NCBI RefSeq assembly: GCF_039851975.1
Contig: NZ_CP156660.1
Location: 1,927,035-1,991,034 of the forward strand
Source: Desulfoscipio sp. XC116
GTDB lineage: Bacteria; Bacillota; Desulfotomaculia; Desulfotomaculales; Desulfallaceae
Reading direction: 5' to 3'
DNA length: 64,000 nucleotides
The notes under the pieces were generated by a model. It searched no databases, was not told the DNA's origin, and worked only from the letters and a program-made list of their open reading frames with translations. Shown piece by piece: positions 1 through 64,000 of this stretch. A program made the position numbers and the translations under genes. Position 1 is the first letter of the stretch. Every line of letters begins with the position of its first letter.

Positions 1-891
1 TCTATACTCCGCCTCTCGTACCGTTAAGCCTTCTGCAACCGTTAACAGAACCGGACCCGGGGGGGGTTCCATTCCCTTAACCTGAAAGCCTATATCGGCA
101 ATGGTCTTAGACATGAATTCCATAAATATAGGGGCCGGACGCTTTTCCAAATACATCCGCTGAACTCCCTTGGCAAGCGCCTCTAAATCTTCGAAAACAG
201 CCACTCCGTAAGCTCTGGGCAGTAACGGCAACAGTCTCATTCTAATCTTAACAATAACCCCTAAAAGGCCGTCTCCGCCGACAAAAAATTTGGTTAAATC
301 AGTACCGGCCGGTCTTCTTAATCCCACCGTGCCCGTCTCTATGATTTCACCCGTGGGTAGAACCACATCCAATCCGTGCACATAATCACCCGGCTTGCCC
401 GTATACGGGTCTGTCAGGTGCCCGCTGGTATTATTGGATATCAGCCCTCCCATACTGGCAATAACCTGGCTGCCCGGGTACACGGGCAGATAGTAGCCCT
501 TTGTTTTTAATGCGTCAGCCATATCCTTGCAGCGTACACCAGGCTCACACTCAAAATATCCGCCTTCTTCAATAATCTCAAATGAATTCATTCTTTTTGT
601 ATTTAAGACGATACCCGGTGTATGAGGCCTTGAAGGGCCGTTAAGCTGGGTGCCCGAGCATCTAACAAATACAGGTATCTTTTTGCCGTTAGCATATTTA
701 AGTATCTCCGATATTTCTTCTTTATTATTGGGCAACACTACTACGTGAGGGATATTGCTTTCTAACACATGATAAGGCATGGGATCAAGAGCACTTTTTA
801 TCCTTTCAAAAATACTGTCCGAAACATAAGGTTCACCGACTATTTTGGCAAGGTCATTTTTTATTTCCCCGGCCTGAATGCTTTGAACCAT
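1..891 (-). CDS. FAD-linked oxidase, GlcD/D-lactate dehydrogenase type (3' part missing)
   Basis: Open frame of 297 codons running off the left window edge, so the C-terminal part is missing. The translation carries the PCMH-type FAD-binding fold: a VVVLPNNKEE segment near residue 50, PGVRCKDMADAL, the SMGGLISNNTSG loop that holds the flavin pyrophosphate, and FVGGDGLLGVIVKI near residue 215. These match the glycolate oxidase GlcD / D-lactate dehydrogenase family, which oxidises 2-hydroxy acids and passes electrons to an Fe-S partner. The ATG at 889-891 follows a GGGGAG site at 8 nt. It lies 39 nt downstream of the Fe-S subunit gene, so the two are probably one operon under the GntR regulator further upstream. 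The substrate (glycolate, lactate or another 2-hydroxy acid) cannot be told from sequence. Confidence 0.85.
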   Translation of the reverse strand, partial: MVQSIQAGEIKNDLAKIVGEPYVSDSIFERIKSALDPMPYHVLESNIPHVVVLPNNKEEISEILKYANGKKIPVFVRCSGTQLNGPSRPHTPGIVLNTKRMNSFEIIEEGGYFECEPGVRCKDMADALKTKGYYLPVYPGSQVIASMGGLISNNTSGHLTDPYTGKPGDYVHGLDVVLPTGEIIETGTVGLRRPAGTDLTKFFVGGDGLLGVIVKIRMRLLPLLPRAYGVAVFEDLEALAKGVQRMYLEKRPAPIFMEFMSKTIADIGFQVKGMEPPPGPVLLTVAEGLTVREAEYR

Positions 892-930
892 AACACTCAC
901 TCCCCATCTATTATTTTGCTGTCGTATTCA

Positions 931-2118
931 TTATATTTCCAGGGCTTCACTAAAAAGCTCCGCTATATCCATGACTTTCAGATTTTCCTCTTGTCCCATA
1001 TCCTTAACAGCATTTAGGAGCATGGTATGGCACCATGGACAAGCCACAGCCAGCACATCAGCGCCTGTTGCCAGAGCCTGTTCAACTCGGATATTAGCCA
1101 GACGCTTTTCCTCTTTTATCTCCGCCCACATTCTGCCTCCTCCGCCACCACAGCAGAGGCTCATTTTTCGGTTTTCTTTCATTTCTGCCAGCTTGACCCC
1201 CGGAATGGCCGAGATTAACTCTCTTGGCTCTTCATAAATGCCATTGTGCTTACCCAGATAACACGGGTCATGATAAGTTACAACATAATTCAGTGATTTT
1301 TGAAACTTAATACTATTTTGAGTTGCCAATTTATGAAGAAATTGAGTGTAATGCAACACCTCAATATTCTCAAGACCCCGGTACTCATTAATAAAGGTGT
1401 TGTAACAATGAGGCGAAGCAGCTACAAGTTTTTTGGCTCCACACTGCAAAAAATTTTGCGCATTTTTTTGTGATATTTCATCAAATAGAAATTCATCGCC
1501 CAAACGATTGGCTGCACAACCGCAGCATGTTTCATTTTCCAGAATTCCGAAATCTATACGCGCACTGCTTAGTATTTTAACCAGACTCTTGGCCACATTG
1601 TGCATATCCGGGTCGTATGATGTGCTGCAACCAACATAGTACAGAACCTTCGAACTTTGTTCAGGTATTCTCTTAATTTTAAGATCACCTACCCAGTTCA
1701 GCCTGTCCTCCGGATTAAAATTGTAGGGGTTACCGTTTCTGTATATAGCTTTTAAAGCGTTGCGCTGATACGGCATGGGGGCAAGATTCTTATCGACCAG
1801 CAGCTTGCGCCCGTTTTCTATTATCTCCAGCAAGGGAATGCCCGCACTTAATTCCTCGCAGGCCATGACACAAGAATTGCAAGTGGTACATGAAAATAAA
1901 ATATCCACTATATCCTTATTAGTTTCCTCTCCCTCTAGATCCCATTTCAGGTAATAGTAAATAGACTGGATAATCCCCGAAGGCCCATTAACCATAAAAC
2001 CTTCCATCGAATTGTACAGCGGGCATCGCGAGTAACAATAGTTGCAGTTTCGACATCTGAAAGTAGATTTAGATATCTCTTCTTCCAACCGTTCCGCGTA
2101 CCCCTCGTAATCCAACAT
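931..2118 (-). CDS. Fe-S oxidoreductase subunit, GlcF/HdrD-like
   Basis: 395 residues. Two [4Fe-4S] motifs lie at the N-terminus: Cys22, 25, 28, 32 followed by Pro, and Cys77, 80, 83, 87. Two CCG domains follow, each with its double-Cys signature (TCCGCAANR near residue 200 and LCCGGGGG near 320). This is the layout of GlcF, GlpC and HdrD, electron-transfer subunits that take electrons from a flavoprotein; CCG domains in HdrD hold a non-cubane cluster. The ATG at 2116-2118 has a GGGGG site 8 nt upstream. The gene sits between the GntR regulator and the FAD oxidase, so it is most likely the redox partner of that oxidase. In a sulfate reducer or syntroph the electrons could reach menaquinone or a heterodisulfide-type acceptor; that is inference. 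Confidence 0.88.
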   Translation of the reverse strand: MLDYEGYAERLEEEISKSTFRCRNCNYCYSRCPLYNSMEGFMVNGPSGIIQSIYYYLKWDLEGEETNKDIVDILFSCTTCNSCVMACEELSAGIPLLEIIENGRKLLVDKNLAPMPYQRNALKAIYRNGNPYNFNPEDRLNWVGDLKIKRIPEQSSKVLYYVGCSTSYDPDMHNVAKSLVKILSSARIDFGILENETCCGCAANRLGDEFLFDEISQKNAQNFLQCGAKKLVAASPHCYNTFINEYRGLENIEVLHYTQFLHKLATQNSIKFQKSLNYVVTYHDPCYLGKHNGIYEEPRELISAIPGVKLAEMKENRKMSLCCGGGGGRMWAEIKEEKRLANIRVEQALATGADVLAVACPWCHTMLLNAVKDMGQEENLKVMDIAELFSEALEI

Positions 2119-2160
2119 CGTTTTTCCCCCTTATGCTGTCATTTACCGTTAAGTTGTTGT

Positions 2161-2811
2161 TTACGATAAAATTAACTTCGCATACTTGAATGAACTAACC
2201 ATGTGGTCAATAGACTTTTTAGCTGCCAAAAATTTTTTACCTTTAACAATTCCATTTACTATGTTCTCATGCTCTTCAACAGCTGTTTTCGGCCTGTCGG
2301 GTATTGACCAGATGGAAATGCGCATAATTGATGAATAAACTCTTAATTTTTCCAGCATTTGCAGCAACATATCATTTTCGCTAGCATTGGCCAGTTTGGC
2401 ATGAAAGTCATTGTTCAGCTGTGCCAAAAGCTTATAGTCTTTATCTTCTATTGCTTTTTTAGAAAGGAATATATTACTAATTAAGTATTCTTTTAACTGG
2501 TCATCTGCATTTCTGGTTACCAAATAAGCACATAAAGCCTCTAAAACCGACCTGACCTGGTAGTAGTTGATAATTTCCCGGATGTCAAACCTTCTTACTA
2601 TCATCCCCTTGTATGGTTCTCTAACCAGAAAACCCTCTATTTCAAAGTGTTTTAACGCTTCCCTTACCGGTGTTCTGCTAAGATTCAGCCTTTCCGCAAT
2701 ATCCTGCTCGATTAAACGATCTCCCGATTTATAGAACCCCGATATTATCGATTTTTTAATTTCCGTACAGGCAATCTCATATGCAGTAACTTTTTTATCT
2801 TTTTCGTCCAT
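2161..2811 (-). CDS. GntR-family regulator, FadR/FCD subfamily
   Basis: 216 residues from the ATG at 2809-2811, which has a GAGG site 6 nt away; the frame runs 53 codons further upstream without a better start. Residues about 8-75 form the GntR winged helix (SGDRLIEQDIAERLNLSRTP, then VREALKHFE). Residues about 85-210 are an all-helical FCD ligand domain (NDFHAKLANASENDMLLQML, then EHENIVNGI). FCD regulators sense small carboxylates and usually repress nearby catabolic genes. It heads the gene set with the Fe-S and FAD oxidase subunits downstream on the same strand, so it probably controls 2-hydroxy-acid oxidation. A palindrome containing GTATAC lies 31 nt upstream of the start and is a likely autoregulatory operator. 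Confidence 0.88.
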   Translation of the reverse strand: MDEKDKKVTAYEIACTEIKKSIISGFYKSGDRLIEQDIAERLNLSRTPVREALKHFEIEGFLVREPYKGMIVRRFDIREIINYYQVRSVLEALCAYLVTRNADDQLKEYLISNIFLSKKAIEDKDYKLLAQLNNDFHAKLANASENDMLLQMLEKLRVYSSIMRISIWSIPDRPKTAVEEHENIVNGIVKGKKFLAAKKSIDHMVSSFKYAKLILS

Positions 2812-2841
2812 ATTTAACCTCACTGTTAAATTATTACTAAC

Positions 2842-2865
2842 ATTGTATACAATTTTGCATACAAT
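2842..2865. promoter_or_regulatory. Candidate GntR/FadR-type operator
   Basis: An imperfect palindrome with half sites ATTGTATAC and GCATACAAT separated by AATTTT. FCD-type GntR regulators commonly bind TNGTATACNA-like palindromes. The site lies 31-54 nt upstream of the gntR start, where it could overlap the promoter. Binding is inferred. Confidence 0.5.
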
Positions 2866-2878
2866 GGCAATAAAAAAC

Positions 2879-2922
2879 AAAAAAAAAGACAAGGCCCTTC
2901 GGTTATTTAAAGGTCTTGTCTT
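2879..2922 (-). terminator. Rho-independent terminator, orphan
   Basis: On the minus strand AAGACAAGACC pairs with GGCCTTGTCTT and is followed by a run of nine T. No recognisable minus-strand gene lies upstream of it before the divergent AraC gene, so it either insulates the gntR promoter or ends a short untranslated transcript starting near 2.95-3.05 kb. Confidence 0.6.
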
Positions 2923-3113
2923 ACGAGTTGAAGCAACGACTTCCAACACTTGGTACCGACTAAACGGCACTGCATAATCATTTTGGCAGCTCTTATTTTA
3001 ACCAAGCGTTATTTTTAGGCAAATAAAACAGAGCAAACCCTTAAAATTTCGCAAGTTTGGAAAAGTTTTTTTATTTTCCCGCCTGCTATACTGTAGATGT
3101 GAGGTGGCAAAAC

Positions 3114-4004
3114 ATGAGTTATAAAAGGGATATGGAACGGTGCCGCGATTATATTGAAACTCATATCCGCGAGGACATCACTCCGCGCGGATTGGCTAAG
3201 CTTCTGGGCTACTCTTTTTATCATTTCTGTCATGTGTTTCGCATCTGCAACGATATGCCTGTTGGCGTATATCTGCGGCGCAGGCGTTTGCAGCGGGCCC
3301 TGGATACGCTCGGCCAAGGAGCCCGGATCACCGACATTGCCTTGGACTTCGGTTTTGAAACGCCGTCGGGTTTTGCCAAGGCGTTTCAAAAGGAATTCGG
3401 CATGAGTGCAAGCGCATACAGAAAAATGCTGCTTCAGCAAAATGAATTTGATACGAAAGGCGGAATGGTTATGAACGTTCAATTTAAAAGGAAAGATGGT
3501 TTTAAAGCAGTGGGTTACTCTATTGCCCCGGAAGATCGGAAAGTAGCCAAGGAAGCTAAATTATCCGATTTAGGCGCCTACTGGCTTTATGCCGATTTTT
3601 CTTCCGTTAGCCAGGAAGAATACGCCGGACTGGCCAAAAGCGAAGATGCCGATCAAATCGGCATGTGGTTCCAGCCTGAACAGGAAAACGACGATCTGCG
3701 CTATTTTTTGGGACTCGTGGTGGAAGACTTTGCTTATGTTCCCCGGGGAATGGCGCCTCTTGAAATTCCTGCGGCCGATTATGCCGTATTTACCACCGAT
3801 CCGGCGGATCTGGCCAATGACAAGCCTGCTTTCGGCAAAGAGATTCAGAAGACCTGGAAATACATTTTCGAAGAATGGTTTGAGCAAAGCGGATATGCCT
3901 TTGACCAGGATAAATCTGCTTTTGAATTTTATTGCAGCGCAAACGGAAACATAGATTCTACAAACGCCGTAGCCGAGATTTACATTCCTATAAAGAAGTT
4001 GTGA
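3114..4004 (+). CDS. AraC-family regulator with GyrI-like effector domain
   Basis: 296 residues from the ATG at 3114, preceded by GAGGTGG (3101-3107); the frame extends 19 codons upstream but without a ribosome site. Residues 1-105 hold two helix-turn-helix units of the AraC type (ITPRGLAKLLGYSFYHFCHV and ITDIALDFGFETPSGFAKAF). The remainder is a GyrI-like/Bacterial transcription activator effector-binding domain (FKAVGYSIAPEDRK, IPAADYAVFTTDPADL, EWFEQSGYAFDQ, YIPIKKL), as in SbmC and Rob-like regulators that bind small cationic or amphipathic molecules. TGCTATACT at 3084-3092 looks like an extended -10 box, which would give a very short leader. No obvious target gene is adjacent; it is a stand-alone gene ending before a shared terminator. 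Confidence 0.9.
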   Translation: MSYKRDMERCRDYIETHIREDITPRGLAKLLGYSFYHFCHVFRICNDMPVGVYLRRRRLQRALDTLGQGARITDIALDFGFETPSGFAKAFQKEFGMSASAYRKMLLQQNEFDTKGGMVMNVQFKRKDGFKAVGYSIAPEDRKVAKEAKLSDLGAYWLYADFSSVSQEEYAGLAKSEDADQIGMWFQPEQENDDLRYFLGLVVEDFAYVPRGMAPLEIPAADYAVFTTDPADLANDKPAFGKEIQKTWKYIFEEWFEQSGYAFDQDKSAFEFYCSANGNIDSTNAVAEIYIPIKKL

Positions 4005-4115
4005 TGATATTACCTACACCCATTGTTTCCAGGTCGTCGTCGCGTAGCCGCCACAATATAAACAGGCTTTGGGGGTTGTTCTTTTTATCTTAAGGCCTTC
4101 TGTAAGCCGTCAGCC

Positions 4116-4147
4116 AAAAGGGCGGGGACGCGAGTCCCCGCCCTTTT
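4116..4147. terminator. Bidirectional terminator
   Basis: A 14-bp perfect stem (AAAAGGGCGGGGAC with GTCCCCGCCCTTTT) around a GCGA loop, with T or A runs on both sides. It lies between the convergent AraC gene (plus) and the DUF4430 gene (minus) and can end both. Confidence 0.85.
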
Positions 4148-4164
4148 ATTGCTCCAGGATAGAT

Positions 4165-5376
4165 TTAGAAGTCAAAATGTGGTGTATAATCGGTGGTGTA
4201 GAACCAGTTAATGATCGTGTTGTCGGTGGTCAGCTGATAATCGGCCGCGCCCACCCCGGGGACCTTGCAGGTGGGTGTATATACATCGTCCATATACATC
4301 CAGCCGGAAAGGTAGCCGCCGTCAAATTCGGCCAGTCCGTTCAGCTCGGCAAGATAAGCTCCGCCGTAGGAAATGGTGGTAGGATCACTGAAGTATCCTT
4401 CTTCCTCCGCCCAATCCGCAAAGTCGACCATGATTTTCATCACCGTGGTGCCGGGATCCACATAAAACCCATCAGTGTCAAAGTATGCTTCCGTCGCTGC
4501 GTTGATCTCTTCGCACTGGTCAATGATTTCGCCGGTGTAATATGTTTCGTCATTCTCTATTTCGTCAAGGACAATGTCGTAGTATACTTTAATTTGTTCC
4601 GGCAGCCTGGCGCTGACATGATAGTCCCGGCTGGCGCCGCCGTTGGTGACCGTCATGACATTCAGGTTTTGATCCAGGTCAAAGGTATAGCTGCCGCTCA
4701 CGCACCCGGATGCCGAAGCGCCACCGGCCAGGGTCATGGTGCCGGGAACGGCTGAGAGGTTGGTGCCCGAAGGCAGTGGTTTATTGCCTCTGACGTAGTA
4801 CTTGATAATCGTCCACTTAAAGTCTTCCTGCTCATACCAGGGATTGCCTGCAAATCTGTCGGTACTGGTCCCCTCAACGGCCGCGTCAACACTCGGGCTG
4901 GTGGTGAACACCACGTTTTCAACCTTTAACGGGTCCGAGGGTGAAACGCTGACGGTAGTGCCGTTGGGAAGGTCGGCCGCCAGGACATATTCCGTGTCGC
5001 CGATTTTAACGTCATAGGCTTCGTTCAGCAGGTTCACATTGCTGGCGGTGCGGGTCGTGGTGCCGTCTCCGATGAAGGTCAGGGTGTTTGAGCTGACCGT
5101 GGTGCTCGCGCTCTTCAGATTGATCACAATGTTAGCACCCTGCAAGTCATATTCCGTGTCCAAATCGGCCCGGATAAACTTGGTGGGGCCGTTGTCGTCT
5201 TCTTGGAATACGGCGGCTTTACCGCCGATACTAATAGACATGACTTCAGAGATCGTAACCGGCGTGCTGGATTCCGGCTTGTCCACGTCGGCGAACGCCG
5301 GAACGGCGCCCAGAGACAGCGCAAAAACAAGCGCCAGGAAAATAACTAGACTTCTTTTTGTAATGGTCTTTCTCAC
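4165..5376 (-). CDS. Secreted protein with C-terminal DUF4430 (transcobalamin-like) domain
   Basis: 403 residues from the GTG at 5374-5376, which has an AAGGGGG site 7 nt upstream; a TTG nine codons earlier lacks one. Residues 1-30 are a signal peptide (basic RKTITKR, hydrophobic core, cleavage after VPAFA). The middle is Thr/Ser/Gly-rich beta-type sequence I do not recognise. The last ~110 residues (DPGTTVMKIMVDFADWAEEE ... YLAELNGLAEFDGGYLSGWM ... IINWFYTTDYT) match DUF4430, the domain shared with the C-terminal part of eukaryotic transcobalamin and intrinsic factor. The single-gene transcript starts at a cobalamin riboswitch with its own terminator, so it should be made only when B12 is scarce. 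The likely role is extracellular corrinoid binding; no lipobox, sortase motif or TM tail is visible, so it is probably released or held by partners. Confidence 0.78.
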   Translation of the reverse strand: MRKTITKRSLVIFLALVFALSLGAVPAFADVDKPESSTPVTISEVMSISIGGKAAVFQEDDNGPTKFIRADLDTEYDLQGANIVINLKSASTTVSSNTLTFIGDGTTTRTASNVNLLNEAYDVKIGDTEYVLAADLPNGTTVSVSPSDPLKVENVVFTTSPSVDAAVEGTSTDRFAGNPWYEQEDFKWTIIKYYVRGNKPLPSGTNLSAVPGTMTLAGGASASGCVSGSYTFDLDQNLNVMTVTNGGASRDYHVSARLPEQIKVYYDIVLDEIENDETYYTGEIIDQCEEINAATEAYFDTDGFYVDPGTTVMKIMVDFADWAEEEGYFSDPTTISYGGAYLAELNGLAEFDGGYLSGWMYMDDVYTPTCKVPGVGAADYQLTTDNTIINWFYTTDYTPHFDF

Positions 5377-5517
5377 TTCAAAACCCCCTTTTATTTTACT
5401 CAACTAATTGCATTGGCCTGCCGCGAAAACCGACCCCGCTTAATTTTCCGGTTTCCGGAAACCACCTCCTTTGCGGGCCCTTGCGGGTTATTCCCGGTTT
5501 ATCTTTTGAGCTTCAAC

Positions 5518-5546
5518 AAAAAACTCCTCGGCATTAAGCCAAGGAG
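5518..5546 (-). terminator. Riboswitch expression-platform terminator
   Basis: On the minus strand CTCCTTGGC and GCCGAGGAG flank a TTAAT loop, followed by six T. It lies about 55 nt after the cobalamin aptamer and 140 nt before the DUF4430 start, as expected for a transcription-terminating riboswitch. Confidence 0.8.
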
Positions 5547-5599
5547 AAAATAAATTTTATTTCCTAACCTACTCAATGTCCCGTGAGTACAACGGCAGT

Positions 5600-5765
5600 C
5601 TTACCAAGCAGGTCTCCTGACTCGGGCTCAACGCCGGCCTGAACCTTCCCGGGTAATCCCCAGTGGCATCTTTTCAGGCAAGCTCCCCCTTACAGTGGCG
5701 GGTCCGCGCCGGATTTGCACCGGCTTCCCTTTTCAGTTTTGCATAATGCAAAACCACTTAGTAAG
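5600..5765 (-). promoter_or_regulatory. Cobalamin (B12) riboswitch aptamer 1
   Basis: Read on the minus strand the element contains AAAAGGGAAGCCGGTGCAAA, the core CCGCCACTGTAAGGGGGA, a GCCACTGGGGATTACCCGGG hairpin and the B12 box AGTCAGGAGACCTGCTT at 5607-5622, in the order of the cobalamin riboswitch consensus. It precedes the DUF4430 gene. The core closely resembles the copy at 19.3-19.5 kb, suggesting duplication of a regulatory cassette inside this locus. Confidence 0.93.
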
Positions 5766-5806
5766 CAGATATTCAATTATCATATTTCCTGTCTTTTCCT
5801 GCTTTT

Positions 5807-5835
5807 ACAGTAACATGTTTTTTTTCTGTTTTCAA
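5807..5835 (-). promoter_or_regulatory. Sigma-A promoter of riboswitch 1 transcript
   Basis: On the minus strand TTGAAA (5830-5835), a 17-nt spacer and TACTGT (5807-5812). Transcription would start near 5800, some 40 nt before the aptamer core. Confidence 0.55.
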
Positions 5836-5923
5836 CAATATTCGTTCGTTATATTTCTGTCTTTTTTGCTAATATTCCTATTTTTATTTCATGTGCCGTG
5901 TTTTGTCTGTTTTCTTCGCACAA

Positions 5924-8767
5924 TCATTGGTTCCGCTTATACCTTCTGTATCTTCCCGCTCCGCCGGACAGGATAACTGCCAGGACGACGGCTCCTATGG
6001 CAACGGTCAGCCAGGGGTTGGTGGCTACGGTCTTTTTAACAATTTCAAATACGGCCGTTTCTTTTTGATCTGTTCTTTGATCCGCTGCTTGATCTGTTTG
6101 GGGAGTTTCCTTGTCGCTGCTTTCCTTTTCGTTAGCCGGAGTTATGTCACCGGCGGCGGTATTTTGAGCAGCGTTTACCGGTGCGGGGGGGGCGGCTCCC
6201 AGATTGGCGCTCTGCCCGGGCTCAACGCCCGGCGCGGGTGCGGCGGAACCATCCGGCCAGACGCCGCCGGAAGCGGTTCTGACCCCGGTTTGGACCTTGT
6301 CGGCAAAGAGCGAGCCCCAGTCGTTGCCGTCGTCGGGGTGCAGGACCACCAGGTCTTCGCGGCAGTCCGAATAGCCGTAATAGATATGTTTATTGTCAAT
6401 CCCCCGGATAAAATCAATTTGCCGGCTTGCAAAGGGGTTGTATTTTTCCGAGATGCCGGTTTCCTGCCCCAGCAGGTAACCCTGCAGTTCCACCGTCCGC
6501 AGACCGGTGCAGCCGCTGAAATCATACATACCCAAAGCCTGTAGGCTGGCGGGAAGTTTAACGGATTCCAACGCGGTGCAGCCGGCAAAGGTGTAGCCGC
6601 CGGTTCTGGTGATCCCTTCGGCCAAAGTGACGTCCTTAAGATTCACGCAGTCCCTGAACAAGCCCGTGCCAAGGGTGTAGTCCAGGCTGCCGGACTTGAT
6701 AGTGGCGGACTCCAGGTCCCGGCAATCGTTAAAGGCGTAATCCTGGAGCCTGGTTACGCTTTTGGGGACGACGATCTCCCGGATCAGGGTGGAGGAAAAG
6801 GCGTTTCTGCCGATATTCTCAAGCCCTTCCGCCAGGGTGACTTCCCTGACGCCGATGCAGCCTGAAAAGGCGGCGGCGCCGACGGTTTGCACGGTTTCAG
6901 GAATCGTGACGGCAATAATATCCGGATTATCGGCAAAGGCGCTATTTTTAATCGCCGTCACCTTGTACCCGGCAATGGTTTCCGGTATTTGCAGCCAATG
7001 CATCCGCTCTTTGCCGATGCCGTCCCGGAAGCCGTTGATAATGGCCGTCCCGTCTCTCTGCACGCTCCAGTCAAACACCGTCTCCGGACCGGTTACGTTG
7101 ACCTCCGCCGTTCCGGTGTAAACCCTTCCGTTATAAGTCAGGGAGGCGGTAATGTCGCTGACCCCCGCTTGAAGCGCGGTCACCCTGCCGGTATCGTCCA
7201 CGGCGGCCAGACTGTTGTCGGAAGAACTCCAGACAACCGGTCCGGCGTCCGCCGGCAGCCCGGCTTTGACCACGGAGACGGGCTCCGATACGCTGCCGGC
7301 TTCCAGATGGGCAAAGGACTCGGGGGGGTGGAGGATCAGCCGGGGATGGTCCTTTTCCGCCTCTTCGTCCAGGGTATAGTAGAACACCTTGTAGGTAAAG
7401 GAGATCCGGGTAGTGGCCCCCGAGCCGTCCGCAAAATCCGCAAAAGAGTCCCCCCAGCCCCGGGCGCCCCGGAGCGCGTAGATTTTCAGGTTCTCCGCCA
7501 CGGCCAGGGGCAAGCCGCTGAAGGAGTCGTTTTCCCTGGTCCAGACGTCATTGGAAACACTGGTGCCGAAGCCGTTGCCTCTGAGCGGCATATTGCCTTC
7601 AAAATAGACGGCTTGCAGCCCGGCGCAGCCCGCAAACACGGCGCTGCCCAAATTTTGCAGAGTATAGGGAAAGGTTATACTCTCCAGGCTGGCACAGCCG
7701 CCGAAGCTGCCTTTGATTTGCCGCAATTGGGCCGGCAACGTGATTTGCGTGAAGGCGCAGTTGCTGAAGGCGGCGTCTTCAATTACGGTAATTCCGTCCC
7801 CCAGGGTAATATCCCGCAAGCGCGCGCAATCCCGGAAGGTCCCGTAGGGCAGTGTCTCCAAACGGGTGGCGGACAAATCTATTTTTTCCAGCCCGGAGCC
7901 CTGGAAAGTTTGCCGGCCCAGCGCGGCCAAGCTGTGCGGCAGAGCGATTGTTTTCAGGCTTGCCGTGTACGCAAAAGCCTCGTCCCCGATGCTTTCCAGC
8001 CCTTCGTTCAATACCGTCTCCTGCAGCCCGGTACAGCCGCTGAAAGCCTGCTCGCCGATGGTTTTTACGCCGGGGCCCAGGGCAACGAACCGGAGCCCGC
8101 TGTTGCAAAAAGCCCCGGCGCCGATTGCCGTCACCGTCTCCGGCACTGTAAAGCTATCTTTGTCAACGGCGCCCGCCGCAACCAGGGCGGTCATATCTTT
8201 GCTGTAGATACTCCCGTCCCGGGCGGTGTAATGGGGGTTTGCCGCGGCCACGGTAAAGCGGAGGCTGGGGCAGTTGGTGAAAATGTTGGGGTTAAAGCTT
8301 GCCAGCCCGGCCGGGATATTGATCTCCCGCAGGGAGGAACAGTTATAAAAAGCGTTTTCGCCTATCGCCGTCAGCCCTTCGGGCAGTTCAATCCGGGTCA
8401 GCGCCGCGCAGTTGGCAAACCCGGAGCCGCCGATGGATTGCAAGGTGCCCGGCAGACTGACTTCCGTCAGTTTGCCGCAAGAGCCGAAGGCTCTGGTTGC
8501 GATGTTGGTCACCGGTTTGTCTTCGATATGGTCCGGAATATCGATTCGCGCCGCCGCCGGGTCACACCCGACAATGGTGACGCCGGCCGCCCCCACCTTA
8601 TATTGCAGCCGGGCCAAGCCGCCGCCGTCTTCGGCCCGGGCGGGCACAGGCGGGGAAAAGGGACCCGGAAAGGCGGCGAGGAAGACTACTGCCCAAAAAA
8701 CCGGCAGTAATCTCACCGCAAAGGCTAATCTTTTTTCTTTTTTCGCTATGTTTGCCTTGCCCCGCAT
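5924..8767 (-). CDS. BspA-type leucine-rich-repeat surface protein with C-terminal membrane tail
   Basis: 947 residues. A signal sequence spans roughly residues 12-46 (LLPVFWAVVFLAAFPG, ending near ARAED). Residues about 50-430 and 570-800 carry LRR_5/BspA repeats of the form IxxxAFxxCxxLxxIxLPxxLxxI. Between them, about 490-560, is a bacterial Ig-like Big_2 domain (VVWSSSDNSLAAVDDTGRVT). A Pro/Ala/Glu/Asp-rich spacer is followed by a C-terminal TM helix with a basic end (NPWLTVAIGAVVLAVILSGG then RYRRYKRNQ) very like the tail of the giant protein encoded just upstream. Its ATG abuts the TAA of that gene (GGGGGA site 8 nt before), so the two are co-transcribed under cobalamin riboswitch 2. 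BspA repeats usually bind proteins or glycans; here a receptor or scaffold role in corrinoid capture is inferred. Confidence 0.85.
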   Translation of the reverse strand: MRGKANIAKKEKRLAFAVRLLPVFWAVVFLAAFPGPFSPPVPARAEDGGGLARLQYKVGAAGVTIVGCDPAAARIDIPDHIEDKPVTNIATRAFGSCGKLTEVSLPGTLQSIGGSGFANCAALTRIELPEGLTAIGENAFYNCSSLREINIPAGLASFNPNIFTNCPSLRFTVAAANPHYTARDGSIYSKDMTALVAAGAVDKDSFTVPETVTAIGAGAFCNSGLRFVALGPGVKTIGEQAFSGCTGLQETVLNEGLESIGDEAFAYTASLKTIALPHSLAALGRQTFQGSGLEKIDLSATRLETLPYGTFRDCARLRDITLGDGITVIEDAAFSNCAFTQITLPAQLRQIKGSFGGCASLESITFPYTLQNLGSAVFAGCAGLQAVYFEGNMPLRGNGFGTSVSNDVWTRENDSFSGLPLAVAENLKIYALRGARGWGDSFADFADGSGATTRISFTYKVFYYTLDEEAEKDHPRLILHPPESFAHLEAGSVSEPVSVVKAGLPADAGPVVWSSSDNSLAAVDDTGRVTALQAGVSDITASLTYNGRVYTGTAEVNVTGPETVFDWSVQRDGTAIINGFRDGIGKERMHWLQIPETIAGYKVTAIKNSAFADNPDIIAVTIPETVQTVGAAAFSGCIGVREVTLAEGLENIGRNAFSSTLIREIVVPKSVTRLQDYAFNDCRDLESATIKSGSLDYTLGTGLFRDCVNLKDVTLAEGITRTGGYTFAGCTALESVKLPASLQALGMYDFSGCTGLRTVELQGYLLGQETGISEKYNPFASRQIDFIRGIDNKHIYYGYSDCREDLVVLHPDDGNDWGSLFADKVQTGVRTASGGVWPDGSAAPAPGVEPGQSANLGAAPPAPVNAAQNTAAGDITPANEKESSDKETPQTDQAADQRTDQKETAVFEIVKKTVATNPWLTVAIGAVVLAVILSGGAGRYRRYKRNQ

Positions 8768-11700
8768 TTACATATCCCCCATATGCCTCTTGTAACGGCG
8801 GTAGCCCGCGGTACCCATAATGCCCAGAAGCACGGCGGACAGCAGTGCCATGGTCAGCGGATTATTGCGCACCGCGTCTTTGACGATTTCAAATACGGTT
8901 AATTGCGCGTCCTCGTCTTCTTTCTTTATTTCCTCTTCTCCCCCGCCGGCACTCGGAGATCCGCCCGCCGGCGAGCCGCCTTCGTCAATTTCCTGTTCCG
9001 CCGTATTTGCTGCCACGGTGGTTTCATCGGCCTGCCGGGCGATGACCAGGGAATCCGTGATATCCGCGCCGTCCGTTGCCGGCGCTCCCGACTGGCTCGA
9101 TACGGTCTCATCCGAGTCGCCGCTCTGGCCGGCGCTGCTTCCGTCGCCTATGTCACCGCCTTCGCCTGTGCCCGTACCGTCATCTATGCCGGTGCCGTCG
9201 CCTATGCCGGTGCCGTCGCCTATGCCGTCTCCATCACCGTCGCCTATGCCGTCGCTATCGCCATCGCCCGTGCCGTCGCCGTCACCGTCGCCTATGCCGC
9301 CCTTGTCCGGATCTTCGGTGTCATCGTCATCGTCGTCATCATCATCGTTGTTGTCCTCTTCTTCTTTCTCCTCTTCCGTAGCGAATACAGCTTTAACGAC
9401 AGCGTCGCCGCTAAGTTCGAATTGCCCGGCGTCGGTGATATCTTCTTCTTCTCCATTCTGGTGGACAACCATAATTTTTTCAAGCGTATAGGTATACGTT
9501 ACCCCGTCTTTGGTTTCAGAAGGAGGTGGGGTTGCCGATACTTTAACCGTTGACCCCGCCGCGGCGTAAAGCGGTGTTACAGCGTCGCCCTGATTGTATT
9601 TCTCCCGGTCCTGGTTGGTGAATTTAACCGTACTTAATATATTAGTTAAGATAAACGGTGGTGTTATTATTCGGTGATAAGTGGGCGAGCCCAACTCCGG
9701 ATAACCCTTCTCATCGTTCTGGGTCCACGTTTTCGGCGCTTCCGCCGTGCCTTCGTTGCCGGTGTCCAGGCGCCAGGCGACTTCGCCGCTGGCGAATTGG
9801 CCGGGTTCCATACGTTTGGAGGAGGCTGAGTCCGATTTATCGTCATTGGGGTCCGTCAGTTCGCCATCCTCGGCGGCGCTATGGAGGCCCGCTCCCTCCG
9901 GGTTTTCGCCGGTATCCGCCGTCCGGAGACCATAATAGTTGTTAGCGTTGTCTTCGTTTATCCGATTGCTTATGCCGTAGACCTCATCGCCGGTGATGGA
10001 TTCTCCGTACCAGTAGCAGTTGATAATTTTTGCGTATTGAGTTGTACTATTTATCAAGCCATTGGCTGCGCTCGTGCCGCTGATATTGCCGGTACTGTAG
10101 CAATTGAGCAAAGCAATTCCATCATCTACGTTTAAGTTATTGTTGCAATCTCCGATCAGCCCCGAGGCCTGTCCGCCGACGGCCGCAACATCCCCCGTGC
10201 TGAAGCATTTTGTAGATGTCCCTTGCAAAAAACCGAATAATCCGCCGACTCGATCTTTGCCGGTGATATTACCAATGTTATATGACTCTTCTGAATCAGT
10301 AGCTACCTCTCCACCCAAACCGCCGACATTTCTGGCCTCCTCCGCTGTGATATCGCCGGTATTGCGGCTCTTATTCCGAATCTTGATTTTATTAGCTGAC
10401 GTACTATAGCCAACCAAGCCGCCGATATTGGTGATATTGCTTCCGGTTCCTGCCGTAACCGTAATATTGCCCGCGTTTTCACATTCGGTAATTTCTAACA
10501 CGCCTTTGCTGTTACCGACAATCCCGCCGACCCCTTGAACATTATCTGTCGAGCTTGGCGTCAGTATTAAATGGGCGTTATTCATGCATTTCTCAAGATA
10601 CATATGGTTATTACCATATGGTATACCGCCGACAATTCCGCCCACGCCCTCAATATGTTTATCTGCGCCCGCCTTTACCCGGATCTGGCCGTTGTTTACA
10701 CAATCCTGAATTTTAATATACATAATCTTAGGTGAATGATTTCCCACAATGCCCCCGACATTCTTGCTTCCCCAAACAGTGCCGTCGTTGGTGCAGTCAA
10801 GCACATTGCTTTCGTTATAGCCCACAATACCGCCGATATTTTCCTTGTCGTTCTCGCTGAAGTCCACGTGGGAGACTACGCCGGAAATGGTTCCGTAATT
10901 GTACCGGGCCGCCGCGCCTGTGTTGTCTGCGGTGACGTCAAGGCTGCCGGTGAGATTGAGGTTCTTGAGCTCCGCATTTTCGCCGACGTAACCGAACAGG
11001 GGGGCGCCGTTCAGGGCAACGGTATACCCATTGCCTTCAAAAGCCCCCTGAAATGCCGAAGCGGACGTGGGACCGATGACCGTCCAAGCGTCGGGAAGCT
11101 CCAGATCGCCGCCGAGAGCAAAGAACTTATCTGCATAGCTTTCGCCGGCCGCCACTCTGGCCCGGAGTTCTTCCAGAACATTGGCGCTGCCGATGACAAA
11201 CGGGTTGTCTGCGGAATTGCCGCCGGCCAAATTATTTGTTGCCGTCCAATGGGCATACAGGGTCAGGTCGTCGGTGACAGCGGTGTCAAAATCCCAGGCG
11301 GTCCCGCCGCTCCTTTGCGTAAACCACCCGTCAAAGGCATAGGAGACGATCTCGCCGCCGTCGCGGGACGGGTCGGCGGGCTCGGCAACGGTGCCGCCGG
11401 TATTGATGATCTGCTCATAGGTGCTGTCCCCTTCCATTTTTCCGCCGTTGGCGTCAAAGGTGACGATCACTTGGCCCTCTTCCTTCCAATGGGCGTAAAG
11501 CGTAAGCGGTCCGGTGACGGATAGCGTAAAGTTATATTTTTCCCCGCCGCCGGCCTTGGTGTACCAGCCTATAAACACCATGTTCTCACGGACCGGAGGA
11601 GCGGGTGGCGGAGCCACCGTCTCTCCCGCGTCTACGGTTGTCTCATACGTATTTGCGGGCGGGGAGGCATCAAAATGGCCGCCGTTGGCGTTAAAGATGA

Positions 11701-14700
11701 CCGGATGGGTTGTGCCTGCCTGGCCGGCTACGAATTCCGCCGAAATCTCAATATCATCATCCGGCATGGCAAAGGTGAAAACATTACCTGTTCTGGCGCA
11801 GTCAACCTCGTAATGGCCGGCCCGGACCCGAACCTCCCGCAGCATGTACCCGGATTCCGGGGCTGCCGTTACCGAGACCGGATCGCCGGCGTTGAAATAG
11901 GCGTAGTCGGGGCTGAGCGCAAGGCTGCCGTAAGCCGCCTGCCGGACTGTCGCCTTGTAGACCACGGGGTTGGCTTCATCGGCCGGGACCGGATATCCTT
12001 CGGTATCTTCTCCCGTTGTCCGGCGGTACTGACTCCAGAGCCCTTTGCGCAGGGATTCGGCGCCGCCGTCCAGCAAGTAGGCCACTTCGCCGCCGATAAA
12101 GGCCTTTTTGTCTTTGGCAACAGCGTATGCGCTGTCTACGGGAGTTTCCGTGTAGCCCTTGCTTAAATAATAGCAGTTGGTGTTGTTGGCATAGTTATAG
12201 TTATTATTAGTAGTGTCGTCTTCATCCGTCATCCCGCCGGTAATGGCCCCCATTCTAAGCGAATCGCCGGAACAAGACCCCAGGCTGTAGCAATAGCGGA
12301 CCGCTGCCCGGTCCGTACTGTTTTCGCCGGAAATACCGCCTGCAAATGTAAATGAGTCTGTGTTAAACACGGTTATTTGACCCAGATTGTAGGAATGGCT
12401 GATTGCGCCACCGTTGACTCCGGCGATGCCCCCTACCTGGCTGTGTGCCGTGACGGCGCCCGTGTTGCCGCAGCGGGTTATGGTTCCCGAAAGATCACCG
12501 GCGATGCCGCCGGCCCTACTTTTAGTCGTGCTGACAGTTCCCTGGTTCCGGCAATCGCTTATTTTACTGTTTGCCGAGGTTTCTCCGGCAATGCCGCCGG
12601 TACTCACTCCGCTGCCGGTGCCGATGTCGGATACCGGGCCGGTGTTGGCGCAGCCTGTTATTTCGTTGCCGCTGCCCGTCAGCTCCCCTGCGATACCGCC
12701 GACACCGCCGACACTGCTGCTGGACGACGAGCCGCTGACTGCGGCGTTGTTTGTGCAGCCGGTTATTGCTGTTTCCTGGGCACAGCCTGCTATACCGCCG
12801 ATGTACTCCGAGCCGCTGACTGCGGCGTTGCTTGTGCAGCCGGTTATTGCTGTTTCCTGGGCACAGCCTGCTATGCCGCCGATGTACTCCGAGCCGCCGA
12901 CTGCTGCCGCGTTTGCGCAATCGGTGAATATCGCGCCGTCCGCATAGCCGACGAGGCCGCCCACGTTATTTTTCCCCTTGACCCTGCTGTCGTCCGCGTC
13001 GTTTGCCATCCGGCAGGCGGTAACCGCGGTGTTTTTGGCATAGCCGATAAGGCCGCCGATGTAATCGCCGCTGCTCTTGATGTTGCCGGTGACGGTCAGG
13101 TTTTTGATTTCCCCGCCGCTGGTATAGCCGAACAGCCCCTGGTAATCATCAATCGTGTCCAGCGCCAGGCCCGAGACAGCATAGTCATGGCCGTCGAACA
13201 CCCCGCTGAAAGGATTGTCGGGGGTTCCCACCGGCACAAAAGCGGAGGTGATTGCAATATTTGCGTCCAGATGAATCGTCTTGCTGGCAAAGCTGACGGC
13301 GCCGCCGGCGATTGGCGTTTCGTCCAGCCGCTTGCCGCACACCAGTTCGGTGAGCCCGATCAGCTCCTCATAGGTGTCAATAGTGAATTCAGCCGCGTCC
13401 GGGTCCGCCGTGTGCCAGGCAATATCGCCGGGCGGCGGCGCGAAGAATGAATAGTGAAGGGTGATGTCGTCGCTGGCCGGCGCTTCCGGCATGGTTATCG
13501 TATAGCTGACGGACCCGTCTTCCCCGTCTGTTATATTGACGATCCCCTCGGGCGAGAAGATAAGCCGGCATTCGTCGTAACCGCTGTTGAAGGTGACGTC
13601 CAGGGGGACCACGGAGCTTACTGTTGCCGTACTGGCGGGCAGGTAGGTGTATGCATGGCCGTCGTCGTCGGTAAATATCTTGTACGGACTGCCCGCCGCG
13701 GGCGGGGTAAAACGTACGGAGCCCGCCGCCGTTGTGCTGCCGGCTTGTTCCGCCAGCGTCATTTTATAGATCGCTCCCGGCGTATCGGCGCCCTTCAGAA
13801 CGGGATAATCCTCCCCCTGGGTCCAGGCCTTGTCGCCGCTGCTTTTGCCGGCGTCCAAAAGGTGGGCCACCTCGCCGTACTTGAACGCCTCCGCGTTTTT
13901 GCTGGCCGGATTGTCGCTGTCCTCCGCGCAGTAATACGAGTGTAGCGGCTGGAAGAAACCGGGACCGCATAGGCCGTCGGCCTCGGTGTTATAGGAAAAA
14001 CTATATTGGATAATGCTTTCAGCACACCCGGCAATACCGCCCGCGTTGGCTCCTGAAGTTGCGGCGATACCGCCGAGATTATAGCAGTTTTGAATATCTT
14101 CTGTGGCATGACCCGCTATGCCGCCGACATAATTTGCGCCGACGACAGCTTCCGAGTTGCCGCATTTCGTGATGATTATAGAATCCATGCTGCTGAATTT
14201 ACCTGCAATACCCCCCACGTAATTTTGGGTGCCTGTTACAGCGCCCTTATTTGTGCACCCTATAATGGATTTGCCACAAGAGCCTGCAATACCCCCCACA
14301 TATTGTTCTTCAGTAGTTCCGCTGCAACTGACCGTTCCCGTGTTGACAGAGTTTTGCATCTGTCCTCCACTATGCCCTATAATGCCGCCAATATATTGAT
14401 TGCTGCCGGCAATATAACCTGCATTCGCGCAGTCTTCAGTTTTACCCTTTGTACCGCCTGAAATGCCTCCGATATAGCTTGCGCCGTCGATCGCTCCTTC
14501 ATTATCGCTGCTGCTTACGGTCGATGTGGTATAGCCGGTGATGCCGCCGATATAATTTTTATTGCTGCTAACGGGGCCGGCGTTTGTGCAGCCTGTAATG
14601 GCCCCAGAGGTATAGCCGGCTATACCGCCCACATACTGGTCGAGTGTAATGCCGCTGCCGGTAATCACCCCCGGGTTGCGATTGGCGCAATCGGTAATTG

Positions 14701-17700
14701 TGCTGGTTGCGCTGCCTGCTATACCGCCGATATAAACGGGTCCCGTCACCGCGCCTTCATTGGCGCAGCTGCTGAGCGCCCCCGCCGCTTTGCCGGTAAT
14801 GCCGCCGGCATAACCGGCAGCGGCGGCAACGGCGCCGACATTGGCGCAGCTGTTGAGCGCGCCCGTGGCGTTGCCGGCGATGCCGCCGGCGTTGCTGCCG
14901 TTCCCGCTAACTATGCCGTTATTGACGGAGCTGTTGATGGCGCCCGTGGCGTTGCCGGCGATGCCGCCGGTGTTGTCCCCGTTTCCGTTAACTGTGCCGT
15001 TATTGACGCAGTTGTTAATGGCGCCCGTGGCGCTGCCGGCAATGCCGCCGGTGCTGCCGCCGCCGGTTACTGTTGCCGGCTGGCCGGCGCTGCCGAATGT
15101 GCAATTGGTTAAGGCTGTGCCGGAGGCGCTGCCGGCGACGCCGCCCACGGAATCCCCATCGCTGTAGACGCTCCCAATCACCACAAGGTCTTTGATCTCG
15201 CCGCCGCTGGTATGGCCGAACAGGCCCTGGCCGCCATTGGGGCTGTCCACATAGAGGCCGCTGATGGTATGGTTGTTCCCGGCAAATGTGCCTTTAAAGG
15301 GTTTATCCCCGGTACCGATGGCTGTCCAAATTCCGCTTAAGGATATATTGCCGGCCAGTTCCACGGTCTTGCCTGCAAAGGAGTCTTCCAGACCGCCGGC
15401 TGTGCCGTTGACCAGGGCCGCCAGGTATTTCAGGTCTTCTGCCGTGGAGAGTATGAATTTACCTTCGGCGTTCCCCGCGCCGCCGTTGTACCAGACTGAG
15501 CTTCCCGGACCGCCCGGGCCCGGCGCCAGAAATTCATAAGTTAAATTGACGTCTCTGTTGTTTAGCGCCGCCGTATAGACGCCTTCGCTTTCCGACACTT
15601 CCCGGGCCGGCCGGAAGGAGGGGGCATATGCGTTGTAGCCCGGGTTCTTTTGTACGTTTAAGGTGACCGGCAGTCCGGCCGGCAGATAGATGTACGTGGC
15701 CCCGCCGGTGCCGCCGGAAAACCGGCAGTGGGCGTACCTTGTGTCGCCGGCGGGCAGGTCCGTGAAGGTTACCGAGCCTGCGCTGCAGGGCGTGGCCGGC
15801 TGGGTTAAGGTAAGTTTATAAATTGTACCGGTTCCGAAGACAGGGTAGTTTTCGCCCTGGGTCCAGACATTGCTGCGGGCTCCTTCACCGCCGTCCAGGA
15901 ACCAGGCCGCTTCGCCGTATAGGAAGGTGTCCTCTGTTCGGCCGTAGGTGCTGTTTTCATCGGCCAAATAGAAGCTGTTGGTAACAACGGGCGAGCCGCC
16001 GCCGTATAAGACGGTGTTCCTCTGAATGGGGTGATAGGAGAAGCAGCCGGTGATTTTTGTGTTTTCATCGGCGGCCAGGCCGAGGATGCCGCCCACCGCG
16101 GTATCGCCCGTCATAACGGCAAGATTATAGCAGTTGCTGACGATGCCGGAAGAATGCCCGGCAATGCCGCCGGCGTTGATTTCTCCCGCCACCGCCGCGT
16201 CGCTGTCGTTGAGGCAGATTTCCACCAGGGCGCTGGAATCGCCTGTAATGCCGCCTGTGTTTGTGGAGCCGGTTACTGCTGCGTGGTTGGTGTTGTTCCG
16301 CAGGGTATCCGCGGCATAGCCGGCGATGCCGCCGGTGTTGGTTAAGCCGGTTACCGCCGCGTGGTTGGTGTTGTTTTGCAGGGTATCCGCGGCATAGCCG
16401 GCGATACCGCCGACGTTCGCGGTTCCTGTTACGGTGGCCTCTGCGCTGCTGCTGCATTCTTTGACGAGATACGCGCCTGTCCCGGCAAAATAGCCCACAA
16501 TGCCGCCGGTATTTTCAGCGCCGGAAACAGCGCCGGCGTTCAGGCAATTTTCTATACTGCGGGTTGTGCAGCCGGCGATGCCGCCCGTATCGGAAGACCC
16601 TGCGGCGCCGGTGACAATGCCGGTGTTGGAGTTGTCTGAGAGCGTACCTTTCGCATAGCCGACGATGCCGCCGGTATATTGCCCGCCGCCGGTGACGCTC
16701 CCCTTGTTTTCATTTCCGCTGCCGGCTCCGCTGGCGCTTCCGGCGATGCCGGCGATGCCGCCCACATCATCGCCCGCCCCTTCGACAGTCCCCTTGTTCA
16801 CGCTGTCGTTGACAGCGCCACCGGCGTTGCCGACGATGCCGCCCACATCATCGCCCGTCCCGGTGACGGTTCCCTCATTACTATTACTATTGCCGGTTAC
16901 TGTCGCGGAGCTTGAGCTGTAACCGGCGATCCCGCCCACGTTGCTGCTTCCTGCCACACTTCCCGCATTCGTGGCTGCTGTAACAGAAGTACCGGAAAAG
17001 AGATATCCGGCAATCCCGCCCGTGTTATTGCCTGCTCCTCGCACCGTACCGGTGTTGACGGCATTGGTGACAGTACTGTATCTTATATAACCGGCTATCC
17101 CGCCGATATAGGTGCTTGAATCTACTCCGAAAAGGTTTCCGCTGTTGGTGCAATTATCAAATGTGCCGTTGGCGCTGGAAGTTCCGTATGCGTAACCTAC
17201 GATACCGCCGATATAGCGCCCGCTGCCGCAAACCTGGCCGTTAACGGTCAGGTTCTTGATTGCGGCTCCGCTGGTACGGCCGAATAATCCCTGGTAGTCC
17301 TGGCTTACCGGGTTCAATGCGCTGCCCAGTTCGTAATCAATGGTATTATTTTGGCCGTCAAAGGTTCCCTTAAACTGGTTGGCGCTGCCGGCTGAATAAT
17401 CGCCGATTGGCGTCCAACTGCCGGTAACCGTGATATTCCCCTGCAGATTAACCGTCTCGCCGGCAAAGTCATCCCGGAGCGGATTCCCGCTCCCGTCCGT
17501 GGCCGTGCCGTTGACTAATTGGGCCAGGCCCAGGAGGTCGGCTTCCGTCTCAATGGTATAGGGGCCGGTTTGCCCAACATACCAGTCCACGCTGCTTGCG
17601 GCCGGCTGTGAAAATTTATACTCCAGGTTAATATTGCCGCCGTTAATCTTTACTTCATATTTTCCGTCCTTCTCGGTAACCGCTCCGGCCGGTGTAAAGA

Positions 17701-19045
17701 TCAATTGGTACTCGTCATACCCGGCGGCGCGCCGGACATTTAGTTCCAGGGAGGTGCCGTCCGGCACATACGTGTACTTTTGTCCATCCGGCCCGTCAAA
17801 CAGTTTATAGTCGCTGTCCGCCGGCAAATCGGCAAAGGTTACCGTCCCCTGGTCGTAGGGCGCTGCCGGCTGACCCAGAAGCAGCCTGTAATAGGAGTCC
17901 TTGCCGTCGTCGCTCAGAACCGGGTAATCCGCGCCCTGGGTCCAAATATTTCTATGTTCTTCCGTGCCTCCGTCCAGCAGGCAGGCGACCTCGCCGTATT
18001 GGAAGGCTTCCGCCGTCCGGCCATATGCGCTGTTTTCCGCGGCCAGAAAATAGCTGTTGGTTATAGCCGCCCCGCCGCCGCACAAGGGGGTGGCGTCGCC
18101 GGAGACGTAAGAGAAGCAGTACTGAAGCTTGGCGTTCGCCTCGGCTTGCCCGATTATACTGCCTGCGGCGCTTGCGCCTTCGACCGGTCCGAAATTGCTG
18201 CAGTTTAGAACACTATTGCCGGTTTTCTTGCCAACGATGCCGCCGACATTGGCCTGTCCTTCAATAGTCCCGGAGTTGCTGCTTTTTTCAATATTTCCCC
18301 CTGTTTGGCCGACGATGCCGCCGACATTATCCGTACCCGTCACAGCCGCGTTATTTACGCAACCGGTGAGGTTTCCCCCCCCAACATAGCCCGCTATCCC
18401 GCCGACATAGCTGCCGCCGTATACCGTCCCCGCCACTGTCAGGTTTTTAATTTGCGCGTATGCACAGCCGAACAGCCCCTGATTATCGCCGGCGGGCGCG
18501 TCGGCGCTGCCGATGGTCAACCCGCTGATCGTTTTATTATTTCCGTCAAAGTTCCCTCTGAAGTTGATCGTGTCCTTTATGCCGATGGGCGTCCATGCTT
18601 CCCCCGACACATCAATCGTAGCGCCGTCGGGATCCAGGGTAATGGTCTTACCGGAGAAGTTCACGGGGTCAAGCTTTTTCCCTGCCCCGTCAACCGCCGT
18701 GCCGTTGACCAGTTCGGCCAGGTAGCGCAGCTCTCCCGCGGTGGCTATGGTAAAAGCCGCGTTCCCGGGATTGTTAAGATACCAAGCTCCGTAGACCGCC
18801 GTTGCCGTGGAAAGACCCTCAATCCCTGCCAGGCCTCCTCCGTATACGCTGTCGCCCACGGAGTCGCCTCCTTCATCTCCGTATACGTCGCCGCCCACGG
18901 TGTCGCCGCCGTCTCCGTAGACGCTGCCGTTCACACTGCCGCCGACGGCAAAACCATGCGCATACACCGGCATAATGATCTGTGGCAGCAGCAGGTTGAT
19001 ACACAGGATAATGCTTAAGATAAACTTTAACCTTCGCCTTTTCAT
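8768..19045 (-). CDS. Giant GLUG-repeat surface protein (3425 aa) with C-terminal membrane tail
   Basis: Signal peptide at residues 1-30 (FILSIILCINLLLPQIIMPV, cleavage near VYAHG). Five large blocks follow, starting near residues 85, 490, 1180, 1870 and 2600. Each opens with a segment like FTIATAGELRYLAELVNGTA and FxGxFDGxNxTISGL, continues with many GLUG-motif units (VGGIAGYxxGxIxxCxNxGxVxG), and closes with YGEVAxxLDGG...WTQGxxYPVL. The first three blocks are joined by a repeated beta linker. Two InlB/Flg_new repeats (FDANGG...GWF...LYAHW) sit near 2450-2600. Near 3215-3315 lies an acidic Asp run and Gly-Asp tract, possibly Ca2+-binding, then a TM helix and YRRYKRHMGDM. GLUG arrays are predicted beta-solenoid fibres. 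The ATG has a GAGGAG site 12 nt away and lies about 170 nt after a riboswitch terminator. The gene is GC-richer than its neighbours. Function unknown; a B12-repressed surface fibre is inferred. Confidence 0.88.
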   Translation of the reverse strand: MKRRRLKFILSIILCINLLLPQIIMPVYAHGFAVGGSVNGSVYGDGGDTVGGDVYGDEGGDSVGDSVYGGGLAGIEGLSTATAVYGAWYLNNPGNAAFTIATAGELRYLAELVNGTAVDGAGKKLDPVNFSGKTITLDPDGATIDVSGEAWTPIGIKDTINFRGNFDGNNKTISGLTIGSADAPAGDNQGLFGCAYAQIKNLTVAGTVYGGSYVGGIAGYVGGGNLTGCVNNAAVTGTDNVGGIVGQTGGNIEKSSNSGTIEGQANVGGIVGKKTGNSVLNCSNFGPVEGASAAGSIIGQAEANAKLQYCFSYVSGDATPLCGGGAAITNSYFLAAENSAYGRTAEAFQYGEVACLLDGGTEEHRNIWTQGADYPVLSDDGKDSYYRLLLGQPAAPYDQGTVTFADLPADSDYKLFDGPDGQKYTYVPDGTSLELNVRRAAGYDEYQLIFTPAGAVTEKDGKYEVKINGGNINLEYKFSQPAASSVDWYVGQTGPYTIETEADLLGLAQLVNGTATDGSGNPLRDDFAGETVNLQGNITVTGSWTPIGDYSAGSANQFKGTFDGQNNTIDYELGSALNPVSQDYQGLFGRTSGAAIKNLTVNGQVCGSGRYIGGIVGYAYGTSSANGTFDNCTNSGNLFGVDSSTYIGGIAGYIRYSTVTNAVNTGTVRGAGNNTGGIAGYLFSGTSVTAATNAGSVAGSSNVGGIAGYSSSSATVTGNSNSNEGTVTGTGDDVGGIVGNAGGAVNDSVNKGTVEGAGDDVGGIAGIAGSASGAGSGNENKGSVTGGGQYTGGIVGYAKGTLSDNSNTGIVTGAAGSSDTGGIAGCTTRSIENCLNAGAVSGAENTGGIVGYFAGTGAYLVKECSSSAEATVTGTANVGGIAGYAADTLQNNTNHAAVTGLTNTGGIAGYAADTLRNNTNHAAVTGSTNTGGITGDSSALVEICLNDSDAAVAGEINAGGIAGHSSGIVSNCYNLAVMTGDTAVGGILGLAADENTKITGCFSYHPIQRNTVLYGGGSPVVTNSFYLADENSTYGRTEDTFLYGEAAWFLDGGEGARSNVWTQGENYPVFGTGTIYKLTLTQPATPCSAGSVTFTDLPAGDTRYAHCRFSGGTGGATYIYLPAGLPVTLNVQKNPGYNAYAPSFRPAREVSESEGVYTAALNNRDVNLTYEFLAPGPGGPGSSVWYNGGAGNAEGKFILSTAEDLKYLAALVNGTAGGLEDSFAGKTVELAGNISLSGIWTAIGTGDKPFKGTFAGNNHTISGLYVDSPNGGQGLFGHTSGGEIKDLVVIGSVYSDGDSVGGVAGSASGTALTNCTFGSAGQPATVTGGGSTGGIAGSATGAINNCVNNGTVNGNGDNTGGIAGNATGAINSSVNNGIVSGNGSNAGGIAGNATGALNSCANVGAVAAAAGYAGGITGKAAGALSSCANEGAVTGPVYIGGIAGSATSTITDCANRNPGVITGSGITLDQYVGGIAGYTSGAITGCTNAGPVSSNKNYIGGITGYTTSTVSSSDNEGAIDGASYIGGISGGTKGKTEDCANAGYIAGSNQYIGGIIGHSGGQMQNSVNTGTVSCSGTTEEQYVGGIAGSCGKSIIGCTNKGAVTGTQNYVGGIAGKFSSMDSIIITKCGNSEAVVGANYVGGIAGHATEDIQNCYNLGGIAATSGANAGGIAGCAESIIQYSFSYNTEADGLCGPGFFQPLHSYYCAEDSDNPASKNAEAFKYGEVAHLLDAGKSSGDKAWTQGEDYPVLKGADTPGAIYKMTLAEQAGSTTAAGSVRFTPPAAGSPYKIFTDDDGHAYTYLPASTATVSSVVPLDVTFNSGYDECRLIFSPEGIVNITDGEDGSVSYTITMPEAPASDDITLHYSFFAPPPGDIAWHTADPDAAEFTIDTYEELIGLTELVCGKRLDETPIAGGAVSFASKTIHLDANIAITSAFVPVGTPDNPFSGVFDGHDYAVSGLALDTIDDYQGLFGYTSGGEIKNLTVTGNIKSSGDYIGGLIGYAKNTAVTACRMANDADDSRVKGKNNVGGLVGYADGAIFTDCANAAAVGGSEYIGGIAGCAQETAITGCTSNAAVSGSEYIGGIAGCAQETAITGCTNNAAVSGSSSSSSVGGVGGIAGELTGSGNEITGCANTGPVSDIGTGSGVSTGGIAGETSANSKISDCRNQGTVSTTKSRAGGIAGDLSGTITRCGNTGAVTAHSQVGGIAGVNGGAISHSYNLGQITVFNTDSFTFAGGISGENSTDRAAVRYCYSLGSCSGDSLRMGAITGGMTDEDDTTNNNYNYANNTNCYYLSKGYTETPVDSAYAVAKDKKAFIGGEVAYLLDGGAESLRKGLWSQYRRTTGEDTEGYPVPADEANPVVYKATVRQAAYGSLALSPDYAYFNAGDPVSVTAAPESGYMLREVRVRAGHYEVDCARTGNVFTFAMPDDDIEISAEFVAGQAGTTHPVIFNANGGHFDASPPANTYETTVDAGETVAPPPAPPVRENMVFIGWYTKAGGGEKYNFTLSVTGPLTLYAHWKEEGQVIVTFDANGGKMEGDSTYEQIINTGGTVAEPADPSRDGGEIVSYAFDGWFTQRSGGTAWDFDTAVTDDLTLYAHWTATNNLAGGNSADNPFVIGSANVLEELRARVAAGESYADKFFALGGDLELPDAWTVIGPTSASAFQGAFEGNGYTVALNGAPLFGYVGENAELKNLNLTGSLDVTADNTGAAARYNYGTISGVVSHVDFSENDKENIGGIVGYNESNVLDCTNDGTVWGSKNVGGIVGNHSPKIMYIKIQDCVNNGQIRVKAGADKHIEGVGGIVGGIPYGNNHMYLEKCMNNAHLILTPSSTDNVQGVGGIVGNSKGVLEITECENAGNITVTAGTGSNITNIGGLVGYSTSANKIKIRNKSRNTGDITAEEARNVGGLGGEVATDSEESYNIGNITGKDRVGGLFGFLQGTSTKCFSTGDVAAVGGQASGLIGDCNNNLNVDDGIALLNCYSTGNISGTSAANGLINSTTQYAKIINCYWYGESITGDEVYGISNRINEDNANNYYGLRTADTGENPEGAGLHSAAEDGELTDPNDDKSDSASSKRMEPGQFASGEVAWRLDTGNEGTAEAPKTWTQNDEKGYPELGSPTYHRIITPPFILTNILSTVKFTNQDREKYNQGDAVTPLYAAAGSTVKVSATPPPSETKDGVTYTYTLEKIMVVHQNGEEEDITDAGQFELSGDAVVKAVFATEEEKEEEDNNDDDDDDDDDTEDPDKGGIGDGDGDGTGDGDSDGIGDGDGDGIGDGTGIGDGTGIDDGTGTGEGGDIGDGSSAGQSGDSDETVSSQSGAPATDGADITDSLVIARQADETTVAANTAEQEIDEGGSPAGGSPSAGGGEEEIKKEDEDAQLTVFEIVKDAVRNNPLTMALLSAVLLGIMGTAGYRRYKRHMGDM
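9100..9400. repeat. Low-complexity Gly-Asp tract within the giant gene
   Basis: On the minus strand this DNA encodes a run of nine Asp, then alternating Gly-Asp/Ile/Thr units (GDGDGDGTGDGDSDGIGDGD and on). The DNA is a degenerate 6-12 bp repeat (GGCATAGGCGACGGC-like). It separates the folded extracellular part from the C-terminal TM tail and probably spans or contacts the cell wall; length variation between strains is likely. Confidence 0.75.
12730..12891. repeat. Near-perfect 81-bp tandem duplication in the giant gene
   Basis: Two 81-bp copies (12730-12810 and 12811-12891) differ at only a few bases and each encode a 27-residue GLUG unit (EYIGGIAGCAQETAITGCT...). Such identity against the diverged neighbouring units indicates a recent duplication. 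Confidence 0.8.
16271..16426. repeat. 78-bp tandem duplication in the giant gene
   Basis: Two adjacent 78-bp units encode almost identical 26-residue GLUG repeats (GGIAGYAADTL[QR]NNTNHAAV). This is a second recent expansion of the array, separate from the one near 12.8 kb. Confidence 0.7.
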
Positions 19046-19217
19046 TCTCTTTCTTTTCTCCTCTTTGATGATTTATTTGCCCCATGGCTTGTCCGGTTAA
19101 CGCGCAACTTTCTTTTTCTTTGGGGATCAAGTTCGCTTTTAAAAAAAACATCGTTCAAAAAAGAGCAATACCTTCGTGTTCGGTCAGCAGCAGCCAAAAT
19201 ATGTAATCAGTTCCATT

Positions 19218-19245
19218 AAAAAAAGCCCCTCCGGTTAAGGGGGCC
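19218..19245 (-). terminator. Riboswitch expression-platform terminator
   Basis: On the minus strand GCCCC and GGGGC enclose a ten-base loop and are followed by seven T. It sits between aptamer 2 and the giant gene, about 170 nt before the start codon. Confidence 0.75.
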
Positions 19246-19299
19246 ATAGCAATCTGTGCATTTCCATACCTCCTCATTTTCCGTGAGTTATTTCGGCAG

Positions 19300-19472
19300 G
19301 CTTCAATAAGCAGGTCTCCTGGCTTGGGTTCACCGCCGGCCTGAACCTTCCCGGGTAATCAAAACCCCAGTGGCATCTTTTCAGGCGGACTCTCCCTCAC
19401 AGTGGCGGAACCGCGCCGGATTTGCACCGGCTTCCCTTTTCAATCTTGCTTTACGCAAAAATCACTTATTGA
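19300..19472 (-). promoter_or_regulatory. Cobalamin (B12) riboswitch aptamer 2
   Basis: The minus strand shows AAAAGGGAAGCCGGTGCAAA, CCGCCACTGTGAGGGAGA, GCCACTGGGGTTTTGATTAC and the B12 box AGCCAGGAGACCTGCTT. It heads the transcript for the giant GLUG protein and the LRR protein. A TATAAT at 19479-19484 just upstream is a plausible -10 box, without a good -35. Confidence 0.93.
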
Positions 19473-19553
19473 AAAATAATTATACAATTTTTAATATTTT
19501 TAGCTTATCATTGTGGGAATGTTTTTCAATACATAAACAATAAGTTAATGAAA

Positions 19554-19865
19554 TTACTTGGAAATGATGTACATCTTGCCGGTTTTGGAATCCTGATACA
19601 CCATGCCTTTGGATTCAAAGCCTTTCGCAAAGGTTCCGTCTTTGACCGCCTCTTCCAGTCCATTAACCTCCTTCAGATCTTCCTGTGAGATTACTTCCAT
19701 TCCCTTGGTTAAATCTATACCCCAGTAAAGGACGATTGACAGCATCAGCCCGCAGGCAAATACCAGCATGGCATCCACCAGATTGACGATGCCGTCCAGG
19801 GGATTGATCTCTTCTCTGTGCAATCGTGATCTGCGCCTGCCGCTTAAGGCGCTATTTCTGATCAT
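19554..19865 (-). CDS. DUF2149 protein, ExbD/TolR-like small membrane subunit
   Basis: 103 residues from the ATG at 19863-19865; the GGAGG 10 nt before lies inside the end of the ExbB-like gene, and the two genes overlap by 14 nt, which points to translational coupling. A basic N-terminus (GRRRSRLHREE) is followed by NPLDGIVNLVDAMLVFACGL, one TM helix (about 25-47), and a ~55-residue outside domain ending in MVYQDSKTGKMYIISK. The DG/NLVDAMLVFA signature fits DUF2149; the topology (short cytoplasmic N-terminus, one helix with an Asp, small outer domain) is that of ExbD/TolR/MotB. From memory, DUF2149 genes often neighbour MotA/TolQ/ExbB genes and cobalamin-linked genes in anaerobes. Probably the stator partner of the ExbB-like protein. 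Confidence 0.8.
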   Translation of the reverse strand: MIRNSALSGRRRSRLHREEINPLDGIVNLVDAMLVFACGLMLSIVLYWGIDLTKGMEVISQEDLKEVNGLEEAVKDGTFAKGFESKGMVYQDSKTGKMYIISK

Positions 19866-20487
19866 CCGGCGCCACCTCCTCCAGGACGCACTCCATAACC
19901 AATTCAAAATTGGTCAGGTAATCATCGTACCAGCGCTTGCGGATGTTTGAAATGACATAACTGACGGCGGCGGAGCTGACCCCTGCAATGGCGGTATCAA
20001 ATGCCACGGAGAGGGATGCCGACAAAGTGGCCGTGTCGCCTTCGCCCAGGGCTACGATGCCGGGTCCCAGCGGGATCAAAGTGCCAAGCAGACCGAACAT
20101 GGGTCCCAGCTTGGCCGCCAGGTCCGTGAGTGCCGTTGTCCTTTCGTACTTGTCCTCCTCTGTCGCCAGGAGCCTCTGCGCCATGGCAATTAAAAATGTC
20201 CGGGGCATCGGGCTTGACTCTATCAGCAGGTACAGGGCTTCTTTTTGCCGGCGAATAAGTCCGCTGTTTTCTATAATCTCTCGCAGATGCGCCGGACCAC
20301 CTTTATGAATGTCCTTGATCATGGCAAGGACATCCATTCTTGCCTTGCGTCTTTCGGTAAACAGTTCCATCAGCAGGTCGCCCAGCTGCCATACGGAAAT
20401 TACTATAAGTGAAAGCAGCACAATCAGGCAGGGCACCAAGAGTCCCTGGCCGATCAAGTGCAGAATGTCGCTTAACGAAAAGTTCAT
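19852..20487 (-). CDS. MotA/TolQ/ExbB-family proton-channel protein
   Basis: 211 residues with three predicted TM helices: about 13-35 (LLVPCLIVLLSLIVISVW), 120-145 (LAAKLGPMFGLLGTLIPLGP) and 155-180 (LSVAFDTAIAGVSSAAVSYV). The GLLGT segment and the Thr-rich third helix are the ExbB/TolQ hallmark where protons pass between the ExbB ring and the ExbD helix. A long cytoplasmic loop separates TM1 and TM2, as in ExbB. The ATG has a GGGGAG site 6 nt away. It lies downstream of cobalamin riboswitch 3 and overlaps the DUF2149 gene. In diderms this motor drives TonB-dependent B12 uptake; here, with no TonB or outer-membrane receptor in the window, it may drive a surface-fibre machine. That link is inference; the family call is firm. 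Confidence 0.88.
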   Translation of the reverse strand: MNFSLSDILHLIGQGLLVPCLIVLLSLIVISVWQLGDLLMELFTERRKARMDVLAMIKDIHKGGPAHLREIIENSGLIRRQKEALYLLIESSPMPRTFLIAMAQRLLATEEDKYERTTALTDLAAKLGPMFGLLGTLIPLGPGIVALGEGDTATLSASLSVAFDTAIAGVSSAAVSYVISNIRKRWYDDYLTNFELVMECVLEEVAPDDQK

Positions 20488-20512
20488 TTTGTCTCCCCTC
20501 TAATAGTAAGCC

Positions 20513-20842
20513 TCACAAGTAGTAAGCCTTACAAATCTGCTGCATTTTTAAAAAGAAGGCTGGGAAACCAAACCAGGCCTGTTTTATCATTTTCCCCCGG
20601 GCTTTCTTTAGGTCCCCCGCATTCCATTCAGCCGAAAGCGGGGAATCCGGTATAGCCGTTGTTGCGTCAAAATCATAGGCCCTGGTTCCTTCCGCTTTTC
20701 TGTAACACCCGGCAGAACTGTGCCGGGTATCTCCCTCGGCATCCCTTACAGGATCGATTGCCGGTGTGCCGCCTCTTTTAACCGTGCCGTTTTCCGCCAC
20801 CTTCCTGGTGCTCGCGGTCTCTATTGCGCCCGCAAACGCCAT
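20513..20842 (-). CDS. Hypothetical protein, first gene of the B12-controlled exbB transcript
   Basis: 109 residues; I do not recognise the family. The ATG at 20840-20842 has a CAGGAA site 5 nt upstream and the TGA lies 25 nt before the ExbB-like start, so an operon is plausible. The protein is hydrophilic, Ala/Gly/Asp-rich in the middle and ends with a more hydrophobic KQAWFGFPAFFLKMQQICKA. There is no signal peptide or clear TM helix. The DNA at 20707-20728 is a hairpin (ACCCGGCA, GAACTG, TGCCGGGT). It may be a genuine small protein, the decayed remnant of a larger gene, or untranslated leader; base composition does not settle it. Confidence 0.4.
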   Translation of the reverse strand: MAFAGAIETASTRKVAENGTVKRGGTPAIDPVRDAEGDTRHSSAGCYRKAEGTRAYDFDATTAIPDSPLSAEWNAGDLKKARGKMIKQAWFGFPAFFLKMQQICKAYYL

Positions 20843-20930
20843 TAATTCCTGTTCTTTTCTTTACGGTTTTCCACCCCTCTTTCTGTCTCATCGCCCAAGG
20901 TTGTTCGGGAACTATTTTGTTATATACATG

Positions 20931-20993
20931 AAAAAAACCCCCGCCTTTCACATGAAAGAACAGGGACTCGATTCTACCACAACATTTTCCCTG
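20931..20993 (-). terminator. Terminator and competing antiterminator of riboswitch 3
   Basis: On the minus strand CCCTG-TT-CTTTCA pairs with TGAAAG-G-CGGGG and is followed by seven T (20931-20965). The same CCCTG (20961-20966) can instead pair with CAGGGA at 20988-20993, giving a helix that excludes the terminator. This is a complete on/off expression platform between aptamer 3 and the small-ORF/exbB/DUF2149 genes. Confidence 0.75.
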
Positions 20994-21029
20994 TGCTAAT
21001 TCTTTCCGCGGAAGAATCGTTGCACAACT

Positions 21030-21205
21030 ACTCAGGCAGGTTTCCTGACTTATGGATCAGCATTTTCTTCTTTTATTCATTCCCGCCCGCGTTACCTCGC
21101 AGTGGCTTGTCCTGAAGAAAATTACCCATTTACAGTGGCCGGACCGTCCGGGATTCACACCCGGTTCCCCCGTTTTCGGGCTCTCCGAAACACCGGAATA
21201 GTTAT
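21030..21205 (-). promoter_or_regulatory. Cobalamin (B12) riboswitch aptamer 3
   Basis: The minus strand contains GGGGGAACCGGGTGTGAATC, CGGTCCGGCCACTGTAAATG, AAGCCACTGCGAGGTAACGC and the B12 box AGTCAGGAAACCTGCCTGA (21032-21050), again in consensus order. It is more diverged from aptamers 1 and 2 than they are from each other. A TATAAT at 21264-21269 upstream may be the -10 box. Confidence 0.92.
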
Positions 21206-21515
21206 TTATTTAATTGATTGATTGCCATATTAACGGCAAATGTGTTGTCTTCCAAATCTATTGATTATAATAAATATTAAAGCATTTTCACATTTTTTTG
21301 TAAAATTAGCTATTTGCACTATTATCTTGCTTATTTGCATCTTTTTTATGTTTGTTTTATTTATTTTTATGAAAATCGGGTCTCTTTTTAGGAAATCGGA
21401 GTATCTGTAAAAAAGTTTGTTAAAAATTTTTTACAGAAAAACATTGAGGCTTGAATCCCAGCCCCGGATATTCACTTATATAAACGAAAATATAAAACGA
21501 AGGAGTGAATTTTTC

Positions 21516-21614
21516 ATGCCAAGACATATAATTTATCGCAATGAAGCCGCAAAGAAGCTCTTGGTATCCATTCTTCCGAAAAGCAGTTTTAAACGATTGC
21601 CTTTTTTGCGATAA
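21516..21614 (+). CDS. Possible small basic peptide (32 aa)
   Basis: ATG at 21516 with AGGAGTG 9 nt upstream, encoding a 32-residue Lys/Arg-rich peptide (starts MPRHIIYRNEAAKK). No homologue is recalled. The rest of the 21206-21689 gap is AT-rich and, apart from the possible -10 of riboswitch 3, shows nothing else I can support. A chance ORF is quite possible. Confidence 0.25.
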   Translation: MPRHIIYRNEAAKKLLVSILPKSSFKRLPFLR

Positions 21615-21689
21615 GTGAGAAAAAATTTTTTTCGGCTTACCGGACCATTACTTTTTCCGGATTTTGTGTTAAAATTGCTTGATAAAACT

Positions 21690-21893
21690 TTACTGTTGCC
21701 GCTCGGATTCAGTAAGTAATTCACTGGCCGGGATGCCGAAGAATTGCTCCAACCTGCGCTGTAATTTCCCTGAAGGATTAGAGCGACAGTTTACGATATA
21801 ACTAATCATTTGTCTTGACACACTAACTGCCTTACCCACTTCTGTTGGTGAGATCCCTGGATATATACCGGTGATGTGCGAAAAAATGAACAA
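21690..21893 (-). CDS. Small XRE-like helix-turn-helix protein
   Basis: 67 residues from a TTG at 21891-21893 with GGAG 7-8 nt upstream; a longer version starting at 21977 would overlap the divergent coiled-coil gene and lacks a ribosome site. The sequence ISPTEVGKAVSVSRQMISYI followed by NCRSNPSGKLQRRLEQFFGI is a compact XRE-type HTH similar to the plasmid-type YgiT/Cro group. It is probably a DNA-binding regulator, perhaps of the divergent coiled-coil gene 63 nt away. The N-terminus is uncertain and it may be a truncated remnant of a larger regulator. Confidence 0.5.
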   Translation of the reverse strand: MFIFSHITGIYPGISPTEVGKAVSVSRQMISYIVNCRSNPSGKLQRRLEQFFGIPASELLTESERQQ

Positions 21894-21956
21894 ATTCGGG
21901 CTCCGGGAACGTACCCGGAAACGTATTGTACCTTTAGGTGAAAGGAGCGAATACTC

Positions 21957-22334
21957 ATGGACAACGACAAATTTCAAGACTTAGTGCTTCAGCAATTTCA
22001 AATCATCACAGGCGAACTCCAGTCCCTAAAAGAAGGCCAGGTTCGTATGGAATTCCGTATTGGTAACCTTGAAGAAGGCCAGGCCCATATGGAATCCCGT
22101 ATGGACAAGCTTGAGAAGTCCCAGGACATACTGGCAACAGAAGTCATGGCCATAAAATCCAAGACAAACGAAATTGACACCAAATTAACCAAGCTCTCTG
22201 TGCGCGTCGAAAATGAAATCGAACCCAAAATCAACACCCTCTTTGAAGGCCACAAGCAGCACACTGAACAACTAACCCGCATAGAAACCCAGGTTAGCCA
22301 GCACGAAGAATTTATTTTAAAACGAATTAAGTGA
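21957..22334 (+). CDS. Coiled-coil protein of unknown function
   Basis: 125 residues, ATG at 21957 with AAAGGAG 11 nt upstream. Almost the whole protein is heptad-patterned. Two near-repeats of about 14 residues occur near residues 24-52 (SLKEGQVRMEFRIGNLEEGQ then AHMESRMDKLEKSQ), then a long helix with VENEIEPKINTLFEGHKQHT and TRIETQVSQHEEFILKRIK. No enzyme motif, signal peptide or TM helix. Proteins like this are frequent in Desulfotomaculum-like genomes as stand-alone genes, from memory; some resemble coiled-coil parts of chemoreceptors or phage tail-fibre trimerisation domains. Function unknown. It is divergent from the small HTH gene. Confidence 0.7.
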   Translation: MDNDKFQDLVLQQFQIITGELQSLKEGQVRMEFRIGNLEEGQAHMESRMDKLEKSQDILATEVMAIKSKTNEIDTKLTKLSVRVENEIEPKINTLFEGHKQHTEQLTRIETQVSQHEEFILKRIK

Positions 22335-22457
22335 AAAGCTGCCTAAGCCAGCCGTTAAATCCCCTTTGTGATTTGTCCGGCTTGCATCCGAACAGCTCCG
22401 GAAAACCCTGAAAATTAAGGGGCAGTTATAGAATTTTACTGTCTTACCCCGGAAAAT

Positions 22458-22504
22458 AAAAAAATCCGTAAGGCTTTAATATTTCCAGCCTTACGGATTT
22501 TTTT
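22458..22504. terminator. Bidirectional terminator
   Basis: AAATCCGTAAGGCT pairs with AGCCTTACGGATTT around an 11-nt loop, with A and T runs outside. It lies between the coiled-coil gene (plus) and tRNA-Pro (minus) and can end both. Confidence 0.85.
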
Positions 22505-22516
22505 AAAGTTATTAAC

Positions 22517-22594
22517 TGGTCGGAGCGACACGACTTGAACGTGCGGCCTCTACCACCCCAAGGTAGCGCTCTAGCCAAACTGAGCTACGCCCCG
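22517..22594 (-). tRNA. tRNA-Pro (anticodon GGG)
   Basis: A 78-nt cloverleaf with encoded CCA. Acceptor CGGGGCG pairs with CGCTCCG (one G-T); D arm GCTC/GAGC; anticodon stem CTACC/GGTAG with loop TTGGGGT giving anticodon GGG (decodes CCC/CCU); T arm GCACG TTCAAGT CGTGT. It has its own promoter and terminator and is a single-gene unit. Confidence 0.95.
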
Positions 22595-22623
22595 CCGATA
22601 TCTTTTATTCGGTTGCAATAGCT

Positions 22624-22652
22624 ATTATATATTTAGGTTACTTAAAAGTCAA
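22624..22652 (-). promoter_or_regulatory. Strong sigma-A promoter of tRNA-Pro
   Basis: On the minus strand TTGACT (22647-22652), a 17-nt spacer and a perfect TATAAT (22624-22629). Transcription would start about 20-25 nt before the mature tRNA 5' end. Confidence 0.8.
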
Positions 22653-22760
22653 GAAATTTTGTTTTCCTAATCGTGGCTATTCAACATTTTTTATTGTACA
22701 AGCACGCTGCGAGCTTAACAATCATAAAATATATAACCTATTGCATAAAAGGGGGAATGT

Positions 22761-23462
22761 GTGTTGCCCGGATTCTGGACCCTAGCGGTGGCGTCGGTAA
22801 TCCAAGGGATCATGTTGCTTGTCTCATATGTGGCGCAGAATAGTTTTCCCAAGCCACTAACAGAGGAGGAGGAACAACTTTACCTGGAGAAATTGGCGCT
22901 GGGGGATGAAAACGCTAAGGAAGTGTTAATTGAACGCAATCTCAGATTAGTAGCCCACATTATAAAAAAATTCGAGAACAGTGGTGATGACTTTGACGAT
23001 TTAATTTCTATTGGTACTATTGGCTTAATCAAAGCAGTGAATACATTTAATGTCGAAAAATCTGCACGATTGGCCACTTATGCTTCCAGGTGTATTGAAA
23101 ATGAGATATTAATGTATATGCGCTCTAAGAAGAAAAAACGCTCGGAAATGTCTTTGTACGAGCCGATCGGCACGGATAAGGAAGGTAATGAAATACATTT
23201 CCTGGATGTACTTAGCACAGATGCCGAAGCGGTAGCTGAGATGGTTTCCCGCACTCTGGACAAAGAACAGTTATGGAAAAAGCTAAAAAAACTTCCCCCC
23301 CAGGAGAGAAATGTGTTGGTATTGCGCTTCGGCTTGCGTGGTAAAGGTCGCAAAACGCAGAAGGAAATCGCGAAAAAATTGGGTATCTCCCGTTCCTACG
23401 TAAGTAGAATAGAAAAGAGGGCCATTGATCGCTTATCGGAGCAATTTATGGCCGAAGCTTAA
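22761..23462 (+). CDS. sigK: RNA polymerase sporulation sigma factor, pro-sigma-K
   Basis: 233 residues, GTG start at 22761 with GGGGG 5-10 nt upstream. The first ~35 residues are hydrophobic (LAVASVIQGIMLLVSYVAQN), the hallmark of the pro-sequence that tethers pro-sigma-K to the outer forespore membrane until SpoIVFB-type cleavage. Then come sigma region 2 (NLRLVAHIIKKF, GTIGLIKAVNTF, ENEILMYMRSKKKKR), region 3 (EMVSRTL) and region 4 (LPPQERNVLVLRFGL and HTH KTQKEIAKKLGISRSYVSRI). It directs late mother-cell transcription during sporulation. The gene is intact, not split by a skin element. It stands alone, followed by a terminator, and is the best evidence for a spore-former. Confidence 0.95.
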   Translation: MLPGFWTLAVASVIQGIMLLVSYVAQNSFPKPLTEEEEQLYLEKLALGDENAKEVLIERNLRLVAHIIKKFENSGDDFDDLISIGTIGLIKAVNTFNVEKSARLATYASRCIENEILMYMRSKKKKRSEMSLYEPIGTDKEGNEIHFLDVLSTDAEAVAEMVSRTLDKEQLWKKLKKLPPQERNVLVLRFGLRGKGRKTQKEIAKKLGISRSYVSRIEKRAIDRLSEQFMAEA

Positions 23463-23523
23463 GTGATATAAAAATGCCGATTTTTAAATAACCATTGACA
23501 GACTATGCTTGCACAATCCTATC

Positions 23524-23572
23524 AAAAAAGGGTCAGCCATCCCTCTATGCTGAGGGAATGCTGACTTTTTCC
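23524..23572 (+). terminator. Rho-independent terminator of sigK
   Basis: GGTCAGC pairs with GCTGACT, with an inner TCCCTC/GAGGGA hairpin, followed by five T. Confidence 0.8.
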
Positions 23573-23614
23573 TTGTCTTTTTATAGGAATATTTGTCTAT
23601 TTAACGGATAGGAT

Positions 23615-24991
23615 ATGGTATACATCTTAAATACTTCATGGACGGAGATGATCCGTTTGCAATACAACATATCACAACCTGAATTAAGAAACCTTATTGT
23701 CGGGGCGGATACAAAAATACCTTTAACAAATAATACATATGTAACAGCAGTTAACTTTGATAATGCGGCATCTACCCCACCGTTCTTTCCGGTCGTGCAG
23801 GAAATTAGTAATTTTGCCCCCTGGTATTCTTCAGTCCACCGGGGGACAGGTTATAAATCAATTGTATCTACCCGGGTTTATGAAGGCGGCAGGCAGGCTA
23901 TCAAAGATTTTGTAAAAGCGGACAAAGACAAGGATGCTGTTATCTATACGAGGAATACCACAGAATCCATCAATATGCTGGCTTATTTATTGTGTGAAAA
24001 TGATAAAAGTCAGGTAATTCTATCTACATGGATGGAACACCTATCCAATGACTTACCCTGGAGAGGTAAATTTACGGTTGATTATGTGGAAACAGATAAT
24101 TGCGGCAGGCTGCGTTTGGATGACCTGGAAAATAAACTGCAAAAATACAGCGGTAGAGTTAAACTGGTAACGGTTACGGGAGCCTCTAATATTACAGGCT
24201 ATGTTAACCCTATTCATGAAATAGCTAAGATAGTTCATAAACACGGCGCTAAGGTGCTGATTGACGGCGCACAATTAGTCCCGCATGTAACGGTTGATAT
24301 GAAGCCATTTAATTCACCGGAACATATAGACTACCTGGTCTTTTCCGCGCATAAAATGTATGCTCCGTTCGGGGTGGGAGTACTTATTGGCCCCCAAGAA
24401 ATTTTTGCCGAAAAGGAGCCGGTATATAAAGGCGGCGGAGACGTTAAACTCGCAACACACCGGTCTATATATTGGGAAGAACCCCCTGCAAAGAATGAGG
24501 CCGGTTCTCCCAATGTTATTGGGGTGGCCGCGTTAACTGCCGCTGTAAAAACCATGCAAAGCATTGGTATGGAACGGATTGAAGCATATGAAAATGCTTT
24601 AACCAACTACGCTTTGGATAAATTGAAAAACCTGCCTCATATTGATATATATACCCACAGCCAAATTGACAAAAGAAAAGTAGGTATTATACCTTTTAAC
24701 ATCAGGGGGGTACATCACGAATTAACAGCCAAAATACTTTCCGGTGAAGATGGAATCGCGGTACGAAACGGTCTGTTTTGCGCGCACCCATACGTCTTAA
24801 GGTTGTTAAACTTGACTCCTAATGATATAAAGTATTTTGTCAATCATCCTGATGTGCCTTTCCCCGGTCTGGTAAGAGCCAGCTTTGGGCTGTATAACAA
24901 CAGTCTGGAAGTGGATAGATTTATCACAGCTCTGCAGAAAATTATCGCTAATAAAAGCTATTATACAATGAAATACGGTACCGGCGGATAA
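23615..24991 (+). CDS. Class-V aminotransferase, cysteine-desulfurase-like
   Basis: 458 residues as drawn; a TTG at 23657, 9 nt after GGACGGAG, is an equally good start and would give 444. PLP fold type I, class V: VNFDNAASTPPFFPVV at the N-terminus, IYTRNTTESINMLAYLL, the cofactor-binding IDGAQLVPH, and the Schiff-base Lys247 in FSAHKMYAPFG. Cys389 (NGLFCAHPYV) lies where the sulfur-accepting Cys of SufS/CsdA-type desulfurases sits. The order and spacing fit a SufS-like enzyme, but the family also holds isopenicillin-epimerase-like and selenocysteine-lyase members. There is no sufBCDU or iscU beside it. It converges on a PurF-like gene. Function beyond PLP chemistry on a sulfur or amino-acid substrate is uncertain. 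Confidence 0.82.
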   Translation: MVYILNTSWTEMIRLQYNISQPELRNLIVGADTKIPLTNNTYVTAVNFDNAASTPPFFPVVQEISNFAPWYSSVHRGTGYKSIVSTRVYEGGRQAIKDFVKADKDKDAVIYTRNTTESINMLAYLLCENDKSQVILSTWMEHLSNDLPWRGKFTVDYVETDNCGRLRLDDLENKLQKYSGRVKLVTVTGASNITGYVNPIHEIAKIVHKHGAKVLIDGAQLVPHVTVDMKPFNSPEHIDYLVFSAHKMYAPFGVGVLIGPQEIFAEKEPVYKGGGDVKLATHRSIYWEEPPAKNEAGSPNVIGVAALTAAVKTMQSIGMERIEAYENALTNYALDKLKNLPHIDIYTHSQIDKRKVGIIPFNIRGVHHELTAKILSGEDGIAVRNGLFCAHPYVLRLLNLTPNDIKYFVNHPDVPFPGLVRASFGLYNNSLEVDRFITALQKIIANKSYYTMKYGTGG

Positions 24992-25071
24992 ATTAAATTG
25001 GCACACATTTCACCATATGCCGCCCGTTATATGCCAATTAACTATATGTCAATTAACATTCTTTTCGCCTA

Positions 25072-26472
25072 CTATCCCTTACCATTCCAGCAGTACGTAC
25101 AGATTTTATCATTGTCTATACCGATTGCGTTAAGCATATCATTTAAGTTTTGGTATTTTAGCGTTGAAAAGTTGAGTATCTTTCTAATGCAATTCACCAT
25201 ACAATTGTATCTTTCATTTGTCGGATCACAATATGCTGCAAATGAATGCGGTTCTTTTCCTTCAAGTTCAATAATAGCTTGTCGTGCTACAAGGTCCATT
25301 TCCGAGCGTGAAGTTGAAAAATTTAAGTATTTACAGCCAAACACAAGGGGCGGGCAAGCCGATCGGATATGAACTTCGTGTGCGTTGAATTTATACAGCA
25401 GATCCGCTGTTTTTCGCAACTGTGTGCCGCGAACAATCGAATCATCACAGAAGAGCAGGCGTTTACCGGAAACCAGTTCGGGTATAGGCATCAGTTTCAT
25501 TCTTGCGACAAGATTCCTTATAGTTTGATCCTGGGGCATAAAACTTCTGGCCCAGGTTGGGGTATATTTTATAAAAGGACGTCCTAAAGATATTTTGGAT
25601 TGGTTTGAATAACCGATGGCATGTCCAACGCCAGAGTCAGGTATTCCGGCAACCATATCGATTTCCACATTGTCGTTTTTAGCCAGGGTTGCACCATTTC
25701 TATAGCGCATAACCTCCACGTTCATTCCCTCGTATGTAGAGGAAGGGTAACCGTAATAGACCCATAGAAAAGCACAAATTTTCATTTTATCCCCGGGGGG
25801 AGCAATCTTCTCAATTCCATCCGGTGTCAAAAAAATAATTTCCCCCGGGCCAAGTTCGTATTTGAAGCTATATCCCAGGTTTGTAAAAATACCGGATTCA
25901 AAGGAAACGCAGTATCCAGCTTCCTTTTCACCTACTACCAGGGGTGTCCTGCCAAGTTTATCTCTGGAAGCATAAATTCCCTGCGGTGTTAAAATCAATA
26001 TCGAGCATGATCCCTCAATCAGTTCCTGCGCTTTTAATAAACCGTTCTTGAAGGAGTTTTCTTGATCAATAATTACAGACACAAGTTCAGTAGGATAGAT
26101 AGCGCCCCTATTTGTTTCTAAAAAATGGGCATGTTGATTAGCAAATGTTTTATCGACTATTTCATATAAGTTATTGATTCTTCCCACTGTACTGATGGCA
26201 TACTGACCAAGGTGTGAACGCACGGTCAAAGGCTGAGGTTCTGTATCGCTTATGCATCCTATACCCATATTGCCTTTTAAATTCGACAGCTCAGATTCAA
26301 ACTTTGCTCTGAACTGAGTATTTTCGATGTTATGAATAGCTCTATTAAAACTTTTTCCGCTCCACACCGCTATCCCGCCCATACTGGTTCCCAGATGTGA
26401 ATGATAATCTGTACCAAAATAGACGTCACTGATACAATCATCTTTTGAAACAACACCTAAAAATCCACCCAA
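25072..26472 (-). CDS. PurF-like phosphoribosyltransferase/amidotransferase homologue lacking the N-terminal Cys
   Basis: 466 residues, TTG start at 26470-26472 behind a perfect AAGGAG (spacing 9). The N-terminal half follows the class-II glutamine amidotransferase (Ntn) pattern (GIGCISDTEPQPLTVRSHLG, IYASRDKLGRTPLVVGEKE, SFESGIF, GPGEIIFL) and the C-terminal half the PurF phosphoribosyltransferase pattern (GIPDSGVGHAIGYS, RSFM, the PRPP loop LLFCDDSIVRGTQLRK). Family members begin Met-Cys-Gly or mature to an N-terminal Cys; here the translated start is Met-Gly-Gly-Phe, so the glutaminase nucleophile is absent. It may use free ammonia, be a regulator, or have another transferase role. A canonical purF is expected elsewhere because no pur genes are nearby. 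Confidence 0.85.
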   Translation of the reverse strand: MGGFLGVVSKDDCISDVYFGTDYHSHLGTSMGGIAVWSGKSFNRAIHNIENTQFRAKFESELSNLKGNMGIGCISDTEPQPLTVRSHLGQYAISTVGRINNLYEIVDKTFANQHAHFLETNRGAIYPTELVSVIIDQENSFKNGLLKAQELIEGSCSILILTPQGIYASRDKLGRTPLVVGEKEAGYCVSFESGIFTNLGYSFKYELGPGEIIFLTPDGIEKIAPPGDKMKICAFLWVYYGYPSSTYEGMNVEVMRYRNGATLAKNDNVEIDMVAGIPDSGVGHAIGYSNQSKISLGRPFIKYTPTWARSFMPQDQTIRNLVARMKLMPIPELVSGKRLLFCDDSIVRGTQLRKTADLLYKFNAHEVHIRSACPPLVFGCKYLNFSTSRSEMDLVARQAIIELEGKEPHSFAAYCDPTNERYNCMVNCIRKILNFSTLKYQNLNDMLNAIGIDNDKICTYCWNGKG

Positions 26473-26508
26473 GCAGCTACACTCCTTAAAAAATAGTTTG
26501 ACAGGCTA

Positions 26509-26537
26509 ATATTAGTGTATTCTTGGCCCAATATCAA
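26509..26537 (-). promoter_or_regulatory. Sigma-A promoter of the PurF-like gene
   Basis: On the minus strand TTGATA (26532-26537), a 17-nt spacer and TAATAT (26509-26514), giving a leader of about 30 nt. Confidence 0.65.
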
Positions 26538-26611
26538 TAGAAAAACAAAAAATATTATAACTATTCATGAGCGCAGCGCTAAGCTTAAAAAGTTCTCGGT
26601 ACTTTCAATAA

Positions 26612-26637
26612 TAAAAAAACACCCCTGAAGGGTGTTT
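26612..26637 (-). terminator. Terminator overlapping the stop of the 129-aa gene
   Basis: On the minus strand ACACCC and GGGTGT around a short loop, followed by seven T. The stem begins right at the TAA of the upstream gene. Confidence 0.85.
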
Positions 26638-27025
26638 ATCTTAGAAATTTTATGGTTATATCAGGCATATATTTTTGTAATGCAGCAAATGGTTCGGCTG
26701 TAAATTTCTGTTCGTCGTTTAACATCTCTTCCAATGCTCTTTTTTCTACAATCGCGTATGGTTTAATAACACCCATAGGATGGTGAATTTCCGATGCAGC
26801 CATACCAATTTGAACATCCCCAATATCTAAACCATTTAATATGAAAGTGTATTCACCTATAACCGTCCCGTTTTCCGTTACCTGCATCCCTACCTTATTT
26901 CTTTTGTCTAAAAAACAGTTATTTAGCATGCCGAAAATATGTGGGTGTTTTTGAATAAGAGAATCTAAAATTCTTTTACGCATAGGAACTAATTTTTCCT
27001 TAATTAAAGTATCAAGTTCACTCAT
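26636..27025 (-). CDS. Conserved hypothetical protein (129 aa)
   Basis: ATG at 27023-27025 with AAGGAGGG 6 nt upstream. 129 residues, soluble, no signal peptide or TM helix. A helical N-terminus (TLIKEKLVPMRKRILDSLIQ) is followed by a beta-rich part (VGMQVTENGTVIGEYTFILN, GLDIGDVQIGM) and a helical end with FAALQKYMPDITIKFLR. The overall pattern (helix, then strands with a gly-containing turn, then helices) recalls SCP2/sterol-carrier-like lipid-binding domains, but I cannot confirm this. Single-gene unit with its own terminator, between the PurF-like gene and AbrB, divergent from AbrB. Function unknown. Confidence 0.6.
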   Translation of the reverse strand: MSELDTLIKEKLVPMRKRILDSLIQKHPHIFGMLNNCFLDKRNKVGMQVTENGTVIGEYTFILNGLDIGDVQIGMAASEIHHPMGVIKPYAIVEKRALEEMLNDEQKFTAEPFAALQKYMPDITIKFLR

Positions 27026-27167
27026 AAGAACCCTCCTTTGATAAACTGACTAAGATATAGTTCCAACAATACTTGCCAATTATGCAATGGAATATGTTCC
27101 AATTAAACCAATTTACCATAAAGCCATATCGTTTATACAAATAAACCAAAAAAATTACAGAAAAGTA

Positions 27168-27196
27168 TTGACTATTACTGCTACAGTTGGTAACAT
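27168..27196 (+). promoter_or_regulatory. Sigma-A promoter of the abrB-like gene
   Basis: TTGACT (27168-27173), a 17-nt spacer and TAACAT (27191-27196), about 60 nt before the start codon. Confidence 0.65.
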
Positions 27197-27256
27197 TTAC
27201 TTGCATTCAGATATTTTGTCGAATGTTGATATATTTAAAATTGAGGAGGGGAAAGT

Positions 27257-27514
27257 ATGTTGAAATCAACAGGCATTGTAAGAAGAGTGGACGAGCTTGG
27301 CCGGGTGGTTATTCCAATTGAACTGCGCCGTACCATGGGCATTGATGTAAAAGATGCTCTGGAAATATACGTCGATAGTGAAAAGATTATACTTAAAAAA
27401 TACGAACCTGCCTGCGTGTTTTGCGGTGACGCTGCCGACGTGCATCATTACCGTGGTAAATTGGTTTGCCGCAGCTGTGCCAAGGACATGTTTGAAAACG
27501 CCAAAGCTATTTAA
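27257..27514 (+). CDS. AbrB-family transition-state regulator
   Basis: 85 residues, ATG at 27257 with GGAGGGG 6 nt upstream. Residues 1-50 are the swapped-hairpin AbrB domain (STGIVRRVDELGRVVIPIEL, then RRTMGIDVKDALEIYVDSEK), very close to AbrB/Abh/SpoVT of Bacillus. The C-terminal part (CVFCGDAADVHHYRGKLVCR, then SCAKDM) has two CxxC pairs and looks like a small zinc ribbon; such a tail is common in clostridial AbrB proteins. It binds AT-rich DNA with loose specificity and controls growth-phase and sporulation genes. It is monocistronic with its own promoter. Confidence 0.92.
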   Translation: MLKSTGIVRRVDELGRVVIPIELRRTMGIDVKDALEIYVDSEKIILKKYEPACVFCGDAADVHHYRGKLVCRSCAKDMFENAKAI

Positions 27515-27532
27515 TTAAATTCGTTCTGGTTA

Positions 27533-27562
27533 TTGACAATCAATTAAATAAATTGATAAACT
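27533..27562 (+). promoter_or_regulatory. Candidate sigma-A promoter of the SAM-riboswitch operon
   Basis: TTGACA at 27533-27538 and TAAACT at 27557-27562 with an 18-nt spacer, some 25 nt before the SAM-I aptamer. The -35 is consensus, the -10 weak. Confidence 0.5.
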
Positions 27563-27595
27563 AACATAGTACAATAATAACCAAATAAATAAGTG

Positions 27596-27709
27596 CTCTT
27601 ATCCGGAGTGGTGGAGGGACTGGCCCCGTGAAGCCCGGCAACCAGCTTTCAGTTTAAATGAAAGTATGGTGCTAATTCCTGCAGAAGTGAAGCTTCTGGC
27701 AGATAAGAG
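27596..27709 (+). promoter_or_regulatory. SAM-I riboswitch (S-box)
   Basis: P1 is CTCTTATC/GATAAGAG. The core contains AGTGGTGGAGGGACTGGCCC, GTGAAGCCCGGCAACC and GGTGCTAATTCCTGCAG, the S-box consensus in order. It precedes the DUF39 operon, so expression should rise when S-adenosylmethionine is low, which matches a role in methionine/homocysteine supply. Confidence 0.96.
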
Positions 27710-27724
27710 GTGCAGATGTTATGC

Positions 27725-27760
27725 AAACCTCTTCTATGCTTGGAAGAGGTTTACATTTTG
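27725..27760 (+). terminator. SAM riboswitch terminator / antiterminator platform
   Basis: AAACCTCTTC (27725-27734) pairs perfectly with GAAGAGGTTT (27743-27752), followed by a modest T tract. CCTCTT can instead pair with AAGAGG at the 3' side of P1 (27705-27710), the usual S-box switch between terminator and antiterminator. Confidence 0.75.
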
Positions 27761-27801
27761 TCACCGGCGGAGCACAAAAATGTGGAGGTGTGTTGCGTAA
27801 A

Positions 27802-28998
27802 ATGGCAGTGGAAAAAACTTTCCAGGAGATCAACGAACGGATTAAAAAAGGCCAGGCCGTAGTGGTAACCGCTGAGGAACTGGTCAATATGGTTAGAGAA
27901 AAAGGAGTAACACGTGTTACATCCGAAGTAGATGTGGTGACAACAGGAACATTCGGCCCTATGTGCTCTTCCGGCGCCTTCTTAAGCTTGGGTCATTCCA
28001 AGCCGCGTATTAAAATGCATAAGGTTTGGCTGAACGATGTGCCGGCCTACACTGGCATTGCAGCTGTTGATGCCTTTATCGGGGCCACCGAGGTACCCGA
28101 AGATGATCCTTTAAACAGCGTACACCCCGGTGAATTTCGATATGGCGGAGGTCATGTCATCCAAGACCTGGTAGCCCGCAAGAAGGTGCGGCTTAAGGCT
28201 ACCGGCTATGGCACGGATTGTTATCCCCGCAGAGAGATTGAAACTGAAATTACCATTGACGATATTAATGAAGCTATACTCTTTAACCCGCGCAATGCTT
28301 ACCAGAACTATAATTGCGCCGTCAACTTAAGCTCCCGGACCATCTATACTTATCTGGGCATGCTTAAAGCCAACCTGGCCAACGCGCACTACTCTACCTC
28401 AGGACAGCTCAGCCCTCTTTTGAAAGACCCTGCGTTTAAAACTATCGGAGTGGGCACGCGCATTTTCCTGGGCGGTGGCACTGGTTACGTGGTCTGGAAC
28501 GGCACTCAGCACTTTCCGGGAGTCAATCGGGACGATAAAGGTCAAAGCTACGGCCATGCCGGCGCCACCCTGTCCGTATTGGGTGATTTAAAGCAAATGA
28601 GCCCGCGCTGGCTGGTGGGTACCAGCATGCTTGGTTACGGCGCCACATTAACGGTAGGCATAGGTATACCCATACCGCTGCTTAATGAGGAAATCTGCCG
28701 TTACGCGGCGGCCGGAGACGATGAATTATACGCTCCCATTATGGATTACAGCGATGCGTTTCCTAATCTTATTTCGTCCAACCTGGGCTACGTCAGCTAT
28801 GCTGAACTGAAGAGCGGTAAAATAACGGTTAACGGCAAAGAAATACCTACAGCGCCGATGTCCAGCTACCCGCGGGCCCGGGAAATAGCAGATACGTTAA
28901 AACAGTGGATTCAAAAAGGCGACTTTTTACTGGGTGAACCGGTACAGCTATTGCCTAATGCGGATGCGGAAATCCCGGTCAATACCTTGAAGGGTTAA
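27802..28998 (+). CDS. Homocysteine biosynthesis protein, DUF39 (COG1900)
   Basis: 398 residues from the ATG at 27802; GGAGG lies 13 nt upstream and a TTG three codons earlier is a possible alternative. Starts AVEKTFQEINERIKKGQAVV. Conserved Cys residues occur in TFGPMCSSGAFLS, GYGTDCYPRREIE and QNYNCAVN, and Gly-rich loops in IFLGGGTGYVVWNGTQH. DUF39 proteins (MA1821 of Methanosarcina acetivorans) are needed, together with the NIL-ferredoxin, to make homocysteine from aspartate semialdehyde and sulfide without the classical O-acyl-homoserine route. Here it is first in an operon with that ferredoxin and a UPF0280 protein and is under a SAM-I riboswitch, so the genetic context supports the same role. 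Confidence 0.93.
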   Translation: MAVEKTFQEINERIKKGQAVVVTAEELVNMVREKGVTRVTSEVDVVTTGTFGPMCSSGAFLSLGHSKPRIKMHKVWLNDVPAYTGIAAVDAFIGATEVPEDDPLNSVHPGEFRYGGGHVIQDLVARKKVRLKATGYGTDCYPRREIETEITIDDINEAILFNPRNAYQNYNCAVNLSSRTIYTYLGMLKANLANAHYSTSGQLSPLLKDPAFKTIGVGTRIFLGGGTGYVVWNGTQHFPGVNRDDKGQSYGHAGATLSVLGDLKQMSPRWLVGTSMLGYGATLTVGIGIPIPLLNEEICRYAAAGDDELYAPIMDYSDAFPNLISSNLGYVSYAELKSGKITVNGKEIPTAPMSSYPRAREIADTLKQWIQKGDFLLGEPVQLLPNADAEIPVNTLKG

Positions 28999-29025
28999 TT
29001 TTTGCGCAAAAAGGAGCGTGTGGAA

Positions 29026-29427
29026 ATGTCCTCAAAAAAAGTGGTGCTGCGTTTCGGCGCCGATATTGCGGATCAACCTATCATATATAAGCTGGTAAAA
29101 GATTACGATTTGGTTATAAATATACTAAAAGCCAATGTGAACCCCCAGAAAGAGGGAACTTTGGTTATGGATATAACAGGTGCGAACACGGAGCAAGGTA
29201 TTGAATATCTGCGTCAGTTGGGTGTACAGGTGCAGTCGCTAACGGAACAAATTATTCAAAACGAGGAAAAATGCGTGAGCTGCGGCGCCTGCACCGATAT
29301 TTGCCCATCCGGAGCCCTGTACATGGAAAGGCCCGATATGGTGGTGCGATTCAACAGCGACCGTTGTGTAGTTTGCCATTTATGTGTAAAAGCATGTCCC
29401 ATGAAAGCTATGGAGGTTCGTTTTTGA
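29026..29427 (+). CDS. NIL-domain 2[4Fe-4S] ferredoxin for homocysteine synthesis
   Basis: 133 residues from the ATG at 29026, with AAGGAG 9 nt upstream and 27 nt after the DUF39 stop. Residues about 3-75 are a NIL domain (KKVVLRFGADIADQPIIYKL ... EQGIEYLRQLGVQVQSLTEQ), also found at the C-terminus of MetN transporters. Residues about 80-133 carry two [4Fe-4S] motifs (CVSCGACTDICP and CVVCHLCVKACP). It corresponds to MA1822 of M. acetivorans, the electron carrier partner of the DUF39 protein in sulfide-dependent homocysteine formation. Its TGA overlaps the TTG start of the next gene. Confidence 0.93.
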   Translation: MSSKKVVLRFGADIADQPIIYKLVKDYDLVINILKANVNPQKEGTLVMDITGANTEQGIEYLRQLGVQVQSLTEQIIQNEEKCVSCGACTDICPSGALYMERPDMVVRFNSDRCVVCHLCVKACPMKAMEVRF

Positions 29428-30167
29428 AAGAATACACGGAACGATCTTACAGGCTGCTGCATCGGCAGCAGGACCTGGTGTTTTTTCAAATCACCGTTAA
29501 AGAAACAGACTTGGATGTAGGCGTTTCCCGTGCTAAGCTTACTGCGGGGCTGGTGGAAGGCGCGGAACAGGAAATAATCAGAGTACGCTCACAGCTGGAA
29601 AAATACATTGCAACAGACCAAACTTTTTTGCGCACGTTAAAACCGTATTTACCCGGTCCGGACGCCCCCGAGATCGCCCGGGTTATGGCCAGGGCCGCTT
29701 CCACCGCCGGCACCGGCCCCATGTCCGCAGTGGCGGGCGCTATCGCACAGCACGTAGGAGTGTACTTGGCCAAGCGCTGCCGGGAAGTGATAGTTGAAAA
29801 CGGCGGTGATATTTATCTGCGTTCCGAATGTACGCGTAAGATTGGTATTTTTGCCGGAACTTCACCGTTTACCAATCGATTGGCCATAGAAATTGAGCCC
29901 CACCGCACGCCGCTGGGTATTTGTACTTCTTCAGGCACCGTCGGTCATTCTTTGAGCATGGGTAAAGCAGATGCGATGGTAATAATGGCGCCCTCGGCGG
30001 TACTGGCCGATGCCGTGGCCACGGCCGCAGGCAATCTGGTGCAAAACGAAAATGATTTGCAGAAAGCTGTGGAATTTGCTATGAGCATTAATTCAGTTAC
30101 CGGTGCACTGGCCATAAAGAACGACCGGCTGGCAGTTGCCGGTGCCGTTAAGTTGACACCTGTATGA
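29424..30167 (+). CDS. UPF0280 (COG2122) protein, ApbE-like; sulfide assimilation
   Basis: 247 residues from a TTG at 29424 that overlaps the ferredoxin stop (TTGA), with TGGAGG 7 nt upstream; the longer frame beginning at 29271 lies inside the ferredoxin gene and is rejected. Features: GTGPMSAVAGAIAQHVG, the ApbE-like VENGGDIYLRSE, and TSSGTVGHSLSMGKADAMVI followed by PSAVLADAVATAAGN. COG2122 proteins resemble flavin transferases of the ApbE family. The M. acetivorans member MA1715 is reported to help sulfide assimilation at low sulfide. Third gene of the SAM-riboswitch operon, followed by a terminator. Confidence 0.9.
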   Translation: MKEYTERSYRLLHRQQDLVFFQITVKETDLDVGVSRAKLTAGLVEGAEQEIIRVRSQLEKYIATDQTFLRTLKPYLPGPDAPEIARVMARAASTAGTGPMSAVAGAIAQHVGVYLAKRCREVIVENGGDIYLRSECTRKIGIFAGTSPFTNRLAIEIEPHRTPLGICTSSGTVGHSLSMGKADAMVIMAPSAVLADAVATAAGNLVQNENDLQKAVEFAMSINSVTGALAIKNDRLAVAGAVKLTPV

Positions 30168-30289
30168 AATACCGGGCATCATATACCGTCCTGAAACTGC
30201 TGAAAACCGAACCGCATTTCGGGGTAAGCGTCCCGCTTTTTCTGAAGAACTATTTTTCTCCCTTGATCTATTTTTCTCCAATTAAGAAA

Positions 30290-30334
30290 GACCGCCCGGA
30301 TACCATACATGTGCGTTCCGGACGGTCCTTTTTT
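30290..30334 (+). terminator. Terminator of the homocysteine operon
   Basis: GACCGCCCGGA pairs with TCCGGACGGTC (one mismatch) around a 16-nt loop, followed by a T-rich run. Confidence 0.85.
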
Positions 30335-30376
30335 AATCTTGATTATTGCATTGCTGCCGGCGTCTTTATGCAAGTG

Positions 30377-31972
30377 CTAATTAACCTTTTTATTATGTCC
30401 TTCCCATTCTTTGGCCCGCAGCTTATACTTCATGATTTTACCGGTGGATGTTTTGGGCAGTTCTCCAAATTCAATTTCCTTAGGCACTTTGAACCGGGCT
30501 ATCCTTTCCCGGCAAAATTCCAAAATTTCCTCTACGGTGGGACTGGCACCTTCTTTTAAGGTAACAAAAGCTTTGGGCACCTCACCCCATTTTTCGTGGG
30601 GTACGGCTACTACCGCCACTTCCAGCACATCCGGATGTTGATAAATGGCATTTTCAACTTCTACTGTGGAAATATTTTCACCACCACTGATGATAATATC
30701 CTTCATGCGGTCTTTAATCTCCACATAACCGTTGGGATGGGTGACAGCCAAGTCGCCGCTGTGAAACCAGCCGCCACGGAAAGCATGTTTCGTGTCCTCG
30801 GGTGAATTATAATAGCCGGCCATCACATTATTACCCCGCATGACTATTTCACCAATAGTTACCCCATCATGAGGCACCGGTTCCATAGTGTCTGAATTTA
30901 CAACATCCATATAAACAGCAACAATATAAGGGACGCCTTGTCTGGCTTTAATTACCGCCCGTTCCTCCAGGCCCAAATCATCCCACTGGGTCTGCCAGGC
31001 ACACACGCTGTGCGGTCCGTAAACTTCAGTCAGGCCATAAGTCTGTATTACGGTACAACCGACGGATTCCATATTTTTAATAACGGTAGGCGAGGGCGGA
31101 GCGCCGGCGGTCATTATATTAAGATGTCTTTTCATGTGTATATCACCGATGCCCTTGTAGTTGGACATGCCGATAAGTACAATTGGCGCGGCGCAAAGAT
31201 GCGACACTTCATGCTCCTGGATTTGCTTATATATTTCCTCCGGCACTACTTTTCTTAAACACACATGGGTACCTCCTATGGCAGTGATACCCCAGGTAAA
31301 GCACCAGCCGTTGCAGTGAAACATGGGCAAAGTCCAAAGGTAGGTGGTGGAAAAATCGCACTGGAACTCCAATAACTCTCCCAATGCGTTTAAATATACC
31401 CCCCGGTGGGTATACAAAACTCCTTTGGGCTTGCCCGTGGTGCCGCTGGTATAATTCAGAGTTATAGGCTGCAGTTCATCATCCACGCCAAAGAAAAACT
31501 CCGCGGGTTCCACGGATATGAACTCTTCGTAGTCGGGACCGTCAAAAGCCTTGGGCTGTACATCACAAATATTGACGATTTTTATATCTTCTATTTCGCC
31601 CAGTATAGGTTTAATAACACCGGCAAATTCGGTATCAATAAACAGCATTTTACTTCCCGAGTGCTTTAGAATATAAGCAACCTCCTGGGAAGCCAAGCGA
31701 ATATTTACGCTCACCAGTACTCCGCCGACCAAGGGAACCGCGTAATGCGCTTCCAAAAGGGGCGGCAGGTTCGGGCAAAGAAAGGCCACCTTATCCCCTT
31801 TTTCTATCCCCTGTTGTTGCAGGGCAGTGGCAAAACGCTGCACCCGGTCTTTAAATTCAGCATATGTGAACTTCTGGTTATTATATATAACTGCTGTTTT
31901 CTCAGGATATACAAAAGCGCTTCTTTCCAGAAAGCCTAACGGTGATAAAGGCTCATAATTAGTTTCTCTCAT
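30377..31972 (-). CDS. Acyl-CoA synthetase (AMP-forming), medium/long-chain FadD type
   Basis: 531 residues from the ATG at 31970-31972 with AAGGAGGA 9 nt upstream; the 22 extra upstream codons are not needed. AMP-binding family: P-loop-like TLNYTSGTTGKPKGVLYTHR near residue 170, QTYGLTEVYGPH, GWFHSGDLAVTHPNGYVEIK, the hinge DRMKDIIISGGENISTVEVE and the catalytic-Lys motif PKTSTGKIMKYKL at the C-terminus. It activates a carboxylic acid to acyl-CoA using ATP. The sequence resembles the acyl-CoA synthetases of Desulfotomaculum-like fatty- or aromatic-acid degraders; substrate not resolvable. Monocistronic; an inverted repeat lies about 300 nt upstream. Confidence 0.92.
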   Translation of the reverse strand: MRETNYEPLSPLGFLERSAFVYPEKTAVIYNNQKFTYAEFKDRVQRFATALQQQGIEKGDKVAFLCPNLPPLLEAHYAVPLVGGVLVSVNIRLASQEVAYILKHSGSKMLFIDTEFAGVIKPILGEIEDIKIVNICDVQPKAFDGPDYEEFISVEPAEFFFGVDDELQPITLNYTSGTTGKPKGVLYTHRGVYLNALGELLEFQCDFSTTYLWTLPMFHCNGWCFTWGITAIGGTHVCLRKVVPEEIYKQIQEHEVSHLCAAPIVLIGMSNYKGIGDIHMKRHLNIMTAGAPPSPTVIKNMESVGCTVIQTYGLTEVYGPHSVCAWQTQWDDLGLEERAVIKARQGVPYIVAVYMDVVNSDTMEPVPHDGVTIGEIVMRGNNVMAGYYNSPEDTKHAFRGGWFHSGDLAVTHPNGYVEIKDRMKDIIISGGENISTVEVENAIYQHPDVLEVAVVAVPHEKWGEVPKAFVTLKEGASPTVEEILEFCRERIARFKVPKEIEFGELPKTSTGKIMKYKLRAKEWEGHNKKVN

Positions 31973-32271
31973 AGTACAAATCCTCCTTATATTAAATGCA
32001 TTATTGCTGGCGATGCTGCCAGAGTCCGACAATAACAAATTCAGTGTTTTTTATTGGTAAGCTAATTGGATACATTAAAATAAATCCAGGCACATTTGTT
32101 AATAATAAATTGCAACAATTATGCCACAATTCTAAATTAATTGAAACTTAATGTACTATTTTAAAATCCAGCAAGATAAAAGAGCAATATCAAGTCAGTA
32201 AAAGCATTATGTAATAAAACATTTTACAAACTTTGCCCTGATAACTCAAAAGAGATGAGCACTTTAAGGCC

Positions 32272-32308
32272 ATAGTGTATATTAATGCATACAATTAATG
32301 TACACTAT
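32272..32308. promoter_or_regulatory. Large inverted repeat, candidate operator
   Basis: ATAGTGTATATTAAT (32272-32286) and ATTAATGTACACTAT (32294-32308), 14 of 15 positions complementary, around a 7-nt centre. No U tract follows, so it is more like a protein-binding site (TetR or GntR type) than a terminator. It sits in the 364-nt gap (31973-32336) between the acyl-CoA synthetase and the SGNH gene; the rest of that gap is AT-rich and featureless. Confidence 0.5.
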
Positions 32309-32336
32309 TGTGGTCACAAATTTTAATCTTAATTCT

Positions 32337-32918
32337 TTATAATATCAATGATCTTTTTGCCACTTCCGCCATGAGCGCATAGCCCTTGTCGTTAAGATGA
32401 CACTCATCATAGAAGTACTGTCCATCACCCCGGTCTGTTCCCGGTATGCATAGCGGTGTATAATAATCAATCAGCATAATAGATTCGCTAACCGCGTAAT
32501 TTCGCAGCCAATTCCTGTAACGGGCCAGCCAGTTATTCATCTTCTCCATGCCAAATGGTATAAAGGCGCCCTTCTCTTCGGGGTCGGGACAGAGGGGTGT
32601 GGCCAGACCCAACACAGGTACAATACCATGCTTCCTGCTTAGCTCTATCATCTTGCGCACATTATGCTGTACTGAGACTAAATCCAACTGCAGCCAGGCA
32701 TCATTGGCGCCGCCCAGTATGTGCACATGCGTTGCATTTGATGCCGCGACATACCGTTCATAACGATGCAGCATATCCAAAGTTGTATCACCGTTAACGC
32801 CGCGATTAACTAAATTTAATCCCGAACGTCGTTGCAGGTGCCCTACCCAGGAAAACTCGGGACCCAGGGGATAGCCAAAGGTGATGCTGTCGCCAAGGCA
32901 AATAATAGTAGTGGTCAT
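32337..32918 (-). CDS. SGNH/GDSL-family hydrolase
   Basis: 193 residues. Block I with the nucleophile Ser: TIICLGDSITFGYP (Ser11). Block II Gly in NRGVNGDTT, block III Asn in ILGGANDAW, and block V Asp/His in YDECHLNDKGYALMAEVA. This complete SGNH set indicates an esterase, lipase or thioesterase acting on acyl or acetyl groups. There is no signal peptide, so it is cytoplasmic. Its ATG overlaps the TGA of the DedA gene (ATGA), so the two are translationally coupled. The pairing suggests a membrane-lipid role; that is inference. Confidence 0.9.
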   Translation of the reverse strand: MTTTIICLGDSITFGYPLGPEFSWVGHLQRRSGLNLVNRGVNGDTTLDMLHRYERYVAASNATHVHILGGANDAWLQLDLVSVQHNVRKMIELSRKHGIVPVLGLATPLCPDPEEKGAFIPFGMEKMNNWLARYRNWLRNYAVSESIMLIDYYTPLCIPGTDRGDGQYFYDECHLNDKGYALMAEVAKRSLIL

Positions 32919-33523
32919 ACTTTTCTGCTCCTTAAGTTATGGATATGTTTGGTAGTTATTTTGACAGCCAGATAAGTCAAAACCAATACCAGCGCCGCCA
33001 CGGGTGCCCGGTCATTAAAATAACCGGCTATAGCGGGCCAATTATGGCCAAATAACATACCCACCGATATATTGAAAGAAACCCAAATTACAGAGAATAT
33101 TGAGTTGTACAATAAAAACCTGGTTGGCTTAAGCCCACTGACTCCGGCCATATAGGGAGTTAGGTTGCTCATCATGGGTACAAATCTGCCTATGATAATA
33201 AACACAGCCGCCGACTGCTCCATCCAGCGGCGGGCCTTCTCCCATTTGTTAAAATTTACGCGCAGAAATTTGCCGTAGCGGTGCAGCACGGGTTCCCCCA
33301 TGTATTGTCCAATATAAAACGCCGCTAAAGCACCCATATTAAAGGCCAGCACCGCCACTAAAAACACGCTGTAAAAGTTAAGCCGGTTCTGGTTGACCAA
33401 AAAACCGGCAAACATTATCATTAACCCACCGGGAAAGGGCAGACCCAGCGCCTCAATAATCAAACCGGCCCATAGCCCCCCCAAACCCAGTGTGTCTACA
33501 TAGTTGGCCAGGAAATCTTGCAC
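32915..33523 (-). CDS. DedA-family membrane protein
   Basis: 202 residues from a GTG at 33521-33523, 10 nt after AAGGAGG. Family features: an N-terminal re-entrant helix (GLIIEALGLPFPGGLMIMFA with the conserved E-x-x-x-P pattern), ALAAFYIGQYMGEP, the signature GRFVPMMSNLTPYMAGVSGL with its Arg, and two C-terminal TM helices, the last ending in KHIHNLRSRKV. DedA proteins include lipid flippases for undecaprenyl phosphate and phosphatidylethanolamine (UptA, PetA). The exact substrate cannot be told. First gene of a two-gene unit with the SGNH hydrolase. Confidence 0.9.
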   Translation of the reverse strand: MQDFLANYVDTLGLGGLWAGLIIEALGLPFPGGLMIMFAGFLVNQNRLNFYSVFLVAVLAFNMGALAAFYIGQYMGEPVLHRYGKFLRVNFNKWEKARRWMEQSAAVFIIIGRFVPMMSNLTPYMAGVSGLKPTRFLLYNSIFSVIWVSFNISVGMLFGHNWPAIAGYFNDRAPVAALVLVLTYLAVKITTKHIHNLRSRKV

Positions 33524-33718
33524 GTAAAAATCGCCTCCTTGCATTTATAGCATAACCTGCAACAAGGCGGTTATTTCAAGAAATCACATAATGTTGCCAC
33601 AGCCGCAAAAAACGTTCAGTCAAAGAGGTATTGTATTAGCCGTAACAGCTATACTGGCACCGAAAAAAACTATGCTCGGTCGTCACCGGTATGGGGTCGG
33701 CAGTTTTGGGGAGTATTT

Positions 33719-33830
33719 CATCAAATTCCAGGACTTTCGCTTCTATATGTGGGAAGCTGTTATTTTTACTTCAGGTGGGGTATAATCCCCAGCTGAAGTC
33801 CCGATGTTCAGCTTTAGCTGAACGAATTCA
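33719..33830. repeat. Interspersed hairpin repeat, copy A
   Basis: About 110 bp: ATCAAATTCCAGGACTTTCG, a first stem region, TTCAGGTGGGG...CCCAGCTGAA hairpin, then CCCGATGTTCAGCTTTAGCT and GAACGAATTCA. It ends at the nucleotide before the TAG of pyk. Three more copies lie at 53.0, 54.5 and 62.9 kb in the same orientation. The terminal hairpin GTTCAGCTTTAGCTGAAC recalls ends of IS200/IS605-type elements, so it may be a small non-autonomous derivative. The rest of the 33524-33718 gap shows nothing. Confidence 0.8.
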
Positions 33831-35582
33831 CTACAGAACTTTGGCCGTGCCTTTATACACCAGGCCGCGTTGACCGTCCACGGTGACCACTTCACCATCG
33901 GGAATTATCCTGGTGGCTTCCTCTACCCCTACGATGACCGGAATGCCAAATTCCAGGCCCACAATGGCCGCATGAGAGGTTAACCCACCGGTTTCCGTAA
34001 TCAGCGCGGCCGCTCTTTCAATAGCCGGGATAAAATCACGGTCGGTGTCATGGGTTACCAGTACGCTGCCATCTTCCATCTTTTCTTCAGCCTCCCGGGC
34101 TGTATTGGCCACACACACTTTACCGGTCACCGAACGCTTGATGATACCGATGCCCCGGGCCAGAATATCACCTACGGTATGTACTTTAATAAGGTTGGTG
34201 GTGCCACGCACTCCCACCGGCACACCCGCGGTGATTACAATTAAATCCCCGGCCTGAATTAACCCGGCGGCCAACGAAACTTCCACAGCCGCGGATATCA
34301 TGCTGTCGGTATCCTCCGTACGCCCCACCAGCAGAGGCTGCACCCCCCAAACAAGCGCCATTTTGCGCAGCACCGTTCTTTTGGGGGTCACGGCAATGAT
34401 AGGAGCCTGCGGTCTGTACTTGCTGACCATTTTGGCGGTATAGCCCGACTCTGTGGAAGTAATGATGGCCGCCGCTCCCAGATCCAGGGCTGTGGACACG
34501 GTAGAATGGCTGATGGCGTCCGTAACGGTTTTAGACAGCACCCGGCGCTTATTCTTAAGCAGTTCATCAAATTTAATAGCCGATTCGGCCCGGGCGGCAA
34601 TGCGGGCCATTGTCTCCACTGCCTCCACCGGATATTTGCCCGCGGCGGTCTCGCCGGACAGCATCACCGCATCGGTGCCATCCAGTATGGCATTAGCCAC
34701 ATCGCTGGCCTCAGCCCTGGTGGGGCGTGGGTTCCTAATCATTGATTCCAGCATCTGGGTGGCTGTAATCACCGGCTTGCCCACCTGCTTGCATTTTTCG
34801 ATGATGGTTTTTTGAATCAGCGGCACTTCCTCCGGAGGTATCTCTACCCCCAGATCGCCCCGGGCCACCATAATGCCGTCTGAGACCTCAATAATTTCGT
34901 CAAGGTTGTTCACGGCTTCCCGGTTCTCGATTTTGGAAATTATGTCCATATGCCCGCCGTTATCCTCAATGATTTTGCGGATAGTGAGTACATCATTGGC
35001 CCGGCGCACAAAAGAGGCGGCTACAAAATCAAAGCTGTTCTCAATGCCAAAAATAATGTCCCTCTCATCCTGTTCAGTGATAGCCGGCATTTTTACGTAA
35101 ACGCCGGGCACATTGACCCCTTTTTGGCTGGTAATTTCACCGCCGTTCTCCACGGTACAATCAATTTCATCTCCGGCTATGTTATCAACTCGCAGGGCAA
35201 TCAGTCCGTCGGATATGAGCACCCGGTCATTCGGTTTAACATCCTTGGGCAGTCCCCGGTAGCTCACCGGCAGTATCCGCTCATTACCCTTAATTGCCTC
35301 GGTGGTCAGGGAAACCGTATCGCCTGTGTTAAGCCGTACAAAATCTTTTTCCAGATAACCCAGCCGTATTTCCGGCCCCTTCGTATCCAGCAATGTAGCG
35401 ATATTCTTGCCTACATTGCCGGCCGCCAGGCGGACCGCGGCCAGCCGGCGGGCATGATCATTATGGGTGCCGTGGGAGAAATTCAGCCTGGCCACATTCA
35501 TACCGGACAGTATTAATTTTTCCAATGTTTCCGCTTTCTCACTTGCCGGTCCGATAGTGCATACTATCTTGGTGCGCCGCAA
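33831..35582 (-). CDS. pyk: Pyruvate kinase with C-terminal PEP-utiliser domain
   Basis: 583 residues, TTG start at 35580-35582 after AGGAGGG. Catalytic barrel motifs: KIVCTIGPASEKAETLEKLI, NVARLNFSHGTHNDH, LLDTKGPEIRLG, the metal/K+ site SKIENREAVNNLDEI, MVARGDLGVEIPPEEV, ATQMLESMI and MLSGETAAGKYPVEAV. Residues about 480-583 form an extra phosphohistidine-type PEP-utiliser domain (GLTSHAAIVGLEFGIPVIVG) as in Geobacillus and many clostridial enzymes. It converts PEP and ADP to pyruvate and ATP. The gene lies 11 nt downstream of pfkA; the dnaE-pfkA-pyk order is typical of Firmicutes. A hairpin repeat starts directly after the stop. Confidence 0.97.
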   Translation of the reverse strand: MRRTKIVCTIGPASEKAETLEKLILSGMNVARLNFSHGTHNDHARRLAAVRLAAGNVGKNIATLLDTKGPEIRLGYLEKDFVRLNTGDTVSLTTEAIKGNERILPVSYRGLPKDVKPNDRVLISDGLIALRVDNIAGDEIDCTVENGGEITSQKGVNVPGVYVKMPAITEQDERDIIFGIENSFDFVAASFVRRANDVLTIRKIIEDNGGHMDIISKIENREAVNNLDEIIEVSDGIMVARGDLGVEIPPEEVPLIQKTIIEKCKQVGKPVITATQMLESMIRNPRPTRAEASDVANAILDGTDAVMLSGETAAGKYPVEAVETMARIAARAESAIKFDELLKNKRRVLSKTVTDAISHSTVSTALDLGAAAIITSTESGYTAKMVSKYRPQAPIIAVTPKRTVLRKMALVWGVQPLLVGRTEDTDSMISAAVEVSLAAGLIQAGDLIVITAGVPVGVRGTTNLIKVHTVGDILARGIGIIKRSVTGKVCVANTAREAEEKMEDGSVLVTHDTDRDFIPAIERAAALITETGGLTSHAAIVGLEFGIPVIVGVEEATRIIPDGEVVTVDGQRGLVYKGTAKVL

Positions 35583-35593
35583 TATAATCCCTC

Positions 35594-36583
<990 letters not shown>

Positions 36584-36716
36584 CTAAACGGCTTCTTGAT
36601 AATATTGATTTATTATATTAACAATAATACTTTTTACTATCACAACTTAAATATGCAGCCAGTTTTTCGCCAATATTGCGCAAAGTACATTTTGTACGCC
36701 TTATGGCAGGCATATT

Positions 36717-36748
36717 AAAAAAATATCCAGAGCATTACCCTGGATATT
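36717..36748 (-). terminator. Terminator after mtrB
   Basis: On the minus strand ATATCCAG and CTGGATAT around a 9-nt loop, followed by seven T. It separates mtrB from pfkA. Confidence 0.85.
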
Positions 36749-36765
36749 TTGCGGACTTTAATAAT

Positions 36766-36999
36766 TTAAGCTTGGCCGGTGCTTAAATTACCGTGCTTGG
36801 TCATTATTTCGGCCCGTCCGCGTATCTTAATAGCCGAAGTATGCTGAGTAAACTGAGCAATCATTATTTCGCCCTTATCCAGCTTTTCGGAATGGTGGAA
36901 CTTTGTATCACGCCCGCGGGTAAGTCCAATGATAGTTACCCCGTTTTCCAGGGCTTTAATAACAATGTATTCACCGGTTGTCTCATTATATTCACTCAT
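36766..36999 (-). CDS. mtrB: trp RNA-binding attenuation protein (TRAP)
   Basis: 77 residues. The core ([54 protein letters not shown]) is almost residue-for-residue the Bacillus subtilis MtrB pattern, including the [17 protein letters not shown] segment, the Thr residues that bind tryptophan and the Lys/Glu/Arg residues that bind GAG/UAG triplets. TRAP forms an 11-subunit ring that, when loaded with tryptophan, binds trp leader RNA and terminates transcription. The usual Bacillus partner mtrA (folE) is not here; instead it lies between dnaE and pfkA. No trp gene or run of GAG/UAG triplets is visible in this window. Confidence 0.95.
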
Positions 37000-37049
37000 G
37001 TTTTCACCTCATAGAAATTACCTTATTCTAGCAGTCATAATAACACAGC

Positions 37050-40000
37050 CTAATCAGTTTGACAAGCTAGTTTACCCGCTTGGCCTCTCTTAAGGTTATC
37101 CTGACTTACCGGCGTATTCTTTATTTTTACCCTTTCCGGACCCAGAAAACCGGTAAGCTGCCGCACCACGTCTGAATCCAGGTTAACCCAAAAGCGGCGG
37201 TCCGCCAGCGCCAGTTTTTTATCCCGGGGAAAGTACAGGTAGACCGGGCATTCACCGGGATGGGAGCATAAAACCATCTGCACCCTGGTGATAGCCTCTA
37301 TAGAAACTTCCGTAAAATTAATATAAAGCTCGCCATATTTGCGTAAAGCCATGGCTTCCAGCACATTGACAATGACCTTGACCTCTTCACCGCTAACACT
37401 GGTTACCCCCCTGGCCAAAACCGGATTATCTACTTTAAGCAATGAGACACATTGCTGATAACAGCGTGGAAAAATCACCAACTCCACCACGCCCGACAAA
37501 TCCTCCAGGTTGGCAAAGGCCATGTTATCTCCCTTTTTGGTGGTTATTCTTTTCACCGCATTGAGCATGCCCCCCACCACCACTTCGGTGCGGTCCTCAA
37601 GTTCCGCCAGGGTTATCGTTTGGTGCGTAGTGTGCCTGATAATTGTTTCCCGGTACTGCGACAGCGGGTGCCCGCTGACATAAAGGCCCAGCGCCTCCTT
37701 TTCCATGACCAGCAAATCTCCCTGGTCAAACTCTTGTATACTGGGCATATCCAATGAAATTGTGTTTTTTACATCGTCTCCCCAGAAGTCCAGCAATGAC
37801 CGCTGACCGTTTTGACGATCCTGCTGGCTGAGCTGTGCCAGTCCCAGCCCGGAATCAATAGATGCCACCATTTGTGAGCGATAGTGACCCAGAGAATCCA
37901 GCGCGCCGCTTTTGATGAGGTTTTCTATCACCCGGCGGTTGATCAGTCGGGTATCCACTCGCTGACAAAAGTCCGCAAATGATGTATAGGGGCCGCCGCC
38001 TTCCTTGATATCAATAATGCACTTAACAGCGTTTAAACCTACATTTTTAATAGCGGCCATACCAAATCTTATATTTTCGCCCGCTACCGTAAAGTTAACG
38101 CCGCTAATGTTTACGTCCGGCGGCAGTACGTCAATGCCCATGCGACGGCATTCCTCAATATAAAAAGAAACCTTATCCGTATTATCCCGCACCGATGTTA
38201 AAAGCGCCGCCATAAACTCTACCGGGTAGTTGGCTTTTAAATAAGCCGTCTGGTAGGCAACCAGCGCGTAAGCCGCCGAATGGCTTTTATTAAAGCCGTA
38301 TCCGGCAAAATACTCGATTAAGTCAAATACCTGACCGGCAATATCAGCGTCCACATTATTCTTTTGCGCGCCTTCGGTAAATTGAACCCGCAGCCCGGCC
38401 AGTATTTCCGGCTTTTTCTTACCCATCGCCCGGCGCATGAGGTCGGCCTCACCCAGAGTAAATCCCCCCAGGTCACTGGCAATACGCATAACCTGTTCCT
38501 GATAAAGAATTACTCCGTAGGTGTCTTTTAATATGGGCTCCAGTAAGGGGTGCAGGTACTCCACTTTCTTCTCACCGTGCCGACCTTTAATAAAGTCCTC
38601 CACCATACCGCTGCCCAGCGGCCCGGGCCTGTACAAGGCTACCAGGGGGACTATATCCTCGAATTCCTCGGGCCTTAATTCTTTCAGTATAGCCCGCATG
38701 CCGCTGCTTTCCAGTTGGAAGACCCCCACCCCGTCGCCCCGGCAGAGCAACTCAAATGCCGGCTGGTCATCAAGGGGTATTTCACTAATGTTTATTTTTA
38801 CCCCGCGGTTTTGATCAATCATGTGTACCGCGTCGGCAATCACCGTCAAGGTGCGCAGCCCCAGGAAGTCCATCTTCAGCAGCCCCAGTTCCTCAACCGG
38901 ATCCTTGGCAAACTGGGTGGTCAGCGGGCCGTCCGCGGCCTTATACAGCGGCAAGTAATGCGTCAGGGGATCGCGGGTGATCACAACCCCCGCGGCGTGG
39001 GTGGAAGCATGCCGGGGCATGCCCTCCAGCAAAGCGGCCATATCGATTAACTTGTGTACTTGGGCGTTCTCCCGGTATATCTGGCTCAATTCGGGGGAGT
39101 CCCGCAAAGCTTTTTCAATAGTAATTTTTAGGTCGTTGGGCACCAACTTGGCAATGCGGTCCACATCGCCGTATGCCATGCCCATTGTTCGCCCCACATC
39201 GCGGATGGCCGCCTTGGCAGCCATCGTACCGAAGGTGGCGATCTGGGACACCCGGTCCGAGCCGTATTTTCTGGCCACATATTCAATGACCTCGCCACGC
39301 CTTTCAAAGCAGAAGTCTATATCTATATCCGGCATGGAAACCCTCTCGGGATTTAAAAACCGCTCGAACAATAAATCATACTTCAGCGGATCAAGCTCGG
39401 TGATGCCCAGTACATAAGCCACCACGCTGCCCGCAGCCGAACCGCGGCCCGGCCCCACCGGAATGCCTTGTTGCCTGGCATAGTCAATAAAGTCCCAAAC
39501 AATTAGAAAATAAGCTGAAAAGCCCATTTGCTTAATTACGCCCAGTTCATAATCCAATCTTTTGAGCACGGTATCATTTATACCGCCGTAGCGCCATTCA
39601 GTACCTTTAAGGCACAGTTCCCGCAGGTAAGAGTCCAGCGTATGCCCGTCGGGCACCTTATATTCGGGCAGATGCAGTTTGCCGAATTTCAGTTCCACAT
39701 TGCAGCGGTCGGCAATACGCACGGTATTTTCCATAGCCTCACTAAGCTCACCGAACAATCCGGCCATTTCCCGTTCACTTTTCAGGTACAACTCTTGGGA
39801 CTGAAATTTCATGCGTCCGGGGTCGTCCAGGGTCCTGCCGGTTTGAATACACAGCAGAACATCCTGCATTTCAGCGTGCTCCCGCAAGACATAATGCACG
39901 TCATTGGTGACTACCAGAGGTATACCGGTTTTTTGGTGCAGCTGCAGCAGTCCCCGGTTGGCGATTTTTTGCTCGGCAAAACCATGGTCCTGCAGCTCCA

Positions 40001-40511
40001 GATAATAATTGCCTTGACCAAATATATCCACATAATCAGCTGCGCTTTGCGCCGCCTGCGCCGGGTTATCCTTTATGATATGAGAGGCTACTTCACCGGC
40101 AATACAGCCGCTTAAAGCAATTAACCCCTGACTGTGAGCCGCCAAAAGCTCTTTATCCACCCGAGGCTTGTAATAGAAGCCTTCGGTAAAAGCCAGGGAA
40201 ACCAGTTTAAATAAATTTTTCAGCCCGGTGTTATTTTCCGCCAGCAACACCAGGTGGTGCAGATTATCGTCCACCCGGGGCGTGCGGTCATGCCTGGTAC
40301 GCGGCGCCACGTACACCTCACAGCCAATGACCGGCTTAATATTTTGTTTTTTGCAGGTTTTGTAAAAATCTACCACGCCATACATAACTCCGTGGTCGGT
40401 AATGGCCAGTGAAGGCATGCCCATTTGGACAGCGGTTTTAACCGCATCCTTAATCCTGGCGGCCCCGTCCAGCAGGCTGTATTCGGTGTGTACATGCAAG
40501 TGGACAAACAC
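37050..40511 (-). CDS. dnaE: DNA polymerase III alpha subunit
   Basis: 1153 residues, full family length. An N-terminal PHP domain (residues 1-~210) opens FVHLHVHTEYSLLDGAARIK with the HxH metal ligands and ITDHGVMYG. The polymerase palm carries VGPGRGSAAGSVVAYVLG and the catalytic Asp pair in MPDIDIDFCFERRGEV. RMLRRAMGKKK-type fingers (EADLMRRAMGKKKPEILAGL) and helix-hairpin-helix regions follow. An OB-fold near residues 980-1070 (EVVVGGMLNAVKRITTKKGD) ends the protein. Replicative DNA synthesis in Firmicutes is shared by DnaE and PolC. Stand-alone transcription unit end is uncertain: only 50 nt separate it from mtrB. Confidence 0.96.
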   Translation of the reverse strand: MFVHLHVHTEYSLLDGAARIKDAVKTAVQMGMPSLAITDHGVMYGVVDFYKTCKKQNIKPVIGCEVYVAPRTRHDRTPRVDDNLHHLVLLAENNTGLKNLFKLVSLAFTEGFYYKPRVDKELLAAHSQGLIALSGCIAGEVASHIIKDNPAQAAQSAADYVDIFGQGNYYLELQDHGFAEQKIANRGLLQLHQKTGIPLVVTNDVHYVLREHAEMQDVLLCIQTGRTLDDPGRMKFQSQELYLKSEREMAGLFGELSEAMENTVRIADRCNVELKFGKLHLPEYKVPDGHTLDSYLRELCLKGTEWRYGGINDTVLKRLDYELGVIKQMGFSAYFLIVWDFIDYARQQGIPVGPGRGSAAGSVVAYVLGITELDPLKYDLLFERFLNPERVSMPDIDIDFCFERRGEVIEYVARKYGSDRVSQIATFGTMAAKAAIRDVGRTMGMAYGDVDRIAKLVPNDLKITIEKALRDSPELSQIYRENAQVHKLIDMAALLEGMPRHASTHAAGVVITRDPLTHYLPLYKAADGPLTTQFAKDPVEELGLLKMDFLGLRTLTVIADAVHMIDQNRGVKINISEIPLDDQPAFELLCRGDGVGVFQLESSGMRAILKELRPEEFEDIVPLVALYRPGPLGSGMVEDFIKGRHGEKKVEYLHPLLEPILKDTYGVILYQEQVMRIASDLGGFTLGEADLMRRAMGKKKPEILAGLRVQFTEGAQKNNVDADIAGQVFDLIEYFAGYGFNKSHSAAYALVAYQTAYLKANYPVEFMAALLTSVRDNTDKVSFYIEECRRMGIDVLPPDVNISGVNFTVAGENIRFGMAAIKNVGLNAVKCIIDIKEGGGPYTSFADFCQRVDTRLINRRVIENLIKSGALDSLGHYRSQMVASIDSGLGLAQLSQQDRQNGQRSLLDFWGDDVKNTISLDMPSIQEFDQGDLLVMEKEALGLYVSGHPLSQYRETIIRHTTHQTITLAELEDRTEVVVGGMLNAVKRITTKKGDNMAFANLEDLSGVVELVIFPRCYQQCVSLLKVDNPVLARGVTSVSGEEVKVIVNVLEAMALRKYGELYINFTEVSIEAITRVQMVLCSHPGECPVYLYFPRDKKLALADRRFWVNLDSDVVRQLTGFLGPERVKIKNTPVSQDNLKRGQAGKLACQTD

Positions 40512-40555
40512 TCTAAAAACCCCCGTTAAAATTGGTTAGCGATAGTTGGTTAGTT

Positions 40556-40585
40556 AAAAATTCCCCTTGCTCTCAAGGGGAATTT
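40556..40585. terminator. Bidirectional terminator
   Basis: AAAATTCCCCTTG pairs with CAAGGGGAATTTT around CTCT. On the minus strand it ends the sigma-54 activator transcript before dnaE. Confidence 0.85.
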
Positions 40586-40615
40586 TATCTTAAAATTATC
40601 AGTTGCACAATATTT

Positions 40616-42331
40616 TTATAGCCCTATTTGATACTGTTTAATCTTTTTATACAGCCAGGCACGTGAGATACCCAACAGTTTGGCAGCCTGCAGCTTGTTG
40701 CCGCCGGTTTTATCCAGTGCTTCCAGCAGCGCCTCCCGTTCCACATTCTCCAATAAAGCCGGCAATGCTTTTTCCGCCAGCGACTGCCGACAAGTTGCTT
40801 TTTCTTTTAATAAATAATGAGGCAAGTGCGTCAACTCGATGATTTTTCCATCTACCAGGTTAAAAGCCCGTTCAATAATATTTTCCATCTCCCGCACATT
40901 ACCAGGCCAGTGATAACCGATAAAAATATCGGTAACTTCTTCACTGCAACCAGTGATTTGGAGGTTAAACGAGTGGTTGAACTTATAAATAAAATGATTT
41001 ACCAGACCGCTTATATCTTCTTTTCTCTCGCGCAGCGCCGGTATGTTTATGTTTACGACATTAAGCCTATAGTATAAATCCTGCCTGAATTTACCGCCGG
41101 CAATCATTTCCGCCAGATCCCTGTTTGTGGCGGCAATTATCCGCACATCCACCTTTTTGACACTTCTGCCGCCCAGTCGCTCAATTTCCTTTTCCTGCAG
41201 CACCCTGAGCATTTTCGCCTGCATAGTCAGGGGCATATCCCCTATCTCATCAAGAAAAATTGTACCACCGTGAGCCAGTTCAAATTTACCGATTTGACCG
41301 CCTTTTCTAGCGCCGGTAAAAGCGCCCTCCTGGTAGCCAAACAGTTCAGATTCCAATAGATTCTCCGGTACCGCGGCACAATTAACTTTGATAAAAGGCC
41401 CTTTACCGCGTGGTGAATGACCATGCAGAGCGTGGGCAAAGAGCTCTTTTCCGGTACCGCTTTCTCCCGTAATAAGTACCGTTGACGGCCCTCTTGCCAC
41501 TCGCCGCACAATATCCTTGAGCTGATTAATGGATTTACCGGTACCGATAATATCGTTCAATGTATAATGCACACCGGAGCATTTTGCATTTGCTTGAACC
41601 GGTATATTCCGGTTGGCTAAAGCAGCCAATTTATCGAGATCATGATAAACCACCTTACTAATAGCGCCTTCTACTTTACCGTTACTGACCACCGGGTAAC
41701 GACTGATCAGCACATTTTTGTTTCCGATACGCATGATCTGGCTTTGCTGAGAACGACCGTTAATCTTCATTAAATGAGTTTTAGCCTCAGGTATTATTTC
41801 AGTTATATGTTTATTTAAAATGCTCATTGGATCTTTGTTCAACAACCTTGCCAGAGCATCATTGACAAAGTTGATATAACCTTCGTTATTAATGGAGATA
41901 TACCCCTCATTGGTATTATCAAATATTGATTCCAAAGCGTTTTTCTGACCGGTTACTTGTTTAAGTTCCTCAGCCAGGTGGTGCAGTTCGGTAATTTCCT
42001 GAATTACCCCAATGGCCCCCACAATGCAATTATCACGTATCATAGGAGTGCGGTTGGCTACATAAATAGCATTGCCCAGCACAAATTTTCTGCCGATGTG
42101 AGCTTGGCCGGTTTTTAAAACTTTAATTAGCCCGGTATAAGGAATAATCTCCGATACCAACCTCCCTACAGCTTGATCGGCAGTTAATGCGAACAATTTT
42201 TCACAAGCATGATTGAATATAGTAATCCTGCCACGGTGATCCACTGCTATAACCGGATTGGCCATGCTGTTAAAAACATAGCTGTCATCCTGTGTCGATA
42301 TATGTTTTTTTACACTGTTGACCATAGCCAT
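40616..42331 (-). CDS. Sigma-54-dependent activator with two PAS domains
   Basis: 571 residues from the ATG at 42329-42331, 6 nt after AAGGAGGTG. PAS 1 (about 20-110: VFNSMANPVIAVDHRGRITI), PAS 2 (about 130-230: IFDNTNEGYISINNEGYINF), then the AAA+ module with Walker A GESGTGKELFAHAL, the sigma-54 contact loop GAFTGA, Walker B GGTIFLDEIGDM, and sensor ATNRDLAEMI. A Fis-type HTH ends it (GNKLQAAKLLGISRAWLYKK). It remodels RpoN holoenzyme closed complexes at -24/-12 promoters. There is no receiver domain, so the PAS domains are the likely signal input (redox, small molecule). No neighbouring target is obvious; a weak -24/-12-like sequence lies upstream of the acetate transporter at 47.4 kb. Confidence 0.95.
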   Translation of the reverse strand: MAMVNSVKKHISTQDDSYVFNSMANPVIAVDHRGRITIFNHACEKLFALTADQAVGRLVSEIIPYTGLIKVLKTGQAHIGRKFVLGNAIYVANRTPMIRDNCIVGAIGVIQEITELHHLAEELKQVTGQKNALESIFDNTNEGYISINNEGYINFVNDALARLLNKDPMSILNKHITEIIPEAKTHLMKINGRSQQSQIMRIGNKNVLISRYPVVSNGKVEGAISKVVYHDLDKLAALANRNIPVQANAKCSGVHYTLNDIIGTGKSINQLKDIVRRVARGPSTVLITGESGTGKELFAHALHGHSPRGKGPFIKVNCAAVPENLLESELFGYQEGAFTGARKGGQIGKFELAHGGTIFLDEIGDMPLTMQAKMLRVLQEKEIERLGGRSVKKVDVRIIAATNRDLAEMIAGGKFRQDLYYRLNVVNINIPALRERKEDISGLVNHFIYKFNHSFNLQITGCSEEVTDIFIGYHWPGNVREMENIIERAFNLVDGKIIELTHLPHYLLKEKATCRQSLAEKALPALLENVEREALLEALDKTGGNKLQAAKLLGISRAWLYKKIKQYQIGL

Positions 42332-42431
42332 AAAATCACCTCCTTGCTTGACAAGTGTTTGATAATTTAAAATATTCAACGAAGAAAGTTAAATTCCTGC
42401 CTATATTCAATAAATAAAAAAATTTCCCCCC

Positions 42432-43367
42432 TTAAGGGTGTTTATGGTTCTCATGAACATGGTGTTTATGGGAGCCATGTTCATGGCGGGTATTAGCAAT
42501 TTGCACTAAATTATCAATACCGGTCTCGTTCTTTAACAACTCCTGGTCATCCTTGTTTTTTAATAATACATTTAAAGTTTTAGTAACACTATCATTGTCC
42601 AAGGTCTGTACATCCAGAGCGGATAATGCCCTGGCCCAATCAATGGTTTCAGCGATGGAAGGTTTTTTGCGTAAATTCATGTTGGCTCTGATATAATTAG
42701 CTGCATTGGCAATTTGTTCAGCTATTTTTATACCGGCCTCGGGTACTTTAACCTGCAATATGCGTGATTCTTTTTCAATGGATGGAAAATCAATATATAG
42801 GTAAATACAGCGTCTTTTTAGACCGTCCGAAAGCTCTCTTTCACCGTTGCTGGTAAGCACCACAATGGGAATGTGATTGGCCAATACAGTGCCCAGTTCG
42901 GGTATGGAAACTTGGAAGTCGGATAGAACCTCAAACAAAAAGGCCTCAAATTCCGCCTCCACCTTATCTACCTCATCAATGAGCAAAACATTTTTTTCAC
43001 TGGCCCGGATAGCCCGGAGCAAAGGGCGTTCCAATAGATATTCCTCACTAAATAAATTACGCTCCAACTGTTCACCCGGTGCACCGTCCCGGGAAATTTG
43101 AATTTTAATCAGCTGACGCTGGTAATTCCACTCATATAGCGCCTTATTTTCATCCAGTCCTTCGTAGCACTGCAAACGTATTAAATTAGTATCAAATATA
43201 GCGGCCAGTACCTTGGCAATTTCAGTTTTGCCCACGCCGGGTGCGCCCTCAACCAGCAGCGGCTTGTTCAAGGTTAAGGCCAGGTAGACGGTTACCACTA
43301 CCTCTTCTTCGCAAATATATCCTTCACGTTCCAATGCCTCACGTAATTCCGGAATGGTAATTGACAT
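42432..43367 (-). CDS. MoxR-family AAA+ ATPase with His-rich tail
   Basis: 311 residues from the ATG at 43365-43367, with TGGAGG about 9 nt upstream. Walker A LVEGAPGVGKTEIAKVL, Walker B NVLLIDEVDKVEAEFEAFLF, sensor 1 VVLTSNGERELSDGLKRRC. It resembles the CoxD/MoxR group, chaperones that insert metals or mature large enzymes, normally together with a VWA-domain protein; none is adjacent. The last ~18 residues are unusually rich in His (HEHGSHKHHVHENHKHP), a probable Ni/Zn/Co-binding tail. In Peptococcaceae this could link it to CO dehydrogenase, hydrogenase or another metalloenzyme; that is inference. Single gene, 73 nt after trmL. Confidence 0.88.
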   Translation of the reverse strand: MSITIPELREALEREGYICEEEVVVTVYLALTLNKPLLVEGAPGVGKTEIAKVLAAIFDTNLIRLQCYEGLDENKALYEWNYQRQLIKIQISRDGAPGEQLERNLFSEEYLLERPLLRAIRASEKNVLLIDEVDKVEAEFEAFLFEVLSDFQVSIPELGTVLANHIPIVVLTSNGERELSDGLKRRCIYLYIDFPSIEKESRILQVKVPEAGIKIAEQIANAANYIRANMNLRKKPSIAETIDWARALSALDVQTLDNDSVTKTLNVLLKNKDDQELLKNETGIDNLVQIANTRHEHGSHKHHVHENHKHP

Positions 43368-43440
43368 AAAAGACCCTCCAAATCTTAATTTTATGTTAGT
43401 CTTCATTTATAAATATAGCTGTACCATTTGTCCCAACCGA

Positions 43441-43923
43441 TCAAATTTTACGGTCGCCGGCAATCCGCTTAAGTCCGGGAAAACCGTTTTGGCGCAGAGC
43501 CTCAAAGAGCACCACTGCCACCGAGTTGGAAAGGTTTAAAGACCGGGCCTCGGTAATCATGGGAATGCGAATGCAATTATCCTTAAAACGTCGGATAACA
43601 TTCTCCGGCAATCCGGCAGTTTCCTTGCCGAATACCAAAAAGTCATCCGGTCCGTATTGCACATCAGTATACACCCGCCCGGCCCGGGTGGTGGCCAGAT
43701 GCAAGTGACCGCCGGGATATGCTTTCAAAAACTCGGTAAAATTATCATGATAATGTATAGTTAACAAGTGCCAGTAGTCAAGACCGGCTCTCTTTAAATA
43801 CCTGTCGTCAACTGAAAAACCCAGCGGCTTTACCAGATGCAGCTCTGCACCGGTAACGGCGCAAGTGCGAGCCACGTTACCTGTGTTGGCCGGTATCTCG
43901 GGTTCCACCAGTACCAAATGCAT
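43441..43923 (-). CDS. trmL: tRNA (cytidine/uridine-34-2'-O)-methyltransferase
   Basis: 160 residues, the usual TrmL (YibK/CspR) length. SPOUT-fold signatures: LVEPEIPANTGNVARTCAVT at the N-terminus, LVFGKETAGLPENVI and the knot RIPMITEARSLNLSNSVAVV. It methylates the 2'-O of the wobble nucleotide in tRNA-Leu isoacceptors using SAM. The ATG lies 6 nt after the nth stop, so it is co-transcribed with nth. Confidence 0.95.
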   Translation of the reverse strand: MHLVLVEPEIPANTGNVARTCAVTGAELHLVKPLGFSVDDRYLKRAGLDYWHLLTIHYHDNFTEFLKAYPGGHLHLATTRAGRVYTDVQYGPDDFLVFGKETAGLPENVIRRFKDNCIRIPMITEARSLNLSNSVAVVLFEALRQNGFPGLKRIAGDRKI

Positions 43924-43929
43924 AATTCA

Positions 43930-44550
43930 TCAGTTCTCCTTGTCCAGGGTATGAGTCTGTTTTTTAGTCTTAAGACAATAGCCGGCCACTACACAGTCGG
44001 CACAGTGCGGAGTTCGTGCCGTACAAACAGACCGCCCGAAATGAATAATTCGGTGATGCCAAACGCCACGCTCATTTGCAGGTATCAGGTCCAGTAAATC
44101 CTTTTCCACCCGGCGGGGCGTGTTGCCATAAGAAAGACCCATCCTGCGGGCCACTCTGTAAACATGTGTATCCACAGGAAATGTCGGTTTACCAAAGGCC
44201 AGGTTCAGTACTACATTGGCAGTTTTACGGCCTACCCCGGGCAAGGCCTGCAGATCATTAAAGTTATTCGGGACTTTTCCCCCGTACCTTTCCGTCAGTA
44301 TCTTGCACGTCTTAATTATATGTAAACTTTTATTACGATACAGGCCGCATCCTTTTATATCGTCAGCCAACTGTTGTTGGGGCAAAACCGCAAAATCCCG
44401 CGGTGTCTTATATTTTTCAAACAAATCGGCCGTGGTCCTGTTTACCTGTTTGTCGGTACACTGAGCGGACAGAATAACCGCTATCAACAATTCAAAGGAA
44501 TTATTAAAATGCAAGGTAGGTTCTACATGCGGCAAATGCTCTGCCAGCAA
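43930..44550 (-). CDS. nth: Endonuclease III (5' end uncertain, A9 run)
   Basis: 206 residues as a continuous frame from a TTG at 44548-44550. Motifs: the HhH segment LQALPGVGRKTANVVLNLAF with catalytic Lys, FPVDTHVYRVARR with the catalytic Asp, and the [4Fe-4S] loop CTARTPHCADCVVAGYC. DNA glycosylase/AP lyase acting on oxidised pyrimidines. The 5' end is odd: a well-placed ATG at 44574-44576 with GGGAG upstream opens a frame that meets a stop after a run of nine A (44559-44567, minus strand). One extra A would join it to the nth frame as MEDKKKILKLLAEH, the usual start of Nth proteins. So this is a sequencing error, a real frameshift, or slippage on the A run. Confidence 0.9.
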   Translation of the reverse strand: MLAEHLPHVEPTLHFNNSFELLIAVILSAQCTDKQVNRTTADLFEKYKTPRDFAVLPQQQLADDIKGCGLYRNKSLHIIKTCKILTERYGGKVPNNFNDLQALPGVGRKTANVVLNLAFGKPTFPVDTHVYRVARRMGLSYGNTPRRVEKDLLDLIPANERGVWHHRIIHFGRSVCTARTPHCADCVVAGYCLKTKKQTHTLDKEN

Positions 44551-44558
44551 TTTTAAAA

Positions 44559-44576
44559 TTTTTTTTTATCTTCCAT
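44559..44576 (-). other. A9 homopolymer at the true start of nth, possible slippage site
   Basis: Nine A on the minus strand directly after ATGGAAGAT. Runs of nine or more A are known sites of RNA polymerase slippage. Adding one A restores a family-typical N-terminus. The TTG start given for the nth frame has no ribosome site. Confidence 0.5.
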
Positions 44577-44801
44577 AAAATATTCACTCCCGGTAATTAT
44601 ATAAATACTTTTATTTTTCTCGTATTTAATGAATATACCTGCCTAGTAAAATATTTTTTTTAGCTATAATCACCGAAGGTTGTGGCAATAATAAAAAAGG
44701 CTTTGAGGATAAAACAATTATACCGCATAAATGCTAAATTATTATAATTACCGCTGGTTTTTATTCGCCTTACTATAATTTCATAACAAGGAGGGCATTG
44801 C

Positions 44802-45530
44802 ATGATCGCTACTTTTACCTGGGTCTTGGGAGCCGCACTGATATTGTCGCTCCTGGCCGTTTTTTTATGGTCGGCCCACAATAAACAAAAAAGATCTGTG
44901 CCTCGGCACATGCCATCGGCAGTCCGGGAAGAATTTGCCGAAGAGCTGGCTGTTCCCGTTAGTTTTCCGCCCCAGCCGGCAGCTAAACCTCAAATGCCCG
45001 AGATACCCTGGCATTACGGCCTGGATCGCATGGTGCTCATGGTGCGCGATCCTAACTGGATTTTTGCCTATTGGGAAATATCGGCCACCAAACAGCAAGA
45101 GTTTAGTGATCAGTACGGATCTGAAGCCTGGAAAAATTCCCGGTCTGTTTTACGTGTATACGATATAACGGGCGTTGATAGTTTTAACGGTGCCAATGCC
45201 AACGATTTTACCGATATTTCCATTAATGATTACGTGGATAGCTGGCATATAAACGTAGCGCGTCCTAATTCAACTTTTTGTGTGGACCTGGGCAGACTTT
45301 TCCCCGACGGTACGTTTATTACCCTCCTGCGCTCAAATATAGTGCAAACACCCGGTGCGGCAGTTTCCAACTTGCTGGATGAGGAATGGATGTGGATTGA
45401 AGGCATTTACCGCACCTTTACCCGCCTGTACATGGGCAGTTCTCCCATGCTAGCGGAAGAAGCCGGCAGAGGCATGGGCCTGATCCCCCTGGGCATAAGT
45501 TCACCCGGTCCGGGCAATAGGAAAAATTAG
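44802..45530 (+). CDS. DUF4912 protein with N-terminal membrane anchor
   Basis: 242 residues, ATG with AAGGAGGG 9 nt upstream. One N-terminal TM helix (TWVLGAALILSLLAVFLWSA), a proline-rich spacer, then the DUF4912 domain (MVLMVRDPNWIFAYWEISAT ... LRVYDIT ... SWHINVARPNSTFCVDLGRL ... FITLLRSNIVQTP). DUF4912 has an immunoglobulin/CBM48-like fold by reputation and is typically found beside DUF1957/GH57 genes, as here: the next gene, 110 nt downstream, is a GH57 enzyme. It may tether or regulate glycan-forming enzymes at the membrane; the function is not established. Confidence 0.88.
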   Translation: MIATFTWVLGAALILSLLAVFLWSAHNKQKRSVPRHMPSAVREEFAEELAVPVSFPPQPAAKPQMPEIPWHYGLDRMVLMVRDPNWIFAYWEISATKQQEFSDQYGSEAWKNSRSVLRVYDITGVDSFNGANANDFTDISINDYVDSWHINVARPNSTFCVDLGRLFPDGTFITLLRSNIVQTPGAAVSNLLDEEWMWIEGIYRTFTRLYMGSSPMLAEEAGRGMGLIPLGISSPGPGNRKN

Positions 45531-45640
45531 CATAAAAAACACGGAATAAGTCTATTATAACTGCCCGGGTATCATAAAGAACGGCACCGATAATACAATG
45601 TAATCTCAAGAATAATATCGCAGATAAAGGAGAGTAAATT

Positions 45641-47251
45641 TTGGCTAAAGGATACCTGTGTTTTGTACTACATGCGCATTTACCGTTTGTTAGGCATCCG
45701 GAACATGAGCATTTTTTGGAAGAAAGATGGCTTTATGAGGCCATAACGGAAACATATGTGCCATTAATTGATATTTTTGATGAACTTGTTGAAGACAACA
45801 TACCTTTTCGCATCACTATTTCCCTGTCGCCACCGCTTTTAACCATGCTGGCGGACGGACTTTTGCAGGAAAGATATTTAAGACATCTAAATAAACTAAT
45901 CGAACTGGCGGAAAAAGAAACATGGCGCACCAGGGAAACGGCCTTTCATCCCACCGCGCTAATGTACAGAGATAGGCTTTATCGCACCAGACACCTTTTT
46001 GCTGAAAAATATCACTGCAATATTATAAGCGCATTTAAAAAACTGCAGGATTGCGGGCGCCTGGAAGTGATCACCTGCGCCGGAACACATGGTTTTTTAC
46101 CGCTGCTAATAAACCAGCCCGCGGCGGTGCGTGCCCAAATTGGCGTAGCTGTTGATCTTTATGCCGGGCACTTTGGTCACAGACCACCGGGCATTTGGCT
46201 GCCGGAATGCGCTTACACATATGGCGTGGATGATATATTAAAGGAATTCGATATAAAGTACTTTTTCACGGATACTCACGGAGTGTTATTTGCTTCGCAT
46301 CGTCCCAAATACGGTATTTACGCGCCAATTTTTTGCCCCACCGGGGTAGCCGTTTTCGGCCGGGACATTGAATCATCCAAACAGGTTTGGAGCTCCAACG
46401 AAGGGTATCCGGGCGATTTCGATTATCGTGAATACTACCGCGATATAGGACATGATTTACCATACGATTATATTCACCCGTATATTCACCCTGACGGTAT
46501 TAGAGTTAACACCGGTATCAAATATTTTCGTGTAACAAGTAAAGAGGGCGACAAGGAACCTTATTGCCGGGATAATGCCCTGCGCAAAGCTCAAACCCAC
46601 GCCGGCAATTTCCTGTTTAACCGGGAGCACCAGATAGCGCACCTAAATTCACTTATGGACCGGGAACCGATTATTATTGCACCCTACGACGCGGAATTGT
46701 TTGGTCATTGGTGGTTTGAAGGACCGGATTGGCTAAAAAATGTGCTGCGCAAAATATATTATGATTTCCCTAATATTGAAACGGCCACACCTCTGGATTA
46801 CTTAAAAAAATATTCTTGCAATCAGGTAGCCCGCCCCTGTCCATCCACCTGGGGTAACAATGGGTACAATGAAGTATGGCTGAGCAGAGAAAACGATTGG
46901 ATTTATCGTCACCTGCATGTTATAGCCGAAAAAATGAGCGAGTTGGCGGAAAACAATCCTTACGCCGACGGTATCAGGCATAGAGCTCTTAAACAGGCGG
47001 CCAGGGAATTGTTGCTGGCTCAGAGCAGCGATTGGGCATTTATTATGTACACGGGCACTATGGTGGAATACGCTATAAGACGCACCAAACAGCATGTACA
47101 TAATTTTTTGCGGCTATACGAACAAATTAAAAGTAATAACATAGACGAAGGCTTGCTGAGTGATCTGGAATATAAAAATAATATTTTCCCGGATATTAAT
47201 TTGCATTATTTTAAGAAAGTGTCGGAACATATAGGTTCCGCCGCCGGTTAA
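45641..47251 (+). CDS. GH57-family (DUF1957) 1,4-alpha-glucan branching enzyme
   Basis: 536 residues, TTG start at 45641 with AAAGGAGAG 7 nt upstream. GH57 motifs: LCFVLHAHLPFVRHPEHEHF at the N-terminus (His pair), TCAGTHGFLPLL, the nucleophile Glu in GIWLPECAYTYG, the acid Asp in APYDAELFGHWWFEGPDW, then the C-terminal DUF1957-type domain (SDWAFIMYTGTMVEYAIRRT). This group holds the archaeal/thermophile-type branching enzymes that form alpha-1,6 branches in glycogen. With the GT4 synthase, the nucleotidyltransferase and the CBM25 nearby it suggests an alpha-glucan storage pathway. Followed by a terminator. Confidence 0.92.
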   Translation: MAKGYLCFVLHAHLPFVRHPEHEHFLEERWLYEAITETYVPLIDIFDELVEDNIPFRITISLSPPLLTMLADGLLQERYLRHLNKLIELAEKETWRTRETAFHPTALMYRDRLYRTRHLFAEKYHCNIISAFKKLQDCGRLEVITCAGTHGFLPLLINQPAAVRAQIGVAVDLYAGHFGHRPPGIWLPECAYTYGVDDILKEFDIKYFFTDTHGVLFASHRPKYGIYAPIFCPTGVAVFGRDIESSKQVWSSNEGYPGDFDYREYYRDIGHDLPYDYIHPYIHPDGIRVNTGIKYFRVTSKEGDKEPYCRDNALRKAQTHAGNFLFNREHQIAHLNSLMDREPIIIAPYDAELFGHWWFEGPDWLKNVLRKIYYDFPNIETATPLDYLKKYSCNQVARPCPSTWGNNGYNEVWLSRENDWIYRHLHVIAEKMSELAENNPYADGIRHRALKQAARELLLAQSSDWAFIMYTGTMVEYAIRRTKQHVHNFLRLYEQIKSNNIDEGLLSDLEYKNNIFPDINLHYFKKVSEHIGSAAG

Positions 47252-47297
47252 TAATGATTAAAATGTGTACAGTGTAAATAAAGATTTACAAGCTTTC

Positions 47298-47326
47298 CAA
47301 CCCCCTGGACGGGGGTTGTTTTTTCA
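47298..47326 (+). terminator. Terminator of the GH57 gene
   Basis: CAACCCCC and GGGGGTTG around TGGAC, followed by six T. The remaining 47327-47620 stretch is an AT-rich leader of the acetate transporter; it holds GGGAGGTGATATCCCCCC near 47553, which could fold, but no riboswitch I recognise. Confidence 0.88.
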
Positions 47327-47620
47327 ACTTTTATTTTGCAGAATACATTGAATATTTATTTTAGTGTAAACTATGCGATAATTTATTATCAGAATTGAAT
47401 ACTTGACAAAACAGGCCATATAACCGCTTGGGGAGTTAGAATTGCTTTTCAAGGGTTATATTAACCATTTATTGTTTCTTATAGTATCTGACATGTTTTT
47501 TGCAAATAAAAAATATTAATTAATTGGCAATAAAATATAAGACAAACAGCCGGGAGGTGATATCCCCCCAAAAGTGCTTGAGTATATTTGTTAATTCCAT
47601 ATTATTAAGGAGGTTATTTA

Positions 47621-48241
47621 ATGTCTCACGGACACGCACCGGCCAATCCGGGACCCGCGGGCCTGGTGGCCCTGGCAATGGCTTGTTTCACATTTTACGC
47701 TGTGCATACCGGTAAAGTAGAAGGTTCAGCGATACCTCTATTGGGTATCTGGCTCATTGGCGGTTTTGTCGTGCAGGTTATTGTGGGCGTCATGGAACTA
47801 AACCACGGTAATATTGTGGGTGGCAACATCTTCACTTTTTTCTCGGCCTTTTTTATGCTGGTAACAGGTCTGGAACTAATATTTAAGTATTTTGCAGGAA
47901 TATACGGCTGGGCGGTTGATGCTCGCATTGACGGCTGGGCCTGGCTGGCGCTTTCCATAGCGTTGATAACCTGGACACCCGGGTATTTTAAGTCACCGCT
48001 TAGCTTGCTGGCGGTGGTGCTGGCCCTTGATATAGCCGTTCCCGTAGTGGCTTTCATGGATATGGGGGTACTGGGTCACGAATGGCATGTCATATCCGGT
48101 AATTTTCTCGGCTTAGCCGGTGTATTCGGCCTTTATACCGCCTGGGGCGTGGTGCTGAACACAACATATGGCAGGAGTGTTATTCCCCTGGGTGCACCGA
48201 TTATTAAGCCCACTCCGATTAGCGTGAGTAAAGTTAGCTGA
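47621..48241 (+). CDS. Acetate/succinate transporter, GPR1/FUN34/YaaH (SatP) family
   Basis: 206 residues, ATG with AAGGAGG 7 nt upstream. Starts with the family signature NPGPAGLVALAMACFTFYAV and has six TM helices, with the second signature-like stretch VMELNHGNIVGGNIFTFFSA. SatP-type channels are hexameric, anion-conducting acetate/succinate-H+ symporters. In a syntroph or sulfate reducer it would move acetate. Monocistronic, with a long AT-rich leader; a weak sigma-54-like element (GGGGAGTTAGAATTGCT near 47430) was seen but not accepted. Confidence 0.93.
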   Translation: MSHGHAPANPGPAGLVALAMACFTFYAVHTGKVEGSAIPLLGIWLIGGFVVQVIVGVMELNHGNIVGGNIFTFFSAFFMLVTGLELIFKYFAGIYGWAVDARIDGWAWLALSIALITWTPGYFKSPLSLLAVVLALDIAVPVVAFMDMGVLGHEWHVISGNFLGLAGVFGLYTAWGVVLNTTYGRSVIPLGAPIIKPTPISVSKVS

Positions 48242-48263
48242 GTTTACTCTGGGTCACACATTG

Positions 48264-48291
48264 TAAAAAAAGGGGCGTGCGCCCCTTTTTT
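48264..48291. terminator. Bidirectional terminator
   Basis: AAAAAAAGGGGC and GCCCCTTTTTT around GTGC, between the acetate transporter (plus) and the convergent nucleotidyltransferase gene (minus). Confidence 0.9.
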
Positions 48292-48295
48292 ACTC

Positions 48296-50797
48296 TCAGC
48301 CCGTTTTATTAACCGGACCGACAATTTGATTGATCTTATCAATATAAAAATCGGCCAGCGATTCCGCTATTTCCATAGTAGTACCCTCACTGAACACCCG
48401 GCACACCGGCTCTTCCGGATCCGGCAGTACCAGTGCCCAGCCGTTTGGATGGTAAACCTTTACCCCATCCAATAATTCCAAATTTTCCTGAGATCCAATA
48501 TCCTCAATTAAACTGCGGATAACCGTTCCTTTGGTCGCCCAAGGCACGCCGGCTTTTTTGTCTTCCATAAAAAACACCGGAATTTCATCGATCAAACCGG
48601 CCAGATCAGTTTTATTAATTGATAAATACTCGGTTAATTTTATTACTGTGGCCAGCGCGTCAAAATGCAGCAATGCTTGTGATATTTGCGATGTATGCTT
48701 CGGTTCGGACAGGCTATCCTGGTATACCAGTTTTTCATAAAAATCCTGCACCGCTGTTTTAGTGCGCACTACCCTGGCACCGAATTTATCAGCCAATAAA
48801 TCCACGGATCGAGGAGCTGTTACCGGCACCACCACCGCCTCACCCTTATAATGCAATACCAGCAAGGCGGTCAAAGACACCAAAAGGTTATCCTGCACTG
48901 TACGCCCGCGGTTATCGATGAGTACCAGATGATCAGCCCCGGAGTCCATAATCATTCCCATGGACAACCCTCGCTCGGTAACCGCGGCTGCCACCTTACC
49001 GGTCATTTCCCTGTATTGGGACCAATTAAGCGGCCATTTGACCGGCCCTTCCAGGCTAAGCCGTTCCAGAGTTATGTTTAATTCCCGGCATAACGGCTTT
49101 AAAAATTTACCTGAGCAATCGGGATCAAATATAGCTGCAATAGTCAGCCCCATCGCCCGGATAGAGTTTATGTCGATATTTTGCAACAAGAACTGAACAT
49201 AACTTTCCGGTATTTCGGGAGCAAGCCGGGACTCCGTTATCTGAGCAAATCCCGCCCGTTTAAAATCTTCCCGGGTCAGCAAATTCTCCACTTTGCGCTC
49301 CAAGCTTCTGGATATATGACCGCCCCTGTCATTGGTAAAAACTATATTAACTGCTCCGGCTTGCCTGGGGGATATTCTTACATGCATCCCCCCGTCACAC
49401 TTTAGCCGGCGCACCCCAAAACGATGCATGGGGGTAATACCCTCGGGCAATTGATATACCTGTGCCCCTGCCGACTGTAAACCACAGTTTAAGGCATCCC
49501 TGATCATTTTGGAGGGTGGGTAAACATCACTGCTTATACATACAAGCGGCGCCGTGCCCAGAGCGCCCGCAAAAGCTGCCGCTATACGGGAGGCAAATTC
49601 CGGGGTTATTTCCACATTGACAATACCCGATACCCCCTCCAATCCAAAAACATGTCTGGGCGCACGGCTGCCCCAAACCATACTTTCCCTCACCACCGTA
49701 CCGGTCTCCACTGTTTTATGCGGCCATAGCTTAATATCGGGATTAATCACACATCTTTCTTTAATTATCGTATTACTGCCGATAACCGCCCCTTCATAGA
49801 CACTGCTTCCGGATTGTACCTGCGCTCCGCTGCCCAACACCGCGCCTCGCAGGTTAACCCCGGGAGCAATGAATACATTATTCCAAAGCACACTCCTCTT
49901 GATGGAAGCGCCGTCCTGGATCATGCATCCCTTACCGATCACGGTATACCGGTCTATGGTCACTCCTTTGCCTATTACGGTACCGTCACCAAGCAGCACC
50001 GGTCCATTTATTACAGCAGTGTCATCAATATGGGCATCCCGGCCGACAAACACCCCGGGCTTTATCTCCTTCTCGGGCAGCGTCAGTCCGACAGCGCCGG
50101 AAAGAAAATCGTAATGAGCTTGTAAATACTGCCTTAAATCACCAATGTCACACCAGTAGCCGTCCAGTACCACCCCAAACAGCGGCTTGCCCGCATTTAG
50201 AAGCAAAGGAAACAAATCTTTGCTAAAGTCAAATTTTTGGCCCGACGGTACATAATCCAGCACTTCGGGTTCCAAAATGTAAATACCGGTATTTACGGTA
50301 TCGCTAAATACCTCACCCCAGCTGGGCTTTTCCAAGAACTGGTTGATGTGCCCTCCAGCACCGGTTATGACCACGCCATATTCCAACGGGCAAGTTACTT
50401 TAGTCAATACCAGCGTGGCTAAAGCACCTTTACTCTTATGGAAAGCCATAGCCTCGGTAAGATTAAAATCAGTTAATGCATCGCCGCTTATTACCAAAAA
50501 TGTTTGATCTAAAAACTTTTCGGCGTTTTTTACACTGCCCGCTGTGCCCAGGGGAGTCTCTTCAATAAAATACTTCAAATTAATACTGTAATCACTGCCA
50601 TTGCCATAATAACTGCTGATAGCCTCCGGCATATACTGTAGGGTAACTCCGATATCAGTGAAATTATGTTTTCGTAAAAGTTCGATAATACTGGTCATAA
50701 TCGGTCGGTTCAGCACCGGTACCATTGGTTTGGGAATGCCGCAGGTAAGCGGTCGTAAGCGAGATCCCTCGCCACCCGCCATGATAATGGCTTTCAA
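48296..50797 (-). CDS. Sugar-1-phosphate nucleotidyltransferase fused to a degenerate phosphomannomutase domain
   Basis: 833 residues from a TTG at 50795-50797, 8 nt after GGAGGG; the 47 extra upstream codons are implausible. Residues 1-~235: NTP-transferase fold with [53 protein letters not shown]. About 245-370: left-handed beta-helix hexapeptide repeats ([20 protein letters not shown]). About 380-833: alpha-D-phosphohexomutase fold, but the catalytic TASHNP loop reads RISPRQ and the metal loop DGDADR reads DSGADH, so mutase activity is doubtful. Family members are called mannose-1-phosphate guanylyltransferase or glucose-1-phosphate thymidylyl/uridylyltransferase-like. It lies 40 nt downstream of the GT4 gene and may supply or regulate sugar nucleotides for the glycan cluster. 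Confidence 0.88.
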
Positions 50798-50837
50798 TAT
50801 AACATCCCTCCAAAAAATGATCTTGGGCCGGCAGAGG

Positions 50838-52076
50838 TTAGTTCTTGCCCAGCACCTTGGAAAAACGACCGAACAGGCCACCCTGGCGGACATGCCAGTT
50901 GCTGCTGCGGTGCTCATCCCACACCTTTTGATAAACAAGCAATGTTTTAGCCGCTATATCCTGCCAGCTAAAATGCCGCAAAACCTTTCGATAAGCGTTT
51001 TGCCGGAGCTGTTTAGCCTGCCGGGGATGCAGCAGCATACTAATAATCATATCGGCCAGGGAACGGGGATTACCAGGGTATGCTTTTAAGCCATCCACGT
51101 TATGTATAACAATTTCACTTAGACCACCGGTATCGGAGACCACTACCGGTATGTGAGCCGCCATTGCCTCCAGGGCTACAATGCCGAAAGGTTCATACAA
51201 GCTGGGAAAAACAGCCACATCCGACCAGCTGTAGAGTGAATTGCGCGTGTAATCATCAATATAACCGGTAAAATAGATGCTCTGGGCTATGCCCATGCGG
51301 GAGGCCTGATCCTGCAGCTCCTGCATATAAGGGCCTTTTCCCGCAATTACAAATTTAGTATTCGGCACCCGGGCCAGTATCATGGGCACGGCATCAATTA
51401 ATACCTGCACACCTTTTTCACGCACCAACCGCCCTACATAGAAAACTATTTTCTCGTCGGGGGAGGCATAGTCGTTGCGAGAACTTTTATCATTTTTATG
51501 CGCGAAATTATTCGGATCTACGCCATTGGGAATAATCTTTAATTTATCATCGGGAATTTGAAATACATACTTCATCTCCCCTTCCATATAGTGACTGCAG
51601 CAGATCACCTGCCAGGCCTCATAACAAAGCCACCATTCCACATCACTGATGTGTCGCTGAGTGTCGTTGTGCAATCCATAATTTCTGCCGTATTCCGTGG
51701 CATGGATAGTTGCCACCAGCGGTATGTGAAAGGCATGTTTTAAAGCCCTGACAGCATAGGCCACTATCCAATCATGGCCGTGTATTACATTAAAGCCCTC
51801 GTTTTCACTCAGTACCGGAATGGCTTTTTCCAACATTGCCACGTTCAACTGGGCTACCCAGGTGGTAAAGTCGGGGGATGAAACATTATAAGGTATCACC
51901 CGGTACACCTGAATACCATTCACCCTTTCCATTTCGGGCAGACCCGGTTCACCCATAGTGAATAGGTGTATTTCAACACCGATATTAGAAAGGGCATTGG
52001 TCAGATCATACACATGTTGCGCCAATCCACCCACGCTTTTGGGGGGGTATTCCCAGGAAAACATAGCTACACGCAT
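50838..52076 (-). CDS. GT4-family glycosyltransferase, glycogen/starch synthase-like
   Basis: 412 residues from the ATG at 52074-52076, about 12 nt after GGAGGA. N-terminal: [20 protein letters not shown] (the KxGG-type glycosyl-acceptor loop), [33 protein letters not shown]-terminal: [31 protein letters not shown], and the sugar-nucleotide site [20 protein letters not shown] with the E-x7-E pair. This is the GT4 group annotated as glycogen synthase (GlgA/MalP-type, ADP- or UDP-glucose) or 1,4-alpha-glucan synthase in thermophiles and Firmicutes. It is translationally followed by the nucleotidyltransferase/PMM gene. Substrate is not resolved. Confidence 0.9.
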
Positions 52077-52320
52077 TAATAAAATGGTCCTCCTTGTCAG
52101 GATTAATATGCTCTGAATAGACAGCATTTATATAATATGTAAGAGACAGCTAAATTATTAAAAAAGTTTGCATTAATATTAAATTAAAGCACTAAGTCCA
52201 GCATATTATCCTTAATTGTCTTATATGACGAAAATGCACATAAAAATACAACAACACCTGCCGCCGGCAACAGGTGTTATCTATAGAACGCCGCTGTAAC
52301 GTTGGTTATGGCAGTATGGC

Positions 52321-52692
52321 TTAATGCTTTCTTCCGTTATGGATTTCAAAACTCCAATTAATGCCGTTATTATTGTCCCAGTTGCCGCAGCCATCATGAA
52401 AACAGAAATTAAACCGGCTATTGTCCGGCATTTCCAGGGTTTTTACCCATCCCCAACCTGTTTTCGACATGCAATGGGTTTGGATATTTCGCCAATCCCG
52501 AGAGTTGCCATAACCGACATGCAAATATACCCGGGCGGCTCCGCCGGCCGCCAGCAACCCGTCATACAACACGGTAATCTCTTCGCCGCTGGTAATAGGG
52601 GTGGGATCAACCACTACTCCTCCCGGATAACGTGCTTGGTGCATAGCCTTGAGTTTATATTCTCCCGAACCGAAGTTGGTGGGATTAGCCAT
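52321..52692 (-). CDS. Stand-alone carbohydrate-binding module, CBM25 type
   Basis: 123 residues, ATG at 52690-52692 with GGAGG 9 nt upstream. The sequence VVVDPTPITSGEEITVLYDG, RVYLHVGYGNS, SKTGWGWVKTLEMPDNSRFN and FCFHDGCGNWDNNNGINWSF follows the CBM25 starch-binding pattern of paired aromatics around a beta-sandwich. There is no catalytic domain and no signal peptide, so it probably binds an intracellular alpha-glucan, perhaps glycogen. Its neighbours on the same strand are a GT4 synthase and the nucleotidyltransferase; the gap 52077-52320 holds a hairpin (AACACCTG/CAGGTGTT, 52251-52276) without a T run. Confidence 0.82.
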   Translation of the reverse strand: MANPTNFGSGEYKLKAMHQARYPGGVVVDPTPITSGEEITVLYDGLLAAGGAARVYLHVGYGNSRDWRNIQTHCMSKTGWGWVKTLEMPDNSRFNFCFHDGCGNWDNNNGINWSFEIHNGRKH

Positions 52693-52851
52693 AAATATCG
52701 CCTCCGTTTGGTATATTTAAATTTAAAGTTAAAATTATTATCCTTCACCGTATTCATTTTTATGCACCCCAAACACGGGTGTATATGGCAGTGGCAGACA
52801 TGCAAATAAAGCGATATGGCTAACTTATTAATACTAACGAACATAAAACAG

Positions 52852-52892
52852 AAAAAGCGTTTGGCATCCCCAACTGTGGGTTGCTAAACGCT
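52852..52892 (-). terminator. Terminator of the homocitrate-synthase gene
   Basis: On the minus strand AGCGTTT and AAACGCT with an inner GCAACCC/GGG-like stem, followed by five T. The surrounding 52693-53127 gap otherwise holds only the repeat copy B. Confidence 0.7.
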
Positions 52893-52996
52893 CTTTATCA
52901 AGCCAGTTACAAACCTATACCTTATCTTAATCACATTGCTGATAAAGAATAACGCCTGTTAATCGTACTCATCATTATTTAAGCATATTATATTTA

Positions 52997-53106
52997 TCAA
53001 GCTCCAGGACCTCCCATTCTTACAAGCGGGAGATCCTATTTTTGCTTCAAGTAGGGTAGAATCTCCATCTGAAATCCCGATGTTCAGCTTTAGCCGAACG
53101 AGTTTA
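52997..53106. repeat. Interspersed hairpin repeat, copy B
   Basis: Same layout as copy A: TCAAGCTCCAGGACCTCCCA, a CTCCC...GGGAG hairpin, TTCAAGTAGGG...CCATCTGAA hairpin, ATCCCGATGTTCAGCTTTAG and GAACGAGTTTA. It ends about 20 nt from the stop of the homocitrate-synthase gene. Confidence 0.8.
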
Positions 53107-53127
53107 CCGGCAAGGCTGATCAAATAT

Positions 53128-54285
53128 TTAGTCCCTCTTAATCCCCCCAAAGTAATCCTCATAAATATACATCAGTTCCTTGTCAAACAAGGGACGCTTC
53201 ATGGAAACCGTGTAAGAACGGATCTTTGGCAGCAATTCCTCAGCCTGATGCTCAGTTAAACGAATGCCGTATTCCGCATATTTTGCTTTAAGGGCCGCGG
53301 TACCCGAGTGTTTACCCACCATAATTTGCCTTTCCAAGCCTACTTCTTCGGGCAGGAACGGCTCATAGGTTTTGGGGTTTTTCAGCGCTCCGTCAGCATG
53401 GATACCCGACTCGTGGGCAAACATATTGGATCCGACAATAGCCTTCCAGGCCGGCAGTTCACGGCCTGAAGCACGTGATACATATTCCGCTACTTCCCGG
53501 AACATCTCTGTTTTGAAACCAAGATCAATTTTAAACAAATGTTTCAGGGCCATAACCACTTCTTCCAGCGCCGAGTTACCGGCCCGCTCACCCAAACCGA
53601 TTACGGTAACGCCAATCCACTTGGCACCGGCCATTACACCGGCCAGAGCATTGGCGGTAGCCATACCGAAATCATTGTGAGTATGCATTTCAACGTCAAT
53701 TTTCACATTCTCGACTATCTGTTTGATGTTGTCGTAAGTAGTAAACGGCTCTAATATGCCCACGGTATCACAATAACGCAAACGGTTGGCGCCGGCTTCC
53801 TTGGCGGCCAGGGCGAACTGAGTCAGAAATCCCATGTCACTGCGGGAAGCGTCCTCAGCATTAACAGAAATATACATGCCTTCTTTTTTGGCAAATTCCA
53901 CAGCGGCAACCATATGTTCCAATACCCATTCCCGGCTGGTTCTGAGTTTATGTTTGATATGGATATCGGAAGTAGAAATAGAAATGGCCACCGCATCCAC
54001 ACCACATTCGATAGATGCTTCAATGTCCTTGATTACCGGGCGATTCCAGCCCATAATACTGGCCTTAAGTCCCGAACGACATATTTTGCTGATGGCTTTC
54101 TTTTCGTCGCCGCCCATAACGGGTACACCCGCTTCTATTTGGTGCACACCCATTTCATCCAAAAATTTAGCGATTCTCACCTTTTCCCGGTTGGCGAATA
54201 CTACACCGGCGGTTTGTTCACCATCCCGCAAAGTTGTGTCAACAATTAAAATGTCCTTATTTGGCAGAGTTGGTCTCTCAATCAT
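53128..54285 (-). CDS. nifV: Homocitrate synthase, NifV/AksA family
   Basis: 385 residues, the NifV length. HMGL-like TIM barrel: ILIVDTTLRDGEQTAGVVFA with the Asp metal ligand and Arg, MHTHNDFGMATANALAGVMA with the metal His pair, GLGERAGNSALEEVVMAL and ESGIHADGALKNPKTYEPF. It condenses acetyl-CoA with 2-oxoglutarate. Homocitrate is the organic ligand of the nitrogenase FeMo cofactor; no nif gene is in this window. Some anaerobes use close relatives as Re-citrate synthase, which act on oxaloacetate; the length and HTHND context favour NifV. Single gene with a terminator. Confidence 0.88.
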   Translation of the reverse strand: MIERPTLPNKDILIVDTTLRDGEQTAGVVFANREKVRIAKFLDEMGVHQIEAGVPVMGGDEKKAISKICRSGLKASIMGWNRPVIKDIEASIECGVDAVAISISTSDIHIKHKLRTSREWVLEHMVAAVEFAKKEGMYISVNAEDASRSDMGFLTQFALAAKEAGANRLRYCDTVGILEPFTTYDNIKQIVENVKIDVEMHTHNDFGMATANALAGVMAGAKWIGVTVIGLGERAGNSALEEVVMALKHLFKIDLGFKTEMFREVAEYVSRASGRELPAWKAIVGSNMFAHESGIHADGALKNPKTYEPFLPEEVGLERQIMVGKHSGTAALKAKYAEYGIRLTEHQAEELLPKIRSYTVSMKRPLFDKELMYIYEDYFGGIKRD

Positions 54286-54459
54286 TTAATTATCTTCCTT
54301 TCCTTCCAGGTTACTTATTATATAAGCTTATTTAGCATAAGTATGTATGCCAAAATTTAAATACAATTATAATTTTATCATATTCCTTCCAAAGTGAAAA
54401 GGTTTAGTAACGTATAATGCTGTATACATGGCATATGTCCAAAATGCAAATAATGCATA

Positions 54460-54493
54460 AAATAAAATAATTTGAGCAGGGTATGCCCTGCTC
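54460..54493 (-). terminator. Hairpin after gatB, weak terminator
   Basis: GAGCAGGG and CCCTGCTC around TATG; on the minus strand followed by AAATTATTTTATTTT, a T-rich but interrupted tract. It lies between repeat copy C and the homocitrate-synthase gene's upstream region. Confidence 0.5.
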
Positions 54494-54500
54494 GTGAATT

Positions 54501-54610
54501 TGCCGAATTCCAAGACGCCTACTTCTATGAGTGGGAGATTATATTTTACTTCAGGTGGGGTAGAATCTCCATCTGAAGCCCCGATGTTCAGCTTTAGCTG
54601 GACGAGTTTA
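54501..54610. repeat. Interspersed hairpin repeat, copy C (contains the gatB stop)
   Basis: TGCCGAATTCCAAGACGCCT, then the TTCAGGTGGGG...CCATCTGAA hairpin, CCCCGATGTTCAGCTTTAGC and GGACGAGTTTA. The last three bases on the plus strand (TTA, 54608-54610) are the TAA stop of gatB. 54286-54459 shows no gene. Confidence 0.8.
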
Positions 54611-56050
54611 CTGATCCAGCTTCTCCTTTAGCAGTTTATTAACTACTCCCGGGTTGGCTTTACCTTTGGTAGATTTCATCACCTGGCCCACTAAAAATCC
54701 GATGGCCTTTTCTTTGCCGGCCCGATAATCTTCTGCTGATTTGGGGTTGGCGGCAATTACTTCCTCTACCACTTTGTCGATCAGTCCCGTATCACTGATT
54801 TGCACCAGCCCTTTTTCCTCCACCACTTTATCGGGGTCTTTTCCGGTGTTGAACATCTCCTCAAAGACAGTTTTGGCAATTTTCCCGCTGATAGTACCCT
54901 TATCCAACAGCTGCAGCATTTTGGCCAGTTTACCCGGACTAATACGTATATCGCCTATTTCCCGGCCGCTGGCATTCATCATTTTGGCCAGATCCCCCAT
55001 CACCCAGTTGCTGACCAGTTTGGGGTTGGCAAAAAGCCTTACACACTCTTCATAATAATCCGCCAGCTCACGAGTGGCTGTCAGTACCGCGGCATCGTAC
55101 TCCGGCAATCCATGGGCGTTCACAAAACGTTTCCTGCGTTCATCGGGCAATTCGGGCAAGCCGGCTGCTATATCATCAACCCACTTGCGGTCAATAACCA
55201 GCGGCGGCAAATCGGGATCGGGGAAGTAACGGTAATCGTGGGCCTCCTCCTTGCTGCGCAAGGACAGCGTTACACCTCCGGCTTCGTCCCAAGTTCTGGT
55301 TTCCTGGATCACCTTTGCGCCGTCTTCCACCAATTCTGTTTGTCGTTCGATTTCGTAGGTTATCGCTTTATGCAAAGCTTTGAATGAATTCATATTTTTT
55401 AGCTCGGCCTTGGTACCCAGTTCAATCTGTCCCACCGGTCTTACGGATATATTGGCGTCGCAGCGCAGTGAGCCCTCCTGCATTTTACAATCACTAACCC
55501 CGGTATACTGGATAATCGCCTTTAATTTTTCCAGGTAGGCTACAGCTTCGTCGGCGCTGGCCATATCGGGTTCGGAAACGATTTCAATCAGCGGCACTCC
55601 GGTGCGATTGTAATCCACCAGCGAGAAAGGAGTGGTGGAAATTGTACCCTGGTGCACCAATTTACCGGCGTCCTCCTCCATGTGCACACGGGTAATGCCA
55701 ATGCGTTTATCAGCTCCGTCTACATTTATTTCCAAATGGCCGTGTTCGGCAATTGGTAAATCATACTGAGATATTTGATAGTTTTTGGGCAAATCGGGGT
55801 AATAATAATTTTTACGATCGAACTTAGAAAAAGAAGCAATTTGGCAATTCAGCGCCAGTCCGGCTTTTATAGCATACTCCACCACTTTTTTATTTACTAC
55901 GGGCAGCACTCCGGGTAACCCCAGGCATACCGGACATACGTGATGGTTGGGATCAGCGCCGAATTCAGTGCTGGAACTACAAAAAATTTTAGTATTGGTT
56001 TTTAATTCAACGTGCACTTCCAGGCCGATAACGGCCTCATATTGAGCCAA
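54608..56050 (-). CDS. gatB: Aspartyl/glutamyl-tRNA amidotransferase subunit B
   Basis: 480 residues, full family length. Signatures: [40 protein letters not shown], the [20 protein letters not shown] stretch, [13 protein letters not shown], and the helical YqeY-like tail ([20 protein letters not shown]) that reaches the tRNA. It phosphorylates/activates the Glu or Asp on mischarged tRNA-Gln or tRNA-Asn. The ATG has GGAGGTG 5-11 nt upstream and lies 20 nt after the gatA stop. The repeat C overlaps the stop codon. Confidence 0.97.
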
Positions 56051-56070
56051 TTGGGTACACCTCCAGGGAT

Positions 56071-57525
56071 TTACTCAGGTAACTTGCAATGATGGTCGGT
56101 ATTTTGTTCAAAGGCATAGGCAGCCCGCAGTATATCACCTTCGCCGAAGGGCCGGCCCATTAATTGCAGTCCCACAGGCAGTTTGTCGGCCATACCGGCA
56201 GGGATGGAAATTGCGGGGATCCCGGCCAGGTTTACCGCCAGTGTGCAGATATCCACCATGTACATCTGCAGCGGATCATCCATCTTTTCACCTCGTTTAA
56301 ATGCGGTAACGGGAGAAGTGGGGCCCAGCAGCAGGTCAAATTTTTCAAAGGCCCGGTCAAAATCGGCTTTAATCAGGGTACGAACTTTCAAAGCCTGGTT
56401 ATAATAGGCATCATAGTAGCCTGCGGAAAGGGCATAGGTGCCCAGCATTATTCTCCTTTTTACCTCCGCTCCAAAGCCCTCGCTGCGGGTTTGCATAAAC
56501 ATATCCGCTAAATCCCCGGCGTTTTCGGCCCGGTACCCGTAGCGTACTCCGTCATAGCGAGCCAGGTTGGAACTGGCCTCAGCCGGGGCGATCAGATAAT
56601 AAGCCGGCAGGGCGTATTCGGTGTGCGGCAGAGTGGTTTCCTCCACCACGGCGCCCAGCCCGGAGTATACATTGATAGCTTTTCTTATAACCTCCTTAAC
56701 TGCCGGGTCGATGCCTTCGCCCATATATTCGCGGGGCACACCGATTTTCATGCTCTTTATATCTTCTTTGAGAAAAGATGTGTAATCCGGCGTGTCGTAG
56801 GGTGCCGAAGTGGAGTCCTTGGGGTCATGCCCGCAAATAACGTTTAAAAGCCAGGCACAGTCGGTAACATCCCTGGCAAAGGGGCCGATCTGGTCCAGCG
56901 AGGAGGCGTAAGCCACCAGGCCATAACGGGACACAGCACCATAGGTGGGCTTCATACCCACTACCCCGCAAAATGAGGCCGGCTGGCGAATAGAGCCGCC
57001 GGTATCGGAACCCAGAGCCAGCACAGCTTCACCGACCGCCACCGCAGCCGCCGAGCCGCCGCTGGACCCTCCCGGCACCCTGTCGGTATCCCAGGGATTG
57101 CAGGTGGCAAAGAAAGCCGAATTTTCACAGGATGAGCCCATAGCAAACTCGTCCAGGTTGGTTTTGCCTATTATCACCGCCCGGGCTTCGTTTAATCGTT
57201 CCAGAACGGCAGCGTTATAGGGAGGTATGTAATTATATAAGATTTTAGAAGCACAGGTAGTGCGCACCCCTTGAGTGCACATATTATCCTTTACGGCCAC
57301 CGGTATACCGGCCAAAGGAGGCAATTCTTCACCCGCGGCTCTGGCCTTGTCCACCGACCGGGCGCTGCTGATCGCCTGGTCTTTGGTTAAAGTAATATAA
57401 GCTCGTATTCTATCCTCCACTTGCTCAATGCGGTTAAAAACCGCCCGGGTAATTTCTTCGGCGCTGATTTCCTTGCTAACCAGCATATCATGTAACTGGT
57501 GTGCGGTTGAGTAATATAATGGCAA
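56071..57525 (-). CDS. gatA: Aspartyl/glutamyl-tRNA amidotransferase subunit A
   Basis: 484 residues, full length. Amidase signature family with the Ser-cisSer-Lys triad: [20 protein letters not shown] (Lys), [20 protein letters not shown] and [20 protein letters not shown] (Ser pair). It hydrolyses Gln to give the NH3 used by GatB. ATG 15 nt after GGAGGG. The gatC-gatA gap of 123 nt (57526-57648) shows no feature. Confidence 0.97.
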
Positions 57526-57648
57526 TTAATTTCCCTCCAGCCGTTGATCCAAATTCCAACTAAACCAAATGTAAACCAAATACATTAACAAAGTAACGTT
57601 TCTTAACCAATACTTTTATATAACCTCACTCAAGATATGTTCGGCCTG

Positions 57649-57930
57649 TTATACAATCTTGGGCACTTTAAAAAAGTTATCCTGCCGGTCGGGCGCGTTG
57701 GTCAGTACTTTATCCACCGGCATATGCTTGTCCGCCTTGTCTTCACGAAAAACGTTCTGCAAAGGCAGCACATGCGCGGTTGGAGGTATGTCGCCTGTAT
57801 TCAGGTCCTGCAATTTGCGGGCGTGATCCAATATATCGCTCAGCTGCCTGGCATAAAGCTGCTTTTCCTCCGCGTTTAGGTTCAAACGAGCCAGTAATGC
57901 CACATGTTCAACGTCTTTTATGCTTATCAT
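57649..57930 (-). CDS. gatC: Aspartyl/glutamyl-tRNA amidotransferase subunit C
   Basis: 93 residues. Pattern VEHVALLARLNLNAEEKQLY then DILDHARKLQDLNTGDIPPT and a C-terminal RQDNFFKVPKIV, typical of GatC, a belt that holds GatA and GatB together. ATG 8-10 nt after AGGAAGG. Order gatC-gatA-gatB is canonical. Confidence 0.95.
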   Translation of the reverse strand: MISIKDVEHVALLARLNLNAEEKQLYARQLSDILDHARKLQDLNTGDIPPTAHVLPLQNVFREDKADKHMPVDKVLTNAPDRQDNFFKVPKIV

Positions 57931-58037
57931 GCTACACCTTCCTTATCTCTCAAAAACTGACATTATTATACCAGAGCCCTCTTAAGCGGGCAACCCGGGT
58001 TGCTCCGTCCGGCGAACGCCTGCCCGGTATGCCGCCG

Positions 58038-62310
<4,273 letters not shown>

Positions 62311-62383
62311 AATATCCTCCATTTTTATTTTTTACGAAAGTACGGCAATGCATGTGTGTGAAAGCGGATTGTATCAACGTTAC

Positions 62384-62407
62384 ATTAAAATGCCACCTCG
62401 CGGTGGC
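62384..62407 (-). terminator. Hairpin after hisI
   Basis: GCCACC and GGTGGC around a 4-nt loop, followed on the minus strand by ATTTTAA. A weak terminator or insulator between hisI and pcrA. Confidence 0.45.
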
Positions 62408-62483
62408 TTGAAGATAGTGATATGTCAACAATTTGAACTTTTATGTCCAATAGATTATCGAAGATTATCGAGCGGCAGCAGTT

Positions 62484-62891
62484 TTACTGTTTACCTTCTT
62501 TGCCGTACACTTTTTCGGGATCAAACAGGGGCTCTCCCTTTACGGTAACTGTACCGTCCTCTGACAATGCGTAATGGAAACAGCTGTAATATCCCTCATG
62601 GCAGGCGGCTCCCTTTTGTTCCACCAGCAGAAGCAAAGTATCCCGGTCACAGTCAAAATACATTTCCTTTATTTTTTGTACGTTGCCGGACGATTCCCCC
62701 TTGTGCCAGAACTTTTGCCGGCTCCTGCTCCAGAACCAGGTTTCGCCGCTGGAAAGCGTTCTGGCCACCGACTCGCTGTTCATATAAGCCATCATCAGAA
62801 CTTCCTTGGTTTGTACATCCTGCACAATGGCCGGTATTAATCCGTCGCTGTTATATTTTAGTTCTTCAGGTTTTATTTGCTTTACCTGCAC
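62484..62891 (-). CDS. hisI: Phosphoribosyl-AMP cyclohydrolase
   Basis: 135 residues, GTG start at 62889-62891 with GAGGTG about 10 nt upstream. Pattern [48 protein letters not shown] and the metal-binding [20 protein letters not shown]...CFH. HisI without a fused HisE. It opens PR-AMP in histidine synthesis. Repeat copy D separates it from hisF. Confidence 0.96.
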
Positions 62892-62913
62892 CTTGGCTAC
62901 ACCTCAGTTTTTA

Positions 62914-63016
62914 TCAAATTCCAAGACTTCCACCCTCTATAAGTGGAAGTCTCTATTTTCAGGCGGGGCAAAATCCCCATCTGAAACCCCGATGTTCAGC
63001 TTTAGCTGAACGAGTT
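62914..63016. repeat. Interspersed hairpin repeat, copy D (overlaps hisF end)
   Basis: TCAAATTCCAAGACTTCCAC, a CTTCCAC...GTGGAAG hairpin, TTTCAGGCGGGG...CCCCATCTGAAA hairpin, CCCCGATGTTCAGCTTTAGC and GAACGAGTTCA. The terminal GTTCAGCTAA (minus strand) supplies the last Ser and the TAA of hisF. Confidence 0.85.
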
Positions 63017-63772
63017 CATGCGCACGGGCACATTATGTTGCCGCAAATACTGTTTGGCCTCGGCAATGGAGTAGGTGCCAAAATGGAAAATGGATGCCGC
63101 CAGAGCCGCGTCAGCCTCGCCAAGCGTGAGTCCGTCCACAATATGGTCCAGATCGCCGACCCCGCCGGAGGCAATTACCGGTATCTGCACAGCCTGTGCG
63201 ACAGCCCTGGTTAATGGTATATCATAACCGTCTTTAGTACCGTCCCGGTCCATGCTGGTTAACAATATCTCACCGGCCCCCGATTCCTCCATTTGCTTTG
63301 CCCAGGATACGGCGTCAATGCCGGTGGGGGTACGGCCTCCATGAATATATACTTCCCATTCATTTGCTCCCGCACGCCGGGCATCTATAGCTACCACAAT
63401 GCACTGACTGCCGAACCGGGACGCCGCTTCGGCGATCAACCGGGGGTTTTTCACTGCGGCAGTATTTATAGAAACCTTATCGGCACCGGCGGAAAGCATG
63501 GCCCGGATATCCTCCAGAGTGCTGATCCCGCCGCCTACCGTATATGGTATAAAAACCTCGGCAGCCGTGCGGTAAACCATGTCCAATACAGTTTTGCGTC
63601 CCTCGGAGGAAGCGGTGATATCCAAAAAAACCAGCTCGTCCGCACCCTCCCGGTCGTAAAATGCGGCCAGCTCCACCGGGTCCCCCGCATCTCGCAAATT
63701 AACGAAGTTGGTGCCCTTGACCACACGTCCGCCGGTAACATCAAGGCAGGGGATGATTCTTTTCATTAACAT
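63002..63772 (-). CDS. hisF: Imidazole glycerol-phosphate synthase cyclase subunit
   Basis: 256 residues. TIM barrel: [20 protein letters not shown] (catalytic Asp), [84 protein letters not shown] (second catalytic Asp), [14 protein letters not shown] and [14 protein letters not shown]. Makes IGP and AICAR with HisH. ATG overlaps the hisA stop by a few bases. The final Asn-Ser-Phe-Ser and the stop lie inside repeat D, so the natural C-terminus was probably ...VPVRM. Confidence 0.95.
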
Positions 63773-64000
63773 GATACAGAATGCTCCCCTTTCGCCAAGG
63801 CCAGGGCTTCATCGATATTTACCGTGCCGGCGTACAGCGCCTTACCAACAATGACCCCTTCCACACCCAGAGGGGCCAGTTCATTTAAGGCAACTATATC
63901 ATCTATAGTCGATACGCCGCCCGAGGCAATTACCTTCATCTTGCTGGATAACGCCAACTTTTTAATAGCTTCTACATTAGGCCCCTTTAAAGTACCGTCA
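63766..64000 (-). CDS. hisA: HisA isomerase, C-terminal part (5' end beyond window)
   Basis: 78 codons from the window edge to the TAA at 63766-63768: begins [20 protein letters not shown], then [20 protein letters not shown] and [20 protein letters not shown]. These are the C-terminal phosphate-binding barrel motifs of phosphoribosylformimino-5-aminoimidazole carboxamide ribotide isomerase. It precedes hisF with a short overlap. Confidence 0.95.

Follow-up and report, generated by a model that had tools for sequence, protein, structure and literature searches.

Cobalamin riboswitches, an ExbB-like/DUF2149 pair and giant anchored surface proteins in a monoderm bacterium

The locus lies in a 64-kb window (the whole stretch of DNA analysed) of the 4.26-Mb Desulfoscipio genome, and comprises three minus-strand units encoding an ExbB-like protein with a DUF2149 protein, a giant GLUG protein with an LRR protein, and a secreted DUF4430 protein (Table 1). 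That each unit begins with a cobalamin riboswitch and a terminator, as a sequence-only reading had claimed, was confirmed by matches to Rfam RF00174 (84-128 bits against a cut-off of 31.5 bits, E 3e-19 to 1e-31) and by hairpin folds. With three aptamers and three terminators, the claimed co-regulation of the units is likewise upheld as a prediction from the leaders. A 109-aa ORF at 20513-20842, without family, is probably not a gene. The whole genome holds nineteen cobalamin riboswitches, a total missed in the earlier reading; several of the others likewise stand ahead of genes for giant surface, DUF4430 or SLH proteins, and DUF4430, CbiZ-like, BtuCD-like, ECF and CbiMNQO-like genes are members of the same regulon. 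No importer gene lies within the three-unit cluster; the importers (BtuCD-type and an ECF set) sit elsewhere in the genome, likewise behind B12 riboswitches.

Table 1. Genes, domains and leader elements of the three units, in window coordinates
Feature	Position	Strand	Evidence
Cobalamin riboswitch 1, leader of exbB-like/DUF2149 unit	21018..21212	-	RF00174, 84.2 bits, E 2.8e-19
Terminator hairpin, leader 1	20931..20974	-	-17.9 kcal/mol, z -3.8, then T7
ExbB/HmuU-like proton-channel subunit, 211 aa	19852..20487	-	PF01618 (MotA_ExbB), E 3.6e-10
DUF2149/HmuV-like subunit, 103 aa, ATG at 19865	19554..19865	-	PF09919, E 1.2e-7
Cobalamin riboswitch 2, leader of GLUG/LRR unit	19292..19484	-	RF00174, 120.8 bits, E 9.3e-30
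Terminator hairpin, leader 2	19226..19242	-	fold -14.9 kcal/mol, z -1.9
Giant GLUG surface protein, 3425 aa, signal peptide	8768..19045	-	PF07581 (GLUG), PF09479 (List_Bact_rpt/Flg_new)
GLUG C-terminal anchor module, VFEIVK..V..NP - TM - GYRRYKR	8771..8926	-	alignment
LRR_5 (BspA-type) surface protein, 947 aa, with Big_2	5924..8767	-	PF13306, E 4e-98; PF02368
LRR C-terminal anchor module, VFEIVKKTVATNP - TM - GRYRRYKR	5927..6082	-	module match
Cobalamin riboswitch 3, leader of DUF4430 unit	5590..5776	-	RF00174, 127.6 bits, E 1e-31
Terminator hairpin, leader 3	5524..5546	-	9-bp stem + T6, z -6.1
Secreted DUF4430 protein, 412 aa	4165..5403	-	PF14478 domain match; paralogue alignment
DUF4430 (transcobalamin beta-domain-like) domain, residues 318-402	4198..4452	-	PF14478, E 7e-4, 20.4 bits

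The ExbB-like protein scores 40.1 bits against PF01618 (cut-off 22.9) and matches MotA structures at E 1e-5. It was aligned with E. coli ExbB, and across 39 homologues T136 (39/39) and the G/P motifs are invariant. The DUF2149 gene overlaps the exbB-like gene, and its product bears an ExbD-like transmembrane motif, NLVDAMLVFACG, in which D31 is invariant (36/36 homologues). The D31 region falls in register with the Asp25 region of ExbD, a weak match whose hhalign score was reached by 3 of 100 shuffles. To judge from its sequence, DUF2149 retains an ExbD-like membrane aspartate, its likeness to ExbD being confined to this one motif, the only one common to the two. A conventional ExbD is missing, in agreement with the earlier reading, the ExbD/TolR family PF02472 having zero matches in the genome. 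The adjacent PF01618 and PF09919 genes correspond to the HmuU plus HmuV pair, and by family and residues the two subunits are assigned to a motor of HmuU/HmuV type. CobN-like HmuS (PF02514) was not found in this genome, which rules it out as the motor's partner here. Nor was the Omp85 outer-membrane beta-barrel insertase, and the host's description as a monoderm stands, in keeping with its genus-mate Sporotomaculum syntrophicum.

In the HmuYRSTUV haem-uptake operon of Bacteroidota, a MotA/TolQ/ExbB protein (HmuU) and a DUF2149 protein (HmuV) are likewise encoded side by side (PMC13227078, PMC12583661, PMC10434189); HmuV, according to a 2026 description, is homologous to no known family (PMC13227078). 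In both systems HmuU/HmuV-type genes go with a large protein outside the cytoplasm that has a membrane helix at its C-terminus (HmuS in Hmu), but Hmu belongs to diderms and includes a TonB receptor (HmuR), a haemophore (HmuY), a chelatase (HmuS) and HmuT under iron/haem control. The window system, by comparison, has no CobN, no outer-membrane insertase, B12 riboswitches and giant GLUG/LRR partners.

In diderms, B12 is imported by TonB-ExbB-ExbD with BtuB. The window system resembles this machinery in combining a proton-channel-family subunit with a single-helix subunit bearing a membrane aspartate, regulated with B12 genes, but it is without ExbD, the genome is without Omp85, and the partners are anchored by their C-termini.

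The proposed partners are the surface proteins of the second unit. The GLUG protein contains about 40 GLUG-like cores together with List_Bact_rpt repeats, and matches a Desulfosporosinus protein adjoining that genome's ExbB (40% over 1807 aa) and a giant protein of Bacilliculturomica (28% over 1920 aa). The LRR gene begins one base past the GLUG stop. The two proteins and their paralogues have a common C-terminal module, consisting of [FYW]E[IV]V..-NP, one membrane helix and RYRRY, that occurs only six times in the genome, always within three B12-riboswitch clusters, and is absent from 149 relatives that likewise lack a window-type ExbB. A similar module adjoins the motor in relatives (hhalign P 9e-6; 1/200 block shuffles), and secreted C-anchored proteins are enriched within 1.5 kb of ExbB (28/141 vs 4/294, p 3e-11). 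Similarity to the CobN tail was at helix level only (reached by 3/200 and 13/200 shuffles), and a common origin with the CobN anchor is therefore not claimed.

In its three parts, a short motif, a helix and a basic tail, the module looks like a sorting signal, and it turns up on extracellular parts that have nothing else in common, as would be expected if the ExbB-DUF2149 pair powered late secretion, wall crossing or release of the C-anchored giants, B12 merely timing their production. This export or turnover role appears unlikely: no NCBIfam sorting-signal model matched the module; the chelatase CobN/HmuS of B12-controlled and haem systems also ends in a membrane helix (PMC12583661); and the two classes of riboswitch found with the motor both respond to cofactors, something that export by itself leaves unexplained.

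The match of the 412-aa protein to DUF4430 falls below the Pfam cut-off (20.4 against 23.8 bits). Though weak, it is probably real, being backed by paralogues, one of them 76% identical and behind another B12 riboswitch (locus L022), and by an Emergencia homologue (locus L125; 7e-21) whose DUF4430 domain is about 30% identical. Searched against PDB sequences, the DUF4430 profile gave partial, spurious matches to PrfA and reached transcobalamin-2 only at E 0.33; folds were therefore compared. An AlphaFold2 model of the whole 412-aa protein (3 alignment rows) had a pLDDT of 29 and was unusable. The model of the Emergencia domain (pLDDT 60) best matches the beta domains of haptocorrin, intrinsic factor and transcobalamin (Z 8.3-7.1), with ubiquitin-like folds at Z 6.0, so that the proposed kinship of DUF4430 with transcobalamin gains support from a predicted fold. 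The presumed likeness to the vertebrate carriers extends to the joint occurrence of alpha toroid and DUF4430 at L125 and in the same regulon, where a 1253-aa protein (locus L036) carries DUF4430, SLH and weak, sub-cut-off alpha-toroid matches. Unlike those carriers, the window protein gave no alpha6-alpha6 toroid match in the Pfam search, its N-terminal half carrying no family assignment, and in bacteria DUF4430 goes together with either S-layer domains or a motor locus.

Although a family of whole-cobalamin carriers would be matched by this modelled fold, the cargo might instead be cobalt or another tetrapyrrole (haem, a corrin precursor). The nearest characterised relatives act in haem uptake (the hmu operon; PMC10434189, PMC13227078), CobN-linked relatives could handle cobalt, and CbiMNQO-like genes lie under a B12 riboswitch about 9 kb outside the window. 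Given also that this genome is without CobN, such a cargo seems distinctly improbable.

The association of motor, surface and DUF4430 families, which the sequence-only reading expected in other genomes, was found there. In Desulfosporosinus SRJS8, Emergencia timonensis and Bacilliculturomica massiliensis a cobalamin riboswitch, 380-560 bp upstream of ExbB, is followed by ExbB, DUF2149 and a homologous giant protein; this shared arrangement indicates that the combination is not due to chance. Also encoded at the Emergencia locus, behind B12 riboswitches, are alpha-toroid and two DUF4430 proteins, and DUF4430 occurs in genes touching ExbB at two further loci (L136 and L140). Clostridium ljungdahlii (locus L131) encodes ExbB together with two DUF2149 proteins and an anchored protein of 1218 aa. 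Among the motor's relatives, of which at least 580 were confirmed, those of Sporotomaculum, Pelotomaculum, Syntrophomonas and others lie within operons under Mo/W-cofactor riboswitches, some adjoin FecCD-like ABC genes without a riboswitch, and more distant ones show the order B12 riboswitch-DUF2162-ExbB-DUF2149-CobN. The motor's link to B12 is thus not exclusive, and the idea of a corrinoid-specific motor was not borne out, because in close relatives the motor stands under Mo/W-cofactor riboswitches or under no riboswitch at all.

The surface proteins could also be read as a B12-starvation adhesion programme, in which GLUG, LRR and RHS adhesins would fasten the cell to particles or to partners that produce corrinoids and the ExbB-like motor, by analogy with gliding systems, would move or retract them. 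LRR_5, GLUG, List_Bact_rpt and Big_2 are typical adhesin domains, an RHS protein too stands behind a B12 riboswitch (L022), and the LRR protein partially matches the adhesin HupY and the gliding protein Gli349, via repeats. Adhesion does not account well for a regulon that also holds the DUF4430, CbiZ-like and transport genes, for DUF4430 at the Emergencia, L136 and L140 loci, or for relatives that pair the motor with CobN or FecCD-like genes, and we regard it as rather unlikely, if slightly less so than the export role.

The reading preferred here, at a probability of roughly one half, is that the three units form a B12-repressed corrinoid-scavenging module on the surface of a monoderm, with a proton-driven motor that works on the anchored proteins. 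At low B12, to judge from the anatomy of the leaders, all three would cease terminating. The ExbB-like and DUF2149 subunits would form a small motor in the single membrane, presumably using protons. In place of TonB, its partners would be very large surface proteins, which the VFE(I/V)V..NP - helix - basic tail module holds in that membrane. The module and the adjacency are observed, and motor and anchored proteins would be physically coupled. The secreted DUF4430 protein may bind or pass on corrinoids, the fold having been modelled on its homologue, and the anchored proteins, once moved or reset by the motor, would let go of their corrinoid, which would pass through the wall to the BtuCD-type and ECF-type importers. 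Both the energisation of capture and the identity of the ligand are here what we infer. Counting against this reading, we know of no GLUG or LRR_5 protein that binds corrinoids; in its favour, LRR proteins are able to bind tetrapyrroles, as HupY binds haem (PMC6593403).

Surface capture of B12, as proposed here, has a parallel in BtuG of Bacteroides, a surface lipoprotein encoded in B12-transport loci (PMC6143338), but BtuG sits on an outer membrane with B12 transport machinery and no common domain was seen. A monoderm surface relay for a tetrapyrrole, haem, is provided in streptococci by Shr/Shp/SiaABC and HupY (PMC6593403), which share the setting and LRR proteins but differ in their NEAT domains or LPXTG anchors, haem and MtsR control, and lack of an ExbB-type motor. 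In the available literature on DUF4430 with cobalamin or on DUF2149, no monoderm system of this composition is described; that literature yielded no paper on DUF2162 or on Moco RNA with S-layer.

If the same motor works for another cofactor programme in relatives, it would be a general module whose cargo is set by riboswitch and surface proteins. Tentatively, and at somewhat less than even odds, ExbB plus DUF2149 may be a general cofactor-scavenging motor of monoderms, acting on surface proteins that dock through a helix at their C-terminus, and joined in each lineage to a cofactor programme with a matching riboswitch: corrinoids here, a Mo/W pterin cofactor in Sporotomaculum, Pelotomaculum and Syntrophomonas. 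If true, this would be a TonB-like principle of energised uptake without an outer membrane. The recurrence of the motor under B12 or molybdenum-cofactor switches suggests an undescribed form of cell-surface cofactor scavenging. Energised capture of large cofactors is regarded as a requirement of bacteria that have an outer membrane; a riboswitch-wired ExbB-type motor with giant anchored proteins in Bacillota would carry that principle to monoderms. It would also account for hundreds of unannotated loci, including those of gut Emergencia, Mogibacterium and Eggerthellaceae, and it gives HmuV/DUF2149 a testable role as an ExbD-like partner.

In the window (G000:C1:1927035-1991034 of the 4.26-Mb genome G000), a terminator hairpin lies downstream of each of three cobalamin aptamers, and the three riboswitch-terminator units proposed by the sequence-only reading are all present (see table). 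They place under the same class of riboswitch a motor pair (ExbB-like and DUF2149), two surface proteins and a secreted protein whose DUF4430 match, at 20.4 bits, is under the Pfam cut-off of 23.8. That this is a system for energised corrinoid capture is given a probability of about one half. The motor would use protons and contact the anchor module of the surface proteins, the system's proteins would bind corrinoid, and the cargo would pass to BtuCD/ECF importers. The host, in whose GTDB genus Sporotomaculum syntrophicum (L188 in genome G005; Desulfallaceae, Clostridia) also falls, yielded neither Omp85 nor ExbD in a genome search, and on that basis it is well supported as a monoderm that lacks a Ton system.

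Cobalamin-riboswitch units of the window and related features elsewhere
Feature	Location	Strand or unit	Remarks
Cobalamin aptamer 1 (RF00174)	21018-21212	minus	84 bits (Rfam cut-off 31.5)
Cobalamin aptamer 2 (RF00174)	19292-19484	minus	121 bits (Rfam cut-off 31.5)
Cobalamin aptamer 3 (RF00174)	5590-5776	minus	128 bits (Rfam cut-off 31.5)
ExbB-like gene	19852-20487	unit 1	overlapped by DUF2149 gene; Pfam supports label
DUF2149 gene	19554-19865	unit 1	overlaps ExbB-like gene; Pfam supports label
GLUG protein, 3425 aa	8768-19045	unit 2	abuts LRR gene; Pfam supports label
LRR protein, 947 aa	5924-8767	unit 2	abuts GLUG gene; Pfam supports label
Secreted protein, 412 aa	4165-5403	unit 3	C-terminal DUF4430 domain
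SAM riboswitch (RF00162)	27596-27709	plus	88.8 bits; precedes gene at 27721
Second GLUG giant (GLUG2), 3008 aa	L027		behind cobalamin riboswitch
List_Bact_rpt giant, 2723 aa	L030		behind cobalamin riboswitch
76% identical copy of 412-aa protein	L022		behind cobalamin riboswitch; adjoins RHS protein
RHS-repeat protein, 1443 aa	L022:3828-8159		behind cobalamin riboswitch; N-terminus resembles 412-aa protein
SLH protein, 1253 aa	L036 (G000:C1:3562000-3581500):14044-17805		behind cobalamin riboswitch; two DUF4430 domains, weak alpha-toroid match
Anchor-module cluster 1	window		GLUG and LRR proteins
Anchor-module cluster 2	592-605 kb, L122/L027		GLUG remnant, second LRR protein, GLUG2
Anchor-module cluster 3	3749 kb
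GLUG remnant, 203 aa	L122:16176-16787		anchor identical to that of GLUG2
CCG iron-sulphur and GntR genes	window 931-2970; L122:1515-5079 (G000:C1:577.5-581 kb)		similar-looking; flank both GLUG/LRR clusters
Mo/W-cofactor riboswitches (RF01055)	L188:2063-2179, 12393-12512; L128:9761-9892
DUF2162-ExbB-DUF2149-CobN operon	L110:6295-13225		also in L112, L111, L113 and other distant-clade loci; riboswitch sometimes tandem

The whole genome holds 19 cobalamin riboswitches. Behind them lie the expected genes (cobT-, cobU/cobQ-, cbiMNQO-, CbiZ- and BtuCD-like, identified from translations), and several also head genes for surface proteins, among them two further giants. At L036, L025, L033 and L023, DUF4430 proteins carry SLH domains or have an ECF transporter set and an alpha-toroid protein as neighbours. 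The SLH gene of L036 is followed by genes for a DUF4430 protein, a CbiQ-like protein, a double ABC ATPase, an ECF S component and a toroid protein, read here as a transcobalamin-like set of the S-layer that brings an ECF transporter of its own. For the window system, adhesion to corrinoid donors is a rival to energised capture.

The GLUG and LRR proteins share a C-terminal anchor module: [VI]FEIVK.(A/T)V..N(P), one helix and a RYRRY-type basic tail. Its profile gave six matches at E < 1e-24 and nothing else convincing in the whole genome; all six fall in three clusters, each containing a cobalamin riboswitch. In the B12-riboswitch regions scanned, motif plus C-terminal helix occurred only in anchor-module proteins and one multi-span protein. 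The same 149 relatives lack both the anchor module and a window-type ExbB (0/149 each; best ExbB identity 50%), which suggests that the motor and the proteins bearing the anchor were acquired jointly. The similar CCG/GntR flanks suggest that a segmental duplication carried the surface cluster; the 203-aa remnant is likely a decayed GLUG gene or recombination donor.

The arrangement is conserved elsewhere. An ExbB scan over 84,980 species gave at least 580 confirmed relatives, of which the best 80 were analysed. Among the matches listed, the closest are those of Desulfosporosinus SRJS8 (80%), Bacilliculturomica massiliensis (62%) and Emergencia timonensis (60%). All three loci show one order: a cobalamin riboswitch, ExbB 380-560 bp downstream of it, DUF2149 and a giant protein. 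These giants are homologues of the one in the window, at 40% over 1807 aa, 28% over 1920 and 28% over 790, respectively, and their C-termini fit the anchor wherever the locus extends that far. In Emergencia (L125), cobalamin riboswitches also precede DUF4430 proteins (7e-21, 8e-5) and a protein with a weak alpha-toroid match; thus, the LRR protein apart, the set named by the sequence-only reading recurs in one locus of another family. In L136 and L140 the gene immediately upstream of ExbB carries a DUF4430 domain. Across the named loci, C-anchored secreted proteins are over-represented at distances of up to 1.5 kb from ExbB (28/141 versus 4/294, p 3e-11); the criterion was strict, and many weaker helices escape it. 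A second rival to energised corrinoid capture is that the system exports or turns over the giants.

A model of the Emergencia DUF4430 domain, which is about 30% identical to that of the window, was built on six related rows (pLDDT 60), and Foldseek candidates were ranked by VIA-align. Haptocorrin, intrinsic factor and transcobalamin entries filled ranks 1 to 14 (Z 8.3-7.1, 78-84 residues, rmsd 2.4-3.2); next came a Ruminococcus putative metal-binding protein (6.8) and, at 6.0 or less, ubiquitin-like folds. The predicted likeness to B12 carriers is only moderate, with Z near 8, but the entries at the top all come from one functional family.

The motor belongs to a known subunit family. The membrane threonine of ExbB (T136) is kept in 39/39 sequences and the Asp of NxVDxMLVFACG in DUF2149 in 36/36; in profile comparison the latter is weakly in register with ExbD Asp25 (FIDVMLVLL), 3/100 shuffles equalling it. 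HmuU and HmuV of the Bacteroidota haem operon are the same pair. In papers describing that operon, HmuU is termed ExbB-like, no family is assigned to HmuV, and HmuS is given membrane helices at both termini (PMC13227078, PMC12583661, PMC10434189). Distant Bacillota relatives (34-41% identity) have operons of cobalamin riboswitch, DUF2162, ExbB, DUF2149 and CobN, the last with an AYE motif and then a terminal membrane helix; these are a B12-controlled counterpart of HmuSTUV, and the substrate of their CobN may be a corrinoid or cobalt. For the window system, too, a different tetrapyrrole, or cobalt, is a rival ligand.

ExbB proteins of a second group (44-50% identity) are frequent in Pelotomaculum, Syntrophomonas, Sporotomaculum and Desulfoscipio. 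The gene upstream of this ExbB encodes a Big_2/Fn3-type protein ending VFEM..., helix, GxxRRYxEY, a profile resembling the window anchor (hhalign P 9e-6, 1/200 block shuffles), and proteins encoded nearby have SLH, Shr-like HID and Oxidored_molyb domains. Many of these operons have a Mo/W-cofactor riboswitch (Rfam matches in L188, L170, L150, L159 and L151), and no cobalamin riboswitch was seen near them. In G002-G006, G085 and G109, RF01055 heads SLH surface-protein operons beside ExbB-DUF2149, some with Oxidored_molyb domains. A model built from ten of these RF01055 riboswitches gave 34 matches in the 80 loci, ten being training sequences, with 33 on the ExbB strand, and 17 in other loci, on the ExbB strand wherever compared with locus maps; second-group genomes carry up to 31 such riboswitches each. 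The window falls in a 15-row ExbB clade (99/96) with five B12-linked and two Moco-linked rows, including L128 (RF01055 240 bp upstream of ExbB); thus riboswitch class changed among close kin. Many ExbB rows have neither riboswitch, and some adjoin ABC permease/binding-protein genes that look FecCD-like in translation. In eight Mogibacterium-like loci (L175, L176, L182, L184, L187, L200, L201, L203), ExbB-DUF2149 lies beside FecCD/BtuF-like-looking genes of this kind and near a C-anchored protein roughly 450 aa long, and no cobalamin riboswitch was found.

No described system of the same composition was found in the open-access papers searched. Its individual parts have precedents, and the motor pair falls within an established subunit family; the broader interpretation, that monoderms possess a cofactor motor programmed by riboswitches, would, if true, be a new principle.
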